NCBI RefSeq assembly: GCF_001854805.1
Contig: NZ_MBLO01000228.1
Location: 1 to 46,701 of the forward strand
Reading direction: 5' to 3'
Source: Pseudofrankia coriaricola
GTDB taxonomy: Bacteria > Actinomycetota > Actinomycetes > Frankiales > Frankiaceae
DNA length: 46,701 bases
Part shown: positions 1-46,701 of the stretch, in pieces
Numbering within the stretch: the stretch's first letter is position 1
Layout: every line of letters begins with the position of its first letter
Position numbers and translations under genes: made by a program
The notes under the pieces: generated by a model
Seen by the model: the letters and a program-made list of their open reading frames with translations, nothing else
Database searches by the model: none
What the model was told of the DNA's origin: nothing

Positions 1-1403
1 CGATAGGCGCCCAGGTACATCGGGACGGGGCTGGACCCCCCCGATGAGCGCTCCGGCCCGTCGGCCGAGGGCCCGCCGGCCAGCGGCCCGCCGCCATCGC
101 CTCCCCCGCCGGGGGCGGACTTCCCGGCGGCGGTGACGTCCTCGCCCGTAGCCGGCGTACTGGCGCCGCCCGAGCCTGCGACAGCACGGGCGCCCCCGTC
201 TGGCCCGTCTCCCGCGTCGGCGCCTGCGCGGCCGCCCGCGTCGGCGTGGGTCTCGGTGCCCGTCTCGGCGCCGCCGGCGGGCGCCGTGCCCGCGGCGTCA
301 CCGCCGGGCGGATCCGCGGCGACGGTCGAGGAGACCTCCGCGGCGGGATCCGTGGCCGTGAGCGCCATGGGGCCTTCGGCCGCTCCGGGCTCCGCCGGTC
401 CGCCAGGCGTGGGCTCGACGAGGCTCCGCCCCGCCGGGAGGCCCGGATCTGTGTCAGCGGATCGACCGGACGGCCCTTCGGCGTCGGCGACGGCGTCGGG
501 CCCTTCGGCCGCCGGGGCGGCGGACTCAGCGCGCGCGGCGGAGCCGGGCTCGGGGGCGGCGGCCAGCGACGGCTGCCCCGGCGGCGCCGGGGCGGCAAGC
601 GGCTCGGGAGCGGATGCCACCGGCTCGGCGGTCGGGTCCTCGGCCCCGGCGCGCCCGCGGGCCGCCGCGTACACCTCGTCGCGGTAGCCGAGCCGGTCGA
701 TCAGGCCGGCGCCGAGCGCCACCCGCGCCGACAGCGGCCCCGCGTCGACCAGCGAGCGCACCCGGTCCGAAGGCAGCCGCCGGCCGGCGACGATGCCCGC
801 GATGATCTCGTCGGCGCAGGACTCGACCACCCGCGTGGTCGCCTCCAGGTGGGCGGGGGTGAAGCCGCGCTCGACGAACGTGTTGACGGCGTTCTTGTAC
901 TCGTGCCTCGCTCCGAGCTCGGTGGTCACGCCGAGGCGGTCGAGCGCGTCGCGCAGGAACGGGGTGTGGCTGGCGACGCCGGTGAGCCCGAGGTCACCTG
1001 GCGGGGCGAGCCAGATCTGGTCGAAGGCGCAGGCCAGGTAGTACGGGACGGTCCCACCGCCGAACTCGCCGAACGTGTCGGCGTAGGCGATCGTGAACTT
1101 CCCGGCCGCGCGGAACTCGGCGACGGCATCCCGGATCTCCTGCGCCCGCGAGAGCGGCATCCCGCAGCTGGCGACGTGCGCGACGAGCACCCGGGTCCTG
1201 GGATCGAGCGCGGCCCGGCGCAGGCCGTCCACGAGATCGCGCAGCGTCTGGCGGTGCCGGCCCCGCCAGGCGGCCAGGGGGTCGTCGACGGCCCCCTCGA
1301 TCGGGTCGACCGTGAGGTCCAGCTCCAGGATCAGCGGGGCGTTGCGCCGGGCGGCCAGCGCGCGGATCTCGGCGATCGCGTGGCGGGGCGTCGTCGTCTC
1401 CAT
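1..1403 (-). CDS. sppA: Signal peptide peptidase SppA-like S49 protease (partial, C-terminus off window)
   Basis: The minus frame stays open from ATG at 1403 to the window edge, giving 467 codons. Residues 1-250 read like the N-terminal half of actinobacterial SppA (family S49): LILELDLT near residue 24, an oxyanion-type segment HVASCGMPLSRAQEIRD, YADTFGEFGGGTVPYYLA, ATTRVVESCADEIIAGIV, and RVALGAGLIDRLGYRDEVY ending at residue 245. The family degrades cleaved signal peptides at the membrane. From about residue 247 to 460 there is an Ala/Pro/Gly/Glu-rich low-complexity stretch with no visible fold, after which MYLGAY looks like the family sequence resuming. Such a long insertion is unusual for SppA. 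It lies 70 bp downstream of mazG and probably shares its transcript. The catalytic Ser/Lys region expected in the C-terminal half is not in the window. Confidence 0.8.
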   Translation of the reverse strand, partial: METTTPRHAIAEIRALAARRNAPLILELDLTVDPIEGAVDDPLAAWRGRHRQTLRDLVDGLRRAALDPRTRVLVAHVASCGMPLSRAQEIRDAVAEFRAAGKFTIAYADTFGEFGGGTVPYYLACAFDQIWLAPPGDLGLTGVASHTPFLRDALDRLGVTTELGARHEYKNAVNTFVERGFTPAHLEATTRVVESCADEIIAGIVAGRRLPSDRVRSLVDAGPLSARVALGAGLIDRLGYRDEVYAAARGRAGAEDPTAEPVASAPEPLAAPAPPGQPSLAAAPEPGSAARAESAAPAAEGPDAVADAEGPSGRSADTDPGLPAGRSLVEPTPGGPAEPGAAEGPMALTATDPAAEVSSTVAADPPGGDAAGTAPAGGAETGTETHADAGGRAGADAGDGPDGGARAVAGSGGASTPATGEDVTAAGKSAPGGGGDGGGPLAGGPSADGPERSSGGSSPVPMYLGAY

Positions 1404-1473
1404 GCCCAGAGGCTACGACCGCGCCAATGTCACCGTAACCACCCATCGCACTCCCAACGTGAACCCAAATCGG

Positions 1474-2730
1474 TCAGGAGGTGCGCGGCGGCCACCGGAG
1501 GCGCCAGTCGGCCGAGCCCTGCGCGGCCGGATCCACGGCGTCGGCGTGGGCGGACTCCTCGGCCCGCGCCAGGGCGTCACGGAAGACGCGGGCACGAGCG
1601 CGCAGGGCGGCCTCCGGGTCGACACCGGCGGCTTCGGCCAGCGCGGCGGCGGCGAACAGCAGGTCGCCGATCCCGCGCTCATCCAGCTCCGGGCCGGCCG
1701 CGATCGCGACGACCGCCGCGGCGGGCGTGCCAGGACCGCCCGCCACGGGCAGGCCCTCGGATGCCACGTCGTCGACCGTCGCGGCACCGGTCTCGGCCCA
1801 CGGCGCGGCGGGCAGGACGAGGTCGGCGGGGACGCCGATCTTGCGGGCGCGGCTCTGCAGCTTCGCGGCGAGCGCGAGAGCCGGCTGGGTCAGCGGGACG
1901 CCGTCGGTGACCGAACGCCGGCTTTTCTCGGCGGCCTTGATGGCGTCCCAGTTGGTGACCACCTCGTCCGCGCCGGCGACGGCCACGTCGCCGAACACGT
2001 GCGGGTGCCGTCGCACCAGCTTGTCCACGAGCCCGGCGGCGACCTCGTCCACATCGAACCGGCCACCGCCCCGGTCCACGTCGCCGTCGGCCGCCTCCTG
2101 CGCGACCCGCGCGTGGAACAGGACCTGCATCAGCACGTCGCCGAGCTCCTCGCGCAGCTCGGCCGGCTGGGCGTCCTCGATCGCCTGGTAGGCCTCGTAG
2201 GCCTCCTCCAGCAGGTACGGCGCGAGTGAGGCGTGGGTCTGCTTCGCGTCCCACGGGCAGCCGCCGGGCGAGCGCAGCCGGTCCATCACGGCGACCGCGT
2301 CCAGCAGGACCGCGCCCGCCACGTCGTGCGTCCCCGCGACGACGCGCACCGCCTCCGGCTCGGTGCCCGCGCGTGCGCGCAGGGCGGCGTCGAGCCTGGC
2401 TGCGGGACCGGGCCAGCCCGCCGCCGGCTCGAGCAGCCACGCAACCTCGTCCACGCCGGCCGCCGCGGCGGCGGCGCGCAGCCAGGCGAGCACCCAACCG
2501 GCGCTTTCGGCCCCGTCGGCCCCCTCGGCCGGCCCGGACGGCTCCGGCGTGGCGAGGACCTCGACGCCGACGCCGGCCGCGCGCAACGCGGCGAGCTGAG
2601 GGTGTGTCGGGTCGGCGCAGCGCACCGGGACCCGGCGGACCAGGTCCCAGGCCTCGGCGGTGAGCAGGCCCGGCGCGACCCGGGCGCTGGTCGCGAGCAA
2701 CGTGACCCGGGCCGGGCCGGCCCCGGTCAC
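1474..2730 (-). CDS. mazG: Nucleoside triphosphate pyrophosphohydrolase MazG
   Basis: A 418-residue MazG protein, which hydrolyses (d)NTPs to NMP and pyrophosphate as a housecleaning enzyme. The MazG domain spans roughly residues 140-300. The Mg-binding EExxE motif is EEAYE (175-179) and the partner ExxD motif is EELGD (194-198). Further family blocks are GGCPWDAKQTHASLAPYLLEE, RRHPHVFGD, NWDAIKAAEK and KLQSRARKIGVP. Residues 1-135 form the less conserved N-terminal extension seen in actinobacterial members, and the last 120 residues are Ala-rich. The GTG start at 2730 overlaps the stop of the SurA-like lipoprotein gene by four bases (GTGA), which indicates translational coupling. Nothing looks damaged. 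Confidence 0.93.
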   Translation of the reverse strand: MTGAGPARVTLLATSARVAPGLLTAEAWDLVRRVPVRCADPTHPQLAALRAAGVGVEVLATPEPSGPAEGADGAESAGWVLAWLRAAAAAAGVDEVAWLLEPAAGWPGPAARLDAALRARAGTEPEAVRVVAGTHDVAGAVLLDAVAVMDRLRSPGGCPWDAKQTHASLAPYLLEEAYEAYQAIEDAQPAELREELGDVLMQVLFHARVAQEAADGDVDRGGGRFDVDEVAAGLVDKLVRRHPHVFGDVAVAGADEVVTNWDAIKAAEKSRRSVTDGVPLTQPALALAAKLQSRARKIGVPADLVLPAAPWAETGAATVDDVASEGLPVAGGPGTPAAAVVAIAAGPELDERGIGDLLFAAAALAEAAGVDPEAALRARARVFRDALARAEESAHADAVDPAAQGSADWRLRWPPRTS

Positions 2731-3572
2731 GACAGGCTCAGCTGCGGAACCGGCGTCGGCGTGGTCGCGATGGAGCCGGACTGCGCCAGCACCTGCAGGT
2801 CATCGACGCTCCAGGTCCCGAACCGGGGGCTCACCGACACCCCCAGCTGGCGGGAGACCTTGACCAGCTCGGGGGTGACCTTGTCCGTCCGGGCGGTTCC
2901 CATGACGATGTCGTGGGCCAGGAAGGACCGCAGCTGCGCGTAGCTGAGCGGCAGGGACTTCACCCCGAACTGGGCCAGCAGCGCGTCGTAGGCCGACTTC
3001 GCCTGCGCGTCCGAGCCGACCAGGTCCGGCGCGATCCGGTCCGCGATCTTGGACTCGAGCGCGTCGACGTGTACCTGCGCCCGCACGTCCTGCGGCGCGA
3101 ACCCGAGCACCCCGACGGCGTCCTCGAAGGCCGGGATGCCGCCGGCCTGGGTCACCGCGAGCGCCTGGTAGTAGGCGTCGAAGTCCTGCGAGGTGAGCGT
3201 GATCCCGAGCTCGTGCGCCTTCGCCTCATCCAGCCTGAGCCGGATGAGGGTGTTCAGCGCGCGGCGCTGCACGAGGTAATGGGTGACCGGGCCCTGCTGG
3301 GCTTCACGCTGCGCGACCACATCAGGATGCGCGGCGGCGTACGCCTTGTAGGCGGCCATGCCGCGGTCCGCGATGGCGCTCACGGTGGCCGTCTCGATCT
3401 TCTGGTCGTCGACCTGCGCGGCGGCGCCGGCATGGCTCGTGCAGGCGGTCATCGCCACCGCGACCAGCGCGAGCGCGGCACCCAACAGCGTCGCCCGAAA
3501 TGAGGACCGCCGGGCGCGCGAAGGAAGATCATTTTCGCGCACCCTTTGGCCGTGCAGACGTGGTGACTTCAC
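2727..3572 (-). CDS. SurA N-terminal domain-like lipoprotein
   Basis: A probable exported lipoprotein of about 281 residues. A basic N-terminus is followed by a hydrophobic stretch (ATLLGAALALVAVAM) and a lipobox MTAC with Cys44. The mature part is helical and resembles the SurA/foldase N-terminal chaperone module (LNTLIRLRLDEAKAHELGITLTSQ), with no PPIase domain. A role in folding secreted proteins is inferred. Three starts are possible: ATG 3635, GTG 3572 and GTG 3542. I prefer 3572 because a TAACGT -10 hexamer lies exactly 7 nt upstream, the usual layout of a leaderless actinobacterial mRNA. ATG 3635 has an AAGGG in reach but lies inside a 31-bp repeat. Between 3512 and 3544 the gene reads through a hairpin element also found in the 5' end of tyrS. 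The stop overlaps mazG. Confidence 0.75.
   Translation of the reverse strand: MKSPRLHGQRVRENDLPSRARRSSFRATLLGAALALVAVAMTACTSHAGAAAQVDDQKIETATVSAIADRGMAAYKAYAAAHPDVVAQREAQQGPVTHYLVQRRALNTLIRLRLDEAKAHELGITLTSQDFDAYYQALAVTQAGGIPAFEDAVGVLGFAPQDVRAQVHVDALESKIADRIAPDLVGSDAQAKSAYDALLAQFGVKSLPLSYAQLRSFLAHDIVMGTARTDKVTPELVKVSRQLGVSVSPRFGTWSVDDLQVLAQSGSIATTPTPVPQLSLS
3512..3544 (-). repeat. Hairpin element, copy 1 (inside the SurA-like gene)
   Basis: An 11-bp stem (GGGTGCGCGAA paired with TTCGCGCGCCC, one G-T wobble) with an 11-nt loop, preceded on the minus strand by GGCCAAA. Copy 2 lies at 34096-34128 in tyrS. Both are read in the same frame, giving similar peptides (QRVRENDLPSRARR here). One stem pair differs as C-G versus T-A between copies, so pairing is kept. 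Confidence 0.8.
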
Positions 3573-3579
3573 GGACGCC

Positions 3580-3585
3580 ACGTTA
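3580..3585 (-). promoter_or_regulatory. Candidate -10 element for leaderless start of the lipoprotein gene
   Basis: TAACGT on the minus strand, followed by 7 nt and GTG at 3572. This TANNNT-N7-GTG layout is typical of leaderless actinobacterial transcripts. No good -35 is visible. Confidence 0.4.
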
Positions 3586-3604
3586 GCTGCCCTAACAGGG
3601 GTGA

Positions 3605-3893
3605 CGCACCCGACCCTGTCCCAATGCCTCACCATTCACCGCCCTTCACGCCCGGAAGCTCAGAACACGCGGTCAACTGTGTGCTACCAACCCAACCACG
3701 ACCAGTGACGGCGCATCAGCGCTGGCACCAACCCAACCACGTCAGTGATCCGGAACCAGACGGACCACCGCCATAGCACCGAGCCGGAACTGCCCGAGAG
3801 GGCGCTCAGCGCCCGACAGGCGGTGCCCGGCGCCGGGCGCGAAGCGTCAGGCGCGGGACCGCCGCACCCGACCCTGTCCCAATGCCTCACCAT
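3605..3893. repeat. 31-bp direct repeat pair bracketing intergenic repeat material
   Basis: An identical 31-bp sequence (core CACCCGACCCTGTCCCAATG) occurs at 3605-3635 and 3863-3893. Between them lie two copies of a 15-mer, ACCAACCCAACCACG (3686-3700, 3727-3741), and a member of the dispersed composite repeat family. The 267-bp gap between mfd and the lipoprotein gene holds no convincing gene. Confidence 0.85.
3686..3862. repeat. Dispersed intergenic composite repeat, copy A
   Basis: Contains CCAGTGACGGCGCATCAGCGC, then ACCACCGCCATAGCACCGAG, then the palindromic core GAGGGCGCTCAGCGCCCGA (about 3797-3815), then a GC-rich tail with GCCCGGCGCCGGGC. The same blocks recur in the same order near 10.5, 13.2 and 40.1 kb. 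The hairpins here may also terminate mfd transcription. Confidence 0.75.
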
Positions 3894-3902
3894 CGACCGA
3901 CC

Positions 3903-7597
<3,695 letters not shown>

Positions 7598-7601
<4 letters not shown>

Positions 7602-8008
7602 CGGATCCGTCCCGGCCTCTTCCAGGTCCGGCGCGACCGCCGGACCTTGGATGTCGGTGTGTGCCCGCGCGGGCGCACGGTCTGGACTACAACAACGTCT
7701 CGGACTACAACGTCAGCCGGGCCGCGGCTTCTGCCGGCACACGGCACCGGAACTTCGGGCAGTTCTGGGCGCACGGCCGGGCGCCCGTCCGGCGGCCCGC
7801 TCGCCTGGCGGGCCTGAAGCAGGCCGTCGCCCGACCTGGATAAGGCCGTACCCCGTTCTGGTGCCCGCCGCGCCCGCGGCTGGCCGTCGGGCTTCCCGTC
7901 CGGTCCGCTGACCCAGATCTGCCGAGGCCCCTGCGCGCGACGACCATCAGGATAAACGATCATGAGGCCACGCGCGGCCAGAAGCCCGATAACAGCGAAC
8001 AACTCCAT
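7598..8008 (-). CDS. Possible small hypothetical protein upstream of mfd
   Basis: An open frame of 136 residues starting [20 protein letters not shown], with a hydrophobic N-terminus and a basic, low-complexity C-terminus. I recognise no family. The case for it is positional: its TGA overlaps the mfd ATG as ATGA, the signature of a coupled gene pair. A TACCCT hexamer lies 4 nt before the ATG, so a leaderless start is conceivable, but there is no Shine-Dalgarno sequence. The case against is its low-complexity composition in a very GC-rich region where long chance frames are common. The rest of the 7602-8203 gap shows nothing clear apart from a short direct repeat near 7681-7715 (GGACTACAACAACGTCTC / GGACTACAACGTC). 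Confidence 0.3.
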
Positions 8009-8203
8009 GGTCAGGGTACGGGAGGTCCCGGCTGCCCGCGCCGGCTCGTCCCCCCACCGAATTCGCCGGCCGCGGCCACCCGCCGAACGGGCGCACGCGG
8101 GATTGACGGGGTGGGCCGAATGGTCGGCGCGACGTACAGTCATCTGCCATCAGCTGGCCGGCCCGGTAGGGGCCTGCCAGTCTCACTTGACGTAAGGGTA
8201 GAG

Positions 8204-8644
8204 TTGTCCACCACGCGCCGTGGCCAGTCCACGCCAAGAACCGGTCGCGCCGACCTCTACCAGATCGGGGACGTCGCCGAGCGGGTCGACCTGTCGTTGC
8301 GCACCGTCCGCTACTACGAGGAGGCCGGTCTGCTGATGCCGGCCGGGCGTACCGCCGGCGGCTTCCGGCTGTACGACGAGGACACCGTGGAGCGGCTTTT
8401 CCTGATCAAGATGATGAAGCCCCTTGGCTTCACCCTTGAGGAGATGCGATCACTACTCACTCTGCGCGACGAGCTCTCGCGTCCGGGCCTTGCCCTGGAC
8501 GCGCGGGCCGCGCTGGAGGAGCGCTTGCGCACGTGGGTGGTGCTCGCCGAGGAGAAGCTGGCCGCCCTGCGCCAGCAGGTCGGCGTCGCGGAGGCATTCG
8601 TCTCCGGCCTGTACGACGACGCCGACCGATCGCGCCGCGGGTAG
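8204..8644 (+). CDS. MerR-family transcriptional regulator
   Basis: About 146 residues. The N-terminal winged helix-turn-helix is typical of MerR: LYQIGDVAERVDLSLRTVRYYEEAGLL, then GRTAGGFRLYDEDTVERLFLIKMMKPLGFTLEEMRSLL, followed by a long dimerisation helix (DARAALEERLRTWVVLAEEKLAALRQQV). No metal-binding Cys cluster follows, so the effector is unknown. I chose the TTG at 8204 because AAGGG sits 5 nt upstream and the sequence before it is not MerR-like; the frame is open back to an ATG at 8111. It stands alone between mfd (divergent) and a GH26-like gene (convergent), so its target cannot be named. Confidence 0.85.
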   Translation: MSTTRRGQSTPRTGRADLYQIGDVAERVDLSLRTVRYYEEAGLLMPAGRTAGGFRLYDEDTVERLFLIKMMKPLGFTLEEMRSLLTLRDELSRPGLALDARAALEERLRTWVVLAEEKLAALRQQVGVAEAFVSGLYDDADRSRRG

Positions 8645-8682
8645 CGGGCAGCCCCAGCCCCGAACCACACAGGCAGGGTGTC

Positions 8683-8705
8683 GCGCGCCCGCAAGGCGGG
8701 CGCGC
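8683..8705. terminator. Bidirectional hairpin terminator between merR-like and GH26-like genes
   Basis: A perfect 10-bp inverted repeat (GCGCGCCCGC and GCGGGCGCGC) with a 3-nt loop, placed between two convergent genes. No T-tract. Confidence 0.65.
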
Positions 8706-8715
8706 CGCGCTCGTT

Positions 8716-10008
8716 CTACTGGCTGGCCGACCAGAGCGAGCGGTAGGCCGCCGAGCCGTTGGGCTGCTGCACGGGGTTCGTGAGCGACGAGTTCACGTTG
8801 CGAGGGTCGCTGTCGTTGAAGTAGGCCTCGTAGGCGAGCATGCCCCTGTACTGCCGGAAGAGCCTGGCCATCTGCTGGATGTAGAACGGGTTGTCGCCGC
8901 CGGCCTGGCCCGCCTGGCCCGCCGGGGTGCCCTTGTCGACCAGCCCCCATTCCGGCACGGAGAACAGCTTGTTGTGCAGCTGCGCGAAGTTGATCACATA
9001 GCACGGCCCCGGCAGCAGCGGACCGTCCTCGCACTTGGCGTTGAACGACCCGGTGTCGTAGCTCGGCGGGTACTGGTCGTAGGTGTCGATCCCGATCACG
9101 TCGACGACATCGTCACCCGGGTAGGCGGAGAACGGGTCGCCGCCGTTTGGCAGCGTGGTGCGCGCGTTGATCGTCCAGTCGATCCGCACCCGCGGGGCCA
9201 CCGAGATCAGCGCGAGGGCCTCGTGGCGGAAGCACTGGACCCACTGCTGGGGGTTGGCGGCCTTCCAGGCGAACCACTTGCCGTTGAACTCCCAGCCGAT
9301 GCGGACGAACGAGTCCGATCGTCCCTGCCGGTTAAGCCAGTTGCCGAACTTGCGAAACTGGACGTCGAAGGCGCCGGAGGCACACTCCGCCATGCGCTGC
9401 TGGTTCCAGGTGTCGACGTTCGTGCCCGATGGCGGTTCCGGAAACATCGGCACGGAGACAACCCAGGTGCCGGGGAAGCTGCTGAAGTGGTTGGCGCTGT
9501 CGCCGATCCACGGTCCGGTGATCGACCCCCAGCTGTCGCGAGCGGTGAACATGACCACCACGTCGTTGGGCCGGCCGCGGTAGCTCGCGAAGGTGTTCGC
9601 CTGGCCGCTGTTGCCGGCGGACATCCCTGTCGGCCACGGGCCGTTGGTTCTCGCGGGCTGCGCGCGAGGCCGGGCGGGTGGCCCGCCGGGGGCGACGGCC
9701 GGCGCGGACGCGGCCGCCATGGCGGGGCCGGCGGGGGAGGCGGACGCGGCGGATGTCGAGGCGGCGGCCGCGAAGCCCCCGTCGTCGTCCTCGTGTTTGC
9801 CCGACTTGGGAGTCACCGCCCAGGCGGTGAGGCCCAGCACCAGGACGAGGGCGACCGCGATCCCCGGCAGCACGCGGCTTTTGAACCTCGCCCGGCCGCC
9901 CGAACGCTCGACCAGCCAGTCGTACCAGCGATGGGCCTCGTCACCGTAGTAGCGCAGCTCCTCGCGTGCGTGCTCCCGGGTCGATCCACCACGGCGGGTC
10001 ACCGACAC
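8716..10008 (-). CDS. Membrane-anchored GH26-like glycoside hydrolase (copy 1)
   Basis: A 430-residue protein with a cytoplasmic N-terminus, one membrane span (about residues 47-65) and an Ala/Pro-rich linker to residue 125, so the catalytic domain should face outward. That domain resembles GH26 (beta-mannanase/beta-glucanase clan A). RIGWEFNGKW supplies the likely acid/base Glu240 and SVPEWGLV the likely nucleophile Glu352, with IGIDTYD between them. The substrate is unknown. It is a clear paralogue of the lipoprotein at 19536-20666 (shared MFxxRDSWG, GWEFNG, YPGDDxVDxIG, FSVPEWG and SSLxNPV). The start is GTG 10008 with GGAGG 3 nt away; a second GTG six bases downstream is also possible. 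Trimming or release of the polysaccharide made by the neighbouring cluster is an inference. Confidence 0.8.
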   Translation of the reverse strand: MSVTRRGGSTREHAREELRYYGDEAHRWYDWLVERSGGRARFKSRVLPGIAVALVLVLGLTAWAVTPKSGKHEDDDGGFAAAASTSAASASPAGPAMAAASAPAVAPGGPPARPRAQPARTNGPWPTGMSAGNSGQANTFASYRGRPNDVVVMFTARDSWGSITGPWIGDSANHFSSFPGTWVVSVPMFPEPPSGTNVDTWNQQRMAECASGAFDVQFRKFGNWLNRQGRSDSFVRIGWEFNGKWFAWKAANPQQWVQCFRHEALALISVAPRVRIDWTINARTTLPNGGDPFSAYPGDDVVDVIGIDTYDQYPPSYDTGSFNAKCEDGPLLPGPCYVINFAQLHNKLFSVPEWGLVDKGTPAGQAGQAGGDNPFYIQQMARLFRQYRGMLAYEAYFNDSDPRNVNSSLTNPVQQPNGSAAYRSLWSASQ

Positions 10009-10939
10009 TCACCTCCGTCGCGGTGTGGCGCCACCCGACCAGGGCAGGGTGAGTCAGTGGCGCCCAAAAGGTACCGAAACTTACTACGTCCGCCGGCCGC
10101 GCCCCGGGGCAGCATGGCGAAGCCGAGCACGCCGCGACACGCCTGGACTCGCCGGATCTGAACGCGAGCACACACCGTGACCATCCCCAGGTCTTCCCTC
10201 GTTGCCGCCCAGCCTGGACAAGAACGGCAAGAACAAGAAGAGGACGCTTTACGCGAGCCGGTGGTTGCCAGCCCGGTACCCACGCACGAAGCCTGGTGAC
10301 GGACCAGGAAGGCATATCACCCGTTCCCAGGCAGCCCCGATCCACCGTGCGCCAAGCGGACGTTCAGGCACGCGCCGTTGTGAATCCGCCACTGTGCGAT
10401 CCCGGACACCCGCTGGGCTCCGACCAGCCCCAGCCCCCTACCACCGCCATAAGCCAGGGCCCGGAACCACCTAAGGAAGGCGCCCCGCGCCCGACAGACA
10501 TCCCGCCGGCTGACGCGTCACCCGCCGAAGCCGACGCGGCGCCCAAGCCGACGCGGCGCGTACCAGGGCCCGGTACCACGCAGGGAGGGCGCTCAGCGCC
10601 CGACCAGGCGGCGCCCGGTGGCGGGCGCGGAGCGTCCGGCCGCGGGACCGCCCCAGCCTGCGCGGACCGAGAAGTTCAGTACGGTACGGTTACTGCGGCA
10701 GCGTCCCGGACGTCACCGCGGGAGTGGGAGCAGCTGATCTTTCGGACCCGCCAGGACCCGCGGTCCCTGCCAGGGGAGCGGTCCCTGGCTCCCACCGGCG
10801 GCCCGGCCGTCTCGGCCACGACCGGCCAGGGCTGTGGCCACCTCGGCCAGGTCGCCCGACGTTGCCCCGGCCCGCTCGTTTGCCGGCAGACCAACGCCCG
10901 GGAGCATGCCCGGGTCCGACTCTGGGAGAACAAACAGCC
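10009..10939. other. Gene-free 931-bp gap carrying repeats and the rfbF upstream region
   Basis: No convincing gene. The stretch from about 10420 to 10660 is made of dispersed repeat blocks. Near 10677-10695 a TACGGTACGGTTAC stretch could supply plus-strand -10 hexamers for the rfbF operon, but I cannot assign a matching -35. The remainder lacks coding character in all frames. Confidence 0.6.
10420..10660. repeat. Dispersed intergenic composite repeat, copy B
   Basis: Contains CCACCGCCATAAGCCAGGGC, a partial duplicate of the CAGGGCCCGGNACCAC block, and the palindromic core GGAGGGCGCTCAGCGCCCGA (about 10582-10601), followed by GGCGGCGCCCGGTGGCGGGC and GGACCGCC. Block order matches copy A. Confidence 0.75.
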
Positions 10940-11779
10940 GTGACACCCCCGAGCTCGGCTTCCACGCCGGCCCGCACCGTCCCCGGCGCCGCGGACATCC
11001 CGGTCGTCATCCTCTGCGGTGGGATGGGCACCCGGCTGCGCGAGGCCAGCGAGAAGCTGCCGAAGCCGCTGGTCGACATCGGCGGCAAGCCGATCCTCTG
11101 GCACATCATGAAGACCTACGGGCACTACGGCTTCCGGCGCTTCATCCTGTGCCTTGGCTACAAGAGCGACGCCATCAAGAACTACTTCGTCAACTACCGC
11201 GAGCAGGTGGCGGACTTCACGCTGAAGCTTTCCGACGACCACACTCCCGAGTTCCACAACGCCGAGGGCGACGAGGACTGGGAGGTCACCTTCGCGGAGA
11301 CCGGCCTGCTCAACGGCACCGGGGCCCGGCTGCACCGCGTCCGCCAGTACCTCACCGGCCCACGTTTCCTGCTCACCTACGGTGACGGCGTCGGTGCCAT
11401 CGACGTGGCCGCGCTGTTCGACGCGCACCTGCGCGGCGGCCGGATGGGCACCGTGACCGGGGTGCGGCCCTCGAGCCGGTACGGAGAGCTGGAGACGGAC
11501 GGCGACGGCGTCACCCTGTTCGCCGAGAAGCCCCCGCAGACCGGCTGGGTCAGCGGTGGCTACTTCGTCTTCGAGCGCGAGTTCGCCGACAAGTACGTCG
11601 ACGACGACCCGTCGCTCATGTTGGAGCGTTACCCGCTGCAGCAGCTCGCCCGCGACCGGCAGCTCTCCCTGTACCCGCACGACGGGTTCTGGATGGGGAT
11701 GGACACGTTCCGGGACTGGACCGAGCTCAACCAGCTCTGGGATGCGGGCGCCGCTCCGTGGCGCGTCTGGACCGACTGA
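10940..11779 (+). CDS. rfbF: Glucose-1-phosphate cytidylyltransferase-like enzyme (RfbF family)
   Basis: A 279-residue nucleotidyltransferase with the signature VVILCGGMGTRLREASEKLPK followed by PLVDIGGKPILWHIMKTYGHYGF. The further RfbF blocks are FILCLGYKSDAIKNYFVNY, LLTYGDGVGAID, GVRPSSRYGEL, GWVSGGYFVFE and HDGFWMGMDTFRDW. RfbF makes CDP-glucose from CTP and glucose-1-phosphate, the entry step to CDP-activated deoxysugars. The GTG start at 10940 has GGGAGA about 10 nt upstream. It heads a plus-strand operon: the next gene begins 14 bp after its stop. A recognisable CDP-glucose 4,6-dehydratase does not follow; the extended SDR at 31322-32347 could supply a later step. Confidence 0.92.
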   Translation: MTPPSSASTPARTVPGAADIPVVILCGGMGTRLREASEKLPKPLVDIGGKPILWHIMKTYGHYGFRRFILCLGYKSDAIKNYFVNYREQVADFTLKLSDDHTPEFHNAEGDEDWEVTFAETGLLNGTGARLHRVRQYLTGPRFLLTYGDGVGAIDVAALFDAHLRGGRMGTVTGVRPSSRYGELETDGDGVTLFAEKPPQTGWVSGGYFVFEREFADKYVDDDPSLMLERYPLQQLARDRQLSLYPHDGFWMGMDTFRDWTELNQLWDAGAAPWRVWTD

Positions 11780-11793
11780 GTCCACTCGTCACC

Positions 11794-13155
11794 GTGAGTA
11801 CTTCCGAGACCCAGGACGCCGCGCTCGGCGAGCGGCTGCATGGCCTGGTCGCCGCGCTGGGCGCGGCGCCGGTCCGCAGCATCACCGGCGACGGCGTCCG
11901 GGCGACCCTCGAGATCGTCCAGAAGGCCCTCGCCGAGGGCCGAGGGGGCGCCGAGATCCCGTTCGAGGTCCATGAGGTGCCCTCGGGCACGCCGGTGCTC
12001 GACTGGACGGTGCCCAAGGAGTGGAACGTCCGGGCGGCCTACCTGGTCGGCCCGGACGGGTCACGGGTGGTCGACATCGCCGACCACCCGCTGCACCTGC
12101 TGGGCTACAGCGTCCCCACCCGCGCCCGCGTGAGCCTCGACGAGCTGCGCCCGCACCTGTTCTCGATGCCGGACCGGCCGGACTGGATCCCCTACCGGAC
12201 GTCCTACTGGAACGAGAACTGGGGCTTCTGCCTGACGGACACCGCATTGCGCGCGCTGCCGGACGGCGAGTACGAGGTGGTCATCGACACCACCCTCACG
12301 GACGGCTCGCTCACCTACGCCGAGATCGTCCTGCCCGCGACCGAGCCGGCCCCGGCGGGCGGCGAGCCCGAAGAGTTCCTGATCACGACGCACACGTGCC
12401 ATCCGGCGACGGCGAACGACAACGGGTCCGGCATCGCCATCCTCACGGAGCTGGCCCATCATCTGGCGGCGCTGCCGCTGCGGCGGCACACGTTCCGGCT
12501 GCTGTTCATCCCGGGCACGATCGGCTCGATCACCTGGCTCGCCCAGAACCGGGACGTTGTCAGCCGGATCCGGCACGGGCTGGTGCTGACCGGCCTCGGC
12601 GACCGCTCCCAGCCCACCTACAAGCGCAGCAGGCGCGGCGACGCGGTCGTCGACCGGGCGGCCGCCGTCGCGCTCGCGGAGACCGGGCGGCCGCACCGGG
12701 TGGTCGACTTCTCGCCGTACGGCTACGACGAACGGCAGTTCTGCTCCCCCGGCTTCGACCTGCCCGTGGGCCGTTTCGGGCGCGGCCAGCACGGCGAGTA
12801 CCCCGAATACCACACCTCGGCCGACAACCTGGACTTCGTCAGCCCGGAGAATCTGGCCGAGTCGTTCGGCCTGCTCACGCGGATCATCGAGATCTGCGAG
12901 CGCAACGCGGTCTGGCGCAACACGAGCCCGTACGGCGAGCCGCAGCTCGGCCGACGCGGGCTGTACCGCGCGATCGGCGCGACGATGAACCGCCAGGCCG
13001 TCGAGATGGGCCTGCTCTGGGTTCTCAACCTCGCCGACGGGACGCACGACCTGCTCGACATCGCCGCCCGGGCGGGAATCGAGTTCGGCTCGGTCACCGC
13101 CGCTGTCGACGCGCTGGCCGGCGTCGGCCTCCTGGTCCGCGAGGACGCCGCATGA
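11794..13155 (+). CDS. DUF4910/DUF2172-type zinc aminopeptidase-like protein
   Basis: A 453-residue protein resembling the DUF4910 family, an M28-like aminopeptidase fold often encoded in surface polysaccharide clusters. Likely metal ligands lie in TTHTCHPATANDNGSG, then FSPYGYDERQFCSPGFDLPV and EYPEYHTSADNLDFV. The last 50 residues (LLDIAARAGIEFGSVTAAVDALAGVGLLV) look like a winged helix. The biochemical role is not established; deacylation or deamidation of a sugar intermediate would fit the fold, but this is inference. The GTG at 11794 follows rfbF by 14 bp, so the two are co-transcribed. An upstream in-frame ATG at 11758 would overlap rfbF and is less likely. Confidence 0.82.
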   Translation: MSTSETQDAALGERLHGLVAALGAAPVRSITGDGVRATLEIVQKALAEGRGGAEIPFEVHEVPSGTPVLDWTVPKEWNVRAAYLVGPDGSRVVDIADHPLHLLGYSVPTRARVSLDELRPHLFSMPDRPDWIPYRTSYWNENWGFCLTDTALRALPDGEYEVVIDTTLTDGSLTYAEIVLPATEPAPAGGEPEEFLITTHTCHPATANDNGSGIAILTELAHHLAALPLRRHTFRLLFIPGTIGSITWLAQNRDVVSRIRHGLVLTGLGDRSQPTYKRSRRGDAVVDRAAAVALAETGRPHRVVDFSPYGYDERQFCSPGFDLPVGRFGRGQHGEYPEYHTSADNLDFVSPENLAESFGLLTRIIEICERNAVWRNTSPYGEPQLGRRGLYRAIGATMNRQAVEMGLLWVLNLADGTHDLLDIAARAGIEFGSVTAAVDALAGVGLLVREDAA

Positions 13156-13179
13156 GCGTCAGCCTTCCAGCGACGCACG

Positions 13180-13300
13180 CTGTCAACCCAGCCACCTCGT
13201 CTGCCCAGACAGACGCCGACCACCGCCATGCACACCGACCTGTGACCAGGTCAGGAGGGCGCTCAGCGCCCGATGGTCGGGGCGCCCCGCGCCCCGACCC
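13180..13300. repeat. Dispersed intergenic composite repeat, copy C
   Basis: Carries CTGTCAACCCAGCCACCTCGTC, ACCACCGCCATGCACACCGA and the palindromic core GGAGGGCGCTCAGCGCCCGA (about 13256-13275), then a second inverted repeat, GGTCGGGGCG / CGCCCCGACC (about 13275-13298). It fills the gap between the DUF4910 gene and the IspD-like gene inside an apparent operon. Confidence 0.75.
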
Positions 13301-13301
13301 C

Positions 13302-14081
13302 ATGAGCGTCCACGTCGCGGACGGTCCGGTCTGGACTGTGGTGCTGGCCGGCGGCGGTGGCACCCGGTTCGGCGGGCCGAAGCAGTTCTTCGACCTGGGT
13401 GGACGCCCGCTGGTCGAGCACCCGGTGCTGGCCGCGGGCCCCGCGAGCGACGGCGTCGTCGTGGTGCTCCCGCCCGCGCTGCTGGATCGCTGGCGGCCGG
13501 AGCCCACCGCGGGCCCGCCGCAGGTACGGGTGACTGGCGGCGGCGCCAGCCGGGCCGAGTCGGTCCGAGCGGGCCTGGCCGCGGTGCCGACCGCCGCGGG
13601 CGTCATCGTCATCACCGACGCCGCCCATCCGCTCGCCACCGCCGACCTGTACCACCGGGTGGTGGACGCGGTACGCGGCGGCGCGGACGCGGCCGTCCCG
13701 GGACTGCCACTCACCGAGGTCGTCAAGGAGGTCGCCTTGGCGGACGCCGAGCGCGGCCCGGCCGGTGCGCTGGTGGCGGGGCGCTCGCTGGCGCGTGAGA
13801 CCCACAGGCTGGTGCAGACCCCGCACGCGTTCCGCGCGGATCTGCTGCGCGCGGCGCATGCCGACGCGACGGAGGCCGTCGAGGACTCCGCGATGGTCGC
13901 CGCGCTCGGCGCGGCCGTCGTCGTGGTGCCAGGCGAGCCGATGAACATCCACGTGACGACGCCAGAAGAGCTGACGATGGCCCGGCGACTGCTCGCGGCC
14001 GGGGCTGGCCTGGTCGCTGTATCGCCGGGGCCTCCGGCCGCGCGAGGCTCCGCCACCGTCGCGCGCCCTGCGGCCAGATGA
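13302..14081 (+). CDS. IspD/TarI-like cytidylyltransferase
   Basis: A 259-residue GT-A-type nucleotidyltransferase. The N-terminal CTP loop is VLAGGGGTRFGGPKQFFDLG. Further family motifs are VTGGGASRAESVRAGL, ITDAAHPL (HDAARP in IspD), LVQTPHAFRADLL, EDSAMVAALGAAVVVVPGEP and MNIHVTTPEELTMARRL. IspD forms CDP-methylerythritol; the close relatives TarI and Bcs1 form CDP-ribitol. In this polysaccharide operon, next to an SDR gene, a CDP-polyol or CDP-sugar role is more likely than isoprenoid synthesis, but sequence reading alone cannot settle the substrate. The start is ATG 13302, immediately after repeat copy C; no strong Shine-Dalgarno is visible. The last 30 residues are low-complexity. Confidence 0.82.
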   Translation: MSVHVADGPVWTVVLAGGGGTRFGGPKQFFDLGGRPLVEHPVLAAGPASDGVVVVLPPALLDRWRPEPTAGPPQVRVTGGGASRAESVRAGLAAVPTAAGVIVITDAAHPLATADLYHRVVDAVRGGADAAVPGLPLTEVVKEVALADAERGPAGALVAGRSLARETHRLVQTPHAFRADLLRAAHADATEAVEDSAMVAALGAAVVVVPGEPMNIHVTTPEELTMARRLLAAGAGLVAVSPGPPAARGSATVARPAAR

Positions 14082-14091
14082 GGGGAATCTG

Positions 14092-15012
14092 ATGAGCACG
14101 GTACTGGTCGAGTCCACGCTGTCCGATGACGAGCGGCGCGCCCGCCTGTACGCGGGCGACCTGTTCGTCTACGGGCCGAAGCCGGCGTCGCTCGCGTTCG
14201 TCGAGTTCACCCGGGACCTGGTGCGCGAGGCGTTCGGCGACCTCGACCCCGAGACCGCGCAGCACCACATGAAGGTCGAGGACTACGCCGCGCTGCTCGC
14301 CGACCTGAAGCCGCGGTTCATCCACCACCCTCGCTGCAAGGAACTGATCCGGGAGGTGCTCGTCGAGCACGGCGCCGACCCGGAGAAGACCTATTTCGAC
14401 GTGCCCCGGCTGCGCACATCGACCAGCGACGACTACCTCACCTCGGGCATCGCCTACGCGTTCCACCCGCACCGGGACACCTGGTACTCGGCGCCGTTCT
14501 GCCAGCTGAACTGGTGGTTCCCGGTGTTCGACATCGTCCCGGAGAACGGCCTGGCCTTCCACCCGAAGTACTTTGGCCGGCCGGTCGAGAACAGTTCTTC
14601 CACGTACAACTACTACGAATGGAACGCGACCAACCGGGCGTCGGCCGCGAAGCACATCAAGAGCGACACCCGGGTGCAGCCGAGGCCACAGGAGGAGGTC
14701 GAGCTCTTCCCGCAGACCAGGGTGATCGCCCCGTCCGGTGGAATGCTCATCTTCTCCGCGCAGCAGCTGCACTCGTCCGTGCCGAACACCTCCGGGCGCA
14801 CCCGGTTCAGCATCGACTTCCGCACGGTCAACCACGACGACGTGCTCGGCCACATCGGCGCGCCGAACGCCGACTCGGAATGCACCGGTACCACCATGCG
14901 CGACTACCTGCGCGCGACCGACCTCACCCGGCTGCCCGAGGACGTGTGCCTCGAGTACGACGAGGTCCCGCCGATGGCGGACGCGATCCTGGTCTACGAG
15001 GGGACTCGGTGA
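14092..15012 (+). CDS. Phytanoyl-CoA dioxygenase-like 2-oxoglutarate/Fe(II) oxygenase
   Basis: A 306-residue protein with a 2OG/Fe(II) oxygenase facial triad. FHPHRDTWYSAP supplies His127 and Asp129, and FSAQQLHSSVPNTSG the distal His227. An Arg in GRTRFSIDFR is the likely 2-oxoglutarate anchor. Between them, the LNWWFPVFDI and GLAFHPKYFG segments are characteristic of the PhyH-like branch found in sugar and antibiotic gene clusters. Hydroxylation or further oxidation of a nucleotide sugar or polyol is the inferred job. The ATG at 14092 has GAGGGGAATCTG just upstream and follows the IspD-like stop by 10 bp; its own stop overlaps the SDR gene start. It is firmly part of the operon. Confidence 0.8.
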   Translation: MSTVLVESTLSDDERRARLYAGDLFVYGPKPASLAFVEFTRDLVREAFGDLDPETAQHHMKVEDYAALLADLKPRFIHHPRCKELIREVLVEHGADPEKTYFDVPRLRTSTSDDYLTSGIAYAFHPHRDTWYSAPFCQLNWWFPVFDIVPENGLAFHPKYFGRPVENSSSTYNYYEWNATNRASAAKHIKSDTRVQPRPQEEVELFPQTRVIAPSGGMLIFSAQQLHSSVPNTSGRTRFSIDFRTVNHDDVLGHIGAPNADSECTGTTMRDYLRATDLTRLPEDVCLEYDEVPPMADAILVYEGTR

Positions 15013-15788
15013 CAGGGGACGCGGTGACGTCCGAGCCAGGCTCGGCGGCCCAGCGGCTGGCCGGCCGGGTGGCGGTGGTCACCGGCGCGTCCAGCGGCGT
15101 CGGCCGGGCGATCGCGCTTCGGTTGGTCGCCGAGGGAGCGGCGGTGACCGCCGTCGGCCGGGACAAGACCCGCCTGGACGCCCTGCCGGCCGCCGCCGCT
15201 CGGGCGACGCCGGCCGCCGTGGCCGGCCAGCTGAGCCCGGCGCAGGTCGACCTGACCGACGACGAGGCACGCTCCGCGCTGGTGGCGGGCCTGCTCGCCG
15301 GTCCTAGGCTGGACATCCTGGTCCACAGCGCCGGCGGCTACGCCAGCGGGCCGCACGCCGAGGCCGCGATCGAGGATCTCGACGCACTGTACGCGGCGAA
15401 CGTGCGGGCGCCCTACGCGCTCACCCAGGAGCTGCTGCCCGCGCTGTGCGCGGGCGGAGGCGACGTCGTGGTGGTGAACTCGTCTCAGGGCGTGCGGGCG
15501 GGCGCGAACGCCGGCCAGTTCGCCGCCACCCAGCATGCGATGCGGGCCATCACGGACAGCCTGCGCCAGGAGGTGAACGCGGACGGGATCCGGGTATGCG
15601 GCATCCATCTGGGCCGCACCGCGACCCCTCGACAGGAGGCCATCTTCGCCAAGGAGGGCCGGCCGTACGCACCGGAGTTGTTGGTCCAGCCACAGGACGT
15701 CGCGGAGGTCGTGGCGGGGGTGCTGAGCCTACCGCCCGGCGCCGAGGTGACTGAGATCCATCTGCGGCCGGCCAAGAAGAGCTACTGA
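15009..15788 (+). CDS. SDR-family protein with altered catalytic Tyr and Lys
   Basis: A 259-residue classical short-chain dehydrogenase fold: cofactor loop VVTGASSGVGRAIALRL (about residues 23-39), VHSAGGYASG, AANVRAPYALTQELLPAL and DVVVVNSSQG with Ser158/159. The active-site YxxxK motif reads FAATQ (Phe171, Gln175) in the expected context GQFAATQHAMRAITDSLRQE; the codons are TTC and CAG. Both catalytic residues are therefore replaced while the fold is kept, so it may bind a nucleotide sugar without ordinary oxidoreductase chemistry, or use other residues. The GTG at 15009 shares GTGA with the stop of the oxygenase gene and has AGGGGA at good spacing; a second GTG at 15024 also has an AGGGGA. 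Confidence 0.85.
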   Translation: MTGDAVTSEPGSAAQRLAGRVAVVTGASSGVGRAIALRLVAEGAAVTAVGRDKTRLDALPAAAARATPAAVAGQLSPAQVDLTDDEARSALVAGLLAGPRLDILVHSAGGYASGPHAEAAIEDLDALYAANVRAPYALTQELLPALCAGGGDVVVVNSSQGVRAGANAGQFAATQHAMRAITDSLRQEVNADGIRVCGIHLGRTATPRQEAIFAKEGRPYAPELLVQPQDVAEVVAGVLSLPPGAEVTEIHLRPAKKSY

Positions 15789-15971
15789 TGTGCCCGAAGT
15801 CGGATAACAGTAGAGTGACGATGCCGACTTCGCCCACCGGCGCGGCCAGTGCGCGGTCCATGCGCCAGTTATGGGCTGACGCGCCCACGCGTCCGGAAAC
15901 CGAGGTGTGCGGTGATTCACCGGTGGTCCAACGAAGGGCCGCCAACGGCGGCGGCGGTGGAGGTCGACCGC

Positions 15972-17240
15972 ATGGAGCGTCGGAACGTGAACGGTGAGCG
16001 AAAGTTGCTCATCACGTTCCTCTGTGAGCAGTATCCCCCGATTGTCTGGGACGGCGCTGGCATCTACACAGCTGTACTGGCGTCGGCGCTCGCCGCGATC
16101 GGTCACGACGTTCATGTCATCTGCGCTCAGGGTCACCGGGTTGTCGACGAGGTGGTGGACGGCGTCCACGTGCACCGCCGCCCGCTGCTACGTGTTCCGG
16201 TCAGCCGCGCCCTCGGCAAGTACGCGCGTTTCCTGACCGGGCCGAACTACCCGCGGGACTCGATCTCGCTACGGCTGAGCCTGACCGTCTCGTACGCCGC
16301 CTACCTGCGGCAGACCGGGCTGCGCCCCGACGTGATCGAGACGCAGGACGGCGAGACCCGCGCGCTGATGCAGGTGGTCGCCCGGTCCTGCCCGGTCGTC
16401 GTCCACATGCACGCGCCGACCATGCTGACGCTGCGCCTCGCGAGCCCGCACCTGTCCGTCCGCGGCCGGATCGCGGACCGGCTGGACCGCATCACCTCCG
16501 ACCACGCGACCGTGGTCACCTCGCCGTCCCAGCTGCTGGTCGACACCGTCCGCCCGTACGGCTGGCTGCGCCGCCAGGACGTGACGATCGTGCCGAACCC
16601 GTTCGACGCGAGTCCCTGGGCGGGCGTGCCGGATGTGGGCCGTACCGGCCCCGTGGTCGCCACGGTCGGTCGGCTCGAGCCGAACAAGGGTGTGGACGTC
16701 CTGCTCGACGCGCTCGCCGTGCTCGCCGCCAGGGACATCGACGCGAAGCTGATCCTCGCCGGCAGCTCGTCCGGCCACATCGACGGTGTGCCCACCGGGC
16801 GCTGGCTGGAGCGACGTGCGCACGAGCTGAACGTGCCCGTCGTCTTCACCGGCCACGTCGGGCAGCGCGAGCTCGCCGACGTCTACGGACAGGCCCGGGT
16901 GGTGGCGGTACCGAGCCGGTTCGAGAGCTTCTCCATCGCGGCGGTCGAGGGCATGGCCGCCGGCCGCCCGGTCGTGACCACCAGCCGGACCGGCATCGCG
17001 CCGTTCGTGGAGGAGTGGCGCGCCGGCGACGTCGTCCCGCCAGAGGTCCCGAAGGCGCTCGCCGACGCGCTCGCGCCCTACCTGACCGACCCGGCGCTGG
17101 CCAGGGCGGTGGGGGCGAACGGCCGCGCCGGCGCGGCCCGCCTTGATCCTCTTCAGATCGCCCGTGACCGGGAGAAGGTCTACCGGGAGGCGGTTGCCCG
17201 CTTCCAGCAGGACAAGTCCTCCACGGGCTCCAAGCGCTGA
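15972..17240 (+). CDS. GT4-family glycosyltransferase
   Basis: A 422-residue GT-B enzyme of the GT4 type. The N-terminal acceptor domain begins LLITFLCEQYPPIVWDGAG with IYTAVLASALAAIGHDVHV. The donor domain contains ATVGRLEPNKGVDVLLDALA, FTGHVGQRELADVYGQA and the E-x7-E region VPSRFESFSIAAVEGMAAGR. It should transfer a sugar from a nucleotide donor to a growing glycan on the inner membrane face; donor and acceptor are unknown. ATG 15972 is preferred because GGAGG lies 8 nt upstream; the open frame extends to 15849 without similarity. It is 183 bp downstream of the SDR gene and ends the operon at a strong hairpin. Confidence 0.88.
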   Translation: MERRNVNGERKLLITFLCEQYPPIVWDGAGIYTAVLASALAAIGHDVHVICAQGHRVVDEVVDGVHVHRRPLLRVPVSRALGKYARFLTGPNYPRDSISLRLSLTVSYAAYLRQTGLRPDVIETQDGETRALMQVVARSCPVVVHMHAPTMLTLRLASPHLSVRGRIADRLDRITSDHATVVTSPSQLLVDTVRPYGWLRRQDVTIVPNPFDASPWAGVPDVGRTGPVVATVGRLEPNKGVDVLLDALAVLAARDIDAKLILAGSSSGHIDGVPTGRWLERRAHELNVPVVFTGHVGQRELADVYGQARVVAVPSRFESFSIAAVEGMAAGRPVVTTSRTGIAPFVEEWRAGDVVPPEVPKALADALAPYLTDPALARAVGANGRAGAARLDPLQIARDREKVYREAVARFQQDKSSTGSKR

Positions 17241-17241
17241 G

Positions 17242-17288
17242 CTCGATGGGCCCGACGCCTCGCCCGGGCCGGACGTCGGCCCATCGAG
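17242..17288. terminator. Bidirectional hairpin terminator
   Basis: Inverted repeat of CTCGATGGGCCCGACG (17242-17257) and CGTCGGCCCATCGAG (17274-17288), with one bulged base, starting right after the glycosyltransferase stop and before the convergent PIG-L gene. Confidence 0.75.
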
Positions 17289-17362
17289 CCGGGCGAGGCC
17301 GGCCCCGCGGCGACAGGAATCGGTGAACCGCTGTCGCGCTAGGAGGCCCGCGTCGGCCTCGG

Positions 17363-18364
17363 CTAGTCGCCGGACGTGAAGTTCAGGTGTGACAGGGCGC
17401 CGGATTCCAGATAGAGCTCAAAAGGGCTGCGCGTGGCCGCGAGAAGCGACCTGGGCAGGGTGGCCCCGCCCACGCGCGGGCCGCTGACCTGGCTGCTGTG
17501 GGCGGCGAGCGCGTATGCCTGGCGCGAGCGGTAGCCCTTCGCGCCGACCAGCAGCGGGCGCACCTCACGGATCCGGTCCATCGGGTCACGCAGCATGCGC
17601 CGAGGGGTGTAGCCCTCCGTGCCATAGCCGCGGGTCCAGGGCCAGTGCGTCCACAGCCAGACGCCGTACTCGAGAACCTGGCCGGTGAACCCGGCCCTCT
17701 TGACGGCCTCGACCGCGGCGGCGTTCGTCGCGTCGTGGTCGGGGTGGCCCTCGCAGGACGTCGGGATGAGCAGCTGCTCCGGCTCCAGTTCCTTGATCAG
17801 CTCCACGAGTCGGTCGGTCACCTCCTCGAGGTGCTCGCCGACCTTGGTGTCGGGCACGTCGATGAAGCGGATGTCCACCGAGCGCAGCCCGAGTCTGCTC
17901 CCGGCCCTGCGAGCTTCCTCCTTGCGCAGCGCGATGAGCTCGGCGGGCGGAAGGTACGCCGGTTCGGCCGCCGCGCCATCGCTGACGATCACTACGGTGA
18001 CCTGGGTGCCGGCCTCTCGCTTGCGCATGATCGAAACGCCGCATCCCAGCGTCTCGTCGTCCGGATGCGGGGCGACCACCAGGCATGAGGCACGCGTCAT
18101 CGCCCGGGTGATGTCCCGGCCACGACGCATCCACGCGCGCCGGTATGCGGAGCGGGCGGGCAGCAGCGCGCCCTCGCGCAGGGCGGCCGGCCGCGCCGCG
18201 GCCGCGCCTCGCCGGGCCACCGCGGCCACGCGGCTCACCGCGCCGGCGTCGCCAGGTGGTACTTCCTCAGAAGTACCGGGCGACCGGGTGGGGCCGCCGA
18301 CGCCAGGAGCCTGGGCATCCCGACCAGGAGCCCCATCGGCCCCGAGACTGCTCGCCCCGTCCAT
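17363..18364 (-). CDS. PIG-L/LmbE-family deacetylase
   Basis: A 333-residue PIG-L family zinc deacetylase. The zinc-binding motif is APHPDDETLGCG (His100, Asp102, Asp103) and the second site is EGHPDHDAT (His207 to Asp211). The family removes acetyl from N-acetylglucosamine-type substrates (MshB, GlcNAc-PI deacetylase). The first 85 residues are low-complexity and probably unstructured. ATG 18364 is chosen because AGGAGGG lies 8 nt upstream; the frame is open to 18418. It follows the FkbM methyltransferase gene but is separated from it by a strong hairpin, so it may have its own promoter. A role in modifying an amino sugar of the exported glycan is inferred. Confidence 0.88.
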   Translation of the reverse strand: MDGASSLGADGAPGRDAQAPGVGGPTRSPGTSEEVPPGDAGAVSRVAAVARRGAAAARPAALREGALLPARSAYRRAWMRRGRDITRAMTRASCLVVAPHPDDETLGCGVSIMRKREAGTQVTVVIVSDGAAAEPAYLPPAELIALRKEEARRAGSRLGLRSVDIRFIDVPDTKVGEHLEEVTDRLVELIKELEPEQLLIPTSCEGHPDHDATNAAAVEAVKRAGFTGQVLEYGVWLWTHWPWTRGYGTEGYTPRRMLRDPMDRIREVRPLLVGAKGYRSRQAYALAAHSSQVSGPRVGGATLPRSLLAATRSPFELYLESGALSHLNFTSGD

Positions 18365-18442
18365 CACCACACCCTCCTGGCGCATATGTGGATGGTCGTC
18401 AGCGTACCGAACGAGCATCCCGCTCCCTCAGGCCGGCCCGAC

Positions 18443-18484
18443 AGGCTGGCTGGGCGAGACGCTCCGCGTCTCGCCAGCCAGCCT
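18443..18484 (-). terminator. Strong hairpin terminator of the FkbM gene
   Basis: A near-perfect inverted repeat, AGGCTGGCTGG-G-CGAGACGC / GCGTCTCGCCAGCCAGCCT, with a 3-nt loop and one bulged base. It overlaps the FkbM stop codon. It has no T-run, as is common in this GC range. Confidence 0.75.
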
Positions 18485-19238
18485 AGGCGTGAGCGACGAA
18501 GTTGAACCGGCGGCCGGACTCGAACATCCGCCGGAACTGGGAACGGGTGTACGGACCGGTACCGGTCATGTCGTAGATGCGCAGGCCGACGTCGCCGTCG
18601 AGAAGGTCGTACATCTGGTCAGGCGTCGTGCCGTACTCGCGGGCGGCCGACCCGAACTCGAACACGACATGCGGCCGAGACCGGGTCAGCAGCTTCAGCC
18701 CGCCCTTCAGGACCCCGTACTCACCGCCCTCGACGTCGATCTTGAGGAGCGTGAGCAGATAGTCGGCGGGCACGGTCTCGTCGAGGGTCTCGACGTCCAC
18801 CTGGATGTGCTCGACGTCTTCCGTCCCCTCCGGCAGCCGCTCACGCAGCCCGCTGTAGGCCGGACGGCTACGCACGTACGCGAACGAGCTGGTGCCCGCC
18901 TCGTCGGACAGCGCCGCGCGGCGCACGACGACGGACGGGAAGTCGGCACGCAGGCCCTCGTAGAAGTCCGGAATCGGCTCGTACGCGATGTGCCGACCGC
19001 GCGGTGCGTTGTGCACCATCGCCCGGAGGACATCGCCGCGGTGCGCGCCGACGTCGATGCAGTTGTCGTCCGCGTTCAGCACGAAGGAAAGCAGCAACGC
19101 GAGGCGCCTGTCGTCCTCCGCGTTTCGGCGGGCGGTGGGCAGGACGTTCCGGCGCACCACCTTGAGCGCTGGGCCAAGGCCGAGGTCGTTTAACACCCGT
19201 CTAGCGCTGCCCAGGTGTCGGCTGATCTGCTCCCCCAT
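18483..19238 (-). CDS. FkbM-family SAM-dependent methyltransferase
   Basis: A 251-residue methyltransferase. The SAM-binding motif I is NCIDVGAHRGDVLRAMV, followed by HIAYEPIPDFYEGLRADFP, ALSDEAGTSSF and the FkbM hallmark LLTLLKIDVEGGEYGVLKGG, then HVVFEFG. FkbM enzymes O-methylate sugars or polyketide hydroxyls, and in surface clusters they typically cap or decorate glycans. ATG 19238 is chosen because GGAGGG lies 8 nt upstream; an open frame continues to 19379 without similarity. The 297-bp region upstream (19239-19535) has no gene and should hold the promoter; I cannot place a -35/-10 pair there. Confidence 0.88.
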   Translation of the reverse strand: MGEQISRHLGSARRVLNDLGLGPALKVVRRNVLPTARRNAEDDRRLALLLSFVLNADDNCIDVGAHRGDVLRAMVHNAPRGRHIAYEPIPDFYEGLRADFPSVVVRRAALSDEAGTSSFAYVRSRPAYSGLRERLPEGTEDVEHIQVDVETLDETVPADYLLTLLKIDVEGGEYGVLKGGLKLLTRSRPHVVFEFGSAAREYGTTPDQMYDLLDGDVGLRIYDMTGTGPYTRSQFRRMFESGRRFNFVAHA

Positions 19239-19535
19239 GATTCGGGCCCTCCAGGTCCGACCGATGTGACCAGACATCGAACGCCCGCGGGGCCGCGATG
19301 GTACCGATCTCAGTTTTCTGCCGACTTGATGATTCAAGCGCTGTCGACGCAATCGGCGCGCCCGCGACCGGGCCGGCACACACGGAGAGGAGGCTATCGC
19401 CCAGGGAGACAGCCTGGCATAGCGGGTCGTTTCGACGGGGCCCCACGGCGCTCATCCGCACGGTGCGTGAGCGTCGGCGGCCCGGCCAGGGCTCGGCTCC
19501 GCCACACGCCCAGGTCACGGCGTCGACGGAACCAG

Positions 19536-20666
19536 TCAGCCCGCGCCGAAGAGCTGCTGGTAGCGCTTCGCGGACTTCGGGTTCAGCACCGGGTTGAGCA
19601 GCGACGAGTGGACGTTGTCGCGCTCATGGTTGTTCCAGTAGGACTCATAGGCAAGAACATCCGCATTTGCGCGAAATGTCTCATACATCTTCTCGATGAA
19701 GAAGGGGTTGTCACCGCCGCCGTCGCTGGCGCTCACGACCCCCCACTCGGGCACGGAGAACTTCTTGCCGTGCGCGCGGGCCTCCTTGATGATGTTGCAC
19801 AGGCCCGACGGGTTGTCACACAGGTCGTCCCAGATCTTCTCCGTGGGCGCTGGCGGGGCCATGTCGTAGTAGTCGACCCCGATGATGTCGACGTAGTCGT
19901 CGCCGGGGTAGGCGGCCCAGACGTCGGTCCCGTCGGGCAACGTGTCGCGGTGCATGCTCATGGTCCAGTCGATCTGGACCTGGGGGGCGGTCGAGCGCAA
20001 CGCGGTCACCTCACGCCGGTAGCAGTCATTCCAGACCTCGACGTTGCGCGGGTACCAGTTGAACCAGTCGCCGTTGAACTCCCAGCCGAGCCGCACGATC
20101 GCGTCGCCGCGGCCGTACTGCTGCAGGTTCGTGCCGAGCTGCGCGAAGTACTGGTCGTACGCACCGGCGGCACAGTCGTTCTCGTTGGCGCCGTCGACCG
20201 GCTCGCCGCTGTCGTCGACCGGCCAAAGCGGGACGGCGACCGAGATCTGGCCCGGCCACTTGTCCCTGGTGTACGCGTCCAGCGGCCAGTGGGGTGAGAC
20301 CAGGTTGCCCCAGCTGTCGCGCGTGACGAACATCAGCGCCAGGTCGACGGGCCGCCCGGTCCACTTCGCCCACTGCTCGATGTCCGCCGGGTAGTTGGCG
20401 TTCGCGCCGGACACCCAGCGCACGCCCGTGCCGCCGAGCGCCGCGATGGCGGGGCTGGGCTCATCCGCCTTGTCCTTGTCCGACCCGCCCGAACACGCGG
20501 CGAGCCCCACCACGGCGACCAGCATGGCCGTCAGCGCGGCCCCCGCCCTGAGGGCGCGACCGCGCGTCCGACGGCGCCCGGCCGCCCGAGCGCGTGCCCT
20601 CCCGGCAGTCGCGACCGCCGCGGACTGCCCGCCCGACGCCTGACCTGTGCCATGGCGCTCGCCCAC
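19536..20666 (-). CDS. GH26-like lipoprotein (copy 2)
   Basis: A 376-residue probable lipoprotein with an Arg-rich N-terminus, a hydrophobic stretch and the lipobox GLAAC (Cys58). The extracellular domain is GH26-like: VRLGWEFNGDWF gives the likely acid/base Glu196 and FSVPEWGVV the likely nucleophile Glu307, with YPGDDYVDIIGVDYYD between. It is a paralogue of the membrane-anchored protein at 8716-10008, with the same domain on a different anchor. The GTG at 20666 has AAGGGG about 6 nt upstream. It lies divergent to the O-antigen ligase-like gene. Function on the cluster's own polysaccharide (trimming, release or length control) is inferred; the substrate is unknown. Confidence 0.82.
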   Translation of the reverse strand: MGERHGTGQASGGQSAAVATAGRARARAAGRRRTRGRALRAGAALTAMLVAVVGLAACSGGSDKDKADEPSPAIAALGGTGVRWVSGANANYPADIEQWAKWTGRPVDLALMFVTRDSWGNLVSPHWPLDAYTRDKWPGQISVAVPLWPVDDSGEPVDGANENDCAAGAYDQYFAQLGTNLQQYGRGDAIVRLGWEFNGDWFNWYPRNVEVWNDCYRREVTALRSTAPQVQIDWTMSMHRDTLPDGTDVWAAYPGDDYVDIIGVDYYDMAPPAPTEKIWDDLCDNPSGLCNIIKEARAHGKKFSVPEWGVVSASDGGGDNPFFIEKMYETFRANADVLAYESYWNNHERDNVHSSLLNPVLNPKSAKRYQQLFGAG

Positions 20667-21156
20667 GTGTTACCCCTTCACGACGACGGTGCCGCTCGAC
20701 GTCCGTCCCATGGGCGCGGCGCGCGGCTACCAGACTGGCGAGCCGGGCATCACGAGAACGCCGCGTCGCCGGCAACCCTTACCTTACGTAAGACTTGTTG
20801 ACCTGGGTACCTATCTATCACCCGGACCTGACGATGCCTGCCCACCACTTGGTTCCCACAGGAGCGCATGCGTTGTGGGCGGCGCCCCCGCCGCCGGGCC
20901 ACCGGCCAAGGCGGCATAGAGTGAACTGCTTGATGGCGTCGATGCTCGTATTTGTGATGTCTGTCCTGGCAGTAGCCTGGACGCCATCGTATGAGTGGAA
21001 ACGCCCACTCAGTGCACTGTGGGTCGCCCGACAGCCATGGATGCGGCCGCAACGTAGACGCCGCGGCAGCGGCCAGCACCGAACCGGCCGCGCGGCGGCC
21101 GCTAGCGATGGAGTGGTAGTGGCAGACCGCGCAGGGTCGACAGGAGACGGCCGGAC
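20667..21156. other. 490-bp divergent intergenic region
   Basis: It separates the divergent GH26-like and ligase-like genes and must carry both promoters. It contains the perfect palindrome CTTACGTAAG (20783-20792) within an AT-richer patch (20775-20815), a possible operator. A TTGATG hexamer followed after 17 nt by TGTGAT (about 20930-20960) is a weak plus-strand promoter candidate. No gene is evident. Confidence 0.5.
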
Positions 21157-22500
21157 ATGGTGACGACGCTGACCACCCGGATCCCGCGGACCTGGGTGAT
21201 CCCGACTCCGGACGCGGCGCAGCGCGAAGCTGAGGCGGACCGGTCGACTCTGCGGGTCCTGACCATCCTGATGTTCTGCGAGCTGTTCCTGCAGCGGATC
21301 GCGATCCCTGTCGGGGGAACCGGCGTCTCCGTGGTGCTACCGATACTCCTGGTCAGCGCGATGCTGATGGTGGCCCGGGGCGGCCTGCGCATCCATCTGG
21401 TGCGCACCAGGGCTTACCTGATCGCTATGGCGGCCTGCTGCACCGTCGCGTTCCTTGCGTTCACGCGTGGCGAGGACAACGTCTCGCTGAACTCGCTGCT
21501 GCTGCTGATAGCGATCTACCTGCCGTTCTGCCTCGGACTGTCCCGTGCGCACAGCAAGGTGCTCCTGCCCCGGCTGCTCGACCGGTTCGTCGTCATGACC
21601 TCCGTGTTCGCCGGCCTCGCCCTGCTGCAGTTCGCGCTCCAGCTGGTCGGCTGGAAGTACTCGGACATCCTCGCCAACATCGTGCCGTCGCAGCTCCTGA
21701 TGCACGACTTCAACACCTCGTATCCCGTGCAGTACGGCTCCTCGCTCTACAAGTCGAACGCCTTCCTCGCGCTGGAGCCGTCGTACACCTCGCAGTTCCT
21801 GGCCATGGGCCTCGTCGTCGGGGTGCTGCGCCGCACGCGCTGGTGGCGGTACCCGCTGTACCTGCTGGCCATCCTCACCACCGTGTCCGGTACCGGCGTC
21901 CTGCTCCTCGGGGTCGCCGGCGTGCTGCTCGCGGTCCACAAGGGCGTCAGGTTCACCGTCACCGCGCTGGCCATAGTGGCGGTGATCGTCGTGGTGCTGT
22001 CCTTCACCCCGGCTGCCGACATCTTCGCCTCCCGGGCTACAGAGACCTCCTCCAGCCAGTCCAGCGGCAGCCTGAGGTTCGTGCAGCCGTACACCCGGAT
22101 GTACGACGATCTCTCCCAGCATCCGGGCACGGCCCTGGTAGGCCACGGGCCTGGCTGGTCCGACCGTGACTCAGCCGCCTTCCTCGCCCGCACCGGACTG
22201 CCGCTGAACTACGCGCTCGTGCCCAAGCTGATCCTCGAGTACGGGCTGATCGGTGGCGTCGCCTTCCTCATCTTCCTTGTCACCGCGTTCGTCCGTGGCT
22301 CACCGTCGTTCGTACTGTCCGGTGCCCTTATATTCTTCTACTTCGTGCTGTCGAGCAGCCTGCTCAGCCCGGTCGTCGGCTACCTCGTCCTCCTGCTGCT
22401 GAGCTGGTTCTGCGAGGACCTGCATCCGCTGGTCTCCCGAAAGCCCGCCTATCGGCGGGCCGTGATCCCCGCCCAGCGGAGCTACGCCGAGCAGCACTGA
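21157..22500 (+). CDS. O-antigen ligase/Wzy polymerase-like membrane protein
   Basis: A 447-residue polytopic membrane protein with roughly ten to twelve hydrophobic segments, such as VVLPILLVSAMLMVARGGL, LLLLIAIYLPFCLGL, LYLLAILTTVSGTGVLLLG and LSPVVGYLVLLLLSWF. The large loop after the middle segments and the pattern VSGTGVLLL plus GTALVGHGPGWSDR (cf. the Wzy_C/O-antigen ligase region) fit the O-antigen ligase/polymerase superfamily. It would polymerise or transfer lipid-linked repeat units on the outer face of the membrane, working with the flippase at 25686-28394 and the Wzz-like protein at 22959-24509. ATG 21157 has AGGAGA about 9 nt upstream. Sequence conservation in this family is low, so polymerase versus ligase cannot be decided. 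Confidence 0.82.
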   Translation: MVTTLTTRIPRTWVIPTPDAAQREAEADRSTLRVLTILMFCELFLQRIAIPVGGTGVSVVLPILLVSAMLMVARGGLRIHLVRTRAYLIAMAACCTVAFLAFTRGEDNVSLNSLLLLIAIYLPFCLGLSRAHSKVLLPRLLDRFVVMTSVFAGLALLQFALQLVGWKYSDILANIVPSQLLMHDFNTSYPVQYGSSLYKSNAFLALEPSYTSQFLAMGLVVGVLRRTRWWRYPLYLLAILTTVSGTGVLLLGVAGVLLAVHKGVRFTVTALAIVAVIVVVLSFTPAADIFASRATETSSSQSSGSLRFVQPYTRMYDDLSQHPGTALVGHGPGWSDRDSAAFLARTGLPLNYALVPKLILEYGLIGGVAFLIFLVTAFVRGSPSFVLSGALIFFYFVLSSSLLSPVVGYLVLLLLSWFCEDLHPLVSRKPAYRRAVIPAQRSYAEQH

Positions 22501-22536
22501 CATCGCCGGTCAGACCCCGCCCCCGCGACGCGGTCC

Positions 22537-22573
22537 GTGAGCCCCTTCAGGCCAGCAGCCTGAAGGGGCTCAC
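22537..22573 (+). terminator. Strong hairpin terminator after the ligase-like gene
   Basis: A perfect 15-bp inverted repeat, GTGAGCCCCTTCAGG / CCTGAAGGGGCTCAC, with a 7-nt loop, 36 bp after the stop codon. Confidence 0.8.
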
Positions 22574-22898
22574 TCGTCTCGGACGCAGGTCGGCCAGCCG
22601 GGGTTCGGTGGATGAAGGTGGATGAAGACAGCCAACAACGTCCCGGGCCGCCCGCACGGTCCAGCGGCTCCGCGGGTGCGTCCCGGGCCCCGCGGGGGGC
22701 CGCTCCAGGCTGCGTTCAGGCGGGCTGGAGCACAGCCGGTCGGCCGGCGGCCCGGAACAGCGGCCCCCATGGCTCGCACGCCCCCGATGGGGCCCGCTGG
22801 CCGTATGCCCGCGGCCGTCGTACCCGAGAACCACCAGCCGTCCTCGCTACAGGCGCCGTCACCACGCGACCACCCCCGGGACACGGAGACGAAAGAAA
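22574..22898. other. Gene-free stretch between two terminators
   Basis: 325 bp between the convergent ligase-like and Wzz-like genes. Open frames on both strands lack recognisable sequence and overlap one another; I see no gene or clear repeat here. Confidence 0.5.
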
Positions 22899-22940
22899 AA
22901 GCCCGGCTCCAGAGGACGTCTCGTCCCTGGAGCCGGGCTT
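22899..22940 (-). terminator. Intrinsic terminator of the Wzz-like gene
   Basis: A perfect 14-bp inverted repeat, AAGCCCGGCTCCAG / CTGGAGCCGGGCTT, followed on the minus strand by a TTTTTCTTTC tract: a textbook Rho-independent terminator, rare in DNA this rich in GC. It lies 19 bp after the stop codon. Confidence 0.9.
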
Positions 22941-22958
22941 GGACCCGCGTCTTGATTC

Positions 22959-24509
22959 CTAGTACTTGCTGCCGCCGCCAGGACGGGCGTAGCGGTCCGT
23001 GGCCTCAGGGTCGCCGCCGCCGTCGAGATCCCGGTCCATGGCGCCGCCGACAGTCAGGCGGCCGCCGCCACCTCGGGCCTCCGTCGCTATCGACGAGGGC
23101 CGAAAGCCGCCCCGCTCGGCGTGGATGACGCCGACGATCCGCTCGGCGAGCGCCGGCCAGTCCCGCGGGACCGACGCGAGCTCGTCGGTACGGGTGACCG
23201 GCGAGGTGATGACGACGACGGCGTCGGCCTGCAGCGCCGACGCGGCGGTCATCGGCAGGTCGGTCAGCGGCGGCGTCAGCAGCAGCACCAGGTCCACGAC
23301 CGGGGCGCGGTCGGCGAGGATGGGCGCGAGCCCGCCCGGCCGGGACGCCCGCGACGGCGAGACGCGGTTGTAGAGGACGTGGCCCCGGCCGCTGCCGGAG
23401 GAACGGGCGAGGCAGGTCGGCTCGTGCGCCCACCGGGGCAGTTCCCCGGAGGTCGCCCGCGGCAGCCGCTCCAGCATGGAGCGGACCTCGGAGCTGGGCG
23501 AGGCGTCGAGGACGAGCACGACCCCCTGGTCGTCGGACCAGCTGGCCGCGACGCCGGCGACCGTCTCGGCGGTCAGGTCGCCGGGGGTCGCCGGGGTGAG
23601 GGCCACGACCTTGACCGTGGGCGAGAGCACCGCCGCCATCGCGGAGACGATCGTGTCGATGCTCGGCGTGACCCCGCCGGAACCGCCGACGATCAGCGGC
23701 GCGCCGAGGGAGTCTGCCGCCGCCCGGCCGTCCAGCACGGTGGGCCGGCGCAGGTAGCGGATCCAGATGACGGCGATGGAGACGAAGAGGCCAATCAGTC
23801 CGGCGATCAGGACGCTGGTGAACGGCTTGGGCGCGATCTGGCCCGCGTCCTGCGGGTCCTCGGCAAGCTGGACGGATGTCGCGGCGACAGCCTGCGCCAC
23901 GCTGGCGTCCGCGAGCTTCTGGTTCAGCGCCGAGATCGTCTTCTGGAGAACCTCAGCGTTCGGCGTTGGGGGCATCCCAGGGCGGGTGATCCTGGTGTAC
24001 TCCGCCTGGGCGTCATCGCGCGCCTTCTGGATCGCGGTCACGGCGGCCTTGTCGCCGCCACCGTAGCTCGACAGCAGGGACTTGTAGACGTCCCTGGTGG
24101 TGCTGACCAGCTTGGTGGCCCGGACCTGACTGTCGGCCAGGGCGGTGATCGTGAAGTAGTAGCCGGAGTCGGCGGGGACCGCGGAGACGTGCGCGGCGAC
24201 GTAGTCGGGGCTCTGGTTCAGCCTTGTCCCGACCTCGATGTCCGCCTGCGTCGACGTGGCCAGCTCCGCCTGCGTCTGCACCACCCGACTGAGGTCGACG
24301 GTACCGCCCGACTCGGGCGCGTCGGTGGACAGGAAGATGCGACCGCTCGCCTTATAGGTCGGCGTGACCGCCATGCTGACGATGAGGCCCAGCGCCCCCG
24401 CGACGACCACGGCGATCACGATGTGGAACCAGCGGCGCCCGAGGACCCGCAGCAGTGACAACGCCGGCGCGTTGCCGCCGTCACCCGTCTGAGAACCAGC
24501 TGAGCTCAC
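22959..24509 (-). CDS. Wzz-like chain-length determinant with degenerate kinase-like domain
   Basis: A 516-residue polysaccharide co-polymerase. A short cytoplasmic N-terminus leads to membrane span 1 (about residues 28-50, FHIVIAVVVAGALGLIVSMAV), the Wzz extracellular domain (YKASGRIFLSTDAPESGG and a helical stalk), and span 2 (about 228-248, preceded by the Pro-rich turn IAPKPFTSVLIAG). The C-terminal half resembles a bacterial tyrosine kinase fold (VKVVALTPATPGDLTAETVAGVAASW, then VVLVLDASP), but the Walker A GxxGxGK[ST] sequence is absent and there is no terminal Tyr cluster, so kinase activity is unlikely. It should set chain length with the Wzy-like protein. The GTG at 24509 has GAGG 7 nt upstream. 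Four tandem iterons lie 87-155 bp upstream. Confidence 0.85.
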   Translation of the reverse strand: MSSAGSQTGDGGNAPALSLLRVLGRRWFHIVIAVVVAGALGLIVSMAVTPTYKASGRIFLSTDAPESGGTVDLSRVVQTQAELATSTQADIEVGTRLNQSPDYVAAHVSAVPADSGYYFTITALADSQVRATKLVSTTRDVYKSLLSSYGGGDKAAVTAIQKARDDAQAEYTRITRPGMPPTPNAEVLQKTISALNQKLADASVAQAVAATSVQLAEDPQDAGQIAPKPFTSVLIAGLIGLFVSIAVIWIRYLRRPTVLDGRAAADSLGAPLIVGGSGGVTPSIDTIVSAMAAVLSPTVKVVALTPATPGDLTAETVAGVAASWSDDQGVVLVLDASPSSEVRSMLERLPRATSGELPRWAHEPTCLARSSGSGRGHVLYNRVSPSRASRPGGLAPILADRAPVVDLVLLLTPPLTDLPMTAASALQADAVVVITSPVTRTDELASVPRDWPALAERIVGVIHAERGGFRPSSIATEARGGGGRLTVGGAMDRDLDGGGDPEATDRYARPGGGSKY

Positions 24510-24595
24510 CGCTCCGCCTCACTTCCAACTTGACGCGGTCGAGTTCCGCGATCCCGAGGGAGCCACCGAGAGGCTCCGCATTGGCGCGCTCTGGC

Positions 24596-24663
24596 ACCTC
24601 ACGACGGCAGATACCTCACGGCGGTGGGGTACCTCCACGACGACCAACACCTCACGACAGCAG
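24596..24663 (-). promoter_or_regulatory. Four tandem iterons upstream of the Wzz-like gene
   Basis: ACCTC-headed repeats start at 24596, 24613, 24631 and 24649 (spacing 17, 18, 18). The consensus on the plus strand is ACCTCACGACGGCAG; the third copy carries an inserted C. The even spacing of under two helical turns suggests cooperative binding of a regulator. They lie within the 265-bp gap between the Wzz-like gene and the next gene upstream. Confidence 0.65.
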
Positions 24664-24774
24664 TTCTCTTGACCTTGAGGCCCGGAATGTGAGCATAGCC
24701 CAGCCGGCCGAGGCACAAATCGCCAGGGCGGCAACACCCCGCCAATCCCCGGGAGTTCGCGCGTGGGCGCCGGC

Positions 24775-25680
24775 CTACTTCAACGTGGCGTGCATCCACT
24801 CCTCGACGGACCGTACCTCCGCCTCCCAGTCAGTGCCCGGAGCGAGCTGCCCCATCTCCATGTGGGTGGCCAGGTCCGGGTCCGGCGCGACCAGGACGCG
24901 CCGGCTGTGCTCGGGCCGCGCCAGCGCCACGGCGTTGAGCGTGCTGCGCACCCCGGTCAGCGCGACCCGGCGGGCGACCCGCTTCACGGCCGGGTGCTCC
25001 TCCGGCTCGTCGAGCGGCTCACCGGCCAGTTCCGACAGTCCGAACGGCCGGTAGCCCTGGTAGGCGAGGCAGGTGGCATGGTCGAAGGCACCGCCGACGA
25101 AGGGCGCCGTCCTCAGCAGCCGCTCGTCCGCGACGATCGTGTGCACCCAGGCACCGAAGGTGCTCGTGGAGCTGACAGCCCGATACCAGCGCGCCCGGTC
25201 GATCGGAACGGCCTCGTCGTCGCCCTCGGCGCGGTCCAGGGCCGAGATCGTCGGACGACGGCGGGTCGCGCCGGGAGCGAACCGCAGCCGGCTGTAGATC
25301 GTGAAGTAGTCGGCCTCCGGCAGCTTGCCCGCGGCGGCCACGACGCCGGCCAGGGCATCGGCGGCGTAGAGGTAGTCGTCCTCGGCGAACCAGACGAGAT
25401 CGTTCGCGTCCCAGCCGCGAATACGGGGAAGGCGAAGCACGAGCCGGTAGGACGAGCGGTTGCTGCCGCACCTGATCGGCAGCACCTCGCCCGCGCCCGA
25501 CATCATCGCCAGCCGTTCCGGCGGGATCGGCCCGTCGTTCGCGAACACCACCTGGGTCGGAATATCGACGTTCTCCACCGCGCGCAACAACGAGGCCAAC
25601 GCGAGAGTCTTGTTGTAAAAACTCGGCCGGTTCTTCGCGTTCTCCGAACCGACCGATCGACAGACGACGTACAGCCGCAT
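24775..25680 (-). CDS. Putative glycosyltransferase (GT-A-like)
   Basis: A 301-residue protein with GT-A features: an N-terminal strand RLYVVCRSVGSENAKNRPSF, QVVFANDGPIPPERL (nucleotide-binding Asp) and WFAEDDYLYAADALAGVV, in which EDD resembles the DxD metal site. FGAWVHTIVADERLLR and DHATCLAYQG may form the acceptor side. I do not recognise the exact family. It begins at or just after the end of the flippase gene: ATG 25680 has GGAG 8 nt upstream, while a GTG at 25689 would overlap the flippase stop. The two are almost certainly co-transcribed, suggesting it builds the repeat unit that the flippase moves. The acceptor and donor are unknown. Confidence 0.7.
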   Translation of the reverse strand: MRLYVVCRSVGSENAKNRPSFYNKTLALASLLRAVENVDIPTQVVFANDGPIPPERLAMMSGAGEVLPIRCGSNRSSYRLVLRLPRIRGWDANDLVWFAEDDYLYAADALAGVVAAAGKLPEADYFTIYSRLRFAPGATRRRPTISALDRAEGDDEAVPIDRARWYRAVSSTSTFGAWVHTIVADERLLRTAPFVGGAFDHATCLAYQGYRPFGLSELAGEPLDEPEEHPAVKRVARRVALTGVRSTLNAVALARPEHSRRVLVAPDPDLATHMEMGQLAPGTDWEAEVRSVEEWMHATLK

Positions 25681-25685
25681 GTGGC

Positions 25686-28394
25686 TCACTCCACGCTCAG
25701 GTGCTTCGATGCCGGCGCGCCGCGTCCCGGGCCGGAGCGCTGGTCCCGGTCCCGCTCGCCGCGCCGGTCCCGCCGGTCACTGTGCTCCAGCCGGTCGTCC
25801 ACCCGGTCCGGCTGGTCTCCCCCGGCCCCGGGGTCGCTGGGCCCTTGTCCCTGCGCGGCCTGGGTCTCGTCCCACGCTTGCTCGGCCTCCTTGGCTGCCC
25901 GGCGCAGCAGCCGGAACCAGGCCGGCACCATGACCCAGTTGGCCACGATAAATCCGATCACCGCGCCGGTCCCACCACCGATCAGCGCGCCGATGACCGG
26001 GTACAGCAGCAGCTGCGGCGCCATGATGACGTTCAGGCGGAAGGTGTCCCTCGCCCGGCCCAGCGCGATGAGCATGCAGCTCACGCCGACCGTGAACGCG
26101 GCACCTGCCTGCTGGATGATCGAAAGCGCAAGCAGGTGGTACGTGCCGGCCCAGGTATCTTCGAGAAGGTACTCACCGAGCGGCTTGCCACCGGCCTCGA
26201 TCTGGCCGAGGAGCAGGAAGCCGAGGCCCCAGACGATGCCCAAGCCGGCGACGGCCGCGGACAGCAGGTAGGCGGCGCGCACCCGGGCCGCGGCGGTCAT
26301 GTCCTTGCGCTGGGAGAACTCCGGGATCGCCCAGCTGACGATGCCCACCGCAAAGATCGTCGTCGGGCCGAGGACCGTCTGCACGCCACGCAGCGCGCCC
26401 AGCAGCTCGATCGTGCTGATGGCGCCGATCACCAGCAGGGTGGCGTTCAGCGCGCCCTGCACGGTGACGAACTCGGCGGCGAGAAAGCCGTTGATGTCCC
26501 GGTGCTCGCGGACCCAGTCCAACGCGCGGCTGGGGGCGGGCCAGAACCCGGCCTGCACCACGCCGATCAGGGCGGCCACGGCCGCGGCCGCGCCCCAGGC
26601 GAGCAGCATCGGCGAGGCGAGCGCGACGTGGCGGACCAGGAGCACGGCCACGCCGACGATCTGGACGACGCCCCAGACCCCGTCGTTGGCCGCCGCCGCC
26701 GCCGGGCGACCCTGCGCGAAGAACACCTGCCGCCACAGGTCCTGCACGAGCAGGCCCGGCAGCACCACCGCGAGCGTCACGAGCGCCGTCCCGACCGCGC
26801 CGCCTATCAGCGCGCCGACCACCGCGCAGCCGAACCCGGCGATCAGACCGAGCACGAGCGCCAAGCCGGTGGCCTTCGCCGCCGCGGCCGAGAACACCGA
26901 CCGCGGAGCGCCGGAGTACCGGATACCCAACGGCTGACCGCCGGTGGCCTTGGAGAACCCGATGACGACGGAGAACACCGCGAAGGCGGCCGCGAAGGCG
27001 CCGAACTCCGACTTGGTGACCTCCCGCGCGACGATGAACATCAGGATCGAGTTGGTGCCACTGGAGATGAGCTGGTCGAGCAGCGTCCACAGCGCCCGGC
27101 CGCGGGTGGAGCCCTTGGCCGGAGTGGCCGCGTCGCCGTCGCGCGCCCAGGTCGCGGGTGCGCGACGGCGCGGCTCCTCGACGAGGTCCAGGTCGCGCAG
27201 GCCCAGCTCGTCCGCGTCATCCGCCGGCGGGCGGCGGCGGCCGGCCGGGTCGCGGTAGAGAAACTGGGTGCCGTCGACGTCGGCGCCGGGTCGGCCTCGC
27301 TCGTGAAGCCGCGCCGTGGCGTCGGAACGGCTGGCCGCGTCCTGCTCCTCCAGCCGGCGGCGCAGCGCGGTGAGGTCGATCGTCTGGGTGAAGCTGTTCA
27401 TGAAGCTGCTCTGGAAGGGCTGCGGCAGGCCGCGGTCCTCCCGCGAGCGGGCGCGAGGCTGTTCGCCCTCCCGTGCTCTGCCGGAACCTGGCTGGCGGTG
27501 AGGCTCCTGACCGTCCCGCGGGCGTCCCACGGCGGGTCCCGGCCGCGGGCGTCCCGCGGCCGGTCCGGCCGCGGCCGGACCGGCCGGTGAGCCGGGCTCC
27601 CCCGGGCGCCCCCCCGGCCCCCGCGCGGACCTGGGCACGAACGACTCGGCGGGTGGCGGCGCGGAGGTGGGCGCGCCGCGGCGCGGCGCGGCGCCGTGAT
27701 CGCCCCCGGGGCGCGGCGCGGCGCCGTGATCGCCCCCGGGGCGCGGCGCGGCGCCGTGATCGCCCCCGGGGCGCGGCGCGGCGCCGTGATCCGCCCCGGG
27801 GCGCGGCGCGGCGCCGTGATCCGCCCCGGGGCGCGGGACGCGGGTGCGCTCCGCCCGCGCGTCTGCGCGGGAGATCACCTCGGTCCGCTCAGTGGCGGCC
27901 GGTCCGTCTGGACGCGGCCGGCCGGTCCGCTCGCCGCGGTCCGGGCGATCCGCCCGCGCGTCGGGACGGGAAATCACCTCGGTGCGCTCGACGGCGGCCG
28001 ACCCGTCTGGACGCGCTCGGCCGGTCCGCTCGGCGCCGGCCGGGCGGTCCTGGCGGTCAGGGCGGACGGGACGACGAGGAGGCTCGGGCGGGTCAACCTG
28101 GGCAGGGCGGCGCGGCTGGCCTGGTCGGGCCGACCGGTCGGGTCGGCCGGCGCGCGGATCGTCGCCGCGGGCGCGCGGATCGTCGCCGCGGGCTTCGTTC
28201 CCGCGGGCAGGCGGCGGCTCCACCGGGCCGCCGGGCGCCGGGGGGCGGTGCCCGGCGTGGCGCCCAGGCCCCGCCGCTCCTGGCGGTTCCACCTCGGGCG
28301 TCCAGGGACGGTCCGCGGGAGCGTCCCGCCCAGGGCCGTCCGGCGGGGGGCGCCGGGGCCGCTCCCGGTCGTCCTCGATGTCCAGGTCGGTCAT
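25686..28394 (-). CDS. Wzx-like polysaccharide flippase with long disordered N-terminal region
   Basis: About 902 residues in two parts. Residues 1 to roughly 430 are Pro/Arg/Asp/Gly-rich, mostly low complexity, and include five decapeptide repeats (DHGAAPRPGG type) and two copies of an ERTGR-RPDG-ERTEVISR block. From about 430 to 870 there are about a dozen membrane spans typical of the MOP/Wzx family (WTLLDQLISSGTNSILMFIV, EFGAFAAAFAVFSVVIGFSK, ALVTLAVVLPGLLVQDLWRQ and others), ending in a charged tail. It would flip lipid-linked repeat units across the membrane. Normal Wzx proteins are 400-500 residues, so the N-terminal extension is the anomaly; a scaffold or regulatory role is speculation. 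ATG 28394 is chosen as a plausible start, though without a clear Shine-Dalgarno; the frame is open to 28496. Confidence 0.82.
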   Translation of the reverse strand: MTDLDIEDDRERPRRPPPDGPGRDAPADRPWTPEVEPPGAAGPGRHAGHRPPAPGGPVEPPPARGNEARGDDPRARGDDPRAGRPDRSARPGQPRRPAQVDPPEPPRRPVRPDRQDRPAGAERTGRARPDGSAAVERTEVISRPDARADRPDRGERTGRPRPDGPAATERTEVISRADARAERTRVPRPGADHGAAPRPGADHGAAPRPGGDHGAAPRPGGDHGAAPRPGGDHGAAPRRGAPTSAPPPAESFVPRSARGPGGRPGEPGSPAGPAAAGPAAGRPRPGPAVGRPRDGQEPHRQPGSGRAREGEQPRARSREDRGLPQPFQSSFMNSFTQTIDLTALRRRLEEQDAASRSDATARLHERGRPGADVDGTQFLYRDPAGRRRPPADDADELGLRDLDLVEEPRRRAPATWARDGDAATPAKGSTRGRALWTLLDQLISSGTNSILMFIVAREVTKSEFGAFAAAFAVFSVVIGFSKATGGQPLGIRYSGAPRSVFSAAAAKATGLALVLGLIAGFGCAVVGALIGGAVGTALVTLAVVLPGLLVQDLWRQVFFAQGRPAAAAANDGVWGVVQIVGVAVLLVRHVALASPMLLAWGAAAAVAALIGVVQAGFWPAPSRALDWVREHRDINGFLAAEFVTVQGALNATLLVIGAISTIELLGALRGVQTVLGPTTIFAVGIVSWAIPEFSQRKDMTAAARVRAAYLLSAAVAGLGIVWGLGFLLLGQIEAGGKPLGEYLLEDTWAGTYHLLALSIIQQAGAAFTVGVSCMLIALGRARDTFRLNVIMAPQLLLYPVIGALIGGGTGAVIGFIVANWVMVPAWFRLLRRAAKEAEQAWDETQAAQGQGPSDPGAGGDQPDRVDDRLEHSDRRDRRGERDRDQRSGPGRGAPASKHLSVE
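27691..27840 (-). repeat. 30-bp minisatellite, five units, inside the flippase gene
   Basis: Five consecutive 30-bp units start at 27691, 27721, 27751, 27781 and 27811; units 1-3 share GTGATCGCCCCCGGGG and units 4-5 GTGATCCGCCCCGGGG. They are in frame and encode a decapeptide repeat in the disordered N-terminal region. Copy number is likely to vary between strains. Confidence 0.92.
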
Positions 28395-28565
28395 GGGAAG
28401 GCACCGCGCACGGCGACAACCGGCCGGAGCGCGGGTGCCTTCGCCTTCGCCGACGCCTGGCCACGGCGGTGGATGCCTTCCCCGGGCCAGCGCCACGGGC
28501 CCTCGACGGGCCGCTCCTCGAGGCCGGCGAACACGGCGGCCCGCCTCGTCGTCCTCATCCGCGGC

Positions 28566-29822
28566 CTACAGGACGACCGGGCGCGGCACGGGGACGATGA
28601 ACCTGCCGCCGCGCGCCGCGTACTCGGCCTGCTGCGCCATGATCTCGTTCTTCACGTTCCAGGCGAGCAGAAGCAGGTAGTCGGGCTGCCGCTCCTGGAG
28701 CGCCTCGGGCGGCAGGATCGGCAGCCGGGCGCCCGGCATGTACTTGCCCTGCTTGTGCACGTTGCGGTCGACCACGAAGTCGATCAGCTCGGTGTTGATG
28801 CCGGTCGAGTTGAGCAGCGTGGCGCCCTTCGCGGCGGCGCCGTAGGCCGCGACCGTCCTGCCCTGTGCTTTCAGGTCCGTCAGCAGCGCGCGCAGCTGCG
28901 TCTGCAGCTCGTTGACCTCGGCGCCGAAGCTGCCGTAGCGCTCGAACGAGTCGAGCCCGGCGGCCCGCTCGGCGGCGAGCACCCGCCCGGCCGACTCATC
29001 CGGGGTGACGGCGCCCGCGTGGGCCATCCGCCAGCGAAGCGTCCCGCCGTGCAGTTCGGGGAACTCGGTGACCCCGACGAGCTCGAGGCCGTGGCGGCGC
29101 ATCAGCGCCTCGACCGCGATCGTCGAGAAGTAGCAGAAGTGCTCGTGGTAAACGGTGTCGAACTCGGTGTGCGCAAGCAACGCGCCCACACCCGGGTTCT
29201 CCACGCTGACGACGCCGTCATCCTTGAGCAGGATCGAGAATCCCTCGACGAAGCTGTTCAGGTCCGGCACATGCGCCATCACGTTGTTCGCGATGATCAC
29301 GTCGGCGCGCAGGCCCTCGTCGACGAGGCGCTGGGCGAGCTCGGCGCCGAAGAACTCCTCACGCGTCGGCACGCCGATCTCCCGGGCCGCCGACGCCGGG
29401 CCCGGTGTCGGCTCGATGCCGAGCACCGGGATTCCACGCTCGACGAACGCCTTGAGCAGGTAGCCGTCGTTGCTCGCCACCTCGACCACCAGGCTGGTGG
29501 GGCCGAGGTTACGGCTCTCGATCAGGTCGATGACCTGCTTCTCGGCGTGCCGGACCAGCATGTCGGAGAACGACGAGAAGTACGGGTAGTCCTCGTCGAA
29601 GATCTGGTCGGCCGGCAGCACATGCGTGAGCTGGACAAGCGCGCAGCTCTCGCAGAAGCCGACCTCGAGCGGGAAGCTCGGGTCGACGGCGTCCAGCGCG
29701 TCCGCGCGGACCAGCCGATTGGCGATCGGCGTCGCGCCCAGCGACAGAAACGGCCTCGGCCGTTCGCCCCCGCACGACCGGCACGTCGTCACCTCGGTGG
29801 CCGCGGCCGCTTCCCCTGCCAT
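28566..29822 (-). CDS. NDP-sugar C-methyltransferase
   Basis: A 418-residue enzyme with the three-part layout of sugar C-methyltransferases such as TcaB9 and TylCIII. The N-terminal zinc finger is CRSC (Cys14, Cys17) with FCESC (Cys57, Cys60). The SAM domain has VVEVASNDGYLLKAF (about 112-126) and the catalytic cluster YHEHFCYFS (Tyr225, His226, Glu227, His228). The C-terminal Rossmann-like domain has TVAAYGAAAKGATLLNSTGI and PVPRPVVL. These enzymes add a methyl branch, usually at C3 of a 4-keto-6-deoxy nucleotide sugar. It therefore predicts a branched sugar, in line with the RmlC-like epimerase and extended SDR upstream. ATG 29822 has AGGGG 5 nt upstream. Confidence 0.92.
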   Translation of the reverse strand: MAGEAAAATEVTTCRSCGGERPRPFLSLGATPIANRLVRADALDAVDPSFPLEVGFCESCALVQLTHVLPADQIFDEDYPYFSSFSDMLVRHAEKQVIDLIESRNLGPTSLVVEVASNDGYLLKAFVERGIPVLGIEPTPGPASAAREIGVPTREEFFGAELAQRLVDEGLRADVIIANNVMAHVPDLNSFVEGFSILLKDDGVVSVENPGVGALLAHTEFDTVYHEHFCYFSTIAVEALMRRHGLELVGVTEFPELHGGTLRWRMAHAGAVTPDESAGRVLAAERAAGLDSFERYGSFGAEVNELQTQLRALLTDLKAQGRTVAAYGAAAKGATLLNSTGINTELIDFVVDRNVHKQGKYMPGARLPILPPEALQERQPDYLLLLAWNVKNEIMAQQAEYAARGGRFIVPVPRPVVL

Positions 29823-30154
29823 GCGTTCCCCTGCCCTGTGAATCCGGCCCGGTGGTCGGGCCGGACATATGGTCTCGCCGCTCGTCGTCCTACGGCTCGG
29901 CGCCAGCCGAAGCTGGTGTGAGCCTCATGGTCCCCATGCCCGGCGGGAGGGGCGACGCACCTGCCAGATATCCGACCAGACAGATGTGACGATCCCGCTA
30001 ACTGACGGGCACAGACAGCCGGCCGCGCAGGCCAGCCAGGCGTATGGCCTGGACCCTCTCGCGCCGTCATGGTATCGCCCGCCTCGCGCTGGCCTGGGAA
30101 GGCACATGCCTGGGCACGCGGTCGGATCGCCCGGGGCGAGCCGTGGCGGAGCAC
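29823..30154. other. 332-bp gene-free gap with a hairpin
   Basis: No gene seen. A perfect 9-bp inverted repeat, TCCGGCCCG / CGGGCCGGA, with a 5-nt loop lies at 29843-29865, within the likely 5' leader of the C-methyltransferase gene. The rest shows no clear motif. Confidence 0.5.
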
Positions 30155-30721
30155 CTATGCCTGGCCGGCACCCACCCCCGGCCGGGAGGCCCCGTCGGTC
30201 AGCAAAGGCCAGGAGCGGTCCTTGTCCGAGATCACGGTTACGGGCAGCGGCCAGGCGATGCCGAGCACGGGATCGTCGTGTCGCAGCCCCCGGTCGTGCC
30301 CCGGTTGGAAGGGCACGTTCATCTGGTACGTGGCCTCGGTGTCGTCCGTCAAGGTCTGGTAGCCATGCGCGAGGCCCGCGTCGATGAAAAGCGCGCGCCG
30401 GTTGTCCGCCGTCAGCTCGACGGCGACATGACGCAGCCAGGTCGGCGAGCCGGGCCGAGTGTCGACGATCACATCGAGCAGCGCCCCCCTGGTCACCCGG
30501 ACGAGCTTCGTCTCGCGCACCGGCTCGCCCGCCCAGTGCATGCCGCGGACCGTCCCGGCGCGCCGGTTGTAGGCGACGCTGCACTGGGCGACGTCGACCG
30601 CGAGCCCGGCGGCGGCGAACTCATCCCGGCAGAACGTCCGGGCGAACAGGCCACGTTCGTCGGTGAACGCCTCGACGTCGACGAGGAACACCCCGTCGAT
30701 CTCGGTCGGCGTGATGATCAC
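30155..30721 (-). CDS. dTDP-4-dehydrorhamnose 3,5-epimerase-like (RmlC family) sugar epimerase
   Basis: A 188-residue cupin of the RmlC family. Conserved blocks are FLVDVEAFTDERGLFARTF, GTVRGMHWAGEPVRETKLVR (catalytic His62, Lys72), GALLDVIVDTRPGSPT, IDAGLAHGYQTL (His119) and GLRHDDPVLGIAWP. The usual Tyr in the YxP segment that acts as acid in RmlC appears as Phe138 (NVPFQP), so it may be a single-carbon epimerase or act differently; this alignment is by eye. GTG 30721 is the start, with AGGGGG 6 nt upstream. It probably epimerises the 4-keto sugar handled by the neighbouring C-methyltransferase. The C-terminus is slightly extended. Confidence 0.88.
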   Translation of the reverse strand: MIITPTEIDGVFLVDVEAFTDERGLFARTFCRDEFAAAGLAVDVAQCSVAYNRRAGTVRGMHWAGEPVRETKLVRVTRGALLDVIVDTRPGSPTWLRHVAVELTADNRRALFIDAGLAHGYQTLTDDTEATYQMNVPFQPGHDRGLRHDDPVLGIAWPLPVTVISDKDRSWPLLTDGASRPGVGAGQA

Positions 30722-31321
30722 GAGAAACCCCCTGTGTTGCTGGTTCGCCCCGTCCGGGCGGCGCGCTCCGGCCCGGAGTTGGATCCGGGGCAGGACAGAG
30801 ACCCGGACGGGGTCGGGCGGGAAGGTTGTTGCTGGTTCGCTCCGTCCGGGCGCGGCGCTCCGGCGCCGTCCTCGCCTGGCGGCTCGGACGACACCTCCAC
30901 GCCGCGTCCTCCTCCGCTCACGGGCGCTCCGGCGACCTCGCTGCGGCCCGGCCATGTTCGCTTCGCTCCATGGCCGGGCCTCCGCGAGGCGCGCCTCCGC
31001 GCCAGCACGGTCACCTTCCGCTGGACCGTTCCGGAACCCCATTCGGGCTGGTGCCGAGGGCACGTCGCTGCGCTCGCGCAGGCGGGGTTCACATCCGGCC
31101 AACGGCCAAAACCGGACTGGTGACGATCCAGCGCAACGTCACCGGGCTGGCCCGGAGGCGCACCTCGCGGAGGCCCGGCCCACGAGCGAAGCGACGTGGA
31201 CCGGGCCGCAGCGAGGTCGCCGCAGGGCACGTTCGCGGAGGAGGACACGGCGCGGAGGTCCCTTGGGAGCGAAGCGAGTAAGGGGCCGTAGCGCCGTGTC
31301 CGCACGGAGCGAACCAGAGAC
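30722..31321. repeat. 600-bp gene-free gap containing a long inverted repeat
   Basis: Two arms of about 205 bp lie in inverse orientation at roughly 30834-31040 and 31115-31318. Matching blocks include CTGGTTCGCTCCGT, TCCTCCTCCGC, GGCGACCTCGCTGCGGCCCG, GTCGCTTCGCTC-like and GGGCCGGGCCTCCGCGAGG. The arms are clearly similar but not identical. A third, partial copy of the outer end lies at 30733-30760. Long frames in this region are by-products of the repeat. The gap separates the RmlC-like gene from the epimerase gene on the same strand. Confidence 0.8.
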
Positions 31322-32347
31322 TCAGTATGTCCAGAAGAGGTCGGCGTCGAGCTGCTTCGTGGCGATGAGGTACTGCAGCTGCTTGAGCCGGGTGTGGCCG
31401 CGGCCGGTGAACGTCGCTTCGTCGAGGTCGATCCTCGAGAACACGTCGTACAGCTGCTGGGCACCGCGCAGCGCGTTCCAGTCGCACGAGAAGCCGGGCA
31501 GCTGGGCGTGGATCTTGTCGAAGTTCACCCGGTAGCTGCGGTTGTCCCCACCGCTGTCACCGAAGCTGAGCTTGCAGCCGGTGAACACCGTCGCGACGGC
31601 GTCGGCGATCTCCCTGACCTGGTAGTTCTGCGAGCTGTCACCGACATTGAAGATCTCGTTGTGCACGGCGTCACGCGGGGCGTCCAGCACGCACCTGATC
31701 GCCTTGGCGATGTCCAGGCCGTGAACCAGCGGCCGCCACGGGGTGCCGTCGGAGGTCATCGCGATCTCGCCGGTGGTCCAGGCGACACCGGAGAGGTTGT
31801 TCAGCACGATGTCGAATCGCATCCGCGGCGACGCTCCGTAGGCGGTCGCGTTGCGCAGGAAGGTCGGCGAGAAGGTGTCGTCCGCCAGGGGCGTGACGTC
31901 GCGCTCGACCAGCACCTTGCACTCGGCGTACGGCGTCTGCGGGTTCACCTCGGACTTCTCAGTGACATCCTGGCCGGTGGCCACGCCGTAGACGCTGCAG
32001 GAGGACATGTACACGAAGCGCTCGACGCCGGCCTGCTTGGCCAGGGTCGCCAGGTGCACCGAGCCCTGGTGGTTCACCTTGTAGGTGACGTCGGGCGCCA
32101 GCGCGCCGAGCGGGTCGTTGGACAGCTCGGCCATGTGCACGACCGCGTCCACCCCGGCGAAGTCCTCGACGGTAAGGCTGCGCAGGTCCTTGTCCAGGGT
32201 GAGCGCGGTCCGGTCGGTACCACGGTAGAGCCAGCCGTACTTGTAGTAACCGGTGTCGACACCGATGACGTCGTGGCCGGCGCGAAGCAACTCGGGCGCC
32301 AGCAGGTTGCCGAGGTATCCCTCCGTGCCCGTGACGAGCACCTTCAT
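31322..32347 (-). CDS. NAD-dependent sugar epimerase/dehydratase (extended SDR)
   Basis: A 341-residue extended SDR. The NAD-binding loop is VLVTGTEGYLGNLLAPELL (Gly7, Gly10, Gly13). The active site has MSSCSVYG and the intact Tyr140-x3-Lys144 (TPYAECK). FLRNATAYGASPRMRFD and PLVHGLDIAKAIRCVLDAP are typical of nucleotide-sugar epimerases and dehydratases. The exact reaction (4-epimerase, 4-ketoreductase or dehydratase) cannot be told from sequence alone. Homologues of this type are often found beside sugar C-methyltransferases, and it is likely the partner of the downstream RmlC-like and C-methyltransferase genes, although 600 bp of repeat DNA lies between. ATG 32347 has GGGAGGACTCG just upstream. 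Confidence 0.9.
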   Translation of the reverse strand: MKVLVTGTEGYLGNLLAPELLRAGHDVIGVDTGYYKYGWLYRGTDRTALTLDKDLRSLTVEDFAGVDAVVHMAELSNDPLGALAPDVTYKVNHQGSVHLATLAKQAGVERFVYMSSCSVYGVATGQDVTEKSEVNPQTPYAECKVLVERDVTPLADDTFSPTFLRNATAYGASPRMRFDIVLNNLSGVAWTTGEIAMTSDGTPWRPLVHGLDIAKAIRCVLDAPRDAVHNEIFNVGDSSQNYQVREIADAVATVFTGCKLSFGDSGGDNRSYRVNFDKIHAQLPGFSCDWNALRGAQQLYDVFSRIDLDEATFTGRGHTRLKQLQYLIATKQLDADLFWTY

Positions 32348-32766
32348 GCGCGAGTCCTCCCGCTACTCCAGGGCGCCGCGGCTCGTGGCCCGCCAGCCGC
32401 GCGGCCGGGTGACCACGGCCCTCTGGTCCGCTGTTCCACATCGACCGGATGTCCGGACACGCGCCATCGCGGTTATGCGCCGCCGGCTCAGGGCAGGGCC
32501 GATGCTCAGCTCAGAACCGTACCGACCGCCGGCACTGCCACCGCGACCGCCGCCCCAGAAGCGGAGCGCGGGTCGCGAGGCCATCACGCTGCGCGGCACC
32601 GACAGCCGCCTGCGTTCCCGCGCCCCTCGGTTGTCACGGTGACACTCGCGGCGGCACTTCCAGGGGAGGCCCAGGCCGCGGACACCCCATGGACCACGGA
32701 GCCCAACCGAGCGGGTTCGCGACGGGCTGGTCCGCGAGGGGGCCGCCGGAGAACCCGACGGCCTAC
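32348..32766. other. Gene-free gap upstream of the epimerase gene
   Basis: About 420 bp with no convincing gene. It contains the perfect palindrome TGTCCGGACA (32450-32459), about 100 bp upstream of the epimerase start, as a possible operator. Confidence 0.45.
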
Positions 32767-32792
32767 CCGGTTCCCCGGCGCCGGGGAACCGG
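32767..32792 (-). terminator. 26-nt perfect palindrome terminating tyrS
   Basis: CCGGTTCCCCGGC followed directly by its reverse complement GCCGGGGAACCGG, 2 bp past the tyrS stop. It would form a very stable hairpin in the transcript. Confidence 0.7.
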
Positions 32793-32794
32793 TC

Positions 32795-34153
32795 CTAGGA
32801 GAACCGGACCACGCGCCACTCGCGGCGGCCGCGGCGGACAAGGACCACCGAACCCTGCAGCAGGTCGGTTGTGACAAGCGCCGCCGCGGTGTCGGTCACC
32901 TTGGTGCCGTTGACGAGGACGGCGCCGTTGCCCACGTGCTCGCGGGCGTCCCGCTTGCTGCTCGCGAGCCCGACGGCGATCAGCAGGTCGACGACCGGCC
33001 AGCCGTCACCCTCGAGCCTGGAAGCCGGCTCGGTGACGCTCGGCACGTCGGCGAACACGTCACCCAGCATCTCCGCGCCGATGGCGCGCACATCGCCCCG
33101 GAACAGGGCCTCCGAGGCCGCCTCGGCCGCTTCCATCGCCGCCTCGCCATGCACCAGCGTCGTCATCTCGCGGGCCAGGTGACGCTGCAGCGCCCGGCGC
33201 GCGGGGGTCTCCGCGTGCTGGGCGAGCAGCTTCTCCAACGGCTCCCGCCCGGTGAGCGAGAAGAACAGCGCGAACCGGCGGGCCTCTTCGTCCGAGAGAT
33301 TGACCACAAACTGGTAGAACGTGTACGGCGAGGTGCGGTCGCCAGAGATCCAGACCGAGCCCTTCTCGGACTTACCGAACTTGGTGCCGTCGGAACGCAG
33401 CAGCAGCGGGCAGGTGATCCCGTACACCGGGGTGCGCAGCACCCGGCGCACGTAGTCGATGCCGGCCACGATGTTGCCCCACTGGTCGGACGCGCCCATC
33501 TGCAGCGTGACCCCGTGGTCCTCGCACAGCCGGCGGAAGTCGTACGCCTGTAGCAGCGCGTAACTGAACTCGGTGTAGGACAGACCGACGTTCGGGTCGT
33601 CCAGCCGGCGGCGGACCGTGTCCCGCCTGGTCATCTCGCCGACCGGGAAGTGCTTGCCGACGTCCCGCAGAAACTCGACCATGCCGAGCCGGCCGAGCCA
33701 GGACGCGTTGTCGAGGAACAGCGGCATCTGCTCCGGCTCGAGGGCTCGCGCGAAGATCCCGCGCATCAGCTCCTGATGGCGCGCCACGTTCGCGGCGACG
33801 TCCTCGGGCGACAGCAGTGTGCGTTCGACGGATTTCCCGGACGGGTCACCGATGAGGCCGGTACCGCCGCCGAACAGCACCACAGGCGCGACACCGGCCC
33901 GCGCGGCCCGGATCAGCAGGGTCATCGGCAACAGGTTGCCGATCGTCAGCGATGGCGCCGTCGGGTCGAAGCCGATGTAGACGCGTCGCGCACCACCGTC
34001 GAGATGTTCCCGCAGCTCAGCGGGATCGGTGCTGTCGTGGATCAGCCCACGCCAGGACAGCTCCTCCAGTAGTGATCCTGGGGACGACGGCCGCCGGGCG
34101 TGCGAAGAAAGAGCATTTTCGCACGCCCTTTGGCCATCCAGCGCGCTCGTCAT
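32795..34153 (-). CDS. tyrS: Tyrosyl-tRNA synthetase
   Basis: A 452-residue class I synthetase that charges tRNA-Tyr. The catalytic core has RVYIGFDPTAPSLTIGNLLP, where the HIGH-type motif reads TIGN (70-73). It continues with LFGGGTGLIGDPSGKS, SYTEFSYALLQAYDF, LQMGASDQWGNIVAG and the KMSKS-type loop KFGKS (258-262). A C-terminal S4 RNA-binding domain follows (LASSKRDAREHVGNGAVLVN). The first 26 residues are an extension: between ATG 34153 and the conserved LLEELSWRGL there is no other ATG, GTG or TTG, so the hairpin element at 34096-34128 must be translated, giving QRACENALSSHARR. A TAGCAT hexamer lies 6 nt before the ATG, suggesting a leaderless message. It sits unexpectedly within the polysaccharide region. 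Confidence 0.95.
   Translation of the reverse strand: MTSALDGQRACENALSSHARRPSSPGSLLEELSWRGLIHDSTDPAELREHLDGGARRVYIGFDPTAPSLTIGNLLPMTLLIRAARAGVAPVVLFGGGTGLIGDPSGKSVERTLLSPEDVAANVARHQELMRGIFARALEPEQMPLFLDNASWLGRLGMVEFLRDVGKHFPVGEMTRRDTVRRRLDDPNVGLSYTEFSYALLQAYDFRRLCEDHGVTLQMGASDQWGNIVAGIDYVRRVLRTPVYGITCPLLLRSDGTKFGKSEKGSVWISGDRTSPYTFYQFVVNLSDEEARRFALFFSLTGREPLEKLLAQHAETPARRALQRHLAREMTTLVHGEAAMEAAEAASEALFRGDVRAIGAEMLGDVFADVPSVTEPASRLEGDGWPVVDLLIAVGLASSKRDAREHVGNGAVLVNGTKVTDTAAALVTTDLLQGSVVLVRRGRREWRVVRFS
34096..34128 (-). repeat. Hairpin element, copy 2 (inside tyrS)
   Basis: A perfect 11-bp stem, GGGCGTGCGAA / TTCGCACGCCC, with an 11-nt loop whose sequence (AATGCTCTTTC on the minus strand) closely matches copy 1 at 3512-3544. 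Both copies are preceded by GGCCAAA and followed by GGCGG on the minus strand, and both are read in the same frame. Confidence 0.85.
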
Positions 34154-34159
34154 TCCCCC

Positions 34160-34165
34160 ATGCTA
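34160..34165 (-). promoter_or_regulatory. Candidate -10 element for leaderless tyrS
   Basis: TAGCAT on the minus strand, 6 nt before ATG 34153. The GGGGGA in that spacer is too close to serve as a Shine-Dalgarno sequence. Confidence 0.4.
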
Positions 34166-34193
34166 CTGAGCCGCCACCGGCAAGATCGTCGCA

Positions 34194-35603
34194 TCAGGGC
34201 CAGGCGGGCCCGCCGGGCGGGACCGGGGCCCCGCGACGGCGCAACGCCGTTCTGGCCACGAAGGCGGCGAGGCCGGCCGCGATGCCGGCGAGCACCGCGG
34301 CGGCGAGGCCGCCCACCCAGGCCAGGGCACCGGGACCCGTCTCCTCGCCCGCCGCGGCCACGCCCGGGGGAACGCTGGCCGGAGCGCCAGGGGCCGGCGG
34401 TGTGGGCTCGGCGGCGCCGGTTCGGCCTTCGCCGGCCGTGCCAGCGCTCAGCAGAGCGTCCTCGTCGGTATTCAGGGAGTCAGGCTCAAGCGGGGTCGGC
34501 GTGACCAGCAGTGGGTTGGTGGCGACCGGTACCGGCACCGTGCGCAGCGCGGCCACCGGGTCGACGACGCCGTACCCGAACCACTCGTCGCGCCCCGACG
34601 GCCCGTTGTCGTCCGCGGTCCTGACCAGCAGGTCGATCACGCTCGGCGCGCCCAGCTCCGGATGCTCGGCCCTGACCAGCGCGACCACCCCGGCGACGAT
34701 CGCGGTCGAGTTGCTGGTCCCGTCGGCGGTCTGGGCGCCGGTCGGGGACAGCGCCACCGGGACAGGGGCGCGGATGCTGGGCGCCGGCGCCGCGAGCACC
34801 GCCAGCGGGCCGCTCGCGGAGCCGTCCCAGAAGTCGCCGCGGGGGTTCGAGCCGGTCACCGCGATGACGCCAGGGATGTTCGCCGGTGAGTTGATGGCGT
34901 GGTCGGCCGGATCGTGGTCATCGGAGTCGACGTTGCCCGCCGCGGCGACCACGACGACGTCGCGCGCGAGGGCGTAGCGCACGGCCGCCCGCTCGCCCGG
35001 GTCGGCGGGGCCGGAGGAACCGAGCGAGAGGCTGATCACCTTGGCACCCCGGTCCGTCGCCAGCCGGATCGACTCGGCCACCTCGTCGGAGTCGGTCTCG
35101 CGGCCGGTGGAGATCGAGAGGATCTTCGCGCCGGGCGCCACGCCGGCGAACCCGGTCGGCTGGCCGTCCGGCCCGACGGAGCGGGCGGCGACGATGCCGG
35201 CCATCGAGGTGCCGTGACCGTCCGGGTCGTCGTCGCGCAGCCCGTCCGGCGCCGCGTCGTCACCGATGCCGGCGCCTGGCAGGAGCTGACCGACGAGCGC
35301 AGGCACGGTCGGGTCGACGCCGCCGTCGATGATGGCCACCACGACGCCGGCACCGGTTGAGATCTCGTGCGCCTCGTCGAGCCGAAGCGTGGTCACGTAC
35401 CACGGGCCGGCCCCCCGCTGCGAGGCCAGCGCGGCCCCGCCGAGCCCCGGGGCCAGCAACAGCATCCCGCCGGCCAGCGCCGTCGCCAGCAGCCCCGGCA
35501 GGACACCCCGCCGGGACCGGCCGCCGAGGGAGGGCCCGGGTGACGCGGAGAGAGGTACGTGGGCCGGAGGCCGGCCGGGAAGGCGGACGGGCGCGGGTGA
35601 CAC
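34194..35603 (-). CDS. Mycosin-like subtilase (S8 serine protease), membrane-anchored
   Basis: A 469-residue subtilisin-family protease with a signal sequence (about residues 34-60) and a C-terminal membrane span followed by RTALRRRG, the layout of type VII secretion mycosins. The catalytic triad is Asp93 (VVAIIDGGVDP), His130 (PDGHGTSMAG) and Ser297 (ADGTSNSTAIVAG), with the oxyanion Asn in VVAAAGN. A Pro/Ala-rich linker precedes the anchor. Mycosins normally sit in ESX loci with EccB-EccE; none are nearby, so this is an orphan copy. GTG 35603 is chosen because AAGGGGG lies 7 nt upstream; the frame extends to 35690. Its stop is 40 bp from tyrS. Confidence 0.87.
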   Translation of the reverse strand: MSPAPVRLPGRPPAHVPLSASPGPSLGGRSRRGVLPGLLATALAGGMLLLAPGLGGAALASQRGAGPWYVTTLRLDEAHEISTGAGVVVAIIDGGVDPTVPALVGQLLPGAGIGDDAAPDGLRDDDPDGHGTSMAGIVAARSVGPDGQPTGFAGVAPGAKILSISTGRETDSDEVAESIRLATDRGAKVISLSLGSSGPADPGERAAVRYALARDVVVVAAAGNVDSDDHDPADHAINSPANIPGVIAVTGSNPRGDFWDGSASGPLAVLAAPAPSIRAPVPVALSPTGAQTADGTSNSTAIVAGVVALVRAEHPELGAPSVIDLLVRTADDNGPSGRDEWFGYGVVDPVAALRTVPVPVATNPLLVTPTPLEPDSLNTDEDALLSAGTAGEGRTGAAEPTPPAPGAPASVPPGVAAAGEETGPGALAWVGGLAAAVLAGIAAGLAAFVARTALRRRGAPVPPGGPAWP

Positions 35604-35867
35604 GGGCGCGCCCCCTTCAGCGAGCGGCGACGGCGCACCGCGAACCGCGGACACCTCCTGGTTTCCGGCAGTTTTCCACAACGAGGGCACTCAGGAGACG
35701 ACCGGTCTCGAACGTGACATCCCGCCCGGGCTAAGGACCGTCGGAGCCTCGCCACCAGAGCTCGCGCGGACACCCCGGAGCAGGGTCCCTGCCGGAGGTC
35801 CGCGATCTGGGAGGTAAGACTCAGCGCCCGATGGCCGTGCCGTGGTGGGGCGCTCCGCGGCCCTCGG
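35604..35867. other. Gene-free stretch upstream of the mycosin-like gene
   Basis: It should hold the mycosin promoter; none can be placed. A CTCAGCGCCCGATGG stretch at 35820-35834 matches part of the dispersed repeat core, perhaps a decayed fifth copy. Confidence 0.4.
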
Positions 35868-35937
35868 CCCTAGGCCGTGTCTGACGGCCTCCGGCCACGC
35901 GAGGCTCCGCCATCATCGCGTGGCCTTTGGCCTAGGG
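35868..35937 (-). terminator. Nested hairpin terminator after the GT2 gene
   Basis: An outer pair CCCTAGGCC (35868-35876) / GGCCTAGGG (35929-35937) encloses an inner pair GGCCACGCG (35893-35901) / CGCGTGGCC (35917-35925). It overlaps the stop codon of the glycosyltransferase gene. Confidence 0.7.
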
Positions 35938-37026
35938 CTTCGGCGGGCCGACCAGCAGGCCCTTGATGTACGCCGCGTGCTCCTGCGCGGTCGTGGTGCG
36001 GCCGCGGGCACGGGACAACATTGTCCGGCCGGCGTAACCCGCGACCAACAGGGAACGCATCGCGTTCACCCGGCCCGGCGCGTTGTGCTTGCGCATGTAG
36101 CGGATCATCGACGCGCCGCGCATCTGCAGCATCCAGGTCTTGGCCGCGCCGGACCCACCGGCCCCGTGCTGTACCAGCAGGTCGGTGCGCAGCTTCTGGT
36201 GCAGCCCCGCCTCCCGGATCGCCCGGCCGAGCGCCATGTCCTCGTTGTAGACGTAGAACGTCTCGTCGAAGGCTCCGAGGTCGAGGAAAGTCTGCCGGCG
36301 CACGGCCATGCAGGCTCCGGTCAGCCAGTCCGGCTCCATCGCCTTGCCGGGGACGGGCCTGGCGAACAGCGCGGACGACGGCGCGATCTTGTGAGCGCCG
36401 AGGACGTGCATCAGCACCCGCCGCGGGGTGGGCTCCCAGCCGCCGTTGCCCAGCTCCGGCTTGCCGTCGTGCCCCTTCATCGTCGCCGCGCTGGTGACCA
36501 GGGAGGGATCCTCACGCAGGTCACCCACCAGCGCCTCGATGATCTCGACGGTCGGCCGGCTGTCGGGGTTGCCAAGAATGACGTACTCGTAGGTCGACGA
36601 CCTGATGCCCATGTTGGCGGCCTTGGCGAAACCCTTGCCGCCGCCGGAATCGAGGTAGCGGCCATTCGGCCGGCCCGCCACCAGCTCGTGGACCCGGTCG
36701 GCGCCCTTGGCGTTGTCGATGATGACGACCGGCATGTCCAGGGGGAGGCCGGCGAGCATCTGCTCGAGCTGCCCACGACTGTGGAAGCTGACGATGACGA
36801 CCTCGTACGCCCACCGTGGATCGGCCACGGGCTCAGTCTGCCAGGCCACCTTGGCGAACCCGTCGACGGCCGGGCCGTGCTCGCCCACAGCCGCCGGGCG
36901 GTCGCTGACCCATGACGGCCGCAGGCCCGGCTCGTCGCCCGTCGTCTCCTGGTGCCTCGGCGCCGCCGGCCTGGCCCCGGCGGCCTCGGCGCCGTGATCC
37001 CCCGCGGTGGTCCACTGGTCGGTCAC
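35932..37026 (-). CDS. GT2-family glycosyltransferase
   Basis: A 364-residue GT-A enzyme. YEVVIVSFHSRGQLEQML opens the fold, VVIIDNAKGADRVHEL follows, GGGKGFAKAANMGIRSSTYEY leads into VILGNPDSRP (NPD as the metal-site motif), and DWLTGACMAVRRQTFLDLGA plus FDETFYVYNEDMALGRAIR form the acceptor/catalytic region. The pattern is that of rhamnosyl- or hexosyl-transferases of surface glycans. The first 75 residues are low complexity. GTG 37026 is chosen because AGGGGAG lies about 8 nt upstream; the open frame to 37404 overlaps the neighbouring gene. It follows the GT2 gene at 37076-38470 by 49 bp, so the two form an operon. Confidence 0.88.
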   Translation of the reverse strand: MTDQWTTAGDHGAEAAGARPAAPRHQETTGDEPGLRPSWVSDRPAAVGEHGPAVDGFAKVAWQTEPVADPRWAYEVVIVSFHSRGQLEQMLAGLPLDMPVVIIDNAKGADRVHELVAGRPNGRYLDSGGGKGFAKAANMGIRSSTYEYVILGNPDSRPTVEIIEALVGDLREDPSLVTSAATMKGHDGKPELGNGGWEPTPRRVLMHVLGAHKIAPSSALFARPVPGKAMEPDWLTGACMAVRRQTFLDLGAFDETFYVYNEDMALGRAIREAGLHQKLRTDLLVQHGAGGSGAAKTWMLQMRGASMIRYMRKHNAPGRVNAMRSLLVAGYAGRTMLSRARGRTTTAQEHAAYIKGLLVGPPKP

Positions 37027-37075
37027 CGTCACAACTCCCCTAGTGCGCCTTCTGGCCGCCTGTCCCGCCACCGGC

Positions 37076-38470
37076 CTACTGCGCCGGCCCGTAGGTCCGC
37101 GCCTGTCCCTGAGACTGCGTGGAACCAAAACCATCCCCATATTCGCCTTGCTCGAACGCCTTGGGGTCGTAGATCCGGCCGGACCCGAAGCCCGGCGGCA
37201 TGAGGATCGGACCCGTTGCCGCCGCCTCGGGGCCGATGACCGGCTCACCAGCGTCGAGGGCGCCTCGCGCGGCGGGCGCGCCGCCGCCACCCGGTGCGGG
37301 CTGTTCGCCCGGCGCGGTCGGGGCCGGTGTCGCCGCCGATGCCAGTCGCTCCGGCTTCGGCCAGACGGCCGGCCGGTCGTGCGCGAGGAAGCGGCGCACC
37401 CCACCCAGCGCCACCGCCTGCAGGAAGAACACCTGCGCGGCCAGCCTCGTCGGGCCCGGTGGCGTCCTGCCCACCGCGAGCGCCCCGGCGCTGCCCGCGC
37501 CGACGAGGTTGCCGGCGAGGAAAATCCGCGCGGCCCAGCTGTGCCGCGCCGCCGGAACGCTCATCGCGACCAGCGCGACGTGCGCCATCGGGCCGAACGA
37601 CGAGCGCACCACCCGGTGCCCCCACAGCTGCGGGGTGACCAGCAGCGCTCCCGGCGCCATGGTCGCGCGGCGCCGCCACATCATGTCGAGGTTGCCGGCG
37701 ACGATCCGCGTCCGTCGCTCCCACTCCTCGGTGTACGTCGGGCTCGACGTCTCGACCGAGTAGGCCTCGGGCTCGTAGACCACCCGCAGACCGCTCTCGA
37801 GGACGTCCAGGGCAAGCCAGGCGTCGTCGACCGCGGTGTCCCCGGGCAGCTGGCGAAACGCCTCCCGGCGGAACGCCAGGAACTCACCGACGACCCCGAT
37901 CGTCGCGCCCGTCGCCGACTCGCAGCGCTTGAGCCAGGACTCGAACTTCCAGTAGAAGCCCTGCGCTCCCTGCGGGTCGTCGACCTGCTTCTCGCCGGCG
38001 ACGGCGCCCACGGTCGGGTCGCCGAAGTGCCGCATCGCGGCGCGCATCGCTCCGGGCGCGAGCGACGCGTTGGCGTCGGTGAGCAGGACGATGTCGTTGG
38101 TGGCCGCCGAGACACCACGGTTGACGGCGCGTGCCTTGCCCAGCCGCTCGCCGGAGGAGAGGACCCGCACTCCGGCGCGGCGCGCGGCGGTCGCGGTGTC
38201 CTCGTCGTCGGCGACTACGATGATCTCCATCGGGCCCGGGTAGTCGGCGGCCAGCAGCTCGTCGAGCTTGGTACCGATGACCGCGGCCTCTCGGTAGGCC
38301 GCGACGACGACACTCACCGATGGCCATTCGTCCGGGTCCGTCGGCGTCACCGGGGTGAGGCCCCGGCTCTTCAGCCCGATGTAAACCGGATACAGAACGT
38401 GACCATAGAGGGTCGCCGCCCCGAGAAGGGCGACGGTGGCGCCACGGCCGAGGGCCCGCACTCCTGCCAT
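37076..38470 (-). CDS. Membrane GT2 glycosyltransferase (processive-type)
   Basis: A 464-residue integral membrane glycosyltransferase. An N-terminal span (VALLGAATLYGHVLYPVYIG) is followed by the GT2 domain: SVSVVVAAYREAAVIGTKL, IIVVADDEDT, VLLTDANASL, EFLAFRREAF and TAVDDAWLALDVLESG, then ERRTRIVAGN in the position of the QxxRW motif. Further hydrophobic segments near residues 325-400 precede a Pro/Gly-rich tail. It resembles chitin/hyaluronan synthase-like enzymes, but the product is unknown. ATG 38470 has no Shine-Dalgarno; a TACGGT hexamer ends 8 nt upstream, so a leaderless mRNA is likely. It is divergent to the GT4 gene at 38746, which also looks leaderless. Confidence 0.87.
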   Translation of the reverse strand: MAGVRALGRGATVALLGAATLYGHVLYPVYIGLKSRGLTPVTPTDPDEWPSVSVVVAAYREAAVIGTKLDELLAADYPGPMEIIVVADDEDTATAARRAGVRVLSSGERLGKARAVNRGVSAATNDIVLLTDANASLAPGAMRAAMRHFGDPTVGAVAGEKQVDDPQGAQGFYWKFESWLKRCESATGATIGVVGEFLAFRREAFRQLPGDTAVDDAWLALDVLESGLRVVYEPEAYSVETSSPTYTEEWERRTRIVAGNLDMMWRRRATMAPGALLVTPQLWGHRVVRSSFGPMAHVALVAMSVPAARHSWAARIFLAGNLVGAGSAGALAVGRTPPGPTRLAAQVFFLQAVALGGVRRFLAHDRPAVWPKPERLASAATPAPTAPGEQPAPGGGGAPAARGALDAGEPVIGPEAAATGPILMPPGFGSGRIYDPKAFEQGEYGDGFGSTQSQGQARTYGPAQ

Positions 38471-38478
38471 GACAAGTA

Positions 38479-38484
38479 ACCGTA
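38479..38484 (-). promoter_or_regulatory. Candidate -10 element for the GT2 operon
   Basis: TACGGT on the minus strand, 8 nt before ATG 38470, with no Shine-Dalgarno between. Confidence 0.4.
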
Positions 38485-38732
38485 GCTGCCTTGGGTCACC
38501 AGGGATCGATGGGGGCGCCGCGCGTCGCGCCGCATACGGACGGATGTGTCTCCGGACACTCACGAAGGTCACCACGGCCCGCCAACCGCCTGCGTCGCCA
38601 CTCGGCGAACCGCCAGATCGCGACACTTCGCCCAGCTCGCCCGCACCTAACCTACAAGCGGCCAGCCACAGCACTCCCAAAAGACAACAGACCGAGGAGG
38701 ATGGGGCTGGCGGGTACTACCGGCCCGCGGGC

Positions 38733-38738
38733 TACAGT
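38733..38738 (+). promoter_or_regulatory. Candidate -10 element for the leaderless GT4 gene
   Basis: TACAGT followed by exactly 7 nt (GAGCGCC) and GTG at 38746. This is the standard actinobacterial leaderless arrangement. Confidence 0.55.
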
Positions 38739-38745
38739 GAGCGCC

Positions 38746-39966
38746 GTGAGCGACGCCGAACGCTGGATCGTGGTCGTCGAGGAGCCGTTCCTGCCGGCCG
38801 ACGCGGGCGGGCGCGTCGAGACCTTCGGCTTTCTGACGGCGGCTTCGAACGCCGGTATCCGCATGCAGCTGCTGGTTCCGACCCGCGACGAGCTCGATGT
38901 CGAGGCCTACGAGGCCGCCGTCCCCGGAGCCGCCGTAATCCGGCTGCCGCGGGACCCGAGCCCGTTGGCACACCTGCGCGCGCAGCCATACATGTACGCC
39001 TCCCGGCCGGTCGGCCCGCTGCGCCGGGCGCTCCAGGCCACCCCGCCCCGAGCGGAAGCTGTGATCAGCTACAGCTACCGAGGGTCACACCTCGGCGAGG
39101 AGATCGCTCGGATCTGGCGCCTCCCGCATCTCGTGCGGGCGCACAACATCGAGTCGGAGTTCTTCAAGGCCCTGGCGCGCAGTTCGTCCGGCCCGCGCGC
39201 CGCCGCCTACGAGATGGAGTACCGCAAGCTCCAGCTGGCCGAGCGGACGCTGTACCACTCGCCACTGGTGACGGCGATCGGCGACATCTCGATCGAGGAC
39301 CACCTGTGGCGCAGCGAGCGGGCCAGCGTGGCGACATTCCACCTGCCGCCGTTCCTGCCGCTCGACGTACTGGCCCCGGGCGGCGTTTCCGCCGCCGCCG
39401 GCGCGGACGTGCCCCGACGGGCGCCCGCGACGCTGGTGTTCGTCGGCTCGCTCGACACACCACCGAACATCGAGGCATTGCACTGGTTCGTCGACAGCTG
39501 CTGGGCCGCCATTCGGGCGCGCTACCCGGAGGCGGTGTTCCAGGTGGTGGGCCGCCGGCCGGAGCCGGGGCTCGCCGACTGGCTGGGCGGGATCACCGGC
39601 GTCGAGCTGTACACCGACGTCCCGAGCACCGACGAGTACGTGTCGGCGGCGACGGTGTCCGTGAATCCGATGCGGTCCGGTTCCGGGGTGAACATCAAGG
39701 CCGTCGCGGCGATGGCTCTCGGCACGCCGGTGGTGAGCACCCGCACGGGCAGCCGGGGACTGAACTGGGAGGCCGGCACCCACCTGTCCGTCGCGGACGA
39801 GCCGGCGTCGTTCGTCGACGCGGTCTGTGGCCTGCTGGCCGACCCTGGGCGGGCGCAGCTGCTCGGCCGGTCCGGCCGCGCGTACGTCCTGCGCAACCTG
39901 GGCCACGAGGCCCTGCTGCAGCTCATGCGCGACCAACTGCCGCCGGTCACCACAGCTGCCAACTGA
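38746..39966 (+). CDS. GT4-like glycosyltransferase
   Basis: A 406-residue GT-B glycosyltransferase. The N-terminal domain begins RWIVVVEEPFLPADAGGRVE with TFGFLTAASNAGI. The linker has HLVRAHNIESEFFKALA, similar to EpsH1/PEP-CTERM-type sugar transferases. The donor domain has LVFVGSLDTPPNIEALHWF, FQVVGRRPEPGLADWL, VELYTDVPSTDEYV and VSVNPMRSGSGVNIKAVAAM. The sugar is unknown. GTG 38746 is chosen because of the TACAGT-N7-GTG arrangement and because sequence before it is not conserved-looking; the frame is open to 38491. It is the last carbohydrate gene before the housekeeping block, and its 3' end is partly duplicated 119 bp downstream. Confidence 0.87.
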   Translation: MSDAERWIVVVEEPFLPADAGGRVETFGFLTAASNAGIRMQLLVPTRDELDVEAYEAAVPGAAVIRLPRDPSPLAHLRAQPYMYASRPVGPLRRALQATPPRAEAVISYSYRGSHLGEEIARIWRLPHLVRAHNIESEFFKALARSSSGPRAAAYEMEYRKLQLAERTLYHSPLVTAIGDISIEDHLWRSERASVATFHLPPFLPLDVLAPGGVSAAAGADVPRRAPATLVFVGSLDTPPNIEALHWFVDSCWAAIRARYPEAVFQVVGRRPEPGLADWLGGITGVELYTDVPSTDEYVSAATVSVNPMRSGSGVNIKAVAAMALGTPVVSTRTGSRGLNWEAGTHLSVADEPASFVDAVCGLLADPGRAQLLGRSGRAYVLRNLGHEALLQLMRDQLPPVTTAAN

Positions 39967-40131
39967 GCCGCACCCACCCGACCACAGCCAGTGACGGCGC
40001 CTCTAGCACACCACCAAACCCGCAACACATACACGACCAACCTGCCGACATCGCCGCGGCACCGGCCACCACAACTACCAGCTAAGCCGCACCCACCCGA
40101 CCACAGCCAGTGACGGCGCCTCTAGCGCAGC
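39966..40131. repeat. 119-bp spaced imperfect tandem duplication, part of composite repeat copy D
   Basis: A roughly 41-bp block beginning AGCCGCACCCACCCGACCAC occurs at 39966-40006 and again at 40085-40125. Similarity reaches back into the end of the GT4 gene (ACAGCTGCCAACTGAGCC against ACAACTACCAGCTAAGCC), so the duplication included its last codons. The block shares CCAGTGACGGCGC with copy A near 3705. Confidence 0.85.
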
Positions 40132-40303
40132 GTCAAACCAGCCACCTCCTCAACCCCGCACCACGCGAGCCACGGCCATAAGCCTCTATCCGGCACCACG
40201 CAGGGGAGGACGCTCAGCGTCCGACCGGCAGGGCGGCGCGTCCAGCGCCCGCACGCCGCTCAGCGTCCGACCGGCAGGGCGGCGCGTCCAGCGCCCGCAC
40301 GCC
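40130..40303. repeat. Dispersed intergenic composite repeat, copy D, ending in a 46-bp tandem
   Basis: It carries CAAACCAGCCACCTCCTC, AGCCACGGCCATAAGCC and GGCACCACGCAGGGGAGGAC, in the order of the other copies. The core GGACGCTCAGCGTCC keeps its palindrome with both arms changed. Two perfect 46-bp units, 40212-40257 and 40258-40303, then run right up to the pth stop codon. Confidence 0.85.
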
Positions 40304-40891
40304 CTATGCGAGGGCGTGGAAGCGGTTCTGGGCGGGCTCCAGGCCCTCGCTCACCAGCGCCTCGACCGCGTCGGCGGCCCGGTCCACGAGGAAGGGCACT
40401 TCCTTGCGCTCCGGCCCGGCGAAGTCGCGCAGGACGAAGGCGGCCGGGTCCATCCGCCCCGGCGGGCGGCCGATGCCGAAGCGGACCCGCAGGTAGTCAC
40501 GGGTCCCCAGCGACGAGGTGATGGACTTCAGCCCGTTGTGCCCGTTGTCACCGCCGCCGCGCTTGAGCCGCACCGCGCCGAACGGGATGTCGAGCTCGTC
40601 GTGCACCACGATCAGCCGCGCCGGGTCGACCTTGAAGAACGCGCGCAACGAGGCGACCGGCGGCCCGGAGACGTTCATGTAGGACCGGGTTCGCGCCAGC
40701 ACGACCGCCTCGCCGCCGAGCCGGATCTGGGCGGCGTCCGCGCGGGCCTTGTGGGAGCGCAGCCGGGCACCGTGCCGCTCGGCGAGCATGTCGACGACCA
40801 GGTAGCCGGCGTTGTGCCGGGTGCTCGCGTACTCCGCGCCCGGATTGCCCAGCCCGATGACCAGCCAGGCCCCGCCGTCCTCGCCCGCCAT
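40304..40891 (-). CDS. pth: Peptidyl-tRNA hydrolase
   Basis: A 195-residue Pth, which recycles peptidyl-tRNA released from stalled ribosomes. Motifs are [21 protein letters not shown] (catalytic His26), RSYMNVSG (Asn73), [11 protein letters not shown] (Asp98), [13 protein letters not shown] (Asn116, Asn119) and [10 protein letters not shown]. The length is normal. ATG 40891 is the natural start; AAAGGG lies just upstream on the minus strand. It lies 126 bp downstream of rplY, the usual actinobacterial pairing. The region after its stop is a repeat element rather than the usual neighbour mfd. Confidence 0.96.
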
Positions 40892-41017
40892 CCCTTTTGC
40901 CCGCCGCTATCCGCCGTCGAGGCGCTGGGTGCACCCACGAACTTAGTACCGAGAATACCGACCTGGACCAGGTAGGCCCGGGGCTGGACGGCGTCAGCCG
41001 CACAGCCCCGGGCGAGC

Positions 41018-41656
41018 CTAGGAAGCGGTGATCGTCGACTCGGCCTCGACCGACTCGCCCTCCGCGGACTCACCGATCTCCGCCTCGTGCTGGGCCGCGG
41101 TCGGCTTGAGCAGCACCTGCACGACGACGACCTCGGCGTCGATCTCCAGGGTCACACCGGGCGGCAGGATGAGCTGACCGGCGGAGATGCTCGAACCGGG
41201 CCCGAGGCCCGCGACGCTGACCTCCAGCGAGCCCGGGATCGAGGTCGCCGGCGCGCTCACCGACACGGTGTTGTTCTGCACGTCAATGATCGCGTCCGGG
41301 TGGGCGTCACCGACGACCACCACCGGGACGTCGACCGTGACCTTCTCGCCGCGGCGGACGAGAACCAGGTCGACGTGCTCGAAGGTTCCCCTGATGGGGT
41401 GACGCTGGATGTCCTTCGGGAGCGCGAGCTCCGTGGCGTCACCCAGGTCGAGAGTGAGCAGGACGTTGGTGCCCGCGTCGGTCTTGAACGCGTGCAGCAG
41501 CTCCCGGTGGGACAGCGCGACGTGGCGCGGCGGTTGGCCGTGACCGTACAGGACGGCCGGAACCTTGCCGGCCCGACGGGTGCGACGAGCGCCGCCCTTC
41601 CCGAATTCGGTGCGCGGCTCCGCGACGATGCGGACCTCGGACATGGCGGTGCTCAT
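41018..41656 (-). CDS. rplY: 50S ribosomal protein L25/general stress protein Ctc
   Basis: A 212-residue CTC-type L25 protein that binds 5S rRNA. The N-terminal L25 domain has VRIVAEPRTEFGKGGARRTR, GKVPAVLYGHG, HVALSHRELLHAF and LPKDIQRHPIRGTFEHVDLV. The C-terminal beta domain (KVTVDVPVVVVGDAHPD onward) and a Glu/Ser-rich acidic tail follow, as usual for actinobacteria. ATG 41656 or the ATG four codons later (MSEVRIV) could be the start; the latter has GAGG about 11 nt upstream and matches typical N-termini better. The long gap upstream contains a complex hairpin at 41733-41771. In many actinobacteria prs and glmU precede rplY; they are absent here. Confidence 0.95.
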   Translation of the reverse strand: MSTAMSEVRIVAEPRTEFGKGGARRTRRAGKVPAVLYGHGQPPRHVALSHRELLHAFKTDAGTNVLLTLDLGDATELALPKDIQRHPIRGTFEHVDLVLVRRGEKVTVDVPVVVVGDAHPDAIIDVQNNTVSVSAPATSIPGSLEVSVAGLGPGSSISAGQLILPPGVTLEIDAEVVVVQVLLKPTAAQHEAEIGESAEGESVEAESTITAS

Positions 41657-41732
41657 CCTCTCACGACTGGCTCAGGTGCTGGCGGGGCCTGGACGACGAC
41701 AGGATCTCGTGCCATGGGCAGAGCGTCTGTAT

Positions 41733-41771
41733 GTCTGAGTCTGTGGTCTGGAAACAGAGCCAGACTCAGAC
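41733..41771 (-). promoter_or_regulatory. Structured element in the rplY upstream region
   Basis: An outer 11-bp perfect stem, GTCTGAGTCTG / CAGACTCAGAC, encloses an inner short stem (TCTG/CAGA) closed by four bases, GAAA on the plus strand. It lies about 77 bp upstream of the rplY start. It could be a 5' leader structure controlling rplY or an attenuator. The rest of the 41657-42069 gap shows no gene. Confidence 0.5.
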
Positions 41772-42057
41772 GCCGCCGTCGTCATCAGGATCGCGGCTCT
41801 TCACAGTACCCGACGCGTGTCCAGCCCCACGTCTGTCCCCTCCCCACAACACCGTCAGCAATGCCGGGAGATTTCACCCGGCAGTGGACCGCCGCCTCCC
41901 GCCGGTACCGAACCGCGCCGTGCCGCGCGGGCCCAACCCGCCAGCCGGGCGCGGCGGCGCGGGCGGCGCGAGAAGCGGAATGCGCCTCGACCGGCCGGTG
42001 CGCCGCCGAAGCGCGGTCAGCGCCGGATAGGTTCTGCGTGGAAGGCAGGCCTCTCGG

Positions 42058-42063
42058 AAGGAG
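42058..42063 (+). promoter_or_regulatory. Strong Shine-Dalgarno sequence implying a CTG start for ispE
   Basis: AAGGAG is followed by 6 nt and an in-frame CTG at 42070, 18 codons before the GTG at 42124. The GTG itself has no Shine-Dalgarno. Confidence 0.45.
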
Positions 42064-42123
42064 CCCCAGCTGTCCACCGAGCTGTCCACCGGACCCACCG
42101 GACTCGCGCGCGCCGGCGCCGCT

Positions 42124-43149
42124 GTGACCGTCCGCGCGCCGGCCAAGGTCAACCTGCACCTCGGGGTCGGGCCGCGCCGCGCCGACGGCTACCACGAGGT
42201 CATCACCGTCCTGCAGGCCGTCTCGCTGTATGACGAGCTGACGGTGACCACGCCGCCCGGCGCCCCAGGTGACGTCCGCGGCCGAGAATCGGCCGCGACC
42301 GAGGGCGCGCCGGCCGTGGCCGCGACCGTCGAGATCGCCGGCGAGGGAACCGCCGCGCCGGGCGGCGCCGGCGCGGCCGACGACGTGTCGGTGGTGCCCA
42401 CCGACGCCGACAACCTGGCCGTCCGGGCGGCCCTGCTCGTCGCCGAGGCCGCCGGCATCCGCGGCGCGCGGATCCACCTGGCGCTGGCGAAGGGCATCCC
42501 GGTCGCGGCGGGGATGGCCGGCGGCAGCGCGGACGCCGCCGCCGCGCTGGTCGCCTGCGACGCGCTGTGGGGAGCCGGGCTGTCCGCCGAGACGCTGGCG
42601 CGGCTCGCCGCCCGCCTCGGCAGCGACGTGCCGTTCCCGCTGACCGGCGGCACGGCGCTCGGCCTCGGCCGCGGCGAGCGGCTCTCCCCGGTCACGAGCG
42701 CCGGCGAGTACCACTGGGTGTTCGCGCTCGCCGACGGCGGCCTGTCGACGCCCGCCGTCTACCGCGAGTTCGACCGGATCGACGACGGCCGGACCGAGCC
42801 GACGCCGGCCGACGCGGTGCTCGCCGCGCTGACCACCGCGGACCCGGCCCAGCTTGGGGCTGCGCTGGTCAACGACTTGCAGGCGCCCGCGATCCGGCTA
42901 CGCCCGGCGCTCGGCGACGTGCTGGCCGCGGGCCGCGGGCACGGCGCGCTCGGCGCGCTGGTCTCCGGCTCAGGGCCGACCTGCGCCTTCCTCGCCCGCG
43001 ACGCCGAGCACGGCGCGCGGCTCGCCGCCGGGCTCGAGGCGAGCGGCCTCGCGCGCGCCGTGCGCCGGGCAACCGCGCCGGCCGCCGGCGCGACGATCGT
43101 CACGGCGCCGCCGCCGAGCGCCATCCCGGCCCCGGCCGCCCGCTCCTGA
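42124..43149 (+). CDS. ispE: 4-diphosphocytidyl-2-C-methyl-D-erythritol kinase
   Basis: A GHMP kinase of the MEP isoprenoid pathway, phosphorylating CDP-methylerythritol. VRAPAKVNLHLGVGPRRADG with YHEV opens the protein (Lys8). The ATP loop is PVAAGMAGGSADAAAALVAC (126-145). LGSDVPFPLTGGTALGLGRGE contains catalytic Asp169, and GALVSGSGPTCAFL closes the C-terminal domain. At 341 residues it is longer than usual because of a Gly/Ala-rich insertion at about 45-88. The GTG at 42124 begins at the conserved sequence, but the only good Shine-Dalgarno favours CTG 42070, adding LSTELSTGPTGLARAGAA. It lies divergent to rplY and convergent with the ABC-F gene. Confidence 0.94.
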   Translation: MTVRAPAKVNLHLGVGPRRADGYHEVITVLQAVSLYDELTVTTPPGAPGDVRGRESAATEGAPAVAATVEIAGEGTAAPGGAGAADDVSVVPTDADNLAVRAALLVAEAAGIRGARIHLALAKGIPVAAGMAGGSADAAAALVACDALWGAGLSAETLARLAARLGSDVPFPLTGGTALGLGRGERLSPVTSAGEYHWVFALADGGLSTPAVYREFDRIDDGRTEPTPADAVLAALTTADPAQLGAALVNDLQAPAIRLRPALGDVLAAGRGHGALGALVSGSGPTCAFLARDAEHGARLAAGLEASGLARAVRRATAPAAGATIVTAPPPSAIPAPAARS

Positions 43150-43208
43150 TCCGTGCGCCGCGGCCGGCTCCCGGCCCCACCCGAATCCCGGTGCCGTGGA
43201 GCGCATCC

Positions 43209-45035
43209 CTAACTGGTCGGCGGGGGCTGCGTTGTCCGCTCGGAGAGCTCGAGCCAGCGCTCCTCCAGGGAGGCGATCTCCGCCTCCAGCCCGCCGACGT
43301 TCTTGGTGATGCGCAGGACACCCTCGTAGTCGGACGGATCGTGGCTGGCGAGGTCCGCATGGGCGGCGGCGACCTGGCCGGCGAGGCGGTCCAGGCGCCG
43401 CTCGGCCGCCGTGAGCTCCTTCTGCGCGGCGCGCAGCTCGGCGCCGGACATCCCCACCGGCGCGGCCGGGGCGACATTCCCGGTGGCCGAGATCGCGGCC
43501 GCCGCCGGCGCCGCCGGCTGGGCCGGGGTCCCGCCGCTCTCCCGTAGCCGCAGGTACTCGTCCACGCCGCCGGGCAGGTGCCGCAGCCGGCCGCCGAGAA
43601 TCGCGTACTGCTGGTCGGTCACCCGTTCCAGGAAGTACCGGTCGTGCGAGACGGCGATCAGCGTGCCCGGCCACGAGTCCAGGACGTCCTCCATCGCCGC
43701 GAGCATGTCGACGTCCAGGTCGTTCGTCGGCTCGTCGAGCAGGAGGACGTTCGGCTCGGCCAGCAGCACCAGCAACAGGTGCAGCCGCCGTCGCTGACCG
43801 CCGGACAGGTCCGCGACCCGGGCCGACAGGTGCTCGCGGGCGAACCCGAGGCGCTCCAGCAGCTGCGCCGGGGTCAGTTCCCTGCCATCGATGACGAACG
43901 TCGTCCTGGTGCGCGCGAGCACCTCGCGCACCCGGTCACCGGCGATCGCGCGGAGCTGCCCGAACTCCTGGTCGAGCACGCCGACCCGGACGGTCTTGCC
44001 GGTCTTCACCAGCCCGGAGCCGGGCGTGATGGTCCCGGCGATCAGGCCGAGCAGGGTCGACTTGCCGGATCCGTTCGCCCCGAGGATGCCGGTGCGTTCG
44101 CCGGGACCTATGCGCCATTCCACGTCACGCAGGACGGGACGCCCGTCGAAGGAGACCGACGCGTCCAGCAGGTCGATGACGTCCCTGCCCAGCCGTGCCG
44201 TCGCGAGGCGGGAGAGCTCCACCCGGTCGCGCGGCGGCGGGACGTCGGCGATGAGCGTGTTCGCGGCCTCGATACGGAACTTCGGCTTGGACGTGCGCGC
44301 GGGGGCGCCCCGCCGCAGCCAGGCCAGTTCCTTGCGCATCAGGTTCTGCCGTTTCGCCTCGCTGGCCGCGGCCTGCCGGTCCCGCTCGACGCGCTGGAGC
44401 ACGTAGGCGGCATAGCCCCCCTCGAACGGCTCGACGGTCTGGTCGTGCACCTCCCACGTCATGGTGCAGATCTCGTCGAGGAACCAGCGATCGTGCGTGA
44501 CTACCAGCAGACCACCGGTGTTGCGGGCCCAGCGCCGCCTGAGGTGGTCGGCGAGCCAGGTGATGCCCTCCACGTCGAGATGGTTGGTCGGCTCGTCCAG
44601 GACGATGACGTCCCATTCGCCCACCAGCAGGGCGGCCAGCGCGACACGGCGTCGCTGCCCCCCGGACAGCTCGCCCGCCTTGGCGTCCCAGGGGATGTCC
44701 GCGACCAGCCCCGCCATGACGTCGCGCACGCCCGCGTCGCCCGCCCACTCGTGCTCCGGCCGGTCACCGACGATCGTCTGGCCGACGGCGCGCGCGTGGT
44801 CGAGCGTGTCGGACTGGTCGAGCGCGCCCACCCGCACGCCGCCGCGGCGGGTCACCCGTCCCGAGTCCGGCGACACCTGGCCCGAGAGCATCCCCAGCAG
44901 GCTGGACTTGCCATCGCCGTTGCGCCCCACGACCCCGATCCGGTCGCCCTCGTTCACGCCGAGCGTCACCGAGTCGAAGACGACCCGCGTCGGATACTCC
45001 AGATGTAGGGCTTCCGCTCCGAGAAGATGGGCCAC
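43209..45035 (-). CDS. ABC-F family ATP-binding protein
   Basis: A 608-residue protein with two ABC domains and no membrane spans, the ABC-F layout. Domain 1 has Walker A GRNGDGKSS (37-45), signature LSGGQRRRVAL (123-133) and Walker B VIVLDEPTNHLD (143-154). Domain 2 has GANGSGKST (319-327), LSGGQRRRLHL (410-420) and VLLLDEPTNDLD (430-441). A charged linker between them (residues 210-245) corresponds to the ribosome-contacting P-site tip, and a C-terminal coiled coil (GLEAEIASLEERWLELSERT) resembles Uup/EttA relatives. ABC-F proteins act on the ribosome in translation or antibiotic protection. Actinobacterial genomes often place one beside ispE, which favours a housekeeping role. Confidence 0.92.
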   Translation of the reverse strand: MAHLLGAEALHLEYPTRVVFDSVTLGVNEGDRIGVVGRNGDGKSSLLGMLSGQVSPDSGRVTRRGGVRVGALDQSDTLDHARAVGQTIVGDRPEHEWAGDAGVRDVMAGLVADIPWDAKAGELSGGQRRRVALAALLVGEWDVIVLDEPTNHLDVEGITWLADHLRRRWARNTGGLLVVTHDRWFLDEICTMTWEVHDQTVEPFEGGYAAYVLQRVERDRQAAASEAKRQNLMRKELAWLRRGAPARTSKPKFRIEAANTLIADVPPPRDRVELSRLATARLGRDVIDLLDASVSFDGRPVLRDVEWRIGPGERTGILGANGSGKSTLLGLIAGTITPGSGLVKTGKTVRVGVLDQEFGQLRAIAGDRVREVLARTRTTFVIDGRELTPAQLLERLGFAREHLSARVADLSGGQRRRLHLLLVLLAEPNVLLLDEPTNDLDVDMLAAMEDVLDSWPGTLIAVSHDRYFLERVTDQQYAILGGRLRHLPGGVDEYLRLRESGGTPAQPAAPAAAAISATGNVAPAAPVGMSGAELRAAQKELTAAERRLDRLAGQVAAAHADLASHDPSDYEGVLRITKNVGGLEAEIASLEERWLELSERTTQPPPTS

Positions 45036-45050
45036 CTTCTCAGCCTATGG

Positions 45051-45089
45051 TCGAGCCGGTTCGGGCAGTGAGCGCCCGAACCGGCTCGA
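45051..45089 (-). terminator. Strong hairpin terminator of the desaturase gene
   Basis: A perfect 16-bp inverted repeat, TCGAGCCGGTTCGGGC / GCCCGAACCGGCTCGA, with a 7-nt loop, between the desaturase stop and the ABC-F start. Confidence 0.85.
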
Positions 45090-45101
45090 TGCGCGGATCG
45101 G

Positions 45102-46133
45102 TCAGCTGGCGGCGGATGGAGCGGTCGTGGCCAGCTTCGCGAGGCGGTCCGGGGTTGCCCAGCGGACGTCGCGGACCAGACGGGTCAGCTCCATCGCCTT
45201 GATGAGGTAGAAGCTGGTGTCGATCTGCCAGAACTTCACCCCGTGCCGAGCCGACGTCGGCTCGGCGTGGTGCAGGTTGTGCCACGACTCGCCCATCGAC
45301 GGCAGGCACATCCACCAGACGTTGCCCGACCGGTCACGCGACTTGTAGGGGTGCCGACCGGCGACGTGGCAGATGCTGTTCACGGACCAGGTGGTGTGGT
45401 GCAGAAGCGCGACCCGCACCAGGCCGCCCCAGAAGAACGCCCGCAAGGCCGCCTCGAACGAGCCGCCCCACAGCCCGCCGATGAGGGCCGGCAGCGCCAG
45501 GCTCAGGAACGCGCAGGCCGCGAACGTCCGGCTCACGAGGACGATGTCGCGGTCGTCGAGCAGGTCGGGCGCGTAGCGGCGCTGGTCGGTCTGCTCGACG
45601 TCGAACAGCCAGCCGATGTGCGCGTGCCACAGGCCCCGGGTCAGCGCGCGGGTGCCAGGGCCGTACCGCCACGGCGAGTGCGGGTCGCCATCCTTGTCGC
45701 TGTAGGCGTGGTGACGGCGGTGGTCGGCGACCCAGCGGATGACCGGGCCCTCGATGGCCATGTTGCCGAACACGGCGAGCGCGATACGGACGGGCCTGGA
45801 CGTCTTGAAACCCCGGTGGGTGAAATACCGGTGGAAACCGACCGTCACGCCATGCCCGGTTATGGCGTACATGAACGCGGCAATCACCACGTCGTGCCAG
45901 GTGATCCACCGATCCCACAGCAACGGGACGGCGGCGATCAGTGCGGCGATCGGCACGATGATGATCGTCGCGAGCACCACCTGCTCGGTACGGGCCTTCG
46001 CCATCCATCGCGGGACGCTGGTGTGTTCGCTGTCGGTAACGCTGGCCGAACCGGGCGTCAGGCCTGTGGCCGCGCCCTCCCGATCCGGCGGGCTGGAGTC
46101 AGTCGGCGGCACCGTCTCGGTCGTCGCGGTCAT
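45102..46133 (-). CDS. Membrane fatty-acid (acyl-CoA) desaturase
   Basis: A 343-residue di-iron desaturase of the stearoyl-CoA delta-9 type. The three histidine boxes are intact: HRYFTH (101-106), HRRHH (138-142) and HNLHH (285-289), with further ligand-type His in ALLHHTTWSVNSICH. Hydrophobic segments at about 52-72, 80-98, 115-132 and 205-240 fit four membrane spans. It should introduce a double bond into saturated acyl chains at the membrane. ATG 46133 is chosen because AGGA lies 7 nt upstream; the frame is open to 46238 without similarity. It is monocistronic, with a strong terminator downstream. Confidence 0.93.
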   Translation of the reverse strand: MTATTETVPPTDSSPPDREGAATGLTPGSASVTDSEHTSVPRWMAKARTEQVVLATIIIVPIAALIAAVPLLWDRWITWHDVVIAAFMYAITGHGVTVGFHRYFTHRGFKTSRPVRIALAVFGNMAIEGPVIRWVADHRRHHAYSDKDGDPHSPWRYGPGTRALTRGLWHAHIGWLFDVEQTDQRRYAPDLLDDRDIVLVSRTFAACAFLSLALPALIGGLWGGSFEAALRAFFWGGLVRVALLHHTTWSVNSICHVAGRHPYKSRDRSGNVWWMCLPSMGESWHNLHHAEPTSARHGVKFWQIDTSFYLIKAMELTRLVRDVRWATPDRLAKLATTAPSAAS

Positions 46134-46701
46134 CGCGGCATCCTGTCTGTCGCGGCAGGTCCACACATCTGGTCCTCTTGGGCTCACGGTAACGGTCGCC
46201 AGGGTGCGTAGGCCCCCGTGACGGCAACCGTGACACAAACTCTTTCGGTCCTCTCGTGGCCTCTAACTACCCGTCCGCCGGCCGGTTACCGCTCGCCGAG
46301 AGTTTCGTCCGCATCGTGACGTTCTGTGCCCGATCCATGCACCCCGACGAGACGAGCCAGCCCTTCCCGGCCCAGAAAGCGGAGCGTTTGTCAACACCTA
46401 CCCACAGGTAGCCCAGACAACCAAGCCCGCACGTCGCCGTTTAAAGACGCAGAGTGCCTGGCACCTGGACCTCAGACGGACCCCCAAGCCACCCCAGGAG
46501 CGCCGCCAGGCACGACACCGGGAAGGCAAGCCGAAGCCGACCAAAGGCCGGCAAGCACACAACCCCGCCGCTAACACGCCAACCACGCCCCAGCCCCAAC
46601 CACGACGGGGGCCCAAGGGGGGCGAAGCTTCTTGATGTGGGGTCTGGGCTCGGCCACGGGGCAAAATCACGCCCACCGTCGAAGCCGACCCAAAGGTCGG
46701 C
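46134..46701. other. 568-bp gene-free right edge with short repeats
   Basis: No convincing gene. It must contain the desaturase promoter. Near the edge a related motif occurs twice: GAAGCCGACCAAAGGCCGGC (about 46531-46550) and GAAGCCGACCCAAAGGTCGGC (46681-46701). The second can fold as a 7-bp hairpin, GCCGACC/GGTCGGC. It may continue outside the window. Confidence 0.45.

Follow-up and report, generated by a model that had tools for sequence, protein, structure and literature searches.

About 150 copies of a 69-nt palindromic unit are present in the genome of the actinobacterium Pseudofrankia coriaricola, and these copies probably represent a small, non-autonomous, REP-like family of mobile elements, whose mobility is deduced from comparison of genomes and not observed directly. 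The main target of the unit is the stop codon, and its in-frame translation inside genes is a by-product of insertion. The family was traced from a window of 46,701 nucleotides (the whole stretch of DNA that was analysed, contig NZ_MBLO01000228.1), in which a sequence-only reading had described a 33-nt hairpin element at the 5' ends of two unrelated genes but had missed the stop codons. The relevant features of the window are listed below.

2727 to 3572, minus strand: SurA-like lipoprotein gene, GTG start at 3572 (GTG context conserved in genomes G000, G005 and G006)
3489 to 3557, minus strand: 69-nt copy near the start of the lipoprotein gene (5' end), with a diverged right part (covariance-model match)
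3512 to 3544, minus strand: hairpin core of the lipoprotein copy (sequence)
32795 to 34153, minus strand: tyrS, tyrosyl-tRNA synthetase (Pfam tRNA-synt_1b, E = 3.8e-66; translation); the element follows the fourth codon (M-T-S-A)
34066 to 34072, minus strand: tyrS insertion target CTACTGG, directly 3' of the element (alignment of relatives)
34073 to 34141, minus strand: 69-nt copy within tyrS, 23 codons, LDGQRACENALSSHARRPSSPGS (covariance-model match; exact 69-nt difference from six relatives)
34096 to 34128, minus strand: hairpin core of the tyrS copy, 11-bp stem and 11-nt loop (consensus fold, pair counts)

Both hairpins are real, with GGCCAAA on the 5' side and GGCGG on the 3' side as first described. 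Two stem pairs are not the same in the two copies: T.G stands against C-G in one, and C-G against T-A in the other, which is a compensatory change. They form only the core of the element, which extends over 69 nt rather than 33 nt. Both are translated in one shared frame, giving the peptides QRVRENDLPSRARR and QRACENALSSHARR. In tyrS there is no in-frame ATG, GTG or TTG between its ATG and the WRGLIHDSTD stretch, and AATGACGAGCGCG is conserved in all eight aligned genomes, which supports the earlier impression that translation probably has to run through the element. The lipoprotein ORF has an alternative start (ATG at 3635), its element encodes part of the stretch preceding the hydrophobic signal segment, and its match to SurA_N_3 is weak, below the Pfam cut-off, with none at E 1e-5. 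This copy is present in G005, and its hairpin has been lost by in-frame deletion in G006.

Comparison of copies gives the layout CTAGAG-GGCC-AAA-(11-bp stem, 11-nt loop)-GGC-GGCC-GTTGTCCCCAGGATCA for the 69-nt unit. The exact pattern occurs 92 times in the 11.2-Mb genome and the reversed pattern 0 times, a likeness far beyond chance. The covariance-model search of the genome and its relatives that had been proposed returned many further copies rather than none, with at least 152 in the host genome (150 candidates were scored); together with the in-frame insertions, they support the suggestion of a mobile palindrome comparable to Rickettsia palindromic elements (RPEs) in an actinobacterium. After three of the 92 copies with incomplete flanks were set aside, 24 of 89 units were identical, suggesting a recent burst of copying in this one species. 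Many degenerate copies also exist. The stem is paired in 97.9% of cells, versus 31-50% when slid, with compensatory changes; the consensus fold is a hairpin with a conserved loop (RNA folding -31.6 kcal/mol, z -3.9). Units also stand in tandem head-to-tail arrays with a period of 66 or 69 nt, in which the internal junction reads ATCA-CT-AGAG. The most frequent units have a terminal CTAG, and the GTAG or CGTC tag of REPs is absent. Frame 0 of the unit (23 codons) and two reverse frames are open; since three of six open frames is also the commonest outcome in shuffled sequences, special selection for coding is unneeded, and coding adaptation of the unit was dropped as an explanation.

The case for mobility comes from empty sites. 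The tyrS site is empty in six of seven congeners and occupied in one (alignment of eight genomes), most empty relatives reading GCG^CTA at the insertion point. At seven of the ten sites aligned, the alignment crosses the joint base by base, and the target duplication expected of a MITE/DDE element is absent from the aligned empty sites. A minority of copies lie in frame inside genes, including tyrS, the SurA-like lipoprotein gene, glnE, a prmC-like gene and others, several with empty sites. For example, the site in an OB-fold gene is empty in six of seven congeners by BLAST and in two of three when aligned, that in an acyl-CoA dehydrogenase gene is empty in all three aligned, and the glnE copy is cleanly missing in G005, a closer relative. 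RPE-type behaviour, in-frame insertion with empty homologues, is found at tyrS, glnE, the acyl-CoA dehydrogenase gene and the OB-fold gene. TyrS, GlnE and the PrmC-like protein, all conserved proteins, each hold 23 inserted residues, and the OB-fold protein holds 67. Only 3 of 58 full-ended arrays are gene-interior (codon-score test), which with the 92 exact copies matches the REP pattern of a high-copy, mostly extragenic short palindrome. The in-frame placement at 5' ends, noted from the beginning, is seen in tyrS and the lipoprotein gene but is a minority outcome beside the stop codon.

Insertion is one-sided, immediately 5' of CT(A/G)ACGG and in either orientation relative to genes. In two logos, both built from rows conditioned on partial ends (C[TC][AG] left, GGATCAC right), about 7 nt are informative in 58 right flanks, and the sequence preceding the left end carries no information in its 67 rows; a one-sided target without duplication is what IS200/IS605 elements display. 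By a home-made codon score, used in place of a gene finder, the stop codon of an adjoining gene coincides exactly with 27 of 58 full-ended arrays, versus 2 of 70 unoccupied CTRACGG sites (Fisher p 2e-9). The count omits arrays whose flank is shorter than 150 nt, and 14 of 72 arrays in which the right end could not be recognised. A faulty scoring, with rival frames scored over a different length, had given 8 of 58; its correction also altered the scored length and the thresholds, before any control was run. With gene interiors dropped, the fractions are 27/55 and 2/35 (p 8e-6). The element-free joint falls at a stop in 24 of 58 cases at offset 0, versus 0-1 at 20 other offsets. At loci L042, L039 and L020 the stop exists only via the TAG of the element, the element-free flanks having none; the unit begins C-TAG, and so the stop is rebuilt. 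Pfam domains are found in 24 of the 27 genes whose stops carry arrays, and these arrays run along the gene in 15 cases and against it in 12. The other 31 full-ended arrays lie away from any detectable stop, 28 of the 58 being at neither a stop nor a gene interior by the codon-score test. TA-duplicating (IS630-like) insertion was ruled out because the right flank is CTG in 23 of 58 while the left is mostly CTA.

This placement bears on the second earlier suggestion, that of an RNA regulator at the 5' end, just behind leaderless starts. A cis-acting RNA, such as an attenuator or leaderless-mRNA element, whose conserved hairpin would stand at the 5' ends of tyrS and other genes and be translated incidentally, would fit the strong hairpin, its conserved loop and the two 5'-end positions within the window. 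However, the tyrS copy is missing in most congeners, the element occurs in both orientations, nearly half of the full-ended arrays stand exactly at gene 3' ends and most others outside genes, and Rfam gave 0 matches at the gathering threshold within the window. Placement and empty sites thus largely refute this reading, which is now most improbable.

A stronger competitor is selection without targeting, in which the unit would insert at loosely CT-like sites anywhere and survive only at harmless positions such as stops and intergenic DNA; selection might even retain hairpins at 3' ends for stabilising mRNA. The rarity of gene-interior insertions agrees with it, as do the REPs beside 3' ends with termini giving TAG already described in PMC3733652. 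Intergenic CTRACGG should be just as harmless, yet, with gene interiors dropped, insertions lie at stops far more often than control sites do, and position is exact to the base; we therefore regard selection alone as unlikely.

As comparison shows, the unit inserts precisely, and without target duplication, 5' of CT(A/G)ACGG, in either orientation to genes. Since the shared CT leaves the cut point ambiguous, the data fit equally well the insertion of an AG...CT unit at CT|RACGG. A stop T|RA would be split after T, and the incoming 5' AG, on either strand, would rebuild TAG and leave the protein unchanged. Gene-interior insertions survive only in frame. The one-sided target, CT at both ends, lack of duplication, head-to-tail arrays and clean absence of the glnE copy in a closer relative lead us to infer an enzyme acting in trans, which would excise and insert the single-stranded hairpin in the HUH/Y1 manner of IS200/IS605 and TnpA-REP. 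That it is of Y1 type has slightly less than an even chance; otherwise another enzyme would be at work. An excised 69-nt circle would show the junction ATCACTAGAG, and the predicted target site is CTAACGGG. A bolder and tentative version, itself rather doubtful, holds that the stop codon is the target itself, the AG...CT ends regenerating TAG either way; the family would then be moved by an enzyme other than a known Y1 transposase, be conserved across Frankiaceae genera and have safe sites in gene-dense genomes. As for target recognition, CCGTTG at the hairpin foot can pair with TRACGG, although 7% of shuffles equal it. Of 110 guides, 62 are identical; by eye the guide of L064 fits its target and those of L181, L132, L056 and L178 do not, and the covariation table included a few spurious rows. 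Guide-target pairing is a weak lead, variable guides giving no convincing covariation.

A recombinase with a dinucleotide core (a serine recombinase or IS110-type enzyme, core CT) acting in trans instead of an HUH enzyme would explain CT at both junctions, the missing duplication and the array junction, which resembles a donor joint. This is decidedly unlikely: sequence preference left of CT is absent, junction dinucleotides differ at L010, L020, L046, the L043 array and L131, and no autonomous longer element sharing the right end was found in the host genome. The right end occurs at 83 places (at most one mismatch), most adjoining a known left hairpin by eye; contig edges cut those on C65, C106, C191, C255 and C265, and the remainder, which lie in nine regions, are all hairpin units, except one with the hairpin deleted. 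The idea of an autonomous parent sharing this right end was dropped on that basis. A virus, plasmid or phage source was looked for and none was found.

A resident RAYT/Y1 driver was likewise rejected. Y1_Tnp (PF01797) has 0 matches in the host genome and occurs in 1 of 8 genus genomes and 17 of 35 family genomes, with no relation to copy number among the latter; several family genomes without element matches carry it. Among the ten genomes with at least 14 element matches, it is absent from seven (G000, G004, G005, G006, G009, G011 and G018), with one each in G024 (124 matches), G015 and G021. The enzyme not being found, the numerous degenerate copies and the 66- or 69-nt arrays would also suit an immobile relic multiplied through gene conversion and tandem duplication. 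The 24 identical units make this very unlikely, as does the fact that close relatives have precisely empty sites at loci unrelated to one another.

A class-wide scan gave matches in only 11 of 246 genomes, all in one family, taken as Frankiaceae. In other genomes 14 of 41 model matches lie at stops versus a mean of 0.8 when shifted. The test is less strict than that in the host, since it tolerates a few nt of displacement and accepts any of the three stops, and the shifted control belongs to it alone; it used 41 of 48 matches, the rest being weak or on the strand opposite a better match. G005 has just 1 of 14 at stops. Outside G006, two of nine other loci examined are at stops (L178 and L182), and in G011, of another genus, the element occupies the stop codon of a gene of the nusG family.

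These results provide base-exact empty-site evidence for a palindrome landing on stop codons and rebuilding them; where PMC3733652 treats REPs near 3' ends and TAG termini, it reports positions, not insertion events. The burst and the absence of Y1 from seven of ten copy-rich genomes make REP-like palindrome movers testable in actinobacteria. For annotators, the insertions are a warning that some N- and C-terminal protein extensions are mobile DNA.

REPs are described as 20-40 bp palindromes, mostly extragenic and near 3' ends, with some in ORFs including tRNA synthetase genes; GTAG termini often give ORFs their TAG, and CGTC REPs have no dedicated transposase (PMC3733652). Like both groups, the present family is a small palindrome of about 100 copies, mostly extragenic with some inside genes; like CGTC REPs, it has no Y1 gene found in its genome, in which it differs from the GTAG REP/RAYT system; and like the E. 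coli REP system, whose transposase is reported to cleave at a CT on the 5' or the 3' side of its palindrome (PMC8266576), it has CT at its ends. Unlike REPs, the unit is longer, with a two-part stem and 11-nt loop, has a terminal CTAG rather than GTAG or CGTC, targets CTRACGG, and forms head-to-tail arrays, whereas head-to-tail REP dimers are rare. IS608 of the IS200/IS605 family, as described in PMC5934647, inserts on the 3' side of a short target, which stays in the left flank, and has a subterminal hairpin whose guide lies 5' of the hairpin base. The 69-nt unit shares the short one-sided target, the lack of duplication and a hairpin with a putative guide at its foot, but it carries no tnpA or tnpB, a single hairpin serves both ends, and its guide pairing is only a weak lead. 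RPEs, given as about 150 bp long, are described as palindromes that enter unrelated genes in frame and are translated there (PMC10969869), and RPE-4 and RPE-6 are counted among CGTC REPs (PMC3733652). The unit resembles them in behaviour, as a palindrome in frame in unrelated genes, and differs in that its in-frame copies are a minority and stop codons its main site.

Both hairpins that the sequence-only reading had described in the window are real and match that description, and each forms the core of a 69-nt palindromic unit, the element:

3489-3557, minus strand, element copy in the SurA-like lipoprotein gene (69-nt unit around the first hairpin)
34073-34141, minus strand, element copy in tyrS (69-nt unit around the second hairpin)

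Across the 11.2 Mb of the Pseudofrankia coriaricola genome, the pattern GGCCAAAGGGN{6,9}AAAATGNTCTT has 92 matches, 46 per strand, and the reversed control pattern has 0. The further copies for which that reading had proposed a covariance-model search of the whole genome and its relatives were also found. With a model trained on 28 element copies and 150 candidates scored per genome, there were at least 152 matches in P. coriaricola and, among its seven congeners, 95 in G006, 62 in G005, 22 in G004 and 1-5 in each of the remaining four. At least 15 contigs of the P. coriaricola assembly terminate less than 200 nt from an element copy. The commonest unit, CTAGAG GGCC AAA GGGTGTGCGAA AATGATCTTCC TTCGCACACCC GGC GGCC GTTGTCCCCAGGATCA, is letter-identical in 24 of the 89 copies with full flanks and folds both as single-stranded DNA (-16.7 kcal/mol, z -3.8) and as RNA (-31.6 kcal/mol, z -3.9). 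In 23 sequences, three other genera included, 97.9% of stem cells are paired versus 31-50% when the partner is slid, and 30 double-sided changes are spread over 5 pairs of the stem. Head-to-tail units also occur, at a spacing of 66 or 69 nt.

Some copies carry a second palindrome (GGGGTTCCTGCCGGATCG...CGATCTGGGAGGTC) nested within the element after CGGC, at fetched loci L013, L033 (plus-strand copy), L055 (both copies), L071 and L072; it is nested about three deep in the minus-strand copy of L055, and the L013 and L033 loci hold a plain element in G005 (L080) and G006 (L089). In the roughly 299 kb of P. coriaricola sequence fetched, the right arm of this second palindrome was located 17 times, and 8 of these occurrences are near a 69-nt element. 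The window contains other repeats as well: an intergenic family around GAGGGCGCTCAGCGCCCGA (3798-3833, 13255-13290 and 40206-40302, the last with an exact tandem pair of 46 nt at 40211-40302), an 84-nt repeat pair with a spacing of 119 nt (39943-40145) that has a shorter related copy at 3669-3717, and a large imperfect inverted repeat at 30832-31317 whose arms measure 148 nt (82%) and 49 nt (82%).

Mobility of the element can be read from sites that are empty in relatives. The flanks of 20 P. coriaricola sites were fused without the element and searched against the genus, and 10 of these sites were fetched and aligned. Seven of them (tyrS, L063, L073, L009, L046, L048 and L017) have one relative or more whose sequence can be matched base by base across the joint. 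In the other three cases, L036, L029 and the minus-strand copy of L041, relatives lack the element, yet one flank is divergent. In tyrS, six of the seven congeners have ATGACGAGCGCG^CTACTGG, or a sequence very similar to it, and the insertion is exactly 69 nt in P. coriaricola and G005. No target duplication was seen at the aligned empty sites of these 10 loci within the genus. G006 has CCCCGAGATCA ahead of the target at L009, perhaps an element remnant, and at the isocitrate dehydrogenase stop G005 (L147) has a short tandem CTGACGG...CTGACGG...CTGACGG in place of the element.

Ten further sites, older or composite ones, were searched as a second set; 6 of them were aligned together with L065. 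The acyl-CoA dehydrogenase site is empty in all three relatives aligned and L062 in both of two. By BLAST, 6 of the 7 congeners lack the three tandem units (201 nt) of the OB-fold gene; G005 has 24 other nucleotides at the site. The prmC-like gene is filled in G005, and its copy is absent from G006 and G001; at L065 the element is absent from G006, with poor flank alignment. In glnE, P. coriaricola (L011) and G006 (L159) are filled and share the derived letters TCGTTCTCAGGAGCA, G001 and G004 have a different linker sequence, and G005 (L158) is empty. Because G005 is closer than G006 to P. coriaricola at 6 of the 7 loci compared, and equally close at the seventh, the element seems to have been precisely lost from glnE in G005, or the allele replaced. 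In the SurA-like gene, G005 is filled, G006 has lost the hairpin through an in-frame deletion of 36 nt, and G001 and G003 cannot be aligned at that place. Near position 1944 of L130 (minus strand), a unit likewise lacks its entire hairpin, deleted close to two GGCC feet, and the two cases together suggest recurrent hairpin deletion.

Upstream of the left end no sequence preference was found (67 rows), and downstream of the element the right side reads C-T-(A/G)-A-c-G-G-G (58 rows). Rows were selected by C[TC][AG] at the left and GGATCAC at the right, so that these end letters are not independent evidence. The element's two ends can differ, a point against a duplicated core. Stop codons were counted for 58 arrays (one or several adjoining units) with a recognisable right end, out of 72 with sufficient flank. 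In 27 of the 58, the end of a neighbouring gene coincides exactly with the junction: 15 of these genes lie on the same strand and stop at the TAG (or TAA) following the unit's first C, and 12 lie on the opposite strand and stop at the complement of CTA; in the same sequence, stops lie at 2 of 70 unoccupied CTRACGG sites and 8 of 597 CTRRNGG sites. When gene interiors are excluded, the comparison is 27/55 arrays versus 2/35 control sites (p 8e-6). In the element-free joint a stop stands at offset 0 in 24 of 58 arrays and in 0-1 at each of 20 other offsets; in the remaining three of the 27 (L020, L039 and L042) a new stop comes from the element itself. Of the genes ending at a junction, 13 of the 15 same-strand and 11 of the 12 opposite-strand ones are backed by Pfam domains at E up to 1e-5; monomeric isocitrate dehydrogenase, adenylosuccinate synthetase and RNase Y are examples.

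Relatives' copies also lie at stops. In the first set of their loci, this holds for 4 of 8 sites in G006 (with a Pfam domain in two of the four genes) and for 2 of 9 loci in other genomes, namely L178, at a NusG-domain gene of another genus (G011), and L182, at an ornithine/lysine monooxygenase gene (G016). A further set gave 14/41 versus a mean of 0.8/41 when shifted (G006 8/12, G015 4/9, G005 1/14, G004 1/3, G009 0/2, G014 0/1). Comparison among genomes shows precise, one-sided and duplication-free insertion, either at CT|RACGG or directly ahead of CT, with a strong link to stop codons.

Gene-internal forward copies use the sole open forward frame. Coding sequence flanks the element on both sides in tyrS and in the SurA-like, glnE, acyl-CoA dehydrogenase, prmC-like and OB-fold genes, and two reverse copies lie close to the N-terminus of the gene product, an amidohydrolase at L063 and a short-chain dehydrogenase at L065. 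Some further rows of the in-frame listing look spurious, and at L071 and L056 the gene start may lie on the downstream side of the element. Three of six frames are open in the unit, the commonest outcome of shuffled sequence, so the frame is explained by survival rather than design.

Matches occur in 19 of 35 family genomes (124 in G024), and under stricter filters in 11 of 246 genomes of the class, all within the family. An exact-pattern scan of an 84,980-species collection, which possibly does not cover the P. coriaricola genome, returned two contigs, both of this genus; viral contigs, PLSDB plasmids and INPHARED phages gave no element match. Among the titles and abstract openings listed in the literature search, no description of this 69-nt palindrome family was found, and the main text of a Frankia IS paper has no word starting palindrom, MITE, hairpin or stop codon (PMC2770080).

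As for the enzyme, no Y1 transposase (the HUH-type class of IS200/IS605 and REP systems) was found in P. coriaricola. One is present in 1 of 8 genus genomes, G007, which holds a single weak element match, and in 17 of 35 family genomes; among the 10 genomes with at least 14 element matches, a single Y1 gene is present in each of G024, G015 and G021 and none in the other seven. This scarcity in P. coriaricola, the genus and copy-rich family genomes counts against a resident Y1 enzyme. A trans-acting enzyme would handle the hairpin in single-stranded form, and with the AG...CT ends TAG would be regenerated whichever orientation inserts. In known systems, the E. coli REP transposase cleaves at a CT lying either 5' or 3' to the palindrome (PMC8266576), and IS608 inserts 3' of a short target, its guide being located 5' of the hairpin base (PMC5934647). 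The element is most likely a REP-like mobile palindrome family of Frankiaceae that inserts at stop codons, with in-frame insertion as a by-product.
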